In this document: one piece after another, positions 1 through 64,000 of the stretch
How positions within the stretch are numbered: the first letter of the stretch is position 1
How the letters are laid out: each line of letters opens with the position of its first letter
NCBI GenBank assembly: GCA_947561585.1
Contig: CANNZV010003227.1
Span: forward strand, 46,940 to 110,939
Direction of reading: 5' to 3'
DNA: 64,000 bases
Source of the DNA: Caprella mutica
Lineage: Eukaryota > Arthropoda > Malacostraca > Amphipoda > Caprellidae
Program-made: the position numbers and the translations under genes
Notes under the pieces: generated by a model
The model's input: only the letters and a program-made list of their open reading frames with translations
What the model was told of the DNA's origin: nothing
The model's database searches: none

Positions 1-246
1 CGTCGTCAGAGTTATCATCTTCCTCCTTGACAATAACTTTATCAAGATCTGTTGTGCCTGGAGCAGGTAGTGAATTGGATAAAATGGGGGTGGGTGTTTT
101 GGGAGTTGAGGGGGTCAGGGGGGTGTTGGGGTTGTGTAACATGGAGGGCTCATTGGAAGATGGGGAGGTCAAGGAGCAAAATTCACTGCTGGTGTTATCC
201 ATGGTGTCCATCATTATGGTCTCTTCATCATCCATCATGTAGGATT
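1..246 (-). CDS. Lim1: Lim1 (Lhx1/5-type) exon 3, partial: inter-domain linker
   Basis: This is the third coding exon of the LIM-homeodomain gene, read leftward and running off the window. A pyrimidine-rich tract ending in CAG (249-247) is the acceptor. The first two bases (AA) complete a Glu codon begun by the last G of exon 2, and 81 further codons are open. The peptide is acidic at its start (residues about 137-150, MMDDEETIMMDTMD), then rich in Ser, Thr, Pro and Asn, then acidic again with KVIVKEEDDNSDD near base 1. In Lhx1/5 proteins a Ser/Thr/Pro-rich, then acidic, linker joins LIM domain 2 to the homeodomain, so the homeodomain should begin a little further left; it is not in this window. 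Assignment rests on splicing continuity with exon 2 more than on the linker itself, which is poorly conserved. Confidence 0.8.
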
Positions 247-574
247 CTGAAAGATTTGAAAAAAGAACTTTCAAAAAAGGAAATAAATGCTATCATCAGT
301 GATTACAACTTACAGTTAATTAAAACTACCGATTAATATCTATCACAATTACTAGGTTGATTGAAAATCAAAATCGATAATGAGTATGAGCTTTTTGAAT
401 TAATAAGCTTTAAGTATTCTAATATCAAGATCAGGAATAGGTGAGTGCTACTCCAGGAAGTTAGTTTGCGTCAGATCGATAAATTTGAAATTCTTCAGCT
501 GTCAACTAGTCAAAAATATACCAATCAATCGGTAGCTTTCAGTTATTTCAACAGAAAAAGCAGCCAATTCTCAC
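247..574 (-). other. Lim1 intron 2
   Basis: A 328-base intron with donor GTGAGA (574-569) and acceptor CAG ending at 247. Its phase (one base of the codon before it, two after) agrees on both sides. It is AT-rich and I see no repeat or other feature in it. Confidence 0.8.
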
Positions 575-795
575 CTGTTTCGGTTTTGAAGAGTTGGTTG
601 TTATTTGATTCGTAGTCAGCTCGGCAGATGAACTTGTTGTCGCCGAAGACGTAAAGCTGTTCTCCGGTGTCTAGTTCCTTTTGACATACATTGCAGGTAA
701 AACATTTCAGATGGAAGACGAATCCTTTTGCTTTTCTCACCAAGTCGGACGGAACGATTCCTTGGCCACATCCGTTGCATTTAGTTCCGTACCTC
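575..795 (-). CDS. Lim1: Lim1 (Lhx1/5-type) exon 2: LIM domain 2
   Basis: This exon encodes the second LIM zinc-binding domain of a LIM-homeodomain transcription factor; in this class the LIM domains bind cofactors such as LDB/Chip in the nucleus. Counting from the exon 1 start, the eight zinc ligands are C68, C71, H90, C93, C96, C99, C119 and D122, with correct LIM spacing. The signature [23 protein letters not shown] and NKFIC fits Lhx1/5 better than Lhx3/4. The acceptor is TTTCATTTCAG ending at 796, and its first base G completes AGG with exon 1, giving DFYRRYGTK across the junction, as in Lhx1. The donor is CAG|GTGAGA at 575/574. The region around residues 84-88 (AKGFVF) and [13 protein letters not shown] differ from the usual Lim1 sequence, so this copy is somewhat divergent. 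Confidence 0.93.
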
Positions 796-3495
796 CTGAA
801 ATGAAAGAACAATTCAGTTAAAAATCACATTTGTTTGATAATCTCTAAAAAATATCCGTAAAATATATATAAATAATAGTCATAGGTTGAAAGATTTCAT
901 AATTATATTTTCCATAATCTCTATAGTTTTTATTCGGTATTTACGCTAATAATTAGAGTTGTGACAATTGGATTTTTAATCATTGATATTAAAAATTCTC
1001 TCAGTTATTAATATTTTCGGGATCAATAAAAAAGATCCAGCACATCCTTATAGTAATAATATCTAACTACTTTAATATTTAGAGAAATGCGGGAAAAGCT
1101 TCCGCCATTCGAAATATATGATCAGTTCTATCGGTGGTGATTCGACATGATGAAAGCCCCTGAACTCATTGTACAAAGGTGGCAGAGTCTATCATGATCC
1201 TTGTGTGTAGGTACAACAGTCCCAGGGAAGCCCATTTTCCGCCCAAGTTGTTCATCAAAGAGTTGGCAAAAAGTGCAACACAATAGAACCAAAAGGGAAA
1301 CTCTCGCCTCAACGCCTTCTGACGGTGAAGAACCAACACCAACCACGAAAATTCATATTGATTAAAGACGAATAAGCTGTCAATGACATGATTTCAATTG
1401 TCAAAAAGTTAAAATCAGTTTCCATGATCGTCGGTGCATGACTTGGATAAAATTATTTCTGAGGAATATTATTGGATAAGTTGGGGAATCCTCAAAAGTG
1501 GAAGAAAGCACAGACTTCTTTCTTTCCCCCCGCGTCACCCCTAAACGTTCTCACAATAAATAAGCAAAGCTCATCAGACAAGTCGAGAGATATCGAGGGG
1601 GGAGCTTCGTAATGTTTATAGCTACTCCGATAGAACCAAAAATAACAACAGAGAGAGAGACAAAATGGCGAGACCAAGAAGGGGGAATGTACGTACGTCA
1701 TGTCTATCTTTTGATGTGAAACTAACATTCAAAGATATTCAAGGTTTTCATATAATCTATTATCATTCAATTAATTCATTGATCCAAATGAAGAAGCTAG
1801 GCAATAAAACTAACGTTTTATGTATTCCTATTGGGGAAACAATACGTTTCTTTATAGAATACAATGATTGAAATCATAAATGCAGTGATATTCATAATTC
1901 TGTGGTATTTATCTATCACATGAATCTCTCATAAGAGAATAAATAACAAAGGTGTAGAAATGTATATTCAGGGAACAACAGACAACAAAACAAAATTACA
2001 CTTCAGTTCTCTTTCGTTAGATTAGCCAAACAATAATGATCTTTCTTGTACAATACACATTCTCAGAGAGATTCGAAATTGCAAGTAGCGGTGTGGAAAA
2101 TGAACTTTCGGCTGGTTTTGATAAAGGTGATGCCCGTGATTCTACAGAAGAATGCCTATGTAAGACCACCACCATCACCACAACGAACACAGGTAGGTAG
2201 GCTTACACTTTCCACATTTTCAAAAGAAAAATAGGCTCGCTCGACACAATCATGATCAGAATGGATAAGTCCGCAGCAAAGGAAAATACTCTCGAAATAG
2301 AAGAGGAAGTTGTTAACAAAAACACTGGCGAATGTAAACAACACGGCCGCAACTTTGGTTTCTGGCTCTTTCAGATTGAAACCACAAGTCTTGGGAAGAG
2401 ATCTAGGCGTCGTGAATGGAGAAAAAAACTAGTTGAGTAATTAGCGGTAGTGGCTGGACTAATTGACCGAGGCGTCATTATCTACACTAATGAAAACAGT
2501 TATAAACAATCTTAAGTAATAGAAAAATACCTAATTATATACATAAACCATTGATTAGTCGAAATGAATTGAATCATTATGAATATAATATTAAATTCTT
2601 CATATAAAAAGAATATGCAAAGCACTGATGATTCAAAACGGAAGTTGAATTTTTCGCACATTCTAAAGTAGCTTCAATTTGGTCGGAAGCGGATAAATTC
2701 GGTGAAAGTTTCCCTCCATAGGAAATAACTTTATGACATCTGTCAGAACCTATTAGACTCATCCTAATCTTTTGGGGATGGAAAACAAATAGGATAGTCA
2801 CATGCTATTCATATTATAATAGGATTAACTAATTACTAGTTAAACAATATAAGTATTTCTGTTCCAAAGGTAAATATTATGGTACCTACTCATACTAGTA
2901 GCGATATGTATAGAAAAAAATCAAATAAACTAAAGATTATTCTTTAGTAAGTGATAAGTTTGAAAATTAAGCAGTGAAATGATTATGTACCTAAATTTTG
3001 TTTAGGTGTATAATTAAATATGAACTTATATATTTCAATACATATAATGTATAGGTTTGAGACTGCCAAAACTTGATAAATGGCTTCACGGCTGCTGTAC
3101 CACATCATACAATTTAGCAAATAAATCAAAAGTAAATTAGAAATGTTGCTTTTAACAGTGGGAGGGACATCGTTGGTTGCTGGCTGGCTTCAACTCCCGC
3201 AACGTCCGATTCGTCACAAAAAGCTCTTTGTGAGCCTTATACACAGGGCCATAAGGATGAGATCGCCCTATACAAGTCAGACGCGACTAACCACTGCCAG
3301 CTACTTAGGGTTAACTACCAGCTGGTTGCGTTCACACATTGGATTGCACACATAGGGATACCCCCCAACGGTTAGAACCAATAAAACCCTAATAACCCTT
3401 GCCAATAATGTAGTTTATTCTTAATGAGATATGGATGAAGTGGAGCGTATTGTTTGATTCTCTTTTAGTTATGTTGAAAAATGTCACATGTGCAA

Positions 3496-4431
3496 GCGTA
3501 TCAGTGATACAAGGTATTTAGGCGTATCACTGATACAAGGAATTTTGGCGTATCAGTGATACAAGGAATTTTGGCGTATCAGTGATACAAGGTATTTAGG
3601 CGTATCACTGATACAAGGAATTTTGGCGTATCAGTGATACAAGGTATTTTGGCGTATCACTGATATGAAATTTTGGCGCATCACTGATACAAGGTATTTT
3701 GGCGCATCACTGATACTAGGTATTTTGGCGTATCACTGATACAAGGTATTTTGGCGTATCACTGATGCAAGGTATTTTGGCGTATCACTGATACAAGGTA
3801 TTTTGGCGCATCACTGATACAAGTTATATCTTGGCGTATCACTGATACAAGGTATATCTTGGCGTATCACTGATACAAGGTATATCTTGGCGTATCACTG
3901 ATACAAGGTATATCTTGGCGTATCACTGATACAAGGTATTTTGGCGCATCACTGATTCAAGGTATTTTGGTGTATTACTGACACAAGGTATATTTTGGCG
4001 TATCACTGATACAAGGTATATTTTGGCGTATCACTGATACAAGGAATTTTGGCGTATCAACGATACAAGGTATATTTTGGCGTATCAACGATACAAGGTA
4101 TATCTTGGCGTATCACTGATACAAGTTATATCTTGGCGTATCACTGATACAAGTTATATCTTGGCGTATCACTGATACAAGGTATATCTTGGCGTATCAC
4201 TGATACAAGGTATATCTTGGCGTATCACTGATCCCAGCCAGCAATCATTATTCCTGAGATATTGAGGGAATAACCCTGGGAAGAAGGATATATTCCTGGG
4301 ATATTCCCTTAATATCCCAGGAATAAATCCTTGTTGCCTGGGATACAAGGTATATCTTGGCGTATCACTGATACAAGGTATATTTTGGCGTATCACTGAT
4401 ACAAGGTATATATTGGCTTATCACTGATACA
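3496..4431. repeat. 26-bp palindromic minisatellite
   Basis: About 35 copies of a unit of roughly 26 bp built on GTATCACTGATAC, a 13-base palindrome apart from its centre base. Leftmost copies mostly have the centre G (GTATCAGTGATAC) and later ones the centre C. Unit length varies with the spacer: AAGGTATTTTGGC or AAGGTATATCTTGGC. One MITE interrupts it (4233-4341). Confidence 0.95.
4233..4341. mobile_element. Hairpin MITE inserted in the 26-bp array
   Basis: About 109 bases that are nearly one long inverted repeat: it opens CCCAGCCAGCAATCATTATT and closes with the near complement ending GTTGCCTGGG. Inner segments TTCCTGGGATATT and AATATCCCAGGAA pair. The array unit is broken after CACTGAT and resumes at (G)ATACAAGG, so a 2-3 base target duplication (AT or GAT) is likely. 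Related, shorter copies are at 10352 and 54959. Confidence 0.7.
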
Positions 4432-4939
4432 AACATTTTATATACAATCCTATCCATTATTATTTAGGTTTCTCAAGCATTTTAGAACATACAAATCAAG
4501 TTGGAATTTAAACTATTACTGAAAGTGGGACAATAAGAGTAAATTGAAAACTGTTTGGACGGTTGCATGCCAGGTTCTAACGGAATTGTATGAAAAACCA
4601 GTTCTTAGCTGAAGTAAGAGATAAAATGGATTCCATGGGAGATCATCAAATGTTTGTTAATGGACGTTTGCTAAACAGGAATTTGGTATACGAGAATCTT
4701 AAGAATATTAAAAAGAAACATTTTAGGAATGTTTATGGATTATTAGCTGGAGAGCTTTGTAGAAAGTTGCGAATGTATGAAGAGTCTGTAAATTTATCCA
4801 GGAACTAAAATTTATGAAACAAGATTAAATATTAAAGCAATTTTAATTATTAAATTCATGTAGGGTTTATTTATATTATTAGTACTTATTGAAGTAATTT
4901 TAGAACTTTATTAAAAACTTTATGAATATGAAAAAACAG

Positions 4940-5097
4940 TTAAAATGAATAACATATAAGAAAAATGATATACTAATTTTTTCTATTGATATCCATGATA
5001 CCTGCAGGTATCATGGATACCAATAAAAATAAGAAATATTGTTTTTTCTTATATGACCGAAGATGTAAAACCGACCGATAATTCATAACTAACTTAA
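4940..5097. mobile_element. GGGTAAG MITE, right half
   Basis: Contains the intact central palindrome (about 4989-5023, centred on CTGCAG) and a right arm running TTCTTATATGACCGAAGATG ... CCGATAATTCATAACT. I cannot find the left arm, so the copy is truncated or diverged on that side. The start is approximate. Confidence 0.7.
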
Positions 5098-5468
5098 CTG
5101 TATGCGTTGTATTTCAGTAAAGAATACATGATATCTATATTTACACTGGCTATACTCCATGAATACTATATAGCCTTAATATTTACCCAGAAACTATAGC
5201 TATTACATGCATATTAAAATAATGGTCTCAATTCTCTTAAAGTAATAACAATATATAGACTGTAATTGGCATCGGTACCTCTAATTAAACCGACACTCTG
5301 TGTACCTAAACAAACTAAAATAGTCAATGGTAAATGAAGGAAAAATATATAATATTTAGTTAAAATGAAATTATTTAATTGCATGTAGTTAAGGGTTATA
5401 AAATTAATTACAGTTTTAATGGAATATATTTTAAACATAAATATTATAAAAACCATTGAAAAGAATTA

Positions 5469-5686
5469 GAGGGTAAGTTAGGAGTTATTGGACGGTTCCA
5501 CATTTTCGGGCATATGAAAAAGTATAGAAAATTTTTAACTTTTATTTATCAATTAAAAAGATTTTTAAATTAAAAAAGAAGTATAACCATTATAATTTAA
5601 TTTCAAATTAATGTTTAATCAATTATTATCATATACCTTTTTTAAATGATTGATAGCGAGGAACAGACCGATAAATTTGTACCCTA
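5469..5686. mobile_element. GGGTAAG MITE, degraded copy
   Basis: The left arm is clear (GGGTAAGTTAGGAGTTATTG then GACGGTTCCACATTTTCG). The right end is recognisable only as ACCGATAAATTTGTACCCTA. The centre has no palindrome. Confidence 0.6.
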
Positions 5687-5949
5687 GCGTTCAGGAAACC
5701 TATTTAGCGTACTGAAACCTTCTGTAGCTTCACCGTAGACTGTTTGGTAAATAGTCTGTACGCGCGTAAGGCTATAATTATCGTAATAAATCGTTAGCTA
5801 TTCATCATAATCGGTTTTGGATAGAATTATAGTGACTGCAGACAAGTGCTTCTAAACGATAACTATATGACCTACGATAATTCTCAAATGATTTTTCCTG
5901 CTTTAGACAAATTATATATTATGTTTATTATTTTTTACCGCTATTCCTG

Positions 5950-6091
5950 CGATATTATCAACGATATTTTGTTGATATTATCAACGATATTTTGTTGATA
6001 TTATCATCGATATTTTGTTGATATTATCATCGATATTTTGTTGATATTATCATCGATATTTTGTTGATATTATCATCGATATTTTGTTGAT
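5950..6091. repeat. 23-bp tandem repeat
   Basis: Six copies of a 23-base unit (GATATTATCATCGATATTTT plus GTT). The first two copies read ATCAACGAT and the rest ATCATCGAT. The ATCGAT core is a palindrome. Confidence 0.9.
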
Positions 6092-7707
6092 AAAAGAACG
6101 ATTTTATATATAAATAACGATAAAAGCTAGAGTAACGATACTGTTATAGTAACGATATACTCGCTCTGCATAATTAACTGACGATATTGCCGCGATATCT
6201 TTAACGATATCCACCGGAATGATCATCCCCCCATTCCCACGGGAATGGAGGATATTCCAGTCTGATCCTAGAATGAAAAGAGGGAATTTGCATTTCAAAA
6301 TGAGGGGATTGCCTCATTGGGGTGATGCTGTGTTTCATCCCCCGGGGGAAGAGGATGGATTAAGCGATGGGGGAGGGAAGCTTATTTGAGTGGTGGATAG
6401 AAGTATATAAGCGAGGTGAGTGGAGGAAGCTTACTTGAAAGGGTGGTGGAAGCCTACTCTTCCACCTAGTGGTGGAATGATATAATCTGCATCGGTTGAT
6501 ATAATTAAGGATTTTAAGATAAAATATAAATAATTTATCAAATATAGTTTGTGGTTCACTAAAAGGTTTAAATTCTTTCATTTAGGTTAAGAATGAATTG
6601 AAAAAAAACCTTCTCTCAGATTCGTATAATAATTCTGAAATATATTTTGAATTTACGGGTTTGGAAAACATCTTTTCATGAGGATAAAATTTATATTTTT
6701 ACGAATATGGAAGTTCTGAATTTTCGATCATTAAAAAATTCTTAATAATAATTATAACTTAATTCATTATTATAAATTAGTTTGTTAGTTATCCGCTTAA
6801 GAAGACCATGATTGTCCTGGTCGCAATAAACGGCTTTTTTTACTACAAAAAGCAAAATAACAATATCGCGTAAAGCTATTTCAGATATCGTAATATGACC
6901 ATTATGTATAAATAATGTTCATATGTTACTATTATATATGTATATTTCCATATAAGAATACCGCAAAGTTGCCGACCAGTAACCGCGATCTGGGGTCATT
7001 AAAGAACAATTTAGTTAAATAATTTAGATAAGTACAACCTCATATATATATATTTATTTCTACAAGAAACCTATTTTGCCATTAGTAGGTACTACTACGA
7101 GGAAGTAGTATATTGTATATTTATATTTATTTCGCTATATATATAGTAAAGTAAATATAGTGTATACCTTCTAATTTAAAGCACATAATTACATAAGATG
7201 TAAATAATGTATGCATCAATCAATGCTGTCATGTTTAATTCATATTTAAATGTTTTTATATCACCACTAATAGATCTATAGTAATATAGTTACTGTAAAT
7301 ATATAGTTGCTATACTGTATAGTTATTTGTCATTGAGATATTGTGTAGGAATTATTTATTAGTACTTAATAATAATTATAGCAGGATTTAAAATGATATC
7401 ACAACTTTTATTGCAAGTAAATATTAGTACGGTACAATTTATAGGTGTAGATTTATTAATTTATTCAGAGTGTCCTGTAATACTAGAATTATACTTTTAA
7501 ATAATTATACCTGTAAATATTTATATTAACTTTATCAATTATCTATAGAAAATGTTTTTTAATAAATAGAGTATTTAAAATATTAACATTATAGGTAGTA
7601 AAGTTTGTTTTGTTTTAACTTTTAAATTAGTAAAATATTAACATATAATAATGATATGCAGAACATATATAAATGAAAATGTTAACTACTAATTAATCGA
7701 TTGGTTG

Positions 7708-7906
7708 TAGGGTAAGTTCCGAATTATCGGACGGTTCAACATTATCGACCATAAAAGAAAAAGAAAAATAATGATTATTTGACATTTATTTTATATCCAT
7801 GATACCTGCAGGTATCATGGATACCAACTAAAATATAAACAATGATTATTATACAGTGTTCTTATATGATCGTTAATGTGAAAGCGTCCATAATTCGGAA
7901 CTTAGG
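7708..7906. mobile_element. GGGTAAG MITE with central palindrome
   Basis: Both arms are present: GGGTAAGTTCCGAATTATCG at the left and CATAATTCGGAACTTA at the right. The perfect central palindrome is at about 7797-7829. The last bases of the right end have changed (AGGTACC instead of CCCTA). Confidence 0.85.
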
Positions 7907-8765
7907 TACCATACTCGAAATATATATATTATATAAGGAAAAAAAATTGCAAAACCCACAACATTTAAAATAATTTTAAGATAAAACGAATCGTAAAAAG
8001 GATTCTGGTAGTTTTCCGAAACAGAGGTTTACTGTAGATATAAATTTTATATAATCAAATATCTAACCATTTAATTTGAATTATTAAAATTAATTTCATT
8101 TACTTAAATATTTGTATTGCATGTTGATAAAAAAATTGGAGCAATAATTGTTGCAGGTGAAGTACATTTTCAACTTGTTAAAAAGAATTAGAATTGAATT
8201 TTTAAAATAGTTTTGTTTCCATTTAACTAAATTAAGCTTTGGTAGTAATATACTACCTAGAAATAATTACGAATATATTAAAGAAAAAATATATACAAAT
8301 ATGAATAAATTAAATAAATAAAAAACTAGACTATGTTTTTTTTTGAAATGGTTCCCCCATATACAGGGGAATATATGCATTATTGATAGATTTTCAAAAT
8401 ACCAAATTATTTTAGTTTATTTAGTACATATTTAAAAGTTATTCTTCAAATTTAATAACACATTTTTACCAAAAATTCAATGAATTTCCCTTTAGTAAAA
8501 TATTAACGGATACAGATTTTCCCCAATTAAATATATATCAATAGTCATAATTACTAGTTGGCTAATTTTAAATGAATGCATACTCTTTAATCTTGAAGTA
8601 GATAGATATTTTTTAATTAAGGTAATAAATCAATATTCTTATCCTGTACCAATCGAGTTAAAAAGTGTGTAAAATGTTTAAAATGACCGATACCAATGCA
8701 GTTCAATAACTGCTTTATTAGTTATTGAAAAGATATTATTATCTACGGAACAGTGCTTCTTGATC

Positions 8766-9008
8766 CAGTGGTTCTTGAAGTGGGGGTGCGCGGCACCCCT
8801 TTGGGGCCTGTATTGTTTATAGGGGTGCCTGGGATAGCTGTTTTATATGCTACTTATAAGATAGGTTCTTGCATTAACATTAAATCCTCAATATTTATAG
8901 TAACCAAATGTATTATAATTGTATCTTTTCAATCTATTTCAATACAATGCTCAGGGGGTGCCTGAGAAAAGCAAGGGGTGTGCGAGAGAAATACTTCAAG
9001 AACCTCTG
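8766..9008. mobile_element. hAT-like MITE, 243 bp
   Basis: Terminal inverted repeats CAGTGGTTCTTGAAGT and ACTTCAAGAACCTCTG match at 15 of 16 positions and resemble hAT-superfamily ends. The interior begins with a GC-rich stretch (GGGGTGCGCGGCACCCC) and has no transposase. The flanking 8-mers (8758-8765 and 9009-9016) do not match, so the target duplication has decayed or the ends are slightly different. Confidence 0.65.
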
Positions 9009-9293
9009 ACTTCACTTGAAATATGAAAGAATTAATGATACTGTTAATGTTATAAATAAAAGTAAATAATTCAAAGCGGTTAAACTGAAAATGTTGCAGG
9101 AAAGTAAGAAGCCTAACCAGTGAAAAAAAACAAAAACTACAATTACTCAGTACCCCATGAAAGATTTATATTACCCTGGTTAGGGCAATGAATTAATATC
9201 CCACCTATAAGTTATTATAAATATATAAATGATTAGCTATAAACATAGGGTAGTTTATAAAGAAGCACTGGAGTTAATTATAGAATGACGTAC

Positions 9294-9478
9294 CTGTAGA
9301 AATCTGTTTTGCAGTATATCTTGTCGTCCCGACTGAAACATTTGTCTGTTAGGGATGCCCCGCATTCGAAACACCGAACACATTCGGAGTGCCATGCCTT
9401 GTCCAGAACCGTGACTAGGAACTTGCCCGTGATGGGCTTGTTACACAAAGCGCAGTTAACTATCATGTTTCCGATCAT
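9294..9478 (-). CDS. Lim1: Lim1 (Lhx1/5-type) exon 1: start codon and LIM domain 1
   Basis: The first coding exon of the LIM-homeodomain gene. The LIM1 zinc ligands are C9, C12, H30, C33, C36, C39, C56 and D59, and the block SLTDKCFSRDDKIYCKTDFY is typical of Lim1. The start shown is the first ATG after an in-frame TAG near 9570. A second ATG at codon 5 (9466, MIVNCALC) lines up with the usual Lim1 start and may be the one used. TTTCTTCAG lies just before the first ATG, so an upstream non-coding exon is possible. The donor is AG|GTACGT at 9294/9293, and joining to exon 2 gives an unbroken frame. Lim1 acts as a nuclear regulator of patterning and neuron identity in animals (family knowledge). 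The gene reads away from the rest of the window, with no gene neighbour in sight. Confidence 0.93.
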
Positions 9479-9850
9479 CTGAAGAAACTTCTGTTTTTTG
9501 AAGCCAAATTGGCAATTGTCAAAAATTCCAGAACCTGGAAATTCTGAAAAATGTTCTAAGATTTTTTTCTATAGGCTGATTATTTAATATGATGCACTAG
9601 AGTTGGAATAGGTTTCTTAGGTCACTGAATATCACTGGAACAACCAGGAGAATATGCTGGAAGGTTTCGCTAACACTGCTTCTGTAGCACACGAGTCACA
9701 CTACCTCTCACCCGCTCTGACATTTCATACTGAGTGGCTTTAGGGTTGAAACCTGGGGGTGATGAGAAGGTGGGTCTTACACTGGGCGGAGACTAAGCTA
9801 AGCCCCGCCCATAGGATCTCAATAGGCCTCCACTCCCATTGGTCGACGTA
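9479..9850 (-). promoter_or_regulatory. Putative Lim1 promoter and 5' leader
   Basis: Locally GC-rich sequence directly upstream of exon 1. It holds a GC box GGGCGG at 9784-9789, a second CCCCGCCC at 9803-9810, and ATTGG at 9838-9842, which is a CCAAT box in the direction of Lim1. TCAGT, the arthropod initiator core, occurs on the minus strand at 9733-9729. No TATA box is obvious. The transcription start is not determined. Confidence 0.4.
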
Positions 9851-10351
9851 GACGAGAATCTTCAACTGTTTTGGGTTTTCAAAACCATTCTAGAAATCCG
9901 AAGGGAAATGAAGATTCTCGCAGATTATAACAGGATTGCACCTATAAAATCATTGAAATAATAGCAATTACCTCGTGTAAAATCTCCGAATTTACTCCCT
10001 TTTCCTGCATTTTCCGATGACAAAATTTCAATCTGGATTGGAGAAGCATTTCATTTATAATTTCTGTCTATATTAGTTCGGTGTGAAGGAATTTTCAAGG
10101 AGGGTGATCAAAATTGATTGCGTTTTTAGTTGCGATGACATAAGGAAGGTAGGGAAATCCTCCTGATAATTTTCTGCGGAAGATGCTGACTATTTTGGTT
10201 TTGCAAAACAAATTGCAGAAAGTTAACTATACGTTATGAATGTTATTGATCTCTATTGCTTTATTAGTTCTATAACACTTGTATGATTTTGGAACATAGT
10301 GAGAAATCTTATAATTAACAGTATATGGAAACAAAAAACATGGTCGTTTAT

Positions 10352-10415
10352 CATTATTCAGGCAGTAATGATTTATTCCTGGGATATTAAGGGAATATCC
10401 TTAATATCCCAGAAA
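10352..10415. mobile_element. Hairpin MITE fragment
   Basis: Shares TTTATTCCTGGGATATTAAG and GGATATTAAGGGAATATCC-type inverted segments with the element at 4233-4341. Only the inner part of the hairpin is kept. Confidence 0.5.
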
Positions 10416-10750
10416 AGACCAATTTTAAATAATTAGTTCTATCCTAGTATTTATGCGTACATAAACACTAGTTTGAAATATTTCTTTGAAGCGTATCTGA
10501 GCTCCACATTCCAGCCATTGTTATCTAGGTACTTCACACCTAGATGGGATTGCCGTGCACCGTGCCGGGTGTATCGCGTCGTCGTCAACAGGTACCCGTG
10601 ACCAAGTGTTAATGATAGCACACGAGTGCTGATCAGCTTCCCTATTGTTTTTAGATCCTATTGACACCATTCACACTTGGCTCTTGAACTAATTCTAGAT
10701 TTATTGTGTTTTCTCTCGGTGGATGGATCTGGACGTTGCAGTGCGACTAC

Positions 10751-11225
10751 CTATCTGTAACGTCACCACTTTTTACTGTATCAGTCTGGGATATTATTGC
10801 CTACACACAATGTTGTTTATGATATGGGATAGATAATTGATTTTTATTCTTTTAGAAAGAAATATGAGTAGTTACATTTAAAAGGCATCATTGCAGTTAG
10901 ACTTCCTACCTAGCTATATGCTATCTGTAACGTCAACACTTTTTACTTTATCAGTCTGGGATAATTGTATGTTACGATATTGTCTATACGCAATGTTGTC
11001 TATGATATCGAATAGATAATTGATTTTTATTCTTTTTTTGAAGAAATTATCCATACAAGTTATATTTCAAAATATGTAATATACCTAACTATCTGTAACG
11101 TCACCACTTTTTACTATATCAGTCTGAGATAATTGTATACTATAACGGATGCTGACTGTTAATTTTCACACTGCTGTCTATGATATCGAATAGGTAATTG
11201 ATTTTTTATTTTTTTTTAAGTTCTA
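10751..11225. repeat. Three-copy repeat, about 169 bp period
   Basis: CTATCTGTAACGTCAMCACT begins copies at 10751, 10921 and 11089 (spacing 170 and 168). Each copy also carries TATCAGTCTG and, about 90 bases on, TCTATGATAT followed by TAATTGATTTTTATTC-type sequence. The spacers between conserved blocks have diverged. Confidence 0.85.
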
Positions 11226-12560
11226 TAAATAGTTAGTAGTTACATTGAAAGATGCATACAATTAAAAAGAAATGATAAAAACCTGTTTCATAAACGTTGC
11301 ATGTGGAACACAAAAATGTAGGTTATCTACAAATTTCCTATTGAAACTCTTTCAAACTATCGATTCAGGAACATATATACATCATGTATAGAATTTAGGA
11401 CTAAGCTGTGTATTTCCGTACAAATAATTTTATATATTTCTTATATTTTATGGAATGACTAATTAAGTTTCTGCATCTACCTATACACTGCATGAGTATA
11501 ACCCACGTATTTTATCATTTGAAAAAAAAAAAAGATTAGATACCAAACACTAGATAAAAAGACCAGATAAAATAAAATAATATTAGATTTCTAGAAAAGA
11601 GAAACCATATATTTCAAATGTACTCTTCGTTTTCATAATCCTAATTTTAGTTTTTTTCGCTTCTCTGATTTAAAAAAAATAATTATAGTAGATAAAATTA
11701 TTTTCATTATGCTAAATGAAGTCAACCAATCAGCTAAGATTGACTCTTCTCCAACTTTTTATTTCCAATTATTATGTAACTAATTAATAACTATCTAACA
11801 GTATAGTTCGGATCTATTTCCTTCTTGTTTTTAATGGAAAAATAGTGTCTTTGAAAAAAAGAGAAATCAATACTTAATTAATTCAGAAATATACGAAATC
11901 CTTATACGAAAGTCAAAGATAAGTGTTTACGAAATTATTTTTTGTCAGTTTACTAATTTCCCATTTCCATAAATAAACTAATTGTAATGCTTGCAAATAT
12001 TTTAAAATTGGTAGGTGTACACAATTCCAAATGAAAGCAAATTATAAAACTGTGATTTGCGAAAGTAGCACAACATGCATATTGAAGATTTACTCGATAA
12101 AATATTATTTCCTAATCATAGTAACTTTCCTTTTAGTATGATATTGACATATATCTTTTCAAATATTTTTCTTATTAAACAATGTTTACCGTGTCGATCG
12201 TCGTAATCATTCTTGAAGTATGAGATGGGCATGTGAAACAACTGTGGGATACAGGTAGGCTGGAGTGAAGAATGGATGTAAGTTTGTCTCAGAATTATAA
12301 ATAAATTTAAGTTACCTGTTTCTTCCCATGCTGAAAGGATGATAGTTAATCTCCAGTGAACGGCTTTCGTTAACTGTAATCCCTTGAAATCTGAAGCTAA
12401 TCCATGCTGCCGTCACTCAAACTTGACCCATCAATGACATAAATCATTTTTCATAGGTATATGAAAAATTTAAACAATAGAGATAGTTTAAAATTTTGTA
12501 ACGGTTTCTGAACAGCTTGTAAATTTTGAAAAAATCTTTCATTTTAAAGGTCATGTTCAT

Positions 12561-12775
12561 CCACTTAGGGATGGACTCTTACGGTGAAGAACCTTCATAC
12601 AATATCTATTTACAGTCAATACAAATAATATTCCACTAGGGATGAACTCTTACGGTGAAGAACCTTCATACAATACCTAGTTACAGTCAGTACAAATAAT
12701 ATTTCCCTAGGGATGGAATCCTATGGCCAAGAACCTACATGAATATCTACTTTCTATCAGTTTATATTTTGGAAA
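12561..12775. repeat. 71-bp satellite, small outlying block
   Basis: About three diverged copies of the satellite whose main array starts at 14834. They share CTAGGGATGAACTCTTACGG and AATAATATTCC; the third copy is the most decayed (CTATGGCCAAGAACC). Confidence 0.85.
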
Positions 12776-14833
12776 ATGTGGCAACCTCTTCTTCCTATTA
12801 GGATTAAGTATCTTCCTTATTGACTCATGAACAAATTAACAATGATCCTCTGTTGTATTTCGAAATCTCCTGTGTCCTAAGCCCGTTTTGTCTTTCTTGG
12901 GTATGACCAACTTTCGACATGAGCATTTGTTTGGTAAGGTCACTTTTCGTCTGTCTTTTCCTTAGAAAATGTGCGTTGTGTGAACGCCGAAAAAGAATGC
13001 ATACATCAAAATCAAGTGTAACAGAGACATAATCTTGATGGATTGGCATTTTGGAATTCGTCAAAAATTTGACAAAGTGTGTTTTGGTATTTGGAAACAG
13101 TGCTTGTTACGCTTATTACTGGTAATGTGTGTGTGATTAGAGGAAATCCTTCATTAGTTATGCTTGTAAGATTAATCTTCTAGCAATTCTGATCGTTGAG
13201 GGTTCTGTTAGTATTTTATTTTGAATTTGACTACTTCGCTTATCACTTCATACTATTATTTTTCTAATTACTGCAATGCAAAATCCAAATCTCAATATGC
13301 ATATCTATATCTTTCGATATGTGATCACTGCTTTGATTTTTTAAATCCTAACTGTGCGATTTCACAGAATATTACGTAAGAGGTATAAAACTTGTACCGA
13401 CAATTTCTAATAGTACAATAATTATGATTCACAAAACTCTATGTTGTTGAAGCATTAATTTACCATAGTGTTAGGTAATATCAAAAGTAGCTACGTTTAT
13501 TTTTAAAATTAAATCCACTCATTCATATGATGAAAGAACGAAGATTTAAAGTAATTTAGTACTACCTAGTGTATTCCTTGCTGGTATTGGTCAACTTCAT
13601 TCAATAAAATATTGAAAATACAAACTATAGATTTGTTACAGTTATACCAAAGTATTTAGACTATAATAAATCTACATGCATGTTAAAAGTAGGTTCCATT
13701 CTGCAAAATAAAAAAATCGGAAGAAATTTGGAAATTTTAGCTATCTCCAATTTTCTAAAGCTGCTCTGTGTGTCCCGAACACAAGAGGTGTTCTTAGATG
13801 CCGGTAGGCTCAAAACAGAAGAAAGATGGTCAGGTGAGGTGTGTTTGGAGACATACCAGTCGTCATGACTGACTAATTTTCAACAATGAATATTAATTAA
13901 ATGAGACAATAGTGTTCTAGAGAGGTCATCACGAATAATGATTTATGTGTGTTGTCCTGTGTTTCTGGGTGTCAGCCTATTATCCTCCACATTAACGGGA
14001 TTTTCTATTTTCTTTTTTTTTTGTGAATGACAAGTGGAGTCACTTCACACGGTGATAAATACTCGTTCGCATAGATTAATGTTTTGACATGATTTTATAT
14101 GTTCGATATCAATATTATCTGTTCTATACCTAATTATTTGACAGTTATAGTAAACGAAATTAGATTCAAACTGGAGATTACTGTATGACTTGAACCATAA
14201 AATATGAACTTGCGTGACCACCAATTAAACTGATTAGATGTAAAATTGATCATAACCTCAGTTAATGACGCATTGTCATTAATATATTTTAAGTTTTTTC
14301 TACCTATTACATTTCCGAAAATTTATGTATCATATACGTTATTATACATAAGTATATGTAGGTATGCTTACCTACTTTGGTAGACTAAAGATTTCAACTT
14401 CCGGTGAAACAATTTCTCATATTGGTTTTCATCTTCCAGCATCTATGAAAATCAAAATTCTTAAAAATACGTTTGATCATCACAAACATAGAAAAGTTCT
14501 CACGTATGTTTGACCAAAGGAGAACACACACGTGTTCACCTGATGTTCATATTAGTGTCCTACCTAATCCCTTCAAAGGGACACAGGGTATAGGACTTAA
14601 GATGTTTGCTAATCTTAAGAAGATGATCACCATCACCCACCATCAAATCTAGAGCGATTAATGGTAAATAAATAATATAGAAGTATCTGATTTTTTTAGA
14701 ATTAGGAAGCAATATCAGTGATTTTGCTGATAGAAATATTTTGAACAGTTTGCGATTATTACAGAACAATTTTTAGTAAAATTATAATAGAAGGTTTGGA
14801 TATACTATACTAACTCGACTCTGTATGAATATA
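12776..14833. other. Unique intergenic sequence
   Basis: AT-rich, with no array or MITE that I can recognise. The short open frames here have no recognisable protein similarity. Confidence 0.5.
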
Positions 14834-17024
14834 CAAATAATATTCCACTAGGGATGAACTCTTACGGTGAAGAACATTCATACAATATCTATTTACAGTC
14901 AACACAAATAATATTCCACTAGGGATGAACTCTTACGGTGAAGAACATTCATACAATATCTATTTACAGTCAACACAAATAATATTCCACTAGGGATGAA
15001 CTCTTTCGGTGAAGAACATTCATACAATATCTATTTACAGTCAATACAAATAATATTCCACTAGGGATGAACTCTTACGGTGAAGAACATTCATACAATA
15101 TGTATTTACAGTCAACACAAATAATATTCCACTAGGGATGAACTCTTTCGGTGAAGAACATTCATACAATATCTATTTACAGTCAATACAAATAATATTC
15201 CACTAGGGATGAACTCTTTCGGTGGAGAACATTCATACAATATCTATTTACAGTCAATACAAATAATATTCCACTAGGAATGAACTCTTACGGTGAAGAA
15301 CATTCATACAACATCTATTTTCAGTCAATACAAATAATATTCCACTAGGGATGAACTCTTACGGTGAAGAACATTCATACAATATGTATTTACAGTCAAC
15401 ACAAATAATATTCCACTAGGGATGAACTCTTTCGGTGAAGAACATTCATACAATATCTATTTACAGTCAATACAAATAATATTCCACTAGGGATGAACTC
15501 TTACGGTGAAGAACATTCATACAATATGTATTTACAGTCAACACAAATAATATTCCACTAGGGATGAACTCTTACGGTGAAGAACATTCATACAATATCT
15601 ATTTACAGTCAATACAAATAATATTCCACTAGGGATGAACTCTTTCGGTGGAGAACATTCATACAATATCTATTTACAGTCAATACAAATAATATTCCAC
15701 TAGGAATGAACTCTTACGGTGAAGAACATTCATACAACATCTATTTTCAGTCAATACAAATAATATTCCACTAGGGATGAACTCTTACGGTGAAGAACAT
15801 TCATACAATATGTATTTACAGTCAACACAAATAATATTCCACTAGGGATGAACTCTTACGGTGAAGAACATTCATACAATATCTATTTACAGTCAATACA
15901 AATAATATTCCACTAGGGATGAACTCTTTCGGTGGAGAACATTCATACAATATCTATTTACAGTCAATACAAATAATATTCCACTAGGGATGAACTCTTT
16001 CGGTGGAGAACATTCATACAATATCTATTTACAGTCAATACAAATAATATTCCACTAGGAATGAACTCTTACGGTGAAGAACATTCATACAACATCTATT
16101 TTCAGTCAATACAAATAATATTCCACTAGGGATGAACTCTTACGGTGAAGAACATTCATACAATATGTATTTACAGTCAACACAAATAATATTCCACTAG
16201 GGATGAACTCTTTCGGTGAAGAACATTCATACAATATCTATTTACAGTCAATACAAATAATATTCCACTAGGGATGAACTCTTACGGTGAAGAACATTCA
16301 TACAATATGTATTTACAGTCAACACAAATAATATTCCACTAGGGATGAACTCTTACGGTGAAGAACATTCATACAATATCTATTTACAGTCAATACAAAT
16401 AATATTCCACTAGGGATGAACTCTTTCGGTGGAGAACATTCATACAATATCTATTTACAGTCAATACAAATAATATTCCACTAGGAATGAACTCTTACGG
16501 TGAAGAACATTCATACAACATCTATTTTCAGTCAATACAAATAATATTCCACTAGGGATGAACTCTTACGGTGAAGAACATTCATACAATATGTATTTAC
16601 AGTCAACACAAATAATATTCCACTAGGGATGAACTCTTACGGTGAAGAACATTCATACAATATCTATTTACAGTCAATACAAATAATATTCCACTAGGGA
16701 TGAACTCTTTCGGTGGAGAACATTCATACAATATCTATTTACAGTCAATACAAATAATATTCCACTAGGAATGAACTCTTACGGTGAAGAACATTCATAC
16801 AACATCTATTTTCAGTCAATACAAATAATATTCCACTAGGGATGAACTCTCACGGTGAAGAACATTCATACAATATGTATTTACAGTCAATACAAATAAT
16901 ATTCCACTAGGGATGAACTCTTTCGGTGGAGAACATTCATACAATATCTATTTACAGTCAACACAAATAATATTCCACTAGGGATGAACTCTTACGGTGA
17001 AGAACATTCATACAATATCTATTT
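14834..17024. repeat. 71-bp satellite, about 31 copies
   Basis: Exact 71-base period, for example CAAATAATATTCCACTAGGG at 14834 and 14905. Copies fall into a few variants: TACGGTGAAG, TTCGGTGAAG or TTCGGTGGAG; TATCTATTT or TATGTATTT; and a marked variant with AGGAATGAACT and CATCTATTTTC at about units 7, 13, 18, 24 and 28. The order of variants repeats, which shows a higher-order structure. Confidence 0.97.
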
Positions 17025-17707
17025 ATTTATTTGTACTAAAATTGATTATTCTCAATTTTTTCTTAATTACCTTTGTTTTTATAGTTTTTTATTTACCAAT
17101 TTAGATTCATAATACATTACTCATTTTTAGAATCTTTTCCAATAGTTAATAGATAGAGGCTATTAAATCCCCCCCCCCTCCGTAATCACTGCAACTACCC
17201 CCAGGTTGACGATAACTCTCCCTTTTATTGAGCTAACTTTGCACTGACATTAAATTTCCCCTCAGATTTTAAAATAGGCCTCACCTACTCATAGTCTGCT
17301 GTCAGCCGTACGCCTCATAATCCGAGTACGGGGGAGTGTCTCGCTCGATAACCGGTGAGTCGGGAGTCACAATTAATGGTGACGATAACCGGTGAGTCGG
17401 GAGTCACAATGATGGTTAAAAAAGATGGTGAATTGATATTGCAATTGAATGAATTAAATGATCATTCGATTTTTATAATTTTCATTTTTTTGATAATATT
17501 GATTATAATTGACTAGATATATAGAATAATGATTAACTCGTTATCGTTCAGAAAATGGTTTTTCATTTGTAGTTTAAGAGAGTGATCTAGAAAAATAATT
17601 ATCAAATAATCTAATTTTGGTTTCAATTAATACATTCTCAGTTCAATGCTTCTAGATACTTTCTATGAATTAAAAAAAACATCTATTTTCCCTATCGGTA
17701 ATTAGGA
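17025..17707. other. Intergenic spacer
   Basis: AT-rich, with a C-tract (about 17168-17177) and GC-richer sequence at 17270-17410 that includes a short direct repeat listed separately. No gene seen. Confidence 0.5.
17345..17412. repeat. 38-bp direct repeat, two copies
   Basis: CGATAACCGGTGAGTCGGGA recurs at 17345 and 17383, each followed by GTCACAATTAATGG or GTCACAATGATGG. Confidence 0.9.
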
Positions 17708-17896
17708 TAGGTACCGCATTATTGGACAGTTCCACACTTTCGATCTTGCTCAAACTTTATATTTTAATCGGTATCCATGATACCTGCAGGTATCATGGAT
17801 ACCAATTAAAATAAAAGTTAAATAATAATTATCATATAAATTTATTCTCACATGATCGAAAATGTGAAACCGTACGATAACTCGGAACTTACCCTA
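17708..17896. mobile_element. GGGTAAG MITE with central palindrome
   Basis: The left arm is partly changed (TAGGTACCGCATTATTGGAC). The right arm is well kept, ending CGATAACTCGGAACTTACCC then TA. The central palindrome is intact at about 17772-17805. Confidence 0.85.
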
Positions 17897-18246
17897 TTGA
17901 CTTACACTCTCAGCCAAATCTTCAGATAGATCACTAATCATTTACTCATTTAACTTGACAGTTTTCGAGTGGTAGAGTTATTATAGAGTAGTGATAACAT
18001 CTAACTGAGAGGAGAAAGAAATGGCTTTTCAGTGAGGGTTTTTCACGAAGGGCTTTTTCATTAAATAAAAGTGACTTTTCTAGTTATTAATTCCATGTTA
18101 TAACCCATCCCTATTGTTTACTTATAATCATAATATTTATATACCCATTACACACGCACACACACACACACATGATGAATATTAAATGCATTTGTTAATA
18201 GGTAATCACTTAAAATGAATGCATTTCATTTTCTAATTTATGTTGA

Positions 18247-18406
18247 TAGGGTATGTTTCGAGTTATCGGACAGTTCCACATTTACGATCATATAAGAAAA
18301 AGAATATAATAATTATTATTTATCTCGTAATTGAAATTAGTATAAAGTTATAAATAATGTATTTTTTCTAATATGATCACACACGATATAACTCGTAACT
18401 TACCCA
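18247..18406. mobile_element. GGGTAAG MITE, short form without palindrome
   Basis: Starts TAGGGTATGTTTCGAGTTAT and ends ATAACTCGTAACTTACCC. The 40-base AT-rich centre has no palindrome. A CA-repeat lies just upstream (about 18154-18171). Confidence 0.8.
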
Positions 18407-18733
18407 ATTATTGATGTGCAGTATCTATATGTTTAATAGCTGTGTACGGTGATTGGGTACTTGCCCTATAGTTTGCTTCGTACTATTCTAAAATAAATAT
18501 TTTATTCATAGGCTTTTGTCATAAAATAAAAATTAAATAAAAATTAATAGAACTACAAACTAAAAATACAACCCCCCCCCCAGTTTATCACCCACCCCTA
18601 CTTTTATCTCCCCCATCTCTCTCTCTCTCCCCCCATGGGGTGTCACAGGCCCCTCTCAGTCGTGTGCCTGACACTGCTACTGAATAACACTAATCAGACT
18701 ACTGTCTTATCAGGCCCAGCACAGGTCTGTAAC
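18407..18733. other. Spacer with C-rich tracts
   Basis: A C-tract at about 18573-18581, a CT-repeat near 18613-18630, and GC-richer sequence up to the 62-bp array. No gene seen. Confidence 0.5.
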
Positions 18734-19508
18734 TAGGATACAGTATCCTCTATCTGGGATACAGTTCAGGATACTGTTTGTATAGTCAGTAGCCGCTTGC
18801 TCTGGAATTACGCATCTAGGATACAGTTTAGGATACTCTTTGTATAGTCAGTAGCCGCTTGCTCTGGAATTACGCATCTTGGATACAGTTTAGGATACTC
18901 TTTGTATAGTCGGTAGCCGCTTGCTCTGGAATTGCGTATCTGGGATACAGTTTAGGATACTCTTTGTATAGTCAGTAGCCGCTTGCTCTGGAATTACGCA
19001 TCTTGGATACAGTTTAGGATACTCTTTGTATAGTCAGTAGCCGCTTGCTCTGGAATTGCGTATCTGGGATACAGTTTAGGATACTCTTTGTTTAGTCAGT
19101 AGCCGCTTGCTCTGGAATTACGCATCTTGGATACAGTTTAGGATACTCTTTGTATAGTCAGTAGCCGCTTGCTCTGGAATTGCGTATCTGGGATACAGTT
19201 TAGGATACTCTTTGTTTAGTCAGTAGCCGCTTGCTCTGGAATTACGTATCTGGGATACAGTTTAGGATACTCTTTGTATAGTCAGTAGCCGCTTGCTCTG
19301 GAATTACGTATCTGGGATACAGTTTAGGATACTCTTTGTATAGTCAGTAGCCGCTTGCTCTGGAATTGCGTATCTGGGATACAGTTTAGGATACTCTTTG
19401 TATAGTCAGTAGCCGCTTGCTCTGGAATTACGTATCTGGGATACAGTTTAGGATACTCTTTGTATAGTCAGTAGCCGCTTGCTCTGGAATTACGTATCTA
19501 GGATACTC
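18734..19508. repeat. 62-bp satellite, about 12 copies
   Basis: Period 62 (TTTAGGATACTCTTTGTATA recurs at 19261 and 19323). Most units contain GTATCTGGGATAC, a dyad with a 3-base centre; others read GCATCTTGGATAC. The array is preceded by AGGATACAGTATCCT (about 18736), a perfect palindrome. Confidence 0.97.
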
Positions 19509-19830
19509 ATTAGATTATCTTTTTGTTTTAATTGACATTTGACGCTACTGTTAGAGTAGATAGAATAACACGAAATCTAAGAGGAAAAAATAAAACCTAC
19601 GAGCCTATACCTAATACAAATAAATATAGCTGTTACGTATTTACAATATTATTAATATAACATTTGTAACTTTGATACTACTCGTTACTGTATCTAGATG
19701 TTTCCCAGGTTTCTATTGTAACACTCACTCTAACTCCTCGATACTGAATTGAGCTGTCGCGGAATGCATCCAAGATACCGACTGCATGGTATATAAGATA
19801 ATGACTCATACCATTTTTTAGAATAAAATT

Positions 19831-22088
19831 TATCTATTTTCATTAAAAGCTACCTATTTCCATTAAAAGGCTACCTATTTTCATTAAAAGCTACCTATAT
19901 CCATTAAAAGCTACCTATTTCCATTAAAAGGCTACCTATTTTCATTAAAAGCTACCTATATCCATTAAAAGCTACCTATTTCCATTAAAAGCTACCTATT
20001 TCCATTAAAAGCTACCTATTTCTATTTAAAAGTTACTTATTTCCATTAAAAAGCTACCTATTTCCATTAAAAGGCTACCTATTTTCATTAAAAGCTACCT
20101 ATATCCATTAAAAGCTACCTATTTCCATTAAAAAGCTACCTATTTCTATTTAAAAGTTACTTATTTCCATTAAAAAGCTACCTATTTCCATTAAAAAGCT
20201 ACCTATTTCCATTAAAAGGCTACATATTTCCATTAAAAAGCTACCTATTTCCATTAAAAAGCTACCTATTTCCATTAAAAGCTACCTATTTCCATTAAAA
20301 AGCTTCCTATTTCTATTTAAAAGCTACCTATTTCCATTAAAAAGCTACCTATTTCTATTTAAAAGTTACCTATTTCCATTAAAAGGCTATCTATTTCCAT
20401 TAAAAAGCTACCTATTTCCATTAAAAGCTACCTATTTCCATTAAAAAGCTACCTATTTCCATTAAAAGCTACCTATTTCCATTAAAAAGCTACCTATTTC
20501 TATTTAAAAGTTACCTATTTCCATTAAAAAGCTACCTATTTCCATTAAAAGGCTATCTATTTCCATTAAAAAGCTACCTATTTCCATTAAAAGCTACCTA
20601 TTTCCATTAAAAAGCTACCTATTTCCATTAAAAGCTATCCATTTCCATTGAAAGCTACCTATTTCCATTAAAGGCTACCTATTTCCATTAAAAAGCTACC
20701 TATTTCCATTAAAAGCTACCTATTTCCATTAAAAAGCTACCTATTTCCATTAAAAGGCTATCTATTTCCATTAAAAAGCTACCTATTTCCATTAAAAGCT
20801 ACCTATTTCCATTAAAAAGCTACCTATTTCCATTAAAAGCTATCCATTTCCATTGAAAGCTACCTATTTCCATTAAAGGCTACCTATTTCCATTAAAAAG
20901 CTACCTATTTCCATTAAAAGCTACCTATTTCCATTAAAAAGCTACCTATTTCCATTAAAAGCTATCCATTTCCATTGAAAGCTACCTATTTCCATTAAAA
21001 ACCTGCCTCTTTCCATTAAAAAGCTGCCTATTTCCATTAAAAGCTACCTATTTCCATTAAAAAGCTACTTATTTCCATTAAAAGCTTCCTATTTCCATTA
21101 AAAAGCTACCTATTTCCAATAAACGCTACCTATTTCCATTATAAAACTACCTATTTCTATTTAAAAGTTACCTATTTCCATTAAAAAGCTACCTATTTCT
21201 ATTTAAAAGTTACCTATTTCCATTAAAAAGCTACCTATTTCCATTAAAAGCTACCTATTTCCATTAAAAGGCTATCTATTTCCATCAAAAAGCTACCTAT
21301 TTCCATTAAAAGCTACCTATTTCCATTAAAAGCTACCTATTTCCATTAAAAGCTACCTATTTCCATTAAAAAGCTACCTATTTCCATTAAAAGCTACCTA
21401 TTTCCATTAAAAGCTACCTATTTCCATTAAAAAGCTACCTATTTCCATTAAAAGCTACCCATTTCCATTGAAAGTTACCTATTTCCATTAAAAAGCTACC
21501 TATTTCCATTAAAAGCTACCCATTTCCATTGAAAGCTACCTATTTCCATTAAAAACCTGCCTCTTTCCATTAAAAAGCTGCCTATTTCCATTAAAAGCTA
21601 CCTATTTCCATTAAAAGCTACCTATTTCCATTAAAAAGCTACCTATTTCCATTAAAAGCTACCTATTTCCATTAAAAGCTACCTATTTCCATTAAAAAGC
21701 TACCTATTTCCATTAAAAGCTACCCATTTCCATTGAAAGTTACCTATTTCCATTAAAAAGCTACCTATTTCCATAAAAAGCTACCCATTTCCATTGAAAG
21801 CTACCTATTTCCATTAAAAACCTGCCTCTTTCCATTAAAAAGCTGCCTATTTCCATTAAAAGCTACCTATTTCCATTAAAAAGCTACTTATTTCCATTAA
21901 AAGCTTCCTATTTCCATTAAAAAGCTACCTATTTCCAATAAACGCTACCTATTTCCATTATAAAACTACCTATTTCCATTAAAAAGCTACCTATTTCCAT
22001 TAAGAAGTTACCTATTTCCATTAAAAAGCTACCTATTTCCATTAAAAAGTTACCAATTTCCATTAAAAAGTTACCTATTTCCATTAAA
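19831..22088. repeat. 20-22-bp satellite, over 100 copies
   Basis: Unit CTACCTATTTCCATTAAAAG with one or two extra A or G. A variant with TTTCTATTTAAAAGTTAC recurs, as do variants with GCTATCCATTTCCATTG and with ACCTGCCTCTTTCCATT. Blocks of variants appear more than once (for example near 20620, 20840 and 20960, and near 21540 and 21810), so segments have been copied as groups. Confidence 0.97.
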
Positions 22089-22326
22089 TTTAACATTGAC
22101 ACTATAATCTAACGATATAAACATTAAATCATGTTTTATTATTTTATTTTTCTCAGTCGCCTCGTGCTATCGAGCGCAGTAAATCATCGTTAAAATTCAC
22201 CACCGATCGCCGTGCGCGGGACAATGCATTTCGGAGAAAAAAATCTTATGGCTACATTTGTCGATGTCGAAAAAAAGATGTTGGTAGCATTTAATGGAGT
22301 TGAACATCGATTGTGGTGACCGGTAG
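22089..22326. other. Spacer before the gap-truncated MITE
   Basis: A short spacer with a CpG-containing patch (GATCGCCGTGCGCGGG near 22204). No gene seen. Confidence 0.4.
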
Positions 22327-22432
22327 TAGGGGTAGTTACGAGTTATAGGACAGTTTCAAATCTTCGATCGTATAAGAATTTTTTTATTATATAACTCTAT
22401 ATAGGTATCTTTGATTCCCGTAGGTTTTTTAT
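22327..22432. mobile_element. GGGTAAG MITE, left arm, cut by the gap
   Basis: The left arm reads TAGGGGTAGTTACGAGTTAT then GGACAGTTTCAAATCTTCGA. The sequence goes into unknown bases soon after GGTATCTTTGATTCCCGTAG, which is probably the beginning of a diverged central palindrome. Confidence 0.65.
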
Positions 22433-23402
22433 NNNNNNNNNNNNNNNNNNNNNNNNNNNNNNNNNNNNNNNNNNNNNNNNNNNNNNNNNNNNNNNNNNNN
22501 NNNNNNNNNNNNNNNNNNNNNNNNNNNNNNNNNNNNNNNNNNNNNNNNNNNNNNNNNNNNNNNNNNNNNNNNNNNNNNNNNNNNNNNNNNNNNNNNNNNN
22601 NNNNNNNNNNNNNNNNNNNNNNNNNNNNNNNNNNNNNNNNNNNNNNNNNNNNNNNNNNNNNNNNNNNNNNNNNNNNNNNNNNNNNNNNNNNNNNNNNNNN
22701 NNNNNNNNNNNNNNNNNNNNNNNNNNNNNNNNNNNNNNNNNNNNNNNNNNNNNNNNNNNNNNNNNNNNNNNNNNNNNNNNNNNNNNNNNNNNNNNNNNNN
22801 NNNNNNNNNNNNNNNNNNNNNNNNNNNNNNNNNNNNNNNNNNNNNNNNNNNNNNNNNNNNNNNNNNNNNNNNNNNNNNNNNNNNNNNNNNNNNNNNNNNN
22901 NNNNNNNNNNNNNNNNNNNNNNNNNNNNNNNNNNNNNNNNNNNNNNNNNNNNNNNNNNNNNNNNNNNNNNNNNNNNNNNNNNNNNNNNNNNNNNNNNNNN
23001 NNNNNNNNNNNNNNNNNNNNNNNNNNNNNNNNNNNNNNNNNNNNNNNNNNNNNNNNNNNNNNNNNNNNNNNNNNNNNNNNNNNNNNNNNNNNNNNNNNNN
23101 NNNNNNNNNNNNNNNNNNNNNNNNNNNNNNNNNNNNNNNNNNNNNNNNNNNNNNNNNNNNNNNNNNNNNNNNNNNNNNNNNNNNNNNNNNNNNNNNNNNN
23201 NNNNNNNNNNNNNNNNNNNNNNNNNNNNNNNNNNNNNNNNNNNNNNNNNNNNNNNNNNNNNNNNNNNNNNNNNNNNNNNNNNNNNNNNNNNNNNNNNNNN
23301 NNNNNNNNNNNNNNNNNNNNNNNNNNNNNNNNNNNNNNNNNNNNNNNNNNNNNNNNNNNNNNNNNNNNNNNNNNNNNNNNNNNNNNNNNNNNNNNNNNNN
23401 NN
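22433..23402. other. Assembly gap (970 N)
   Basis: A run of 970 undetermined bases. Open frames that cross it are artefacts. Confidence 1.
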
Positions 23403-24686
23403 CAACAGGAATAAATAAATGGGTGACGTCTGTTGTTGATATCGTGAACAGATGAAGATAGCACTGGGCATCTGGTTACATGATATAAAACCTATAAGAT
23501 GAGCTATGAATGGTTTAAGGAAACAGAAGAGTAATAAATTTGTAAATTCATACCAGTACCTATAAGCTAATTCTTGTTATTTAGTGGTCTTTTTAAAAGA
23601 AAATACCTACTTTGTTTATGAAGTAAATTGAGTATTTCTCTGAATTGCAATCCTTTTGAAAACCTAAAGTTTTCTATATTACATTTACAATAATTTTATC
23701 AAAACAATAATATTTTAGGTTTTAGGCTAGAGCTCGAATTTTGGTTAATATAAAAAAACTATGTTTTCTTTATAAAAATAAAAAAATCTTACAAATAGAT
23801 TTCCCGGAAGTAAATGTAGTTATACCACTATCATTATATGATTTAATACGTATATATATATATATAATGTACTATACTACTAATAAATAGAGTCTTGCAG
23901 TTTTAAAATCATCACAAATACACTTTTTTTTGACTGTACCAACATGCGTATCGTCATGTGGTTGAAAGCCAGTCTTCCTAAGTAGCCATGACTGCTACCT
24001 ATTTCGACCGCAAACAGTTGGTCTGTTTTCTGCTGTGTGGTGAGTGTGGTTGTTGCTGTTTGGGCCATCTTAGGCCCATGAAACGCCGCGTTTTCACTGC
24101 CCAGTTTACGCTTCTTCAATTAATCACGGTTAAATGAATGAAAAAAAAAATTGCAGTCTATACTAGCGTTTATACCGCCTTGCAAGCGGTTTAGGCTGTG
24201 TTAGCGCTCCTGAAGGCGTTAAAAACGCAGCATTTCATCTGCTTGTATAGAATGTTCTTAGGTCTATTCACTGTTAAAGATATTATTCAGAAAATTTAGA
24301 TCGAAGTAGATTTTTAAGACTAAACGACGTTGAAATTACAAAGGAATATGATATTTTCATTCCTGGAATTTTTTTAGAATTTTTTTTATTTTGAAACTAA
24401 TTCGATTTTTAATGGGTTGATATCTGCTAAGATGTTAACTGTTAATATACGGTATATTAGGAATTGTCTGTTAATGTAGTTTTAAAGTATACTAGAAACT
24501 AATAATATTGTAGGTTCTTCAGTATTTTCAACTAATTCACTGCGTGAACGATGTTAAATGTTCAAATTAACAGAAAATACTATGAATTCAATCACCAAGA
24601 GGAAATGGATTGTGCAACAACAAACATAAATCAATCGATAAAGAAAATTCCAATGGGACTATATCATCAGTCTGTACCTAGGCATT
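23403..24686. other. Mostly unique sequence
   Basis: AT-rich with a TA-repeat near 23850-23866. 23880-24119 contains a 79-codon open frame on the minus strand (starting MKKRKLGSENAAFHG) that I do not recognise; its end runs into simple sequence. A short hairpin element follows at 24157. Confidence 0.45.
24157..24251. mobile_element. Possible 95-bp hairpin MITE
   Basis: TCTATACTAGCGTTT at the left faces AAGCAGATGAAATGCTGCGT-type sequence read from the right, which starts TCTATACAAGC. GCGTT/AACGC pairs occur inside (AGCGTTTATACCGCC and GGCGTTAAAAACGC). No clear target duplication, so this is tentative. Confidence 0.35.
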
Positions 24687-24784
24687 ACCTAGCTAAGTTT
24701 TGATACCTACCTAGCTATGTTTTGATACCTACCTAGCTATGTTTTGATACCTACCTAGCTATATTTTGATACCTACCTAGCTAG
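24687..24784. repeat. 22-bp tandem repeat
   Basis: About four copies of TTTTGATACCTACCTAGCTA plus TG; the last reads CTATATTTTG. Confidence 0.9.
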
Positions 24785-25790
24785 CCCTTAAAAGTTAATT
24801 TTTTGATAGATCGATATTAGATAGATAATCCTAAGAAAGAATATTGAAAAAAATCACTTTTTATTGTTATCTAACGTTCTTTGGGTAGAAGTTTAGGTGG
24901 CTTAAAATTTAAAATCATTATGTAGCATAGCCTTAATTTATTTTTTACGGTTCTTACTGCTAGGATATGGTTGTATGGACTAAATTTAAACATTTTACTA
25001 TTTTTCTAATGTCCTACCTAAAGGACGGTGATCGCTAAAGGGCTAGAATACCTACCTACCTAGCAATGTTGCTCCAAACAACTCTGTACCCCATGCTGAG
25101 CCTAGAATGGTGATCTACAATCTCTCTTGGACCTATCTTAGATGGGGTTCATCCTTATGGTGGACCATATGAGGATCCAGTGTTTGATAGATGTGTTGTA
25201 CCGGAGCACCCTTTAATTAACATACTTGCTTCAATCCCGACTTTCAGTTCGAGTGGGAACCTAGCTAGGTTTACTGATTTATTTCAATTTGGGTAAACTC
25301 TTCTGATTATTTTAAATGGGATTTTCATAGTAAGCAAAGGGTTGTAATTATACTTAATTGTCTGTCAGGGTATAATTTTGAGCCACGGTGAATACATTTA
25401 AAATCCTGTAACTTGATTATCATTATCTCCATGGTCGCACTGTTGGCTGGTCGTAGTAAACGTGTAATATTTAGCATAAAGGACGTAATAGGCGGCTAGT
25501 CGTTTTAATCAGCATTTGACAATACAAATTATTTCGAGCAATAAATATTAATTCTTACAAAAAAATTGTATATAAATAATCAATAAAAATCTAAGACTAC
25601 AATATATACATATTAATAACCCACCATTACAGATATTTCTCAATAACATTCAACCCTAATTTAAAGAAGTCCAACACGTACAACATTAATAATCCATAAA
25701 GCCCAAATAAGTCATAAAACTAATTGGCTTTTAAAGCTCATTATATATATGAACCACTTCTCAGAGATAAACCTTTCGTCGAAAAAAACA
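24785..25790. other. Intergenic sequence
   Basis: No array. A GC-richer stretch at 25020-25270 contains scattered TACCTACCTAGC and CCTAGCTAGG motifs similar to the preceding repeat. No gene seen. Confidence 0.45.
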
Positions 25791-26074
25791 TAGGGCAAGT
25801 TTCGAGTTATTGGTCGGGTCCCTAAGTTACGGTAATTTGAGAAAAAAATGTAAAACAATAATTATTTAACTTTTATATAAATTTGTATCCATGATACCTG
25901 CAGATATCACTTTTATTTTAATTGGTATCCATGATACCTGAAGATATAACTTTTAATTTAATTGGTATCCATGATACCAGCAGATATCATGGATACCAAT
26001 CAAAGTAATGTTTTTCTTAGTTTTTCTTACATGATCGAAAAAGTGAAACGTACGATAACTCGGAACTTACCATA
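25791..26074. mobile_element. GGGTAAG MITE with triplicated core
   Basis: The left arm is TAGGGCAAGTTTCGAGTTAT and the right arm ends CGATAACTCGGAACTTACCA. The core segment TTGGTATCCATGATACC appears three times; only the last is followed by the complementary half (ATATCATGGATACC). The copy is longer than the others (about 284 bp) for that reason. Confidence 0.85.
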
Positions 26075-26265
26075 TATACCTGCCTACAAACCTATAATAA
26101 TTATAGGTATGAGAGATTAGAATCTATAAAAGTTTATAAATAATAATAAAAACAATAATAATTGTCTGTAATTTTTAACTGTAATTAAAATGAAAATTGT
26201 CTAGAAAAATGAAAATTTTGACACAAGGAAAAATTATTTTAAAATTATAAAATTAGTATTTACAT

Positions 26266-26577
26266 AGTGTACCCCTAATAGTGTACTTCAATAGTGTACC
26301 CCTAATAGTGTATCTCAATAGTGTACCCTTAATAGTGTATCTCAATAGTGTACCCCTGATATTGCATCCAGTGTACCCCAATAGTGTAGCCAGTGTACCC
26401 CAATAGTGTATCCAGTGTACCCCAATAGTGTAGCCAGTGTACCCCAATAGTGTAGCCAGTGTACCCCAATAGTGTAGCCAGTGTACCCCAATAGTGCATC
26501 CAGTGTACCCCAATAGTGTACCCAGTGTACCCCAATAGTGTACCCAGTGTACCCCAATAGTGTAGCCAGTGTACCGC
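26266..26577. repeat. 22-bp tandem repeat
   Basis: About 14 copies of GTGTACCCCAATAGTGTAGC plus CA, with CATCCA and TACCCA variants. The left end is degenerate (CCCTAATAGTGTA). Because three units equal 22 codons, all frames stay open on the minus strand and give artefact peptides. Confidence 0.95.
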
Positions 26578-27235
26578 ACACAGACTGTTTATTCATTCAG
26601 TTCACGTAGTAGCAGTTTAGCATCTCACAGACATGGTCAGTTAGTTAGGTAATTTACAGAGGGAATAAATAGTTCTTCCACCCAGCATCAACATGTCAAT
26701 TAAAATACTAAGGGATGTATTAAAAGAAGCAATTTATAGAGCTATTGTTACTCTCTGATGCTATAACATTGCACATTTTAGCACGCTGAATTGCACTGTT
26801 ATTAAATATTGTTAAAAAGTATTGTCATTATTGTGCAACTATTGTACATAATTATCTTGAAAATATTGTTACTATCCTGTAACTATCTTGTAACTATTTA
26901 AACTATCCTGTAACTATTGTCTTCATTGTAACTATTGTAACTATTCTGTAATTATACTGTAACTATTGTTACTAATAGTTGTGACAATTCTCTATGTATC
27001 CATAATTAACATACTACATCGTTTTAATAGTTTTATTTCACCACTGTAATTCACAGTGCATACCCATACACTAAATGCATACACTCAATCATAACTCATG
27101 CATGCATTCTTCACAATACTAATCATTATAAGTATAACTGTTCGAAATTCATACTGCATTTTGATTTCTATTGTACTCTATAGATGTAATTCTCTGATTC
27201 GAATTCGCTATATAGATTCCGACTGAACATTCCAA
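26578..27235. other. Spacer with degenerate CTATTGTAA repeats
   Basis: 26800-26990 is a loose repeat of AACTATTGTAACTATCCTGT-like sequence. The rest is AT-rich. No gene seen. Confidence 0.5.
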
Positions 27236-27412
27236 GCGTAAGTTACGAATTGTCGGACGACCGTTCCACAATTTTTCTGATATAAAAAAATTAATTTTGA
27301 CTTTAATTGGTATACATGATACCTACAGGCAACATGGATACTAAAATTAAATAATAATTATAATATGAGCGTAGATTTGAAACCGACCGATAATTCATTA
27401 CCTACCGTAATA
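27236..27412. mobile_element. GGGTAAG MITE, diverged core
   Basis: The left arm is GCGTAAGTTACGAATTGTCG and the right arm GACCGATAATTCATTACCTA. The core (GTATACATGATACCTACAGG) has lost some of its symmetry. Confidence 0.75.
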
Positions 27413-27686
27413 TCAGTTTGGTGATATTACTGGAATATACCATATAGTCCATCATTCGATTTTCCATTATTTTACAGTTATTACAGTGACTGTTAGTTAA
27501 CAATAGATGTATCTGGTTACTTTCACGCAATTATGATCACATATAGAATAACTGTATACAAATAACTTAGACGTAACCAGGCGAAATACATGCATGTACT
27601 ACCGGGGATATTTATATGGGAGACCTATTTTGCATGTAACTCTTTTCTTGTTTTTAATCGACTTCTTTTAATTTATAGATTGCAAA

Positions 27687-27833
27687 TAGGGTAAGTTACG
27701 AATTATCGGTCAGTTTCACATCTTCGGTCATATAAGGAAAAAAGATATATTAAAGATATTAATTTAATTTTAATAATGTTTTTCTTATATGACCGAAGAT
27801 GTGGAACTGACCGATAATTCGTAACTTACCCTA
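27687..27833. mobile_element. GGGTAAG MITE, best-preserved short copy
   Basis: A 147-base copy, including TA on both sides, that shows the family clearly. The left arm GGGTAAGTTACGAATTATCG, GTCAGTTTCACATCTTCGGT, CATATAAG is the near-perfect complement of the right arm ending CCGATAATTCGTAACTTACC. The flanking TA dinucleotides suggest a TA target, as in Tc1/mariner-type elements. There is no coding capacity, so it is non-autonomous. About 20 relatives occur in this window; other entries note only how they differ. Confidence 0.92.
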
Positions 27834-28394
27834 GGCCAAAATTATTACTTGTTGAAAGCAATCAGTTAATGTTTATATATATCGAGTAATATTCTTTACT
27901 GTCGCCTTGTTAAATGTAATACTTGCCCAAAATATTTTACCTTTTTTCTCACGATTAAGAGATTATTTTAGTTTTAGTGCAGAAACTGCTGCCTGCTGTG
28001 ACGATACTAAAATGATACAAATACGTATTTAGAAGGATGTATTACATGTGGTATATAGTAATTCTCAAATAAAGAAATGTGTGGTTTGTTAGATTAATAT
28101 TTTCTTATACAAGTAATATAGCTATATATTATATACTTCTGGACAAAAATCTGGAAAAAAATGTAATGATAATTTTAACATATAAGAAAAAAAAACATCT
28201 TATTTTAACCGCTATCCACGCTGTATACATGCAGGTATCATGGAAAAGTATATTACGAATATAATTATTATATAATTATATTAACCAATCATTGAGATAA
28301 TAGTTTCTTAACTCTATATGTTGAAATATTGCATTTAAAAATAAAACTTCTTGTTTTTTCTTTTTCATTTGGTATAACCTATATTTGTTCTTCA
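27834..28394. other. AT-rich spacer
   Basis: Mostly unique. 28170-28250 has a fragment of the MITE family: AACATATAAGAAAA, then a diverged core ending TGCAGGTATCATGG. No gene seen. Confidence 0.5.
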
Positions 28395-28800
28395 ATAATA
28401 TCCATTCTGCATCATGGATACTACACACCACACACTATTCTTCTTCTTCATGGATACTACTAATATTATTCTGCATCATGGATGCTACAAATATCATTCT
28501 GTATCATAGATACTACACACCACACAATATTATTCTGCATCATGGATACTACATACCACACACTATTATTTTGCATCATGGTTAATACTAATATTATTCT
28601 GCATCACGGACACTACTAATATTATTCTGCTTCAAGGATATTACTAATATTATACTGCATCATGGATACTACTAATATTATTCTGCATCATGGATACTAT
28701 ATAAAGATTATTCTGCATCATGGATACTATACAAATATTATTCTGCATCATGGGTACTATACAAATATTATTCAGTATCATGGATGCAGCACAAAAGAGT
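28395..28800. repeat. About 30-bp tandem repeat
   Basis: About 12 irregular copies of ATTATTCTGCATCATGGATA followed by CTACTAAT or CTACACACCACAC. The ATCATGGATAC part is the same string as half of the MITE core palindrome. Confidence 0.85.
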
Positions 28801-29045
28801 TACACCGATACATATATTTTCATGGTGATGCTTATAATAATGATAATGTATAAGATAATGATAAAGCTTATGACAGTCATTATACTCGATGATAAAATAT
28901 TAGGATGTTTATTCACGGTTGAAAAAATGTAAAAAACAAACAATTGAACCTATAATGATATGTGTATGTAAATTCTAAAAAATAACTAATGAGAACATAC
29001 GGCAACAGAGTTTTAAGGATGGGAACTGTAATTTGTCATGAGAGA
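28801..29045. other. AT-rich spacer
   Basis: Nothing recognised between the 30-bp and 34-bp arrays. Confidence 0.4.
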
Positions 29046-29450
29046 AAGTTATGGTGGGGCCATAGAAGATTAAGAGGGGAAAGTTATGGTGGGGCCATAG
29101 AAGATTGAGAGGGTATAGTTATGGTGGGGCCATAGAAGATTGAAAGGGGATAGTTATGGTGGGGCCATAGAAGATTGAAAGGGGATAGTTATGGTGGGGC
29201 GATAGAAGATTGAGAGGGGAAAGTTATGGTGGGGCCATAGAAGATTAAGAGGGGAAAGTTATGGTGGGGCCATAGAAGATTGAGAGGGGAAAGTTATGGT
29301 GGGGCCATAGAAGATTGAGAGGGGAAAGTTATGGTGGGGCCATAGGAGATTAAGAGGGGAAAGTTATGGTGGGGCTATAGAAGATTGAGAGGGTATAGTT
29401 ATGGTGGGGCCATAGAAGATTGAGATGGGCTCCCACTATAACTTTCTCTG
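29046..29450 (+). repeat. 34-bp family array, locus 1
   Basis: About 11 copies of GTTATGGTGGGGCCATAGAA plus GATTGAGAGGGGAA, in plus orientation. The array ends in an inverted partial copy, CCCACTATAACTTTC (about 29431-29445). Confidence 0.95.
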
Positions 29451-29926
29451 TATTCAAGTCTAATAGAAAAATATTCGTTACGTCTTATTAAAGAATAGTG
29501 CTAAATTATTATTCTTTAATTCTATTTACTATACAATACGTTTGTTATATTTGTATTTTATTTAGAATACAATACAGTATGTTTGTTTTATTCGTATTCT
29601 ATTTATTTAAAGGCGTATGAGTTTCCATAGCCACTTGCCGTGTGTGCGAGTAATAAAAACGACTCCGTAATATCAGTCATTAGTTGTTACAGAAATGACA
29701 ACATCAAGGGAGTTGTTGTACAGTGGTTTCTATTTCTATTTAGTTTATTCTCTTACTATTGTCTCTTAAAAAGAGCTTACCTATTCATTTATTCAGTGTA
29801 TTTAAACAAAAAATATAAGTTTTTTATTTAAAGTTTCCTTAGCCAACAGATTTGAATGGAATATTCTCTCATATGTAGAAATATAAAAATTATGCAGATG
29901 TATTATATGGACAGTTTATTTTTATA
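29451..29926. other. AT-rich spacer
   Basis: Contains two loose repeats of ACAATACGTTTGTTATATTT / ACAGTATGTTTGTTTTATTC (29530-29600). No gene seen. Confidence 0.4.
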
Positions 29927-30138
29927 TAGAGTAAATTCAGAGTTGTCGGACGGTTCCACATTTTCGATCATATAAGAAAAAGTATATAGTAATAATTATT
30001 TAACCTTTATTTTAATTGGTTTTCATTAACCAATTAAATGGATACCAATTAAAATATCAAAAATATCTTCATTATATAATTATTTTTTCTTATATGATCG
30101 AAGATGTGGAAGCGTTCGATGATGCGGAACTTTCCCTA
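29927..30138. mobile_element. GGGTAAG MITE, changed core
   Basis: The left arm is TAGAGTAAATTCAGAGTTGT and the right arm ends TGATGCGGAACTTTCCCTA. The core is reduced to TTTTCATTAACCAATTAAAT then GGATACCAATT. Confidence 0.8.
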
Positions 30139-30304
30139 TACATTTAGTAGATCTTATATATTCTTTTTCTATCAATTGCTAGAATTCACTTTTTAAAATG
30201 CTGTTTGCAATATAGCTGCTTGAACCAACGCAAATGTATTGACTTTTCCAGTCGATTTGTAGAGTATATTTGACTAGAATCTTGTGGACGATTTACAGCA
30301 TAGA

Positions 30305-30580
30305 AAAGTTATGGTGGGGCCATAGAAGATTATGAGAGATAGTTATGGTGGGGCCATAAGAGATTATGAGAGATAGTTATGGTTGGGCCATAGTAGATTA
30401 AGAGGGGAAAGTTATGGTGGGGCCATAGGAGATTAAGAAGGGGAATGTTATGGTAGAGTTATAAAAGATTAAAAGGGGAAAGTTATGTTAGAGATTATGA
30501 GATAGAAGATTATGAGATAGTTATGGTGGGGTTATAGAAGGTTAAGAGGATAATTTATGGTGAGGACATAAAGGATTAAG
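30305..30580 (+). repeat. 34-bp family array, locus 2 (degenerate)
   Basis: About eight copies. Early units are regular; later ones decay (GTTATGGTAGAGTTATAAAA, GTTATGTTAGAG). Plus orientation, with no inverted end copy seen. Confidence 0.9.
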
Positions 30581-31159
30581 CATAGGACTCTTCTAAAATT
30601 TTTTTAGGATACGGAGATATGGTTATAGGTATTTTGATGAGGTATTATAGGATAACTTAATAAATTTGTCTTTTGAAATTAGCAGGTGTTTTCATCTTGA
30701 AGTCTTGCTTTTAAATCTCTTTAAATTTAAACCTGTATCGTATTTATCAATTTAGTTTAATAGATCTGATAACATTTCTTCATTTGAATTTCTAAACTTT
30801 ATTGCCGTTTTTTCTAAAAGTCATTATTTTTCCATTAAAAATGCGTGATCAAACCATTCTGCATAAATTATCATCAAATTTCACCGATTCATTCCAAATT
30901 GTATTTTTGACGGGCCGGTTGCACTGGCACTAACACTACCCACATGTGGGATGGTTGTGTGTACTGTACACCCTAACCTCATGGTTATGACTTGGGTAAT
31001 GACTAGATAGGTAACCAAATTACCATCGCAACGTACAAATTATACCGGCACTAAACTTCTGGATCTTTATAGACCTGTAATTTAGTCTGTGGGTTAGCGC
31101 CTAACTGGCTTTCCTATCGGTCCTTTCAACACTTTCGATAGAGATGCAACTTTAATCTT
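30581..31159. other. Spacer with possible transposon fragment
   Basis: 30910-31070 is GC-richer and begins GGGCCGGTTGCACTGGCAC. ATTATACCGGCAC at about 31037 may be a related end. I cannot define an element. No gene seen. Confidence 0.4.
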
Positions 31160-31422
31160 ATTTAGTCGAATAGATAGGATTATAGGGTGAAAATACTACT
31201 GTTTCTTTAGATATAGATACACCATCAGCCCTATCTAGAAAAAAAGGTTGGATTTTAGTGTTTAGTTATATTGGTACACCTTCAACCCTAGATATTTCGT
31301 CGAATAGATAGGATTTTAGGGTAAAGTTATATAAGTAAACCTTCAACCCTAGATTCTCGAATAGATAGGGTTCTAGGGTAAAGTTATATAAATACAACTT
31401 CAACCCTAGATAATCGAATACT
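31160..31422. repeat. 57-61-bp tandem repeat, about four copies
   Basis: TTCAACCCTAGAT recurs at 31281, 31342 and 31399. Units also share GAATAGATAGG and TAGGGTAAAGTTATATAA. The first unit is diverged. Confidence 0.85.
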
Positions 31423-33141
31423 TGATTCCTTCTTGGATGATGGAAATTTCAGAAAAGATCCAATTTTTAATTGAGAAATATTGTTTTGAAACTAATGAAA
31501 TCGCAATTTTGATATATTTTTCACAATTTCTTTCAAGGGAATTGAAAGTTAAACTCTTGTATCATTATCGAAGTTTATATAGATTAAAGAATTGTGAAAT
31601 TGCAGTCGGATATCGACCATTTTAGTTTGCATATGGTAAATGTTTTCCATTGTGTGAACCATAATTTAGCTATTTGTTTTCTGCCGAACCTATATTTGTG
31701 GTAATGGAGGGTAACACTTATTTCTTTGTTACTTTTGAATTTCTTCTGAATCATATCTAAAGAAATCATATATTCCACATCCTCTCCTTTCCCCAATTTT
31801 CTTTAATAATTTCATCAAGTTGAATAGGAGAGTGTTCAGCAAGCGACAACAATAGACTAGGTAAGTGATTATGGCTAATTCGTCTCTTCGGAAGCTAGGT
31901 AGTAGGTAGTGTTTGGTAGGTACTAGGTAGCGTTTTTTCAGTGTTGATGGTCAGTTTGCGATCTTCTGATCGATAGCCTTTGATCCAATGATCTAATTCA
32001 CGACTTTAAGATCACAGAGATGATGTATTTATGTTGGAACAAATAGGCTGCTAGATTAATCTAGTAGGTAGAATTCTAAAATTTAGTGTTTAACAATGAA
32101 AACTTGATTGGAGCAAAATAACTTTACTGTGACCTGTGAAATTAAAATATTACAAATTGACTCAGACGAACACCAAAAATTAGTTAATTAGAGAGACCTA
32201 CTCGTTCAAAATTAATCGGTAATTACTAATTTTCTCAAATATTGAAAAATTAAAAAATTTCGAATTCGTAAATCTTACCATTGAAGATGCTTAAAACTAG
32301 AGAAAGGGCTCAACCTATTTTATATCTCACAGGTGTTATAGATAAACTAACAATTTTATCTTCTTCCTGCCAACTTGCAGTCACTTATAATAATTCTACT
32401 CGTCAATATTAGCAACAAAATAGTACCCGACTTCGAACAAAAAGAAACACCATCAAAACTGTCAAATTATCTTAGATGCTAGGTATATAGAATCCATTTC
32501 CGGTAGGGTGTCCGCTTGCGGTATCATCTTGGACATTCGATAAAGACGAACTGAGCTAAATATTATATTTATATTCAATTAAATATACAAAGGTCAGCGA
32601 AACTGAGACCTTTTCGTTCATAATACCACAGTAATTTTCGCCCATCTGTGTGAAATGTGTTCGACTCGATAATTTGTGGAACTTAAATTAAGATCTGCAA
32701 CGTTTGAATTCAGTACAGCTGCACTTTTTGAATTATTTGAAAATTGGTATTTTCAGTTATCTTGGATTTAATATTCTCCAAAAAATTATACACTTCAGAA
32801 ATAAATTATATTCATTTTCATGCAAAACAATTTATTCAAAACAATTTATTGATATTATTTAAATAGATAGATAATCGATATAACCATATATATTTTTCTT
32901 CCAGATTTGAACTGAATTTAAATGGACTATAATATTAAGTGATGAATTGAAAATAGTGAATAAAAGTGAACCTACCTGTGAAAAATAGTTTTTATTAGTT
33001 AAGCTTTACCATATTTGCGAGAACAACAACCTATTGATTATTCATTGAAAGGAATATTCTGTGTTTTGAATAGAATAATAGTGTTTATTGAAAAATACTT
33101 GTATCATTGATTGTAAAACTACTGAAGTGAAATCAGCAACC
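31423..33141. other. Mostly unique sequence upstream of a possible first exon
   Basis: No arrays or MITEs. The last few hundred bases (about 32580-33141) are A/T-rich with many ATG-poor TGAA/GTGAA words, like an insect 5' leader. The transcription start cannot be placed. Confidence 0.35.
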
Positions 33142-33187
33142 ATGGAAAATACCATTTCCATAGACAATGGCGGTGATGGATGATGAG
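33142..33187 (+). CDS. Possible first coding exon of an unidentified gene
   Basis: A strong 5' splice site (GAG|GTAAGTTTTT) follows base 33187. Two overlapping ATGs precede it. The first (33142, context GCAACCATGG) opens a 13-codon frame, MENTISIDNGGDG, and stops at 33181-33183, so it could be a regulatory upstream frame. The second (33167, context GACAATGG) reads MAVMDDE straight into the donor, ending in phase 0. I do not recognise the peptide, and no matching second exon was found downstream, where intron sequence and satellites would make up any first intron. It may equally be a chance arrangement. Confidence 0.25.
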
Positions 33188-35933
33188 GTAAGTTTTTAAA
33201 ATTAAAGTACAGTTAACCAATATTCATTGCTAAATCATTTCTTCGCAAGATAATCAATTTTTCACTGAATGTAAAAATTTCGAAAGTAGTTACATGGTTT
33301 GTTCCGTGATGCCAGAAATGTGTTATCTACTTACCAGATCAAGATAGGAAGAAACAACCTCAGACTGATTTATAGTCTGTCAATCACGTGAATCAGTCTT
33401 TTAATCATTCTTCTCCGAGGTTATTAATAACTCGATCCTTTTGTTCATTCTGTCGGTTAATACATCATAGAAAATATTACATTTACTCTGCTATAGTTAT
33501 AAGCGTAAATTCTCAATTAATATTTAACATTTTTATTGAATGACAATATGGAATATTATAAATTATTTATATCGCGTATACTTACCGTTATTAGAAATTT
33601 GTTACGTAAATAGTCGTATTGCATGTGGTCAGTCATTACTAATGTATCTATATTCATCTGAACCCAAACATTATCACAACAAAACTTTGAATTAGAGATC
33701 GTACCTGAAAGTAGCTTTACCTGAACAGTAGAGTCTATTTTGAAATTTCCTTCAGATCGATTTGTACGTTAAATTAGTATTTTGAGACAGGTATAAACGC
33801 TAATGAAAATTAATATTCGATTTGATTTCTTTTGGACCGACTGTTAGGTTATGATATGTAGAAGGCATTTCCCCTTACCTGAACCACTTATTAGCATCCT
33901 TACTGCTAATTACAGGTGATGCCTCTGATTGTTTTTGACACGCCTATATAAGTTCTACGAGACTGTAGCACGAAACAATAACAACCAGTTTAGGAAATCT
34001 GAGTTTTTACATAAAAATCATTCATACTCTATTATTTCTCTATTAATTTCATATTTTAATTTATTTTATATTGTATATATTATTTTATTAAAGCACAACC
34101 GATGGTGTGTTGTAAAATTTGATATATACTGCATGAATGATAGGTATGAATGTTGCTAACTTGCTAATATACAGATTACGGTTACTTCTTTTTTACCAAC
34201 TTAAGTTAAAATTGGATCTATTTTCTTTCGATTTACTCATACTGACAATCTATTATAACACTTCTCTCCCCTAGACATTTTTTCCCATCCAAATCTCGAG
34301 TATTCTCATTACACCCCGCTAATGAACCTATGTCCTGATTACTTCTGTCACGGCAGTTAGAGGGGCAATTGGGAACACGCCACACTAATGTAATTCACAT
34401 AACTTATTATCATAACATCCTATTGTTTGTGATTTCTGTCAGGAATATTTGCGATATTACACGATCTAGTTTATGATTTCATAACATTCCAATATTTATT
34501 GATTTAACTTCGAGTTTTATTTTAACTTTAACTTCACTGCCTGTGCTCTTTATCCCGGAAATCTGTTTATCGATTTTCCTTCAAAGATATGATGCAGTTT
34601 ATTTTAGGCAACAATTTTTTGAATGAAAGTATTCATTTTCAACCTATTAAAATTGTTGCATTATTTTGTGTCTGTTTCGCATTTTTAGGGAAATAGAATA
34701 CGTTATTGAAATATCATTGATAAAATGATAAAAGATTATCAAATTCATTGTAGTTTTTTTTTATAATATTACTTTATGTATTTTTCAATCTGAGCAGAAT
34801 TCAGATTCATTAAAACATGTTAAAATTCTGAACAGTAATATTAAATTGCGATTACTGTTGTAAACTATAACAGAATAGAAGACTAACTATCTATACGTTG
34901 AACAAACTAGATCGACATCATCTAGTGTTTATTTACATTGCATAGGTAGTGCTATAAATCATGTGGTGGGTGAGTTTCTAGGTTGGTTGGTAAGTAGGTA
35001 CGAATCCAATCACCTATGAGTCTGCATGATTTGTCACGATGTCAAAGGGTCACCCATTGACATCTATATTATGAAGTTCTGTTTGATTGGAACTGTGTGA
35101 GGCCCCAAGAACACTCGTAGAATGCTATTAGATTGCTTTTTTTTTTATCCATGCCGCCGCTTTCAGTTGGAGATATTCTGCATGCAGCAAACAATAAATC
35201 AGATTGGTACATGCACGCGGTGTAATGATTTTGTTTTTGAAAAAGAAAATTAAACATTGTAGCTAAATCACGAAAAAACTAATTTGACATTTCATGTGAG
35301 TTTTATTGTTAACTTTCTATTTTTCAATTAGAATACTTGAAAATACATCTACTTAATTACTGCGGGTTTATTAACTTCTCTTGTAAAATGATTGTACACA
35401 AGCAATAATACGGTGGAGGTAATCAGAAAATATGAACTTGCTTGAGTGACAAAACATAGAAGCAATTCCAAATTATGTCATAAAACTCCTTCCACATAAC
35501 AACCTTAATAGAGCTACTTCAATTTCTGAAACGAACTAGAAAGCGAATGGAGTAAATTGGCTCTGATAAATTAGCTGAGTTACCCTGCAAAGGTAGGAGG
35601 TGTTCAGTGCAGCGCGCCGCGGCAATACTCCAAAAAATTACAATTGTGTCCCGACAAAAATAATGGCATGGTATTACACAGTAAGATTGTGGACATAGAT
35701 CTAAATTTATTGATATCAAATGACGGAGTTCTTTGCCGAGACAGTGACGTGTGCAAAGAAAGGGGCGTGTACATGCGGTTGGTAATGTGCGACTGCGTGT
35801 TTGCCGGAAACTAATCAAACAGGCTTATGATTATCATCTTGCAGTATTATCTGGCTAATTGGCTAGTTTAATTAATCTAATATAGGCTCTTACATGTGTG
35901 TGTTTGCTTCATGTTCAGGTTAAGGTTGTAGTG
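33188..35933. other. Mostly unique sequence
   Basis: The longest stretch in the window without a tandem array or MITE. GC-richer patches at 34260-34390 and 35580-35800 (GCGCGCCGCGG at about 35612). The 99-codon minus frame at 35818-35519 has no recognisable domain. I see nothing I would call a gene. Confidence 0.45.
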
Positions 35934-36150
35934 ATAGGTTGTAGTTACGAGTAGGATGGTTGCACATTTTCGATCATATTAGAAAATAGTATATAGTAAT
36001 TATTATTTAACTTTCATTTCAATTGGTATCCAGGATGCCTGCAGGTATCATAGATACCAATAAAAATAATCTTTAAATGGCACTTATTGTATACTTTTTT
36101 CACATCTGATAGAAAATGCGTAACTATCCGATAATTCAGAGTTTACCCAT
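35934..36150. mobile_element. GGGTAAG MITE with central palindrome
   Basis: The left arm is diverged (TTGTAGTTACGAGTAGGATG). The right arm ends CCGATAATTCAGAGTTTACC. The core TTGGTATCCAGGATGCCTGC has a few mismatches to its other half. Confidence 0.75.
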
Positions 36151-36989
36151 GGTTGGTATGGTTTGACATCAGATTTTTGAAAAAAAAAGAGTTTTTTTTT
36201 TATGCTATCCGGGAGAGGTCCAATGTTCGATTTCGCACACCCGAAGTTGCAATTAAGAATTTTCCAAAAATAATTTTATATTTAATATCCTCCTCATAAT
36301 TAATTTTTCCTTACAAAATGCACATCCACGACCTTATGGTGGGCTTATGTTCACTCCGAGTTCGCGTTACATGTGCATAGCGGCGGCGGCGGCGCGACCG
36401 CGAAACTAATTCCTTACATCTTTTCTAGAATTTGTGTGTGTTTTAGTGGGCGGTTATTAGCTGCTCTCTATGTAATCATCATAGGGCAGTCGCAATGAAA
36501 TAAAAACATGGTGCAATCTAATATTCTTCCCCGTGACGAATAGTTTAATACTGGTGCACTTCGCCGCAAGAATGCAAGTGGCGTTTTTTTCTCCGGTACG
36601 TTAAATGAGATAACGCTACTGATGATGATTGTTTTGTTGCAGGAACAGATTGCTTGTTATCTTAAATTTAATTCATTTTCTTAGTTGCTTCAAATTACGT
36701 GAAGTTAAATAAATATAAAATGAGAATTCATGTCTGTAATGTTTATAATTTTAATTTGATTAGTTTTTATTAATGATTTAATGTTGATGACTATATTGCA
36801 GCTTATATCCATTTTTTTAGACTGTTATATTGTTACAAACACACTATCTTCATTTGTGAGTGTATTTTCTAATTTTTGGTTACGAATTTTTTCTTGTGAT
36901 GTTCTATAATTTAATCGTTCTCTATTTGGTGTTTCATAAATTGAAATTCGAATGTCTTAATTTTCATTATTTGGTAAAAACATCTTTTA
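36151..36989. other. Spacer with a CpG-rich patch
   Basis: 36340-36610 is CpG-rich and includes GCGGCGGCGGCGGCGCGACC at about 36380. It could be regulatory, but no initiator, TATA box or exon stands out. The rest is AT-rich. Confidence 0.4.
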
Positions 36990-37318
36990 AAACAACCACC
37001 AATTGTTGTAAATAAAGTGCACAGTGAAGGGTTAAAACAACCATCAATAGTTGTTAATGAAGTGCAGACTGAAGTGTCAAAACAACCACCAATAATTGTA
37101 TATAAAGTGCACAGTGAAGGGTTAAAACAGTCACCACTAGTTGCAAATGAAGTGCAGACTGAAGGGTTGAAACAACCACCAATAGCTGTAAATGAAGTGC
37201 AGACTGAAGGGTTAAAACAACCACCAATAATTGTATATAAAGTGCACAGTGAAGGGTTAAAACAACCACCAATAATTGTATATAAAGTGCACAGTGAAGA
37301 GTTGAAACAACCACCATT
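36990..37318. repeat. 45-bp tandem repeat, about seven copies
   Basis: The unit starts AACAACCACCAATAATTGTA. The period is a multiple of three with no stop codon in several frames, so long frames stay open on both strands (15-residue repeats on each). Unit differences are mostly amino-acid changing in the plus frame (VYKVHSE versus VNEVQTE), which argues against selection on a protein. Confidence 0.93.
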
Positions 37319-37894
37319 AGTTACCTTCGGAAATTTGCAGAAGGTCATATTTTACCCGGCATTTATCTTTTATTCATCATCTTGTTATTCGCATAATTGA
37401 AAAAGTGTTGAACCAAATTGCCTGAAATTTGGTAGGACGATTGGTCACTTTCCTGGAACCCTCTGATTAAAACTTGGGAGCGATCTGGTCAAAGGTCAAG
37501 GTCAATTATAACTCAAGGCAAATTATTGGATGGTCAAGGTTTATAAGCGTTGACGAAGGTATGCGCTCTACGAGTACTCGTCATCTAGTTCTAAATAAAC
37601 TTCTCACACGGTTTTTCATTTTCAGTGCCTGCCTGCCTACTCATGCCTGCGTCCAAGGGTCCCAGGCCGCAATTACAGGCTGCCCGTAGCCGGTGTTTTG
37701 GAAGCCAGCTTCCGATCTGAATTTTATTGCCTGTAATGGAAGCCGTCTAATCGCGGGTTAATTCAAGATTTATGGAGACAAATGTGGGTATAATGTTACA
37801 ATTTGTCATTGGGTTTGTACACCAATAACTGAACTGGACAAAATTCGGAGAAAAGTATATAACTCAATATTGAGCCTATATATTTAGTGGTGAA
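37319..37894. other. Probable transposon-derived sequence
   Basis: 37400-37580 (GCCTGAAATTTGGTAGGACG, GGTCAAAGGTCAAGGTCA, GAAGGTATGCGCTCTACGAG) looks like widespread invertebrate repeat sequence, from memory only. It is followed by GC-richer sequence to 37740. The element type and ends are not resolved. Confidence 0.35.
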
Positions 37895-38365
37895 AATTAG
37901 GCAATTGTGTCGCAGGAACAAAATTAAATAAATGTGTTACAGGAGCGAAATAAAATAATCAAATAATTGTTTTGCAGGAGCGAAATTAAATAAATGGATT
38001 ACACCGTTACAGGAGCGCAATAAAATAATAAAATTTATGTGTTACAGAAGCGAAATAAAATAATCAAATAATTGTGTTGCAGGAGTGAAATTAAATAATC
38101 AAATAATTGTGTTGCAGGAGAGAAATTAAATAAAAGGATTACACCGTTACAGGAGCGGAATAAAATAATAAAATTTATGTGTTACAGAAGCGAAATAAAA
38201 TAATCAAATAATTGTGTTGCAGGAGTGAAATTAAATAATCAAATAATTGTGTTGCAGGAGAGAAATTAAATAAAAGGATTACACCGTTACAGGAGCGGAA
38301 TAAAATAATAAAATTTATGTGTTGCATGAGCGAAATAAAATAATAAATAACTGTGTTTCATCAGT
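37895..38365. repeat. Repeat with 140-bp higher-order unit
   Basis: Basic units of about 33-36 bases (GGAGCGAAATAAAATAATCA, AATAATTGTGTTGCA) are grouped into a 140-base block. ACACCGTTACAGGAGCG recurs at 38001, 38141 and 38281. Confidence 0.93.
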
Positions 38366-38756
38366 ACAATTGAACGTTTTTTTTATCATTTCAATACTCA
38401 ATAAATATGCTATTTATAATACAAAAATTGTATTAACAAATATAGTTATTTAAAGTAAATTATAATATGGGATAATTAGCCAGATGGTGTTCATAAACAT
38501 TATTTCTTTATTTTCCTTCAATGTATATAATTCAGGATGTAATTACCTGACTGAGGTAGTTAGGTTATTTATTCTATAGTTAAGTTATTTTGTTACTACT
38601 TCTAATTGAATTATTTTGGGGTAATAACTTGATTACCGTCCCACCCGACACCTTAGTAATTGCATATCATGTATGGTATATCTACTGTGCATTGTATATA
38701 TAGTGCTGTAGCTATAGTGCATTATATATAGTGCATTATATCTATAGTGCTTTATA
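38366..38756. other. AT-rich spacer ending in a short repeat
   Basis: 38690-38756 repeats TATAGTGCATTATAT-like words. The mariner-like MITE lies inside this repeat, which continues after it (38955-38990). No gene seen. Confidence 0.5.
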
Positions 38757-38952
38757 CAGGGTGACCCAGAGTTCCCAATTTAGAATTAATATAAATGTTG
38801 TATTTGTAATTAGTTAAAAAATAAGTTGAAGTGAATTTAAAAATTAGATTTTTTTTCATGTATTTATTCTATCACCGTCATTGCTTAAGATTGTACGTGT
38901 ACGATATTTATATTAATTCAAACTTGGGTACACTTTTTCGTGTGTCACCCTG
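38757..38952. mobile_element. Mariner-like MITE, 196 bp
   Basis: Ends CAGGGTGACCC and GTGTGTCACCCTG are inverted repeats (CAGGGTGAC matches exactly) and are flanked by TA on both sides (38755-38756 and 38953-38954). No transposase. It interrupts a GTGCATTATAT-type repeat. Confidence 0.6.
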
Positions 38953-39845
38953 TATATCGTGCATTGCATACATTGCATTATATCTACTATTAAATTGCTC
39001 ATTCATTAATAGTTCATTTATTATTATGAATCGGGTTAAATGTTTATTTAACTTTTTTTTTACTCTCAAAAGTCAAAAACCATGATTTTATTAAATTATT
39101 GATATTGGTTATAGTAGAATGTCCGTTTTTTTTTATAAAATGTCCGTTTGACCCATTTTGTGACGGACAGACCGACTGACTGACTTACACGGCTCAGTAC
39201 AAAAAAATGATAACTAAACAATGCTAATAATTTTCTTTTTAATTTGTGTTGATAAAATATTGTGCATTATATATTGGAAATTAGACATTGACCATTATAT
39301 ATCGTGCATTATATATATCGGAAATTGTATATTGACCATTATATATCGTGCATTATATATCAGGAATTGTATATTGACCATTATATATCGTCCATTATAT
39401 ATCGGAAATTGTATATTCGGATTCTTTTTAAAAGGATTTTTGAAAGGATGGAAATGACAGAAAAAAAAATGTACGAAAAAGTTAAGCATTGAATTCAGCA
39501 AAGCACATGATGTGATTATTCACCAATAGGAGTATTTTCCTTTTCCCAGGCATTTTTCTCATTTGATTTTATCCTGCAAAGCATTTTGTTTCTCAACAGG
39601 TACCGCACGCGCACCACCTTCATCACTTACCAAAAAGTGAAGCCTCATTACTCTTGTGTGGTGACCCCTTCAACCCAACCTAGCCCTGATACAGCCATTT
39701 TCTAGCCCCATCTAACCCTAATCTTGCTGTGTTTAACCCTATGGAATCTTGCCATTTTTAACCCTATGTGTCTTGCTCTCTCTCTTAAGTTTAAACCAAT
39801 TTAACTATACTATATTCTTCTTATTTTTTGTTTTAACCATGGATA
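38953..39845. other. AT-rich spacer with small repeats
   Basis: Contains the remainder of the GCATTATAT repeat, a GACGGACAGACCGACTGACT tract near 39160, and an AACCCTA-rich stretch at 39680-39770 that is not a regular telomere repeat. No gene seen. Confidence 0.45.
39285..39420. repeat. About 41-bp tandem repeat, three copies
   Basis: GACCATTATATATCGTGCAT then TATATATCGGAAATTGTATA, with small differences between copies. Confidence 0.85.
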
Positions 39846-40495
39846 CATAACCCTGGTCTACTCTTACTCTACATAACACAGGTCTACTCTTACTCTAAAT
39901 AACACAGGTCTACTCTTACTCTAAATAACACAGGTCTACTCTAACTCTACATAACCCTGGTCTACTCTTACTCTACATAACACAGGTCTACTCTTACTCT
40001 ACATAACACAGGTCTACTCTTACTCTTCATAACACAGGTCTACTCTTACTCTACATAACACAGGTCTACTCTTACTCTACATAACACAGGTCTACTCTTA
40101 CTCTTCATAACACAGGTCTACTCTTACTCTTCATAACACAGGTCTACTCTTACTCTACATAACACAGGTCTACTCTTACTCTTCATAACACAGGTCTACT
40201 CTTACTCTACATAACACAGGTCTACTCTTACTCTACATAACACAGGTCTACTCTTACTCTTCATAACACAGGTCTACTCTTACTCTACATAACACAGGTC
40301 TACTCTTACTCTACATAACACAGGTCTACTCTTACTCTTCATAACACAGGTCTACTCTTACTCTACATAACACAGGTCTACTCTTACTCTTCATAACACA
40401 GGTCTACTCTTACTCTACATAACACAGGTCTACTCTTACTCTACATAACACAGGTCTATTCTTACTCTACATATCACAGGTCTACTATATTGTTT
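39846..40495. repeat. 26-bp satellite, about 25 copies
   Basis: Unit CATAACACAGGTCTACTCTT plus ACTCTA. Two alternating variants (ACATAACACAGG and TCATAACACAGG) follow repeating patterns, which suggests group duplication. Confidence 0.97.
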
Positions 40496-41263
40496 ATATA
40501 TTTTATTTTAACCCTATTTAATTTCAGTTTTAACCCTTTATCTCTCTGAGTTCTAACCCTTCACCCAACTGTATTTTCTTTATTTTAACCTATCTACCCA
40601 ATATTTTATTCTATTTCAAAGAAGTGAATTCCCAATCATTTATCCACTTTTTCGAGAAAAAAAATAGTACACAACATTTTTTATTCACGCATAGACATCT
40701 TATACGCAATTTATTTGGTCGTTATAAGCGACATGGTCGCTCTATTGTTCATTTCAGTCAGTTCTCACTCACAGCACTCCTCTTCACTCTTGGTGCACTA
40801 CCCCTTTTCTCCTGATTTAGTTACGTCACGTTTCCATGAATATATTAATGGTAGGTATTATATTATTAGTAGGTTGCAGAGGCTTATGAATATATATAAG
40901 AGAGGGGGGGGGGGGGATTATTATATGGGAATAAGATGAAATTATTGTATTTAATTTTCTTCCTTAAAGTATTGTATTATTGTTGCAGTTGTTCATCAAG
41001 ATATATAGGATTATTTTTCTGTAATAGGTAGTAATATTTCATTAAATTTGAATAGTACTGTTTTATCTAATTTTTCATTTCAGTTTTGGGGTAGCTAGAT
41101 TACCATAGTTTTCTTCTGAAATTTTTCAAATTATTCCTGTCCCTTTCTTTTTATTTTTTGTACTTCTATTCATATTATTTTACATAAAAATGTATGTAAT
41201 TATTTACCTATAGTTCTCAAAATCAAAATCTTATTTTATATTCAGTTGATTTTTCCAGTCGCT
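40496..41263. other. AT-rich spacer
   Basis: Contains a G-run near 40902-40916 and an AT-rich remainder. No gene seen. Confidence 0.4.
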
Positions 41264-41328
41264 AGTTCTCGCTAGTTCTCGCTAGTTCTCGCTAGTTCTA
41301 GCTAGGTCTCGCTTGGTCTTGCTAGTTC
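41264..41328. repeat. 10-bp tandem repeat
   Basis: About six copies of GCTAGTTCTC, with the last units diverged (GCTAGGTCTC, GCTTGGTCTT). Confidence 0.9.
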
Positions 41329-41444
41329 TCACCAATCGCTGTATAGCTTCTTCTCGCTGATGAAGCGTGAAGCGTGCCTAACACTTAACATTTTGTTCTC
41401 ATGAGGCAGTTTGCAATTGCCTAGTCAAAACAATACAATGCAAC

Positions 41445-42235
41445 AGTCTGTGATGGTTAGAATTGTTAGTTCTAACAGTCTCTGATGGTTAGAATTGTTA
41501 GTCCTAACAGTCTCGGATGGTTAGAATTGTTAGTCCTAACAGTCTCGGATGGTTAGAATTGTTAGTCCTAACAGTCTCTGATGGTTAGAATTGTTAGTCC
41601 TAACAGTCTCTGATTGTTAGAATTGTTAGTCCTAACGGTCTCTGATGGTTAGAATTGTTAGTCCTAACAGTCTCTGATGGTTAGAATTGTTAGTCCTAAC
41701 AGTCTCTGATTGTTAGAATTGTTAGTCCTAACAGTCTCTGATGGTTAGAATTGTTAGTCCTAACAGTCTCTGATGGTTAGAATTGTTAGTCCTAACAGTC
41801 TCTGATGGTTAGAATTGTTAGTCCTAACAGTCTCTGATGGTTAGAATTGTTAGTCCTAACAGTCTCTGATTGTTAGAATTGTTAGTCCTAACAGTCTCTG
41901 ATGGTTAGAATTGTTAGTCCTAACAGTCTCTGATGGTTAGAATTGTTAGTCCTAACAGTCTCTGATGGTTAGAATTGTTAGTCCTAACAGTCTCTGATGG
42001 TTAGAATTGTTAGTCCTAACAGTCTCTGATGGTTAGAATTGTTAGTCCTAACAGTCTCTAATTGTTAGAATTGTTAGTCCTAACAGTCCCTGATGGTTAG
42101 AATTGTTAGTCCTAACAGTCTCTGATGGTTAGAATTGTTATTTCTAACAGTCTCTGATGGTTAGAATTGTTAGTCCTAACAGTCTCTGATGGTTAGAATT
42201 GTTATTTCTAACAGTCCCTGATGGTTAGAATTGTT
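41445..42235. repeat. 32-bp satellite, about 25 copies
   Basis: Unit AGTCTCTGATGGTTAGAATT plus GTTAGTCCTAAC. GTTAG and CTAAC within the unit are inverted. A variant with TGATTGTTAG recurs several times. Confidence 0.97.
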
Positions 42236-42689
42236 GACAGTTACTTCAATTCATTTAAATGATGTGTAACAGTTACTAGTACAGTACCTGTTGTAGAATC
42301 TATATTATATTCAAATGCAAGTACGTTTTATGTATACACTATACATTGTTTTTCGATTCAAATCGGATAAAATTCAACAGTGTATACAACCCCAAAATGA
42401 AGACTTTTACACGAATAACAAAATGTACATAATGTTTCGTTATCGTGATAGTGAAACTATGATTTTAGGGTAATTCTTGTAGTTCTAGGGTAATACAGAG
42501 ATTTTTGTTTTTTCTTTATATCTCTCAAAAGCCAAGGAATAAATATTATTTTCTTTTAATTGTTAATATTATTAACAATCTGTGATACTGGTACAAATTA
42601 TTAGCTTTCCTTTTAATATGTATTTCTTAATAAAACTGTGGCACACGGACGGATATAATGTCCTTCTTTTTGTCTTTAATATATACTAG
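42236..42689. other. AT-rich spacer
   Basis: Nothing regular. CACACGGACGGATATAATGT (about 42642) just before the 55-bp array may be transposon-derived. Confidence 0.4.
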
Positions 42690-44826
42690 TGTACCTGCCC
42701 GTTAAGAATAACGTGTTCTCAATAGTATCAATATTTGTAACTAGTGTACTTGTCCGTTAAGAATAACGTGTTCTCAATAGTATCAATATTTGTAACTAGT
42801 GTACTTGCCCGTTAAGAATAATGTGTTCTCAATAGTATCTATATTTGTAATAGTGTACTTGCCCGTTAAGAATAACGTGTTCTCAATAGTATCAATATTT
42901 GTAACTAGTGTACTTGCCCGTTAAGAATAACGTGTTCTCAATAGTATCAATATTTGTAACTAGTGTACTTGCCCGTTAAAAATAATGTGTTCTCAATAGT
43001 ATCAATATTTATAACTAGTGTACTTGCCTGTTAAGAATAACGTGTTCCCAATAGTATCAATATTTGTAACTAATGTACTTGCCCGTTAAGAATAACGTGT
43101 TCTCAATAGTATCAATATTTGTAACTAGTGTACTTGCCTGTTAAGAATAACGTGTTCTCAATAGTATCAATATTTGTAACTAGTGTACTTGCCCGTTAAG
43201 AATAACGTGTTCTCAATAGTATCAATATTTGTAACTAGTGTACTTGCCCGTTAAGAATAATGTGTTCTCAATAGTATCTATATTTGTAACTAGTGTACTT
43301 GCCCGTTAAGAATAACGTGTTCTCAATAGTATCAATATTTGTAACTAGTGTACTTGCCCGTTAAGAATAACGTGTTCTCAATAGTATCAATATTTGTAAC
43401 TAGTGTACTTGCCCGTTAAGAATAACGTGTTCTCAATAGTATCAATATTTGTAACTAGTGTACTTGCCCGTTAAGAATAATGTGTTCTCAATAGTATCAA
43501 TATTTGTAACTAGTGTACTTGCCCGTTAAGAATAACGTGTTCTCAATAGTATCAATATTTGTAACTAGTGTACTTGCTGTTAAGAATAACGTGTTCTCAA
43601 TAGTATCTATATTTGTAACTAGTGTACTTGCCCGTTAAGAATAACGTGTTCTCAATAGTATCAATATTTGTAACTAGTGTACTTGCCCGTTAAGAATAAC
43701 GTGTTCTCAATAGTATCAGTATTTGTAACTAGTGTACTTGCCCGTTAAGAATAACGTGTTCTCAATAGTATCAATATTTGTAACTAGTGTACTTGCCCGT
43801 TAAGAATAATGTGTTCTCAATAGTATCTATATTTGTAACTAGTGTACTTGCCCGTTAAGAATAACGTGTTCTCAATAGTATCAATATTTGTAACTAGTGT
43901 ACTTGCCCGTTAAGAATAACGTGTTCTCAATAGTATCAATATTTGTAACTAGTGTACTTGCCCGTTAAGAATAACGTGTTCTCAATAGTATCAATATTTG
44001 TAACTAGTGTACTTGCCCGTTAAGAATAATGTGTTCTCAATAGTATCAATATTTGTAACTAGTGTACTTGCCCGTTAAGAATAACGTGTTCTCAATAGTA
44101 TCAATATTTGTAACTAGTGTACTTGCTGTTAAGAATAACGTGTTCTCAATAGTATCTATATTTGTAACTAGTGTACTTGCCCGTTAAGAATAACGTGTTC
44201 TCAATAGTATCAATATTTGTAACTAGTGTACTTGCCCGTTAAGAATAACGTGTTCTCAATAGTATCAGTATTTGTAACTAGTGTACTTGCCCGTTAAGAA
44301 TAACGTGTTCTCAATAGTATCAATATTTGTAACTAGTGTACTTGCCCGTTAAGAATAACGTGTTCTCAATAGTATCAATATTTGTAACTAGTGTACTTGC
44401 CCGTTAAGAATAACGTGTTCTCAATAGTATCAATATTTGTAACTAGTGTACTTGCCCGTTAAGAATAACGTGTTCTCAATAGTATCAATTTTTGTAACTA
44501 GTGTACTTGCCCGTTAAGAATAACGTGTTCTCAATAGTATCAATATTTGTAACTAGTGTACTTGCCCGTTAAGAATAACGTGTTCTCAATAGTATCAATT
44601 TTTGTAACTAGTGTACTTGCCCGTTAAGAATAACGTGTTCTCAATAGTATCAATAATTGTAACTAGTGTACTTGCCCATTAAGAATAACGTGTTCTCAAT
44701 AGTATCAATATTTGTAACTAGTATACTTGCCCGTTAAGAATAACGTGTTCTCAATAGTATCAATTTTTGTAACTAGTGTACTTGCCCGTTAAGAATAACG
44801 TGTTCTCAATAGTATCAATATTTGTG
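42690..44826. repeat. 55-bp satellite, about 39 copies
   Basis: Unit ACTAGTGTACTTGCCCGTTA, AGAATAACGTGTTCTCAATA, GTATCAATATTTGTA. CGTTA-AGAA-TAACG is a hairpin inside the unit. Markers recur 549 bases apart: the one-base-shorter unit CTTGCTGTTAAG at 43572 and 44121, ATCAGTATTTG at 43717 and 44266, and AATGTG...ATCTATATTT at 43261 and 43810. Confidence 0.97.
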
Positions 44827-44909
44827 TAATTTAACTATCCACACTTCTGGTCCCTCAGATTTAGCTAAAGTTATTAATTGAATAATGACGATAATATTAT
44901 AGCATAGAG

Positions 44910-45628
44910 CAGGGGTGGGCACACGTTGTGTTTTTCAGTGCCGAAAGATTGAATGTCAGTGCCAATTTTCTTTTCGTCTTCTAAATTACTGGGGATACTG
45001 AGTAATTATATATTGAGGTGGTATATTTAATTGAAGTACGAACATGTACAACGGTACATATTTTGCGCATAAATATTGGTAGTAGATTTATCATTTGCAT
45101 TAAAAAGAATTAATAAATGATATATAAAGAGATTTTCTTCATGTGAAAATATCACAATAAAAACAAAAATAAGCTATCTTGCATAAGTAATAATAAATAA
45201 CTCATAAATTCACAGAATAAATTACTTACCTAACTTATTAAAAATGGGAATTAAAAATGATTGCATAATTATTTACCACAGTGTTTGAATATCCCAAGAC
45301 AAGCGTATGAAAGATGTAAATTTAACTGATCTTGATAAAAAGAGACAGAGGTAAATAAATTAAACACCGGCACTATTGTAACAATAAACAAAAATTTCAT
45401 ATTAAGGGATAAAACTAACTATCGAAGTATCAAGTTCATTCATTACAAATATACTGTTCTTCAATTAGTTGACCATGCACTTCTATATTATCCTTTTAAT
45501 TTATAGAGCAGTCAGGGCTAAAAATTTTTAATTTTCTTTGGAAGAAAATAAAGCACCGTTTCCCGGGTGGGCAGTGGTGCCGTTTTGAGTGCCAAAATAG
45601 CACTGAGTGCTGCATTTGCCCACCACTG
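44910..45628. mobile_element. Non-autonomous hAT element, 719 bp, with 8-bp target duplication
   Basis: Starts CAGGGGTGGGCA and ends TGCCCACCACTG (11 of 12 inverted matches), flanked on both sides by GCATAGAG (44902-44909 and 45629-45636). An 8-base duplication and CAG...CTG ends are diagnostic of hAT elements. Subterminal GTGCC/GGCAC and AGTGCC motifs occur near both ends (44939-44963, and 45570-45612), where hAT transposases often bind. The interior is AT-rich with no transposase reading frame, so it depends on an element elsewhere. The perfect target duplication points to a fairly recent insertion. Confidence 0.92.
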
Positions 45629-46106
45629 GCATAGAGTATATAAATTTAATGACAGAGGGTGTAAATAGTTCTTTATAAACTTACACTGTAGATTTTAAAT
45701 AATTTCTAATTTAGTTAACCTATTCATTTATTGCACTTATATACGAATTGGTATTTATGTCACCAATTATCAACATGTTTATAAATAAAGATATGGAAAC
45801 TATTTATGTCGGGTGATTGCCATTCTAAATAAAAATAGTATTTATTGTGTTGTCTGTGATAAAAAAGGTAATTGTTTAAATTCAAACTTTTTGTATTCCG
45901 AAAAAATAAAGTTAAAATTAAAATAAATGTAATTACATTAACAAAACGGATGAAAATTAAATTGCCTTTTTATGAGAAACTTTACTAAAAATAGATATTT
46001 AAGTTATTACTTTTCTTTAAATTTTAATAATAATTTGTACATTTCAATTCTCTTACATTATTACAACCAGCCGTATAGTCCGTACCGATATTGTCCTATG
46101 TAACCT
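45629..46106. other. AT-rich spacer
   Basis: Nothing recognised between the hAT element and the 27/28-bp satellite. Confidence 0.4.
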
Positions 46107-48380
46107 ACTAAAATTATTGACTATATTAAACCTACTAAAATTATTGACTATATTAAACCTACTAAAATTATTGAGTTTATTAAACCTACTAAAATTATTG
46201 ACTATATAAAACCTAATAAAATTATTGACTATATATATAACCTACTAAAATTATTGACTTTATTAAACCTACTAAAATTATTGACTATATAAAACCTAAT
46301 AAAATTATTGACTATATATAACCTACTAAAATTATTGACTATATTAAACCTACTAAAATTATTGACTATATTAAACCTAATAAAATTATTGACTATATTA
46401 AACCTAGTAAAATTATTGACTATATTAAACCTACTAAAATTATTGACTATATTAAACCTACTAAAATTATCGACTTATATAAAACCTACTAAAATTATTG
46501 ACTTATATAAAACCTACTAAAATTATTGACTTGTATAAAACCTACTAAAATTATCGACTTATATAAAACCTACTAAAATTATTGACTTATATAAAACCTA
46601 CTAAAATTATTGACTTGTATAAAACCTACTAAAATTATCGACTTATATAAAACCTACTAAAATTATTGACTTATATAAAACCTACTAAAATTATTGACTT
46701 GTATAAAACCTACTAAAATTATCGACTTATATAAAACCTACTAAAATTATTGACTTGTATAAAACCTACTAAAATTATTGACTTATATAAAACCTACTAA
46801 AATTATTGACTTATATAAAACCTACTAAAATTATTGACTTATATAAAACCTACTAAAATTATTGACTTATATAAAACCTACTAAAATTATTGACTTGTAT
46901 AAAACCTACTAAAATTATCGACTTATATAAAACCTACTAAAATTATTGACTTATATAAAACCTACTAAAATTATTGACTTGTATAAAACCTACTAAAATT
47001 ATTGACTTATATAAAACCTACTAAAATTATTGACTTATATAAAACCTACTAAAATTATTGACTTATATAAAACCTACTAAAATTATTGACTTGTATAAAA
47101 CCTACTAAAATTATCGACTTATATAAAACCTACTAAAATTATTGACTTGTATAAAACCTACTAAAATTATCGACTTATATAAAACCTACTAAAATTATTG
47201 ACTTGTATAAAACCTACTAAAATTATTGACTTATATAAAACCTACTAAAATTATTGACTTATATAAAACCTACTAAAATTATTGACTTATATAAAACCTA
47301 CTAAAATTATTGACTTATATAAAACCTACTAAAATTATTGACTTGTATAAAACCTACTAAAATTATCGACTTATATAAAACCTACTAAAATTATTGACTA
47401 TATTAAACCTACTAAAATTATTGACTTATATAAAACCTACTAAAATTATTGACTTGTATAAAACCTACTAAAATTATCGACTTATATAAAACCTACTAAA
47501 ATTATTGACTTATATAAAACCTACTAAAATTATTGACTTGTATAAAACCTACTAAAATTATCGACTTATATAAAACCTACTAAAATTATTGACTTATATA
47601 AAACCTACTAAAATTATTGACTTATATAAAACCTACTAAAATTATTGACTTGTATAAAACCTACTAAAATTATCGACTTATATAAAACCTACTAAAATTA
47701 TTGACTTATATAAAACCTACTAAAATTATTGACTTATATAAAATCTACTAAAATTATTGACTATATTAAACCTACTAAAATTATTGACTATATTAAACCT
47801 AATAAAATTATTGACTTATATAAAACCTACTAAAATTATTGACTTATATAAAACCTACTAAAATTATTGACTTATATAAAACCTACTAAAATTATTGACT
47901 TATATAAAACCTACTAAAATTATTGACTTATATAAAACCTACTAAAATTATTGACTATATTAAACCTACTAAAATTATTGACTATATTAAACCTATTAAA
48001 ATTATTGACTATATTAAACCTACTAAAATTATTGACTATATTAAACCTACTAAAATTATTGACTATATTAAACCTACTAAAATTATTGACTATATTAAAC
48101 CTACTAAAATTATTGACTATATTAAACCTACTAAAATTATTGACTATATTAAACCTACTAAAATTATTGACTATATTAAACCTAATAAAATTATTGACTA
48201 TATTAAACCTAATAAAATTATTGACTATATTAAACCTACTAAAATTATTGACTATATTAAACCTACTAAAATTATTGACTATATTAAACCTAATAAAATT
48301 ATTGACTATATTAAACCTAATAAAATTATTGACTATATTAAACCTAATAAAATTATTGACTATATTAAACCTAATAAAAT
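46107..48380. repeat. 27/28-bp satellite, about 82 copies
   Basis: Core CCTACTAAAATTATTGACT. The middle of the array (about 46460-47940) uses a 28-base unit with TATATAAAA or TGTATAAAA, while both ends use a 27-base unit with ATATTAAA. Nine-codon periodicity keeps all frames open in the 27-base zones, giving repetitive frames of up to 209 codons at 47920-48580 on both strands. These are artefacts. Confidence 0.97.
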
Positions 48381-48609
48381 ATTTCACTCCATTAAAAGCA
48401 TTCCCAAAATTCACGCATGCCCTAAAATACCGAAACAAATTGCCATGTCCAATTGATGCAGGAATGGAATTCCCAGATAGGAATTGCACGGAGAATTCCT
48501 ATTTAGGAATTACAGGGCAATTCCCATTAAAAGTTATAATTTTCTCCACGGGCGCTGTAGGGTGGAAGCTACGAGGCTAATAATTATTAGAGAGACACTT
48601 TGAACGATC
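48381..48609. other. Short spacer with inverted motifs
   Basis: GGAATTCCCAGATAGGAATT and GAGAATTCCTATTTAGGAATT-like strings around 48460-48520 form possible hairpins. No other feature. Confidence 0.35.
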
Positions 48610-49055
48610 AATGGGAAAGTTATGGTGGGGCCATAGAAGATTGAGAGGGGAAAGTTATGGTGGGGCCATAGAAGATTGAGAGGGGAAAGTTATGGTGGGG
48701 CCATAGAAGATTGAAAGGGGAAAGTTATGGTGGGGCCATAGAAGATTGAGAGGGGAAAGTTACGGTGAGGCCATAGAAGATTGAGAGGGGAAAGTTATGG
48801 TGGGGCCATAGAAGATTGAGAGGGGAAAGTTATGGTGGGGCCATAGAAGATTGAGAGGGGAAAGTTATGGTGGGGCCATAGAAGATTGAGAGGGGAAAGT
48901 TATGGTGGGGCCATAGAAGATTGAGAGGGGAAAGTTATGGTGGGGCCATAGAAGATTGAGAGGGGAAAGATATGGTGGGGCCATAGAAGATTGAGAGGGG
49001 AAAAGTTATGGTGGGGCCATAGAAGATTATATTGCTGTGGTGCCACCATAATTAT
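48610..49055 (+). repeat. 34-bp family array, locus 3
   Basis: About 12 highly similar copies in plus orientation, the most homogeneous block of this family. An inverted partial copy GCCACCATAATT follows at about 49044-49055. Confidence 0.95.
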
Positions 49056-49082
49056 TTCTCTAAGTACTGTAGCTTCTATTTA

Positions 49083-49339
49083 TAGGGTAAGTTCCGAATT
49101 ATCGCACGATTCCACATTGTCGATCATGTTTTTTTATTTTAATTGGTATCCAGGATACCTGCATATATTATGGATACCAATTAAAATAATGTGTTTAACT
49201 TATATCTTAATTGGTATTCATGATACATGTAGGTATCATAGATACCAAATAAAATAACGTGTTAAATTATAATTATCATATACATTTTTCTCATATGATC
49301 GAAAATGTGGAATCGTACAATAACTCGTAACTTACCCTA
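49083..49339. mobile_element. GGGTAAG MITE with duplicated core
   Basis: Both arms and flanking TA are kept (TAGGGTAAGTTCCGAATTAT; ATAACTCGTAACTTACCCTA). Two consecutive palindromic cores occur (about 49140-49180 and 49210-49250), each with some mismatches. Confidence 0.88.
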
Positions 49340-50027
49340 ATTTGCTCAATACCCTCAAAAAAGCATATAAATACCGTAACTCTCTGTCTCTCTTCCCTAA
49401 TCGCTTCTTGCAGCGCCAGGCAGTTAGCGTTATGAAGCGTGAAATCGCGCACTGCATCGGGAAAAAAGGTCTTCTTGCGTTTTTTTAATCGCTGAAGGAA
49501 CAATTCAATGCGATATTTCCTCCAGCGATAAAAAATGCAATTTTTTTTTAGAACAACTTAATTTTAACGTTGAAGGAAAATTAAATGCAAATCTTTCTTC
49601 AGCTATAAAAAAACGCAAGTGTGAAAACATTTTATGAAGTGCTTTTTTTTACCGCGGTGTTGAAAAAAGCAAATGTGCAGCGGGACCTGGCCTATAGGCC
49701 CTACACTGTTATACGAAGCGTGACATTGTCCCACTGCATCGGGAAATGTTCTACCACATCCACCCTTCGTAACGTACACACGCCTTTGGATTTCGAGTCA
49801 CGTGACCTGTTTTATGTGTCACTGGTAGGGGTAAAGTGTCCGTAATTAACTGCACTGAAGCCAGCTGCTAAGTGACAGCTGAGTCCTACCCCTGTGATTA
49901 GCCCTCACATCTCTGTTGCTAAACGCTTAGGAATGAAAAGGAAGAAAAGGAATTGGAGTAAGATTGGAACATTTAGTAATGTGAACTATCTATTAAGAAT
50001 GTCTTTAAATACTTCTCACACGTTTTT
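49340..50027. other. GC-richer spacer with an internal duplication
   Basis: GAAGCGTGAAATCGCGCACT then GCATCGGGAAA (about 49434) recurs diverged as GAAGCGTGACATTGTCCCAC then TGCATCGGGAAA (about 49716). The intervening sequence has AT-rich hairpin-like segments (TCAGCGATT/TCCAGCGAT). Possibly a degraded element. No gene seen. Confidence 0.45.
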
Positions 50028-50300
50028 AACATTTTTCTTAAATTTTACCGCCTCAATAACGTTTTTATAAATTTTACCGCCTCAATAACGTTTTTTTAAA
50101 TTTTACCGCCTCAATAACGTTTTTATAAATTTTACCGCCTCAATAACGTTTTTATAAATTTTACCGCCTCAATAACGTTTTTATAAATTTTACCGCCTCA
50201 ATAACGTTTTTTATAAATTTTACCGGCTCAATAACGTTTTTATAAATTTTACCGCCTCAATAACGTTTTTATAAATTTTACCGCCTCAATAACTTTTTTG
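50028..50300. repeat. 29-bp tandem repeat, about nine copies
   Basis: Unit TTTTACCGCCTCAATAACGT plus TTTTATAAA. Decaying copies continue to about 50500. Confidence 0.95.
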
Positions 50301-50504
50301 ATGTATTTACTCTCTTAATATCTTTTCCATGTATTTTTTTCTCTTGAGAATGTTTTTTTTATAAGTTTTGCCATCCTAATAAAATTTGTTCTTGTATTTT
50401 GCCCCTTTTATTGAACTTTTTACAACGTTTTTTTTCTTTTCAATAACATTTCCCATATATTTTCATATCTCGAGAACGTCTTTTCCATGTATTTCACCCT
50501 TTTG
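50301..50504. repeat. Degenerate repeat between two arrays
   Basis: T-rich sequence with irregular AACGTTTTT and ATGTATTTT words, intermediate between the two flanking units. Confidence 0.6.
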
Positions 50505-50745
50505 ATAACGTTTTCATGCGTTTACCCTCTTTAAAACGTTTTTATGTGTTAACCCTCTTTAAAACGTTTTTTATGTGTTTACCCTCTTTAAAACGTTTTT
50601 TATGTGTTTACCCTCTTTAAAACGTTTTTTATGTGTTAACCCACTTTAAAACGTTTTTTATGTGTTTACATTTTTTAAAACGTTTTTATGTGTTTATCCT
50701 CTTTAAAACGTTTTTTTATGAGTTTACCCTCTTTAAAACGATTGT
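50505..50745. repeat. About 28-bp tandem repeat, nine copies
   Basis: Unit ACCCTCTTTAAAACGTTTTT plus TATGTGTTT. It shares AACGTTTTT with the preceding array. Confidence 0.95.
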
Positions 50746-51145
50746 TAATATTTTTCATCATAGCAAGAATGTATAATTACATTATTTTCTTTTTAAAAAC
50801 TTTATTCTATAATTTCCATCAATTTATCGGTCGACTGAATTTCTTTCCTACTTTCTTTCCAAAAAAAACATCGGTTGTTCCAATCAGAAAAATGAATTTA
50901 ATTTATACATCCTACAATCTCTAGGATAGCTAGGATTTAGTGAAATAATTTCAGCAGCTTATCTAGCGTTGCTGTCGCATATTTTCCCGCTCAAACAAGT
51001 TTTAGAGGACTGTGACCGTCCAACCAAACTTCACTTCGTTGTGACTCCCATAATTATCTAGTTGGTAGGCAGCGCCGTGTCACTCCTATCGAATAAACTG
51101 CTAAAGTTCTAATTGTATTACGCAACTTTTGGGACACTGTGTGTA
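50746..51145. other. Spacer
   Basis: AT-rich at the left and GC-richer at 50980-51140. No gene seen. Confidence 0.4.
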
Positions 51146-51394
51146 CAGTCGGGGAAATTAACTGCTACTCCTCTATAATGAAGTCCTGTATAGTGAGTGT
51201 TGTGTCATGAGTAAGGAAGTAGCCTGTATGGTGAATGCGTATAATTTAGTCTCCCTTAAAATGGCCTTTTGGTTTTAGAAAACAGATGGCCATTTTATGC
51301 TATACTGAAGAAAATTTGTTCACTATAGAGGCTACTTCCTTATTCAAGACACTACATTCACTATAGAGGATTTCATTATAGAGTATTTCCACTG
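51146..51394. mobile_element. pogo/Tigger-like MITE, 249 bp
   Basis: CAGTCGGGGAAATTAACTGC at the left and TATTTCCACTG at the right, flanked by TA (51144-51145 and 51395-51396). Long arms pair over much of the element: CTCTATAATGAAGTCCTGTA, AGTAAGGAAGTAGCC versus GGCTACTTCCTTATTCAAG, ATAGAGGATTTCATTATAGA. CAGT...ACTG ends with a TA target are typical of the pogo group. There is no transposase. Confidence 0.8.
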
Positions 51395-51827
51395 TATCAA
51401 AGTACAATGCTTGGAATTGCTTGGTACACAATACACATTTGTTCTGCATACTATATTATCTATGATTTAAAAAAAGATGAATACTATAATGTTAACTAGG
51501 GTTAAAATAATAAATATAGCGTACCGATAGCGTAATACCTGAACCAAAGAAAAAACTTGTAGTGTAGTTTTGCGTTTTTCAATCTAGTTTTAATCTAATG
51601 GTCACTTATCTCTGTCAGTGATGGTACATTGAAAAGTTGGTATATTTAGTTTTTTAAATGTACATATAGGCTAAATTTATAGGGTAGTTAAACTGGTGTG
51701 AATTGTGTTTTGTAGGATTCGAATCTATAGACCTTGAAATTCTGCTTCAATTCTAAAGTGCCGTACACACATAGGGTTTTTTAAGTCTTTCCACCAGACT
51801 TTTTGCTAAGCTCCTCCTACTTTTTCC
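51395..51827. other. AT-rich spacer
   Basis: No gene, array or MITE recognised. Confidence 0.4.
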
Positions 51828-51978
51828 ACGAGAATATAAGGAAAAACGATACAATTATTATTTATTTCAGTTGGTATCCATGATACCTACAGGTATACCA
51901 ACTAAAATAAATAATTTTATAGTTTCTTCTTATATGACCGAAGATGTAGTACTGACCGATAATTCGTACCTTACCCTA
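51828..51978. mobile_element. GGGTAAG MITE, right part
   Basis: Shortened core (GTATCCATGATACCTACAGG then TATACCAAC) and a right arm TTCTTATATGACCGAAGATG, TAGTACTGACCGATAATTCG, ending ACCCTA. The left arm is missing. Confidence 0.75.
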
Positions 51979-53155
51979 TGTTCGAAAATAATTTTACTGC
52001 TCGAAATTATTGTAAAAATCTTATTTACAAATATTGTGATAATTTAAAATTTTTTTATTTCAATCTAGATTCAATTTTTTAAATTTTGATTTAAATAATG
52101 TTGATTCAAATTTATTTAAATATTGATTTAAATTTTATTTTATTCCTTAACACCCTGCGATAAAGTAGTTATGGTGGGCCATAGAAGATTAACCAGAGTT
52201 TTAATCTACTGTAGCCCCACCATAACACATCATCAGAGTAACTTTCAAAGAATGTTAATTCCTCCCAATCCCTCCACTTGAACGTGTGCCACCAACTTTT
52301 TTTAGCACCATGTCAATATTACAAGTTCCTGTACCTAAATCGCTCTAATCTAGAACCCATAAACCAGTGCAGCCAGCCAGCACCCACCTAAATCGCCTAT
52401 AAATCTTCTATGACTGAGGGTAGCGACAATGGGTTAATGTTGGGAACAGGGTTGTTGATGACATAATTCCTAACCCTTTTTAGAGGGTTATCGTTGGTGT
52501 GATTTTGCAGCGTGAAAATGATGACCAGTGCGATCGTGACGTCATAATGCATTTTTTTATACGTGTTTATTTTAATTTGTTCTAAATTGTTCTAATTGTA
52601 AAATTGAAGTAACCTTGTTGATGTGCTGAATTGATAGTTTTGTAATTAGATTTCTATATTTTTGGACGGTTTTATTGTTATTTGTTCGATATCGAGGATA
52701 CGGACCAGAAGTGTTTAGTTAAATGATATAAATAATTATACTATACCAATCTGTATAAAGTTTTATAAAAATATTATATTATTTTTAAAGTTTTTTTCTT
52801 CTTCGGCTAACTGACATTTTAATCAGATTGCTACTGTTTAAATTCCATTCTTTTTTAAATTCAGTCAGGGCTACAGTTTATTCTTTTTAAATTCGGTCTG
52901 CCTATATTATCGTAGAGTGTTGCTATAGTTAAATATCATTCTTTTTAAAATAGCCTATATTGTCGTAGAGCGCCCCTGGTGCCGAAAAGCTGAACTAGTG
53001 ACCGGTGGCTCCCTCCAGTGACGATAAATCAACGGACATCACGCCGGTGTCACCGTCACTATCAACTCTTTCATTGGGTCCGATGCACTGGTGACGATTA
53101 TGTCTTTTTTAGAATATGGGGATATATGTGGAGAAGTACACCATGTTGCTATAAA
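51979..53155. other. Spacer with small repeats
   Basis: 52846-52975 carries two to three loose copies of TTCTTTTTAAA followed by GCCTATATTRTCGTAGAG. 52970-53100 is GC-richer (GTGACCGGTGG, ACGCCGGTGTCACCG). A 34-bp family hairpin lies at 52165. No gene seen. Confidence 0.45.
52165..52230. mobile_element. 34-bp family single hairpin unit
   Basis: One plus-oriented copy (GTTATGGTGGGCCATAGAAG, ATTAA) directly faces one inverted copy (TTAATCTACTGTAGCCCCAC, CATAAC). With an 8-base middle it forms a 66-base fold-back. No tandem copies are attached. Confidence 0.75.
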
Positions 53156-53323
53156 TAGGGTAAGTTATGAATTATCGGTCGGTTTCACATCTTCGGTCAT
53201 GTAAGAAAAGCGATATAATAATTATTTTAATTGGTATCCATGGATTACAATAAAAATCAAATAATATTTTTTTTTTATATTACCGAAGATGTAAAACCGA
53301 CCGATAATTCGTAACTTACCCTA
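53156..53323. mobile_element. GGGTAAG MITE, core mostly deleted
   Basis: Arms are excellent (GGGTAAGTTATGAATTATCG; CCGATAATTCGTAACTTACC), with TA flanks. The core is reduced to TTGGTATCCATGGATTACAA, consistent with deletion through the palindrome. Confidence 0.9.
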
Positions 53324-53689
53324 TTTTAAGTGAATCATTAGGTTTGATGTTGGAACTGCCTATTTTTACCCTTCCATAATGGTATTTTGTGAAGAAATAT
53401 AATGTTCTATATTGTTATATTATGTTATGTATTATTATATTAAAATATGATGTTTAACATGACCTAACTGTTATTTCTTATCATTTTGCATCAAATACCT
53501 GTACTAGATTAATATTTTTAATATTTTTTCTATCATTTTAGAATTGAAATTGTTTTAATTTGGTAAGAGTTATTTAAATTTTTTTTTTAATTTTGAATAA
53601 TATTTACGCTTCACCATAAAATCTGAGGACAATTGGTATAGTGAAAGGTTTTCCTTTGAATCTAGTATCTAGTAACTTAAGAAACTTGT
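53324..53689. other. AT-rich spacer
   Basis: No feature recognised. Confidence 0.4.
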
Positions 53690-53909
53690 TGGGTCAGTTA
53701 CGAATTATCGGTCAGTACTACATCTTCGGTCGTATAAGTAAAAACAATATAAAAATTGTTATTATATATATAGATAGCACTGTGTAATAATAACAATTTT
53801 GATACTTGTTTAGTTGACCCTATCCAAGGGTCAACTAAACAAGGAGTCTATAGTTTTTTCTTATATGACCGAAGATGTAGTACTGACTAATAATTCGGAG
53901 CTTACCCTA
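53690..53909. mobile_element. GGGTAAG MITE, alternative core
   Basis: The arms belong to the GTAGTACTGACCGATAATT subtype. The centre holds GATAGCACTGTGTAATAAT and a different hairpin, CTTGTTTAGTTGACCC facing GGGTCAACTAAACAAG. Confidence 0.88.
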
Positions 53910-54495
53910 GTATCATGATATAATGATAATTTGGAAAAAAAAAAGATTTTTTTTAAATTTACCATCGTGAAATAAGAAAAAAAACTATATTATTTTTTGC
54001 TGCAAATTTATTAAGTTAGTATGATGCATAGAAACTATAGCAGTATATTCACTATATATCGATTTGCTTCACTTTAGCAGTATTCAAATGAGTGTTAGAA
54101 GTAATCTGCTTATAGCAAGCACTATGGATTGTATGACTCAGATTTGAATGCATTATACTTGTTTACAGCCTACCGCATTTCAGCCGCTTGATGGGGAAAT
54201 TATTGATGGTTTATTTTAGTATTATTTCATTTATTTGATTATTGACGCTTTTTTTATTTTGGAAATTATTGATATTCTATCATTTTAAATTATTTCTATT
54301 CTTTTATTTATTAAATTATTGATGTTCAATTTATTTAATTATTGATGTTCAATTTATTTAATTATTGATGTTCAATTTATTGAATTATTGATATTCTTTG
54401 ATTTAGAGGATTATTGATGTTTTATTTATTTTTTAGACTAAAATATATCGCTACTGTAAATGAATTTATCAATATAATTAATCTTAATTATAATA
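53910..54495. other. AT-rich spacer with a 25-bp repeat
   Basis: 54290-54420 contains about four copies of ATTATTGATGTTCAATTTAT plus TTAAT. No gene seen. Confidence 0.55.
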
Positions 54496-54557
54496 ATATT
54501 TTTTTTTCTTATACGATCGAAAATGTGAAACCGTCCGATTACTCAGATCTTACCCTA
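54496..54557. mobile_element. GGGTAAG MITE, solitary right arm
   Basis: TTCTTATACGATCGAAAATG, GAAACCGTCCGATTACTCAG, ending TTACCCTA. No left arm or core nearby. Confidence 0.7.
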
Positions 54558-54623
54558 TTATCCATCTCGCTGTTCCCATAATCGGTTTCGGATCATTTTT
54601 TGTGTACTATCATGGAAATTAGT

Positions 54624-54951
54624 AACGAGGGGGAAATTATGGTGGGGCCATAGAAGATTACGAGGGGAAATTATGGTGGGGTCATAGAAGATTACGAGGG
54701 GGAAATTATGGTGGGGTCATAGAAGATTACGAGGGGGAAATTATGGTGGAGCCATGGAAGATTAAGAGAGGAAATTATGGTGGGGCCATAGAAGATGAGA
54801 AGGGAAAGTTATGATGGGACCATAGAAGATTAAGAGGGTAAATTATGGTGGAGCCATGGAAGATTAAGAGGGGAAAGTTATGGTTGGGTCATAGAAGATT
54901 GAGTTTGGCACTTTATATTGTCGTTGGCCTCACCATAACCTTTTCTGGGTG
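54624..54951 (+). repeat. 34-bp family array, locus 4
   Basis: Eight or nine variable copies in plus orientation (GAAATTATGGTGGGGTCATA and similar), closed by an inverted partial copy GGCCTCACCATAACC at about 54926-54940. Confidence 0.93.
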
Positions 54952-54958
54952 CTAATAG

Positions 54959-55010
54959 CCCAGGCGAGAAGGATTTAATCCTGGGAAATTGAAGGAGTAT
55001 CCCAGGAATA
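54959..55010. mobile_element. Hairpin MITE fragment
   Basis: CCCAGGCGAGAAGGATTTAA, TCCTGGGAAATTGAAGGAGT, ATCCCAGGAATAAA match the element at 4233-4341. It lies directly after the 34-bp array. Confidence 0.5.
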
Positions 55011-55516
55011 AATTTGATAAATAAATAATAAAATTGTATGAAAATAGGAGATAAATTAAAACAGCGATACAAATATTAGTGATACTTAATTTCCTATTGA
55101 TAAAAATATACATGCTACAAGTATCAGTGATACAAATTATAGTTATTATTGGCGGTATACAAGTAACATAAAGAAACTTTTATCAATAGTTCTTTAGTAG
55201 CAATAATTTCCTTTTCTTTTTCCATAACTATTCATATTGGGACTCGCTTTTCCGCACCCGCGATATTATTTGTTTTGATTGTTTTCTCTTGTATGTAATC
55301 CCCCACCATAATCTGCCGTAATAACGCGGTTAAACGTGTCAAAATATTCCAAAACAAAGTCCCTGCAGGGATGACAAAATGTATCCTGGATACGATGAGG
55401 ATTAACTTGCGATGGATATAAAATAATAAATTTACCAGGGATAAAGAGAATAATATTTATTTACCAGGAATACACTGTATGTGTGGATTATAATATTATT
55501 TATCAGGGATATAATG
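55011..55516. other. Spacer with scattered repeats
   Basis: 55079-55160 carries words of the 26-bp palindromic minisatellite (AAGTATCAGTGATACAAAT). 55420-55516 has loose repeats of ATAATATTATTTACCAGGAA, which continue after the next MITE. No gene seen. Confidence 0.5.
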
Positions 55517-55734
55517 TAGGGTAAGTACTTAATTATCGGTCAGTTCCAAATTTTCGGTCATATAAGATGAAACAATATAAAAATAATTATTTCACTAGGA
55601 TTGGTTGAGTAAAAACAACCAACCCGGGTTTGCAGAAGTATTAGATAGCACTGTGTAATAATGATAATTTTTATATTGATTTTACTTATATGACCGAAGA
55701 TGTAGTACTGATCGATAATTCGGAATTTACCCTA
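55517..55734. mobile_element. GGGTAAG MITE, alternative core
   Basis: Left arm GGGTAAGTACTTAATTATCG; right arm of the GTAGTACTGATCGATAATT subtype. Shares GATAGCACTGTGTAATAAT with the copy at 53690, but carries GGTTGAGTAAAAACAACCAA as its other inner segment. It splits the TTACCAGGGATA repeat. Confidence 0.88.
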
Positions 55735-56063
55735 TGTATTAATTATCATTACATAGATATTTGTTTAGTATAATATTTTTACCTGGGATATATGTAGGAA
55801 TGAATTATGATATTATTTACCAGGGATATACATAGTGTATCAATGAATTATATAATTATTTATTTTTATAGTATAGTATACATGAATGAATTTAATTTAA
55901 TAAATTTAAATTTATTTAAATTCCTTGTAAACAGCTTTTTCATTTCCAATAATCAATAGATAAAACCATTATTATCAAACTGTTAACTACTCCCATTTTT
56001 TATTCTGATGTTTTAATCTTATTTTTTTCATACACCTTCTTTCTTAAGCTTATTTTTTGGCTA
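55735..56063. other. AT-rich spacer
   Basis: Left part continues the degenerate TTACCTGGGATATA / TTACCAGGGATATA repeat (55780-55840). No gene seen. Confidence 0.45.
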
Positions 56064-56231
56064 TAGGGTAAATTCCGAATTATCGGTCAGTACTACATCT
56101 TCGGTCATATAAGAAAAAACAATATAAAAATTATTATTATTACACAGTCCTATCTAATAAAATTTTGTATATGTTTTTTTTTCTTATATGTCCGAAGATG
56201 TAGTACTGACCGATAATTAAGAACATACCCC
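56064..56231. mobile_element. GGGTAAG MITE, inverted alternative core
   Basis: Arms GGGTAAATTCCGAATTATCG and ACTGACCGATAATTAAGAAC. The centre reads ATTATTATTACACAGTCCTA then TCTAATA, the complement of the core at 53690 and 55517. Confidence 0.85.
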
Positions 56232-56934
56232 AGGACTATTTTTTGCTTCTTAATTAGATATATTACACAGTGTTTAATCAATTACCTGTTCTTCAATTAT
56301 CATTTTTTGATTTTATCTCATCATGTATATGTATGTACATACATCTTTAAACATGTTCGTTATTTTTTTTTTATGTGATTGGTATTTTTTATTAAGTATA
56401 AATTAATAGCTAAAAAATAAATGTATTATATTAACATTGAGATGACTATATAGATAATAGAAGCGATACGATATGTTCTTTGGTAAATAAATATTAATAA
56501 ATATTTAAATAATGAAAAAATTATCACCGTAATTTTATCCATTAATTATTATATGTTTTTTTTACCAGCGATGCAATATTTGTTTTAATTATAATATTAT
56601 ATTGTTTAATATGATATTTAAGAATATAAATCTTGAAATAGTATTTTAAATAGTATAATCGTGATAGCTAAAACTTTTAAAAAATTAATCCAAACATTTA
56701 AATCATAAAATAATATGTCTTGATTTTTTTTTAAATATTTTAATAAAAATAATATATTATATATATAAATCATCGGTATTCATGCCCTAAATTACTATAG
56801 ATATATAGCCTTAAAATAACATTTATTGAACATTATCGCCTTTATTTCAACTATAAACTATTTTCATATATCCCTTTCAGTATATTTATTATAGGTAGGG
56901 AATGTATGTACAAGCAATTACAAAAAAACATTAG
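56232..56934. other. Very AT-rich spacer
   Basis: No array, MITE or gene recognised. Confidence 0.4.
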
Positions 56935-57146
56935 TTGGGTAGGTTCTGAGTAATCGGACGGTTCAACATTTTCGATCATGTTAGAGAAAAAAATATGTTG
57001 ATTTTTTTATTTTAACTCGTTATTTTAGTATCCATGATACTTACAGGTATCATGGATACTATATAATAAAAGTTAAATAATAATTATGCCATATTTTTTA
57101 CATGATCAAATATGTGGAACTGTCCGATAACTTGGAACTAACCCTT
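56935..57146. mobile_element. GGGTAAG MITE with central palindrome
   Basis: Left arm TTGGGTAGGTTCTGAGTAAT and right arm CCGATAACTTGGAACTAACC. The core GTATCCATGATACTTACAGG then TATCATGGATAC has one pair of mismatches. Confidence 0.85.
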
Positions 57147-57667
57147 CAGATTTATCATGTGATATTACTTCTAAAAAGTTTATTATTTATCAGTAACATT
57201 TAAACGTTTAACATATTTTTCCTTTATTTCTGCGGGTGATAGTACTTTGGTTAATTTCATTAGTGTAATTACTGTAGGTTACACAGGATATAGAAACTGC
57301 AGCGTGTAACGATAGTATGTAAGTACAGTCAGCTACAGAAATAGAAACTGATGTGTGAGCTAGGAAATTATCTCATATTTTCATACAATTCTATTATTTA
57401 ATATTTTATTTATTTTATAATATATTTGATTGATATTTTATAATTTTGATATCTTTTATTTTATAAAAATTATAATATTACCTATATACTTATAATAAAT
57501 AATATGTCTTCAATTAAATAATGATAATTAATGTATTAATATTTAATTGATCTTTCATTTTGATGATGATGATCAATTAATTATTTATTTATTAATATTA
57601 TTTATCTTCAATTTAATTTTTTTTAAATATTCATTTGTTTATCTATTCAAATTAAATATATTATATA
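57147..57667. other. AT-rich spacer
   Basis: Simple AT-rich sequence (TTTATAATTTTGATATC-like). No gene seen. Confidence 0.4.
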
Positions 57668-57981
57668 ATTATGGTGGGGCCATAGAAGATTGAGACTGGA
57701 CCCTCTTCAATCTCCTATGGCCCCACCATAACTTTTCCCTCTTAATCTCTTATGGCTCCAACCATAACTTTCCCCTCTTAATCTCCTATGGCCCCACCAT
57801 AACTTTCCCCTCTTAATCTCCTATGGCCCCACCATAACTTTCCCCTCTTAATCTCCTATGGCCCCACCATAACTTTCCCCTCTTAATCTCTTATGGCTCC
57901 AACCATAACTTTCCCCTCTTAATCTCCTATGGCCCCACCATAACTTTCCCCTCTTAATCTCCTATGGCCCCACCATAACTG
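57668..57981 (-). repeat. 34-bp family array, locus 5, inverted
   Basis: One plus-oriented copy (57668-57694) faces about eight copies in minus orientation (CTCCTATGGCCCCACCATAA, CTTTCCCCTCTTAAT). Two of the minus units share the variant CTTATGGCTCCAACCATAAC, spaced by about four units. Confidence 0.95.
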
Positions 57982-57998
57982 GCATGGCTGTTTTAGTC

Positions 57999-58029
57999 GT
58001 CAAACTACACGTACCCTATCTAGTTTGAC
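57999..58029. repeat. Perfect 9-bp stem-loop
   Basis: GTCAAACTA and TAGTTTGAC separated by 13 bases, directly after the inverted array. Confidence 0.6.
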
Positions 58030-58194
58030 GGTAATTATTTAATTACCTGTATGTTTTTATACGTCATTCTATATATGTAATTAACGCAGCTAATCTCATT
58101 TTAATAAAGGAAATTGACCATTGTAATTACAGTGGTAGTTAGTTGGTTTACCTGTAGTTTGGTATTTGCTTGTTCTGAGCATTTTATTCAGTTT

Positions 58195-58484
58195 ACTAGT
58201 GTACTTTCCCGTTAAAAATAACGGGTCATCATCAATACCAACTTATTACCCGTTATTAGGTCAATTTTAATGAAATCAATTAAATTTAAATTTTCCGCAT
58301 AGTCTAATTTATTTTATAGATAGAATACATTTAAAAATTGAATAAAAACAGGGGAATTTGAATATCAAGTCAATATATTCCCGTGCGTATCATAGTTACA
58401 TTCTTCATGTTTAATACCCGTAGTGTAAAAGCGGACACAAAATAAATAAATAAACACACTACGGAAATTATTAGGATAGATTAG
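58195..58484. mobile_element. Dispersed element sharing the head of the 55-bp satellite
   Basis: Begins ACTAGTGTACTTTCCCGTTA, AAAATAACGGG, matching the first half of the 55-bp unit at 42690-44826. It then continues as non-satellite sequence to GCGGACACAAAATAAATAAA, TAAACACACTACGGAAATTA near 58480. The layout resembles widespread small insect retroelement fragments, from memory. Class and right end are uncertain. Confidence 0.45.
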
Positions 58485-58512
58485 TTTTACTGGTTAGTTG
58501 AGAAATGTTATA

Positions 58513-58690
58513 TAGGGTAAGTTCTGAGTTATTGGACAGTTCAACATTTTCGATCATATAAGAGTAGGTTTATATTTTAACAATTGAACTCGTTAATTTA
58601 ATTGGTATCCGTGATACCTGCAGGTATCATGGATACCAATTGAAGTATGAGTTAAATAGTAATTATTGATTATTTTTCTTACGTGATTTG
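58513..58690. mobile_element. GGGTAAG MITE, right arm lost
   Basis: Left arm TAGGGTAAGTTCTGAGTTAT and a complete core (one mismatch, GTATCCGTGATACCTGCAGG). The right side ends after TTTTTCTTACGTGAT. Confidence 0.85.
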
Positions 58691-58827
58691 TAAGCTTATG
58701 ATAAATTTATTTTTTAACTTTCATTTTAAAATTGATTTATATCGTTTAAATTATTTGTTTAATTTATTTTGATACTTTTAATAGTTTTAACATTACTAAA
58801 GCTGTAAAAATAATAATGGCTTGAGAA
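58691..58827. other. AT-rich spacer
   Basis: Nothing recognised. Confidence 0.3.
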
Positions 58828-59000
58828 GAAGTTATGGTTCAGGCCTTGGTAGATTAAGAGGGAGAAGTTATGGTGGGGCCATAGAAGATTAAGAGGGAAA
58901 GTTATGGTGGGACCATAGAAGATTAAGAGGGGAAGTTATGGTGGGGCCATAGAAGATTAAGAGGGAAAGTTATGGTGGGGCCAGAGAAGAGTATGAGGGG
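58828..59000 (+). repeat. 34-bp family array, locus 6
   Basis: Five variable copies in plus orientation (GTTATGGTGGGGCCATAGAA, GATTAAGAGGGAAA). The first (GTTATGGTTCAGGCCTTGGT) is the most diverged. Confidence 0.93.
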
Positions 59001-59833
59001 AAAAGAGTCCCTTTAAATAATACTAAATCACACTAAACATTGAATTATTCCATTACATTAAAAATGACAAACACTTTCAAAGTAAACATTTCAGATTATT
59101 TAGTATGGAAATTGATCTAAACCTTCCTTTCCCATATTAATATGCAATATTAAGTTATTTTTCTTTATTTTATTATGATTTTGTTTTCATAGAAAATTCT
59201 GAAGAAATTTTTCCTGCATGAAACTTTATATCGGAATAGTTAACACTGTACGACAAGATTGAGATTTTTCAAGACACACATATTTTAAAATAGTGTACAG
59301 GCTACTAAAACAACCTTAAGAATTATTAAAAATTATTATTTAGAATGTTAAAGAATTATAAAATGTGTAAATAATTATTAAAATAAACTAACGAATTAAT
59401 CCATCCCATTGTTCCGTGCAATTTAAAAAAAAAAGCCAGAAGAAGCAGACTTTCTTTAAATAGTTAAAAAAACAATTATCTTTATTTAGACAGTGAACAT
59501 TAAAAAACGAAAGATATACTTCCCTGCTCTACGACCATGGCCTTCAACCATCGCTAATGTTAGTGGCCTTCAACCGACTGCAAAACAACTTCAAAATTTT
59601 GAATTAATATTTAGAAATCAAAATTTAAATGAAATACGTAAACAATTTTCAAAGTAAGGTGATGAATTAATTATTCCTACTGGTCTTATTTCCCCCGTAT
59701 TTTCTGTTATGTCTTGGTACCCACATCACTCAGTTACTTCGCCCTATCAATAACCATTTACTCGTTACCTTTGTTACCTGTTACAATGGCTCTCACACCT
59801 CTAATGAGTAATGTAACACCGTAACACGTGCTA
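59001..59833. other. Unique sequence
   Basis: AT-rich with a short GC-richer block at 59520-59580 containing TGGCCTTCAACC twice. No gene seen. Confidence 0.4.
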
Positions 59834-60036
59834 TAGGTGAGTTACGAGATATAACACGATTAAACATTCTCCATCATATAAAAAAAATACAAATCTTTAC
59901 GATTTTTTAACTCGTCACTTTATTTTTTTTTTCAACTAACTTGTTATTTCAATTGGTAACCAGTTGGCAAATTAGTAAATTTAGTATCCATGATACCTTA
60001 GTTCAGGTATCATAGATACTAATTTTTTTCTTAAAC
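59834..60036. mobile_element. GGGTAAG MITE, right arm lost
   Basis: Left arm TAGGTGAGTTACGAGATATA. The core is split by a few bases (ATCCATGATACCTTAGTTCA then GGTATCATAGATAC). The right arm is not recognisable. Confidence 0.7.
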
Positions 60037-60134
60037 TGTAGAACGAAAATAAATCGAATTCACAGCTAATTTAACTTTTAATTGTGTTCAGATATCAACT
60101 CTATTTCAGTTTATAAATGGTATAACTACACAAG

Positions 60135-60745
60135 AAATTATGTTGGGGTCATATAAGATTAAGGTGGGTCCCCTCTTAATCTAAGATGTACGCACAATAG
60201 CTGAGTTTTTATCTTCCAGTACTCCACCATAACTGTGTTTTATTCTCCCAATATCCTACCATAACTGGGTTTTATTCTCCCAATGTCCCACTATAACTGG
60301 GTTTCAATCTCAAAATTCCCCACCATAACTGTGTTTTATTCTCCCAATGTCCCACTATAACTGGGTTTCAATCTCAAAATTCCCCACCATAACTGTGTTT
60401 TAATCTTCTATGGTCCCACCATAACTGTCTTTCAATCTATGGCCCCACTATAAGTGAATTTTAATCACCCAATGCCCCACCATAACTGTGTTACAATCTT
60501 CCAATACCCCACCATAACTCTGTTCAATCTCCCAATGCCCCACCATAGCTCTGTTCAATCTTCCAATGCCCCACCATAACTGTCTTTCAATCTATGGCCC
60601 CACTATAAGTGAATTTTAATCACCCAATGCCCCACCATAACTGTGGTACAATCTTCCAATACCCCACCATAACTCTGTTCAATCTCCCAATGCCCCACCA
60701 TAACTCTGTTCAATCTCCCAATGCCCCACCATAACTGTGTAGATC
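60135..60745 (-). repeat. 34-bp family array, locus 7 (diverged, inverted)
   Basis: One plus-oriented copy (AATTATGTTGGGGTCATATA) is followed by about 18 diverged copies in minus orientation, of type CCCCACCATAACTGTGTTTT with ATTCTCCCAATG. Within it a group of about six units (CTATGGCCCCACTATAAGTG...) is duplicated, seen at about 60438 and 60593. Confidence 0.88.
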
Positions 60746-61078
60746 TAATTTCACTCGGTCGCCACTTCAAACGGCAAGCAGTCCACAAATAGAGATATTC
60801 TGACGGTGTCACATCTACAATAGGTACTTAAGATCACGGATACACCGCATTGTGTATCACTGATACCTCTCAAATATCATGGATACACCGCATTGTTAGT
60901 GGTTTATTGATGGTACCTATGATACACTACATCATCACGCTTGTCTCACGTACAAAAGTGCTCTTGTGAACTCCCTAACGTGATGACTGCACGTATAACG
61001 GGTAATTATACATCTGTGGTACTTAAAATAGGTGACAAGAAGGTATCGGTACTGTTAGTAAGATTGGAGATTGTTATA
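60746..61078. other. Spacer with GATAC motifs
   Basis: 60830-60920 has repeated GGATACACCGCATTGT and GTGTATCACTGATACC, sharing the dyad of the 26-bp minisatellite. No gene seen. Confidence 0.5.
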
Positions 61079-64000
61079 TGATAGTACATCATCACAGTGA
61101 CTCTTTTCTCTGATAGTACATCATCACAGTGACTCTTTTCTCTGATAGTACATCATCACAGTGACTCTTTTCTCTGACATTACATCATCACAGTGACTCT
61201 TTTCTCTGATAGTACATCATCACAGTGACTCTTTTCTCTGATAGTACATCATCACAGTGACTCTTTTCTCTGATAGTACATCATCACAGTGACTCTTTTC
61301 TCTGATAGTACATCATCACAGTGACTCTTTTCTCTGATAGTACATCATCACAGTGACTCTTTTCTCTGATAGTACATCATCACAGTGACTCTTTTCTCTG
61401 ATAGTACATCATCACAGTGACTCTTTTCTCTGATAGTACATCATCACAGTGACTCTTTTCTCTGATAGTACATCATCACAGTGACTCTTTTCTCTGATAG
61501 TACATCATCACAGTGACTCTTTTCTCTGATAGTACATCATCACAGTGACTCTTTTCTCTGATAGTACATCATCACAGTGACTCTTTTCTCTGATAGTACA
61601 TCATCACAGTGACTCTTTTATCTGATAGTACATCATCACAGTAACTCTTTTCTCTGATAGTACATCATCACAGTGACTCTTTTCTCTGATAGTACATCAT
61701 CACAGTGACTCTTTTCTCTGATAGTACATCATCACAGTGACTCTTTTATCTGATAGTACATCATCACAGTGACTCTTTTCTCTGATAGTACATCATCACA
61801 GTGACTCTTTTCTCTGACAGTACATCATCACAGTGACTCTTTTCTCTGATAGTACATCATCACAGTGACTCTTTTCTCTGACAGTACATCATCACAGTGA
61901 CTCTTTTCTCTGATAGTACATCATCACAGTGACTCTTTTCTCTGATAGTACATCATCACAGTGACTCTTTTCTCTGACAGTACATCATCACAGTGACTCT
62001 TTTCTCTGATAGTACATCATCACAGTGACTCTTTTCTCTGATAGTACATCATCACAGTGACTCTTCTCTCTGACATTACATCATCACAGTGACTCTTTTC
62101 TCTGATAGTACATCATCACAGTGACTCTTTTCTCTGATAGTACATCATCACAGTGACTCTTTTCTCTGACAGTACATCATCACAGTGACTCTTTTCTCTG
62201 ATAGTACATCATCACAGTGACTCTTTTCTCTGACAGTACATCATCACAGTGACTCTTTTCTCTGATAGTACATCATCACAGTGACTCTTTTCTCTGATAG
62301 TACATCATCACAGTGACTCTTTTCTCTGACAGTACATCATCACAGTGACTCTTTTCTCTGATAGTACATCATCCATCACAGTGACTCTTTTCTCTGACAG
62401 TACATCATCACAGTGACTCTTTTCTCTGATAGTACATCATCACAGTGACTCTTTTCTCTGATAGTACATCATCACAGTGACTCTTTTCTCTGATAGTACA
62501 TCATCACAGTGACTCTTTTCTCTGACAGTACATCATCACAGTGACTCTTTTCTCTGATAGTACATCATCACAGTGACTCTTTTCTCTGATAGTACATCAT
62601 CACAGTGACTCTTTTCTCTGATAGTACATCATCACAGTGACTCTTTTCTCTGACAGTACATCATCACAGTGACTCTTTTCTCTGATAGTACATCATCACA
62701 GTGACTCTTCTCTCTGATAGTACATCATCACAGTGACTCTTTTCTCTGATAGTACATCATCACAGTGACTCTTTTCTCTGATAGTACATCATCACAGTGA
62801 CTCTTTTCTCTGACATTACATCATCACAGTGACTCTTTTCTCTGATAGTACATCATCACAGTGACTCTTTTCTCTGACAGTACATCATCACAGTGACTCT
62901 TTTCTCTGACAGTACATCATCACAGTGACTCTTTTCTCTGATAGTACATCATCACAGTGACTCTTTTCTCTGACATTACATCATCACAGTGACTCTTTTC
63001 TCTGACATTACATCATCACAGTGACTCTTTTCTCTGACATTACATCATCACAGTGACTCTTTTCTCTGATAGTACATCATCACAGTGACTCTTTTCTCTG
63101 ACATTACATCATCACAGTGACTCTTTTCTCTGACATTACATCATCACAGTGACTCTTTTCTCTGACATTACATCATCACAGTGACTCTTTTCTCTGACAT
63201 TACATCATCACAGTGACTCTTTTCTCTGACATTACATCATCACAGTGACTCTTTTCTCTGACATTACATCATCACAGTGACTCTTTTCTCTGACATTACA
63301 TCATCACAGTGACTCTTTTCTCTGACATTACATCATCACAGTGACTCTTTTCTCTGACATTACATCATCACAGTGACTCTTTTCTCTGACATTACATCAT
63401 CACAGTGACTCTTTTCTCTGACATTACATCATCACAGTGACTCTTTTCTCTGACATTACATCATCACAGTGACTCTTTTCTCTGACATTACATCATCACA
63501 GTGACTCTTTTCTCTGATAGTACATCATCACAGTGACTCTTTTCTCTGACATTACATCATCACAGTGACTCTTTTCTCTGACATTACATCATCACAGTGA
63601 CTCTTTTCTCTGACATTACATCATCACAGTGACTCTTTTCTCTGACATTACATCATCACAGTGACTCTTTTCTCTGACATTACATCATCACAGTGACTCT
63701 TTTCTCTGATAGTACATCATCACAGTGACTCTTTTCTCTAATAGTACATCATCACAGTGACTCTTTTCTCTGACATTACATCATCACAGTGACTCTTTTC
63801 TCTGACAGTACATCATCACAGTGACTCTTTTCTCTGACATTACATCATCACAGTGACTCTTTTCTCTGACATTACATCATCACAGTGACTCTTTTCTCTG
63901 ATAGTACATCATCACAGTGACTCTTTTCTCTGACATTACATCATCACAGTGACTCTTTTCTCTGACATTACATCATCACAGTGACTCTTTTCTCTGATAG
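61079..64000. repeat. 32-bp satellite, about 91 copies, runs off the window
   Basis: Unit TGATAGTACATCATCACAGT plus GACTCTTTTCTC, with TCACAGTGA as an internal palindrome. Copies are nearly identical. Three variants occur (TGATAGTA, TGACAGTA, TGACATTA); the first dominates to about 62950 and the third thereafter. One copy near 62370 carries a 4-base insertion (ATCATCCATCACAG). Confidence 0.98.

Follow-up and report, generated by a model that had tools for sequence, protein, structure and literature searches.

The repeat unit in the window, the whole stretch of 64,000 nucleotides of Caprella mutica DNA analysed here, is most probably (about 0.8) one arm of a very short, TA-inserting MITE that expands after insertion into a minisatellite. 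The element would have a length of about 90 bp and read TA|CCC(A/T)GAGAGAAAGTTATGGTGGGGCCATAGAAGATTRAGAGGGG, followed by a short, variable central part and then by this arm in inverted form; the machinery of a putative Tc1/mariner-like transposon would insert it at TA. After insertion one arm, sometimes both, would undergo tandem duplication, for which slippage or unequal repair between the short GAGAG-like purine-rich direct repeats flanking the arm core is the most likely cause, with the hairpin perhaps assisting. The run would then grow through more slippage and unequal exchange, and the opposite arm would persist as a lone inverted copy. The initial annotation had already proposed fold-back insertion followed by tandem expansion of one arm; solitary fold-backs, the facing geometry of the arms, the TA preference and differing junctions now support this order of events.

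The unit and its eight loci

The 20-mer GTTATGGTGGGGCCATAGAA had 52 matches with at most 3 mismatches in the window, against a maximum of 0 among 100 dinucleotide shuffles. The unit had been annotated at eight loci and in both orientations, and a profile scan placed copies at all eight (A to H). The period, annotated as 34 bp, is 34-35 bp, and 31-32 bp at the strongly diverged locus H. The unit itself contains a small hairpin. Lhx1/5-like LIM exons in the host DNA mark it as that of an animal.

Locus A comprises 11 direct copies with a period of 35 bp (29042..29428, + strand; profile scan and 20-mer matches) and the outer half of a lone opposite arm (29432..29448, - strand; border test, hairpin z -3.3). 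Locus B is a degenerate direct array (30304..30579, +) at which profile scan and border test found no opposite arm. At locus C, 12 direct copies of period 35 (48613..49029, +; profile scan) adjoin a lone opposite arm (49038..49058, -; border test, hairpin z -5.4). Locus D is a solitary fold-back, the unexpanded element, with a left arm at 52167..52192 (+; profile scan) and a right arm at 52199..52226 (-; border test, hairpin z -6.5). Locus E has 8 direct copies of period 34/35 (54629..54903, +; profile scan) and a lone opposite arm (54925..54939, -; border test, weak hairpin with z -1.8). The lone opposite arm of locus F is nearly perfect (57665..57698, +; border test, hairpin z -8.2), and its array of 8 copies with a period of 35 bp carries a 141-bp higher-order duplication (57707..57981, -; profile scan). 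Five direct copies of period 34 form locus G (58828..58999, +; profile scan), where the border test detected no opposite arm. At locus H the lone opposite arm has kept the family sequence (60135..60163, +; profile scan, weak hairpin with z -1.5); the diverged array beside it (60170..60738, -) has units of 31-32 bp, its own junction ACACAG and a 155-bp higher-order repeat, with a half unit at 60170-60182 next to the lone arm and the unit copies of the profile scan at 60222-60738.

According to profile scan and border test, the inverted copy directly adjoins the run at loci A, C, D, E, F and H. These six loci had been annotated as runs facing one inverted copy; A, C, E, F and H agree with this, whereas D is a fold-back of ~60 bp and not an array. 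The inverted arm beside the runs is present, yet at A, C and E it is recognisable over only 15-21 bp. Against a null of 20,000 random 70-mers from the window outside the unit family, the inverted match on the 3' side had p <0.0001 at A, D, E and F, 0.0025 at C and 0.0084 at H, where the 70-nt search span cut the match; none was found at B (p 0.23) or G (p 0.60). On the 5' side the p values exceeded 0.6 at every one of the eight loci. Among 26 other tandem arrays of the window an inverted border at p<=0.01 was present in none, the lowest values being 0.019 (25869-25989, inside a MITE) and 0.029. The null of this control comparison included the family loci, and under it 4 of 7 family arrays had p 0.016-0.022 and none reached <=0.01; the family-excluded 70-mers are therefore the valid test for the family. 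In a larger set of 18 arrays with at least 3 units, a search of 90 nt per side at p<=0.01 detected an inverted arm 3' of 8 arrays and 5' of none. The opposite arm remained undetected at the other 10, including H, whose arm lies outside the 90 nt, and L052, which misses the threshold at p 0.0102.

Fold-back copies in the genome and their ends

The 903-Mb assembly contained 39,977 matches (19,555 + 20,422), a count of units and not of loci, against 930 (457 + 473) for the reversed control. Exact facing pairs (-> <-) numbered 181 genome-wide and back-to-back pairs (<- ->) 3, with 0 in the controls (p ~1e-49). In the 50 places listed, the facing pairs span 43-70 bp from TATGG to CCATA, with an additional ~14 nt per side. 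Solitary fold-backs elsewhere in the genome, anticipated by the initial annotation, thus exist: at 21 of 28 fetched facing pairs the adjoining 40 nt contained no additional part of the unit. At L054 both arms are doubled (>><<). The 24 sampled loci, a biased sample, comprised 13 non-arrays and 11 arrays. Seven loci that happened to lie in the fetched stretches were considered as a bias-free sample of solitary copies and dropped; two (L048:5064, L053:5722) were themselves target places, and the remaining five lacked an exact 20-mer owing to the choice of stretches, a bias against arrays. An exact 18-mer of the unit occurred in 13 bacterial contigs, close to the 7 to 8 that simple arithmetic predicts for 257 billion bases; each of them had one strong profile match, two with one additional weak match. 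A 24-mer of the unit had no match in viral contigs, and Rfam yielded none at the gathering threshold.

This geometry bears on the reverse order of events, in which the array is the older part and local template switching or palindrome formation at its edge produced the inverted copy. Hairpins can prompt template-switch or palindrome-forming repair, and the small hairpin inside the unit would favour such a course. Fold-backs without arrays exist, however, and the inverted copy lies on the 3' side, both in the pairs (181 vs 3) and among the 18 arrays (8 vs 0). None of the 26 other arrays of the window has an inverted border at p<=0.01, and at F and H the variants of the array are absent from the adjoining lone arm. 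Where the array units of locus F have AGGAG or AAGAG, the lone arm has AGAAG; at locus H the array has diverged while the lone arm retains the family form. These lone arms are thus not copies of the units beside them, and an origin from the array is highly improbable.

The outer end of the fold-backs reads TA|CCC(A/T)GAGAGAAAGTTATGG. TA precedes 57 of 100 exact outer ends CCCWGAGAGAAAGTTATGG, or 51 of 94 once a single array on C102 is set aside, against a background of 145 in 1650 CCC triplets (9%). The signal became visible only after stacking of the free outer ends (49, then 56). Among the 56 free ends of 32 fold-backs, 17 have TA at a distance of exactly 14 nt from the following TATGG, against 3 to 12 for other offsets between 8 and 25 nt; the 14-nt offset was picked after the stacked ends had been viewed. 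In 24 fold-backs with free ends, TA|C was present at both ends in 4, at one end in 11 and at none in 9. The rarity of TA|C at both ends implies that fold-back ends are eroded or that duplication of TA sometimes fails. Searches for target duplications of any length found no excess of direct repeats, either at 14 fold-backs (mean 3.29 vs 3.21) or at six window loci (longest 3 nt).

Together, these features point to an almost wholly palindromic MITE of ~90 bp whose target, as in Tc1/mariner MITEs, is TA. As in MITEs generally, the element is short with terminal inverted repeats (facing pairs; hairpin z down to -8.2) and occurs in high copy number at unrelated sites, as judged from unrelated flanks in the sample; the TA target is that of Tc1/mariner. 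Long arms of tandem short repeats as in Foldback (FB) elements are a property of the expanded copies such as L054, not of the solitary element. FB elements have a 9-bp target duplication, and an FB-type insertion was rejected on the lack of a direct-repeat excess at the 14 fold-backs. Helitron-derived elements (HINE/DINE-1) end asymmetrically, lack a TIR spanning the entire element and target A|T. A Helitron-like insertion was likewise rejected, the same inverted arm being present at both ends, often after TA. We infer that the element itself is mobile and that it works as a mobile seed of minisatellites.

Flanks, junctions and the multiplication of arrays

If the eight loci were segmental duplications of one ancestral locus, their flanks should align beyond the unit, a refuting case named in the initial annotation. 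It was looked for and not seen. The 800-bp flanks of the eight loci have copies of the dispersed MITE family M1 in common, at varying distances; otherwise, besides DNA common to neighbouring loci, only two small matches occurred, one of 18 nt and one of 96 nt at 71%. Among 42 loci (window and fetched stretches, ~260 kb), matching flanks reached both junctions only at L055/L056. These two, with 48 and 15 units and ~240 bp and 210 bp of flank in common, are a duplicated pair and speak for duplication in their own case; no second pair with both flanks matching was present in the sample. As a general explanation, segmental duplication is the least probable of all. M1 is dense throughout the window (34 arms, 13 pairs), with copies near many unit arrays. 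A link between arrays and M1 was considered for this proximity and is not claimed, given the density of M1 in the whole window.

Array periods elsewhere in the genome range from 26 to 49 and differ between arrays. The junctions from GAT to TTATGG differ as well: GATTAAG, GATTGAG, GATAAAAAG, GATGAGGGGTAG, GATTRAGAGAGAAAG, GATTGAGAGAGGAAAG, GATTRAGAGGGGAAAG and GATTGAACACAG were observed, and in a further type of 46-49 bp the whole outer end including TA is carried along. Differing junctions at different loci are expected if arms expand after insertion, and with the variable periods they suggest many separate starts of arm expansion.

Within the window, loci A, B, C and F have the junction GATTRAGAGGGGAAAG in common. 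This favours a spreading entity whose arm was already tandem, or a piece of array (e.g., from circular DNA), without separate births per site. The weak grouping of the window units by locus agrees with such a spread: in a comparison that left out loci D and H, lone arms and matches below 20 bits, the nearest neighbour of 48 units lay only in the own locus for 11, only in another locus for 9 and was tied for 28. The unit distance between A and C was 0.050, compared with 0.066 within A and 0.028 within C. Shared polymorphisms, 28 against a rough null of 14.3 +- 3.8 that reached this value in 14 of 5000 cases, tend in the same direction. Against it stand the periods and junctions varying between arrays elsewhere, the numerous fold-backs without arrays, and locus H with its own junction and clearly grouping units (0.130 within vs 0.182-0.279). 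Because junctions differ genome-wide, descent of the window arrays from one ready-made array was demoted to a rival and is considered unlikely, though less so than the other alternatives; the junction common to A, B, C and F may in part reflect the spread or exchange of ready-made arrays. Expansion of the arm after insertion at the separate sites is the reading we retain. A bolder version of it, to which we give about even odds, is a built-in minisatellite generator: the GAGAG-like repeats flanking each arm would prime every insertion for its first duplication, and this one genome would contain very many independent births from a single, known starting sequence, many of them labelled by the surviving arm.

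Related elements and significance

Tandem repeats derived from TIRs are already known from Xstir, Tetris, Galileo and BrickBuilt, and the present element is a new, unusually clear variant. In the Xmix MITE and Xstir of Xenopus (Hikosaka and Kawahara, as referenced in PMC2872659 and tabulated in PMC9659126), TIR-derived tandem repeats are likewise reported to spread with a MITE, but here the whole element has ~90 bp, the array is the arm itself and the junctions are many and different. Tetris, a fold-back transposon of Drosophila virilis (PMC4079207), also feeds tandem arrays from TIR repeats; these repeats of ~220 bp are described as part of the element before amplification, whereas the solitary element here lacks an internal tandem repeat. 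The F subfamily of Galileo (P superfamily) in D. mojavensis shares the differing number of direct repeats between the two arms, and differs in superfamily, in TIRs of 668 bp on average and in ~210-bp repeats in 2-3 copies (PMC3573991). BrickBuilt, a MITE of Porphyromonas gingivalis with 19 forms in one genome, combines a minisatellite of 23-nt units with small inverted ends (PMC4596501), yet it is bacterial and its array lies between leader and tail subunits instead of being an expanded arm. The CMITEs of Acropora are animal MITEs that form tandem arrays as well, with TTAA targets, a relation to piggyBac and a conserved internal region as differences (PMC2872659). Minisatellite arrays beside palindromic motifs, for which slippage was proposed, are reported for BvMSat05 of sugar beet (PMC2820488); there the palindrome appears as a neighbour of the array and not as the source of the unit, while here the palindrome arm is the unit.

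The step by which a minisatellite is first duplicated is seldom observed, since in most cases the sequence it started from is not known. In the present case the unexpanded form of a tiny element is known, and the origin of an array is often labelled by a lone arm. The junctions of many separate first duplications can be compared with one another, so that slippage between short direct repeats becomes directly testable against hairpin-provoked repair. Separate, readable births of minisatellites seem to be numerous in the genome, at a good part of the element sites, and they show a simple route from a minute non-coding transposon to repeat arrays dispersed across the genome.

The unit loci of the window

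Eight loci of the window had been tentatively assigned in the initial annotation to a mobile fold-back element, i.e., two facing copies of the unit, that seeds minisatellites, and this inference holds up. Profile and mismatch scans detected the unit at all of them (A 29042-29448, B 30304-30579, C 48613-49058, D 52167-52226, E 54629-54939, F 57665-57981, G 58828-58999 and H 60135-60738); shuffled sequences did not yield a single match. The lone inverted copy reported to face a run of units was located on the 3' side at the six loci A, C, D, E, F and H. At D the inverted pair was confirmed and the run was not, this locus being a solitary fold-back with one arm in each direction. On the 5' side of all eight loci an inverted match was no better than chance. 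None of the 26 further tandem arrays in the window had an inverted border at p ≤ 0.01, the lowest values being 0.019 and 0.029. In folding of single-stranded DNA, facing pairs proved far more stable than shuffles at F (z -8.2), D (-6.5), C (-5.4) and A (-3.3), the effect being weak at E (-1.8) and H (-1.5).

A segmental duplication would have left shared flanks; the 800-bp flanks of the eight loci did not align in general beyond the unit. Common to them were copies of another MITE family, overlapping DNA of neighbouring loci and two short matches, one of 18 nt and one of 96 nt (71 %). Grouping of the units by locus was weak: the distance between A and C (0.050) was smaller than that within A (0.066), with 0.028 found within C. 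Among 48 units, 11 had their nearest neighbour exclusively in the own locus and 9 exclusively in another locus, with ties for 28. Ready-made arrays have therefore probably also spread or been exchanged, in addition to their birth in place, although the units of locus H do group together (0.130 within H versus 0.182-0.279 to other loci). The null for polymorphisms shared between window loci is a rough one that ignores mutation hot spots.

Copies and structure of the fold-back element

The whole assembly (903 Mb, 7200 contigs) contained 39,977 matches to the 20-mer core of the unit with up to 3 mismatches, versus 930 for the reversed control. The exact core formed 181 facing and 3 back-to-back pairs as well as 2,950 and 3,062 tandem neighbours, the latter counted pair by pair, many per array, and thus not locus numbers; all reversed controls gave 0. 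Eighteen stretches of at most 10 kb, spanning 19 clusters among the 100 matches listed, were fetched; two further, arbitrarily chosen stretches had no locus. Of 24 loci in the fetched stretches, 11 had a run of at least three units and 13 did not, which is no fair estimate: targeting exact matches biases the sample towards arrays, and the five additional loci, which lack such a match owing to the selection, bias it towards single copies.

The first 32 of 50 distinct places listed (total 181) provided, with four passed over, 28 fold-backs, 10 with 80-nt and 18 with 45-nt flanks. Of these 28, 21 lacked a further unit piece within 40 nt. Stacking of the free outer ends revealed a purine-rich stretch, GAGAGAAAGT, ahead of TATGG and preceded by CCC or CAC. 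At 17 of 56 free ends a TA was located 14 nt ahead of TATGG; at the remaining offsets between 8 and 25 nt the count was 3 to 12. Genome-wide, TA directly preceded the exact CCCWGAGAGAAAGTTATGG in 57 of 100 cases, or 51 of 94 without six ends from one array on contig C102, against a background of 145 among 1650 CCC triplets, counted over the window and the 10-kb stretches retrieved. TA|C was kept at both ends in only 4 of 24 fold-backs, and direct-repeat tests run without prior knowledge of the element's end detected nothing. The centre is variable in length and sequence and often resembles GAGGGGACC(C)CTC, so that, in our reading of the listed sequences, the element as a whole, about 90 bp long, would be nearly a single palindrome. 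Transposition of this element is supported by its copy number, its unrelated flanks and its preference for TA.

Probable expansion of arms into arrays

Expansion of the arm into arrays is likewise upheld, as judged from geometry and junctions. The 35-bp unit of the window corresponds to one arm, its inner GAGGGG being directly continued by the outer AAAGTT of the copy that follows. In other arrays GATTAAG or GATTGAG is joined to TTATGG (26-bp arrays), and the junctions are GATAAAAAG (28 bp), GATGAGGGGTAG (31 bp), GATTRAGAGAGAAAG (34 bp) and GATTGAGAGAGGAAAG (a 35-bp array outside the window). The 46-49-bp type includes the complete outer end plus TA, as at G000:C5:1267540-1267746 (period 46-49) and G000:C102:201232-201628 (six copies in steps of 47 or 94, TA before each). 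Locus H has its own junction, ACACAG, and by eye an outer flank CTACACA on both sides. Such differences between arrays are what separate first duplications give. In stretch L054 both arms were doubled. Loci in L055 (4911-6562) and L056 (4778-5277) have flanks in common, yet 48 versus 15 units; they are located on the same contig, inverted relative to each other and separated by about 57 kb. An opposite arm within 90 nt was undetected at 10 of 18 arrays.

GAGAG-like repeats are present at both ends of the arm. Short flanking direct repeats are named as the start of minisatellites in the relevant passage of a review (PMC6947457, citing Haber and Louis). We infer that here, too, first duplications may have begun at these repeats.

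Surrounding DNA and related repeats

The window is animal DNA with a GC content of 0.31. Two exons on the minus strand, 543-824 and 9278-9568, encode LIM domains (Pfam LIM); the latter had three relatives, the only named one being Lhx5 of Portunus, and we read the gene as putatively Lhx1/5-like. The repeat-rich DNA is mostly upstream of these exons. Tandem repeats with a period of at least 10 account for about 33 % of the sequence of the window; the large arrays are at 14831-17025, 19834-22088, 42685-44825, 46102-48380 and 61079-64000. The 55-bp minisatellite at 42685-44825 has a solitary partial relative about 13 kb away (58195-58241; 47 nt, 81 %), where a small hairpin was seen by eye; it is possibly another seeded repeat.

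Ends of transposable elements that become tandem repeats are of a known kind, according to the portions consulted of papers on Tetris (PMC4079207), Galileo (PMC3573991), CMITE (PMC2872659), BrickBuilt (PMC4596501) and sugar beet (PMC2820488) and of two reviews (PMC9659126, PMC6947457). Among the papers listed by topic searches of the literature, none reported a palindromic MITE below 100 bp with such repeated arm expansion, which does not prove absence. A second MITE family of the window, M1, has the end TAGGGTAAGTTCCGAATTATCGG and is represented over the 64 kb by 34 arms, with 13 paired copies, among others at 7709-7904, 17704-17895, 27688-27832, 49084-49338 and 53157-53322, several with TA at their ends. 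In two of the 13 paired copies the central part was tandemly duplicated (25869-25989, 3 x 40 bp; 49135-49271, 2 x 68 bp); thus tandem growth within palindromic MITEs is not confined to one family.
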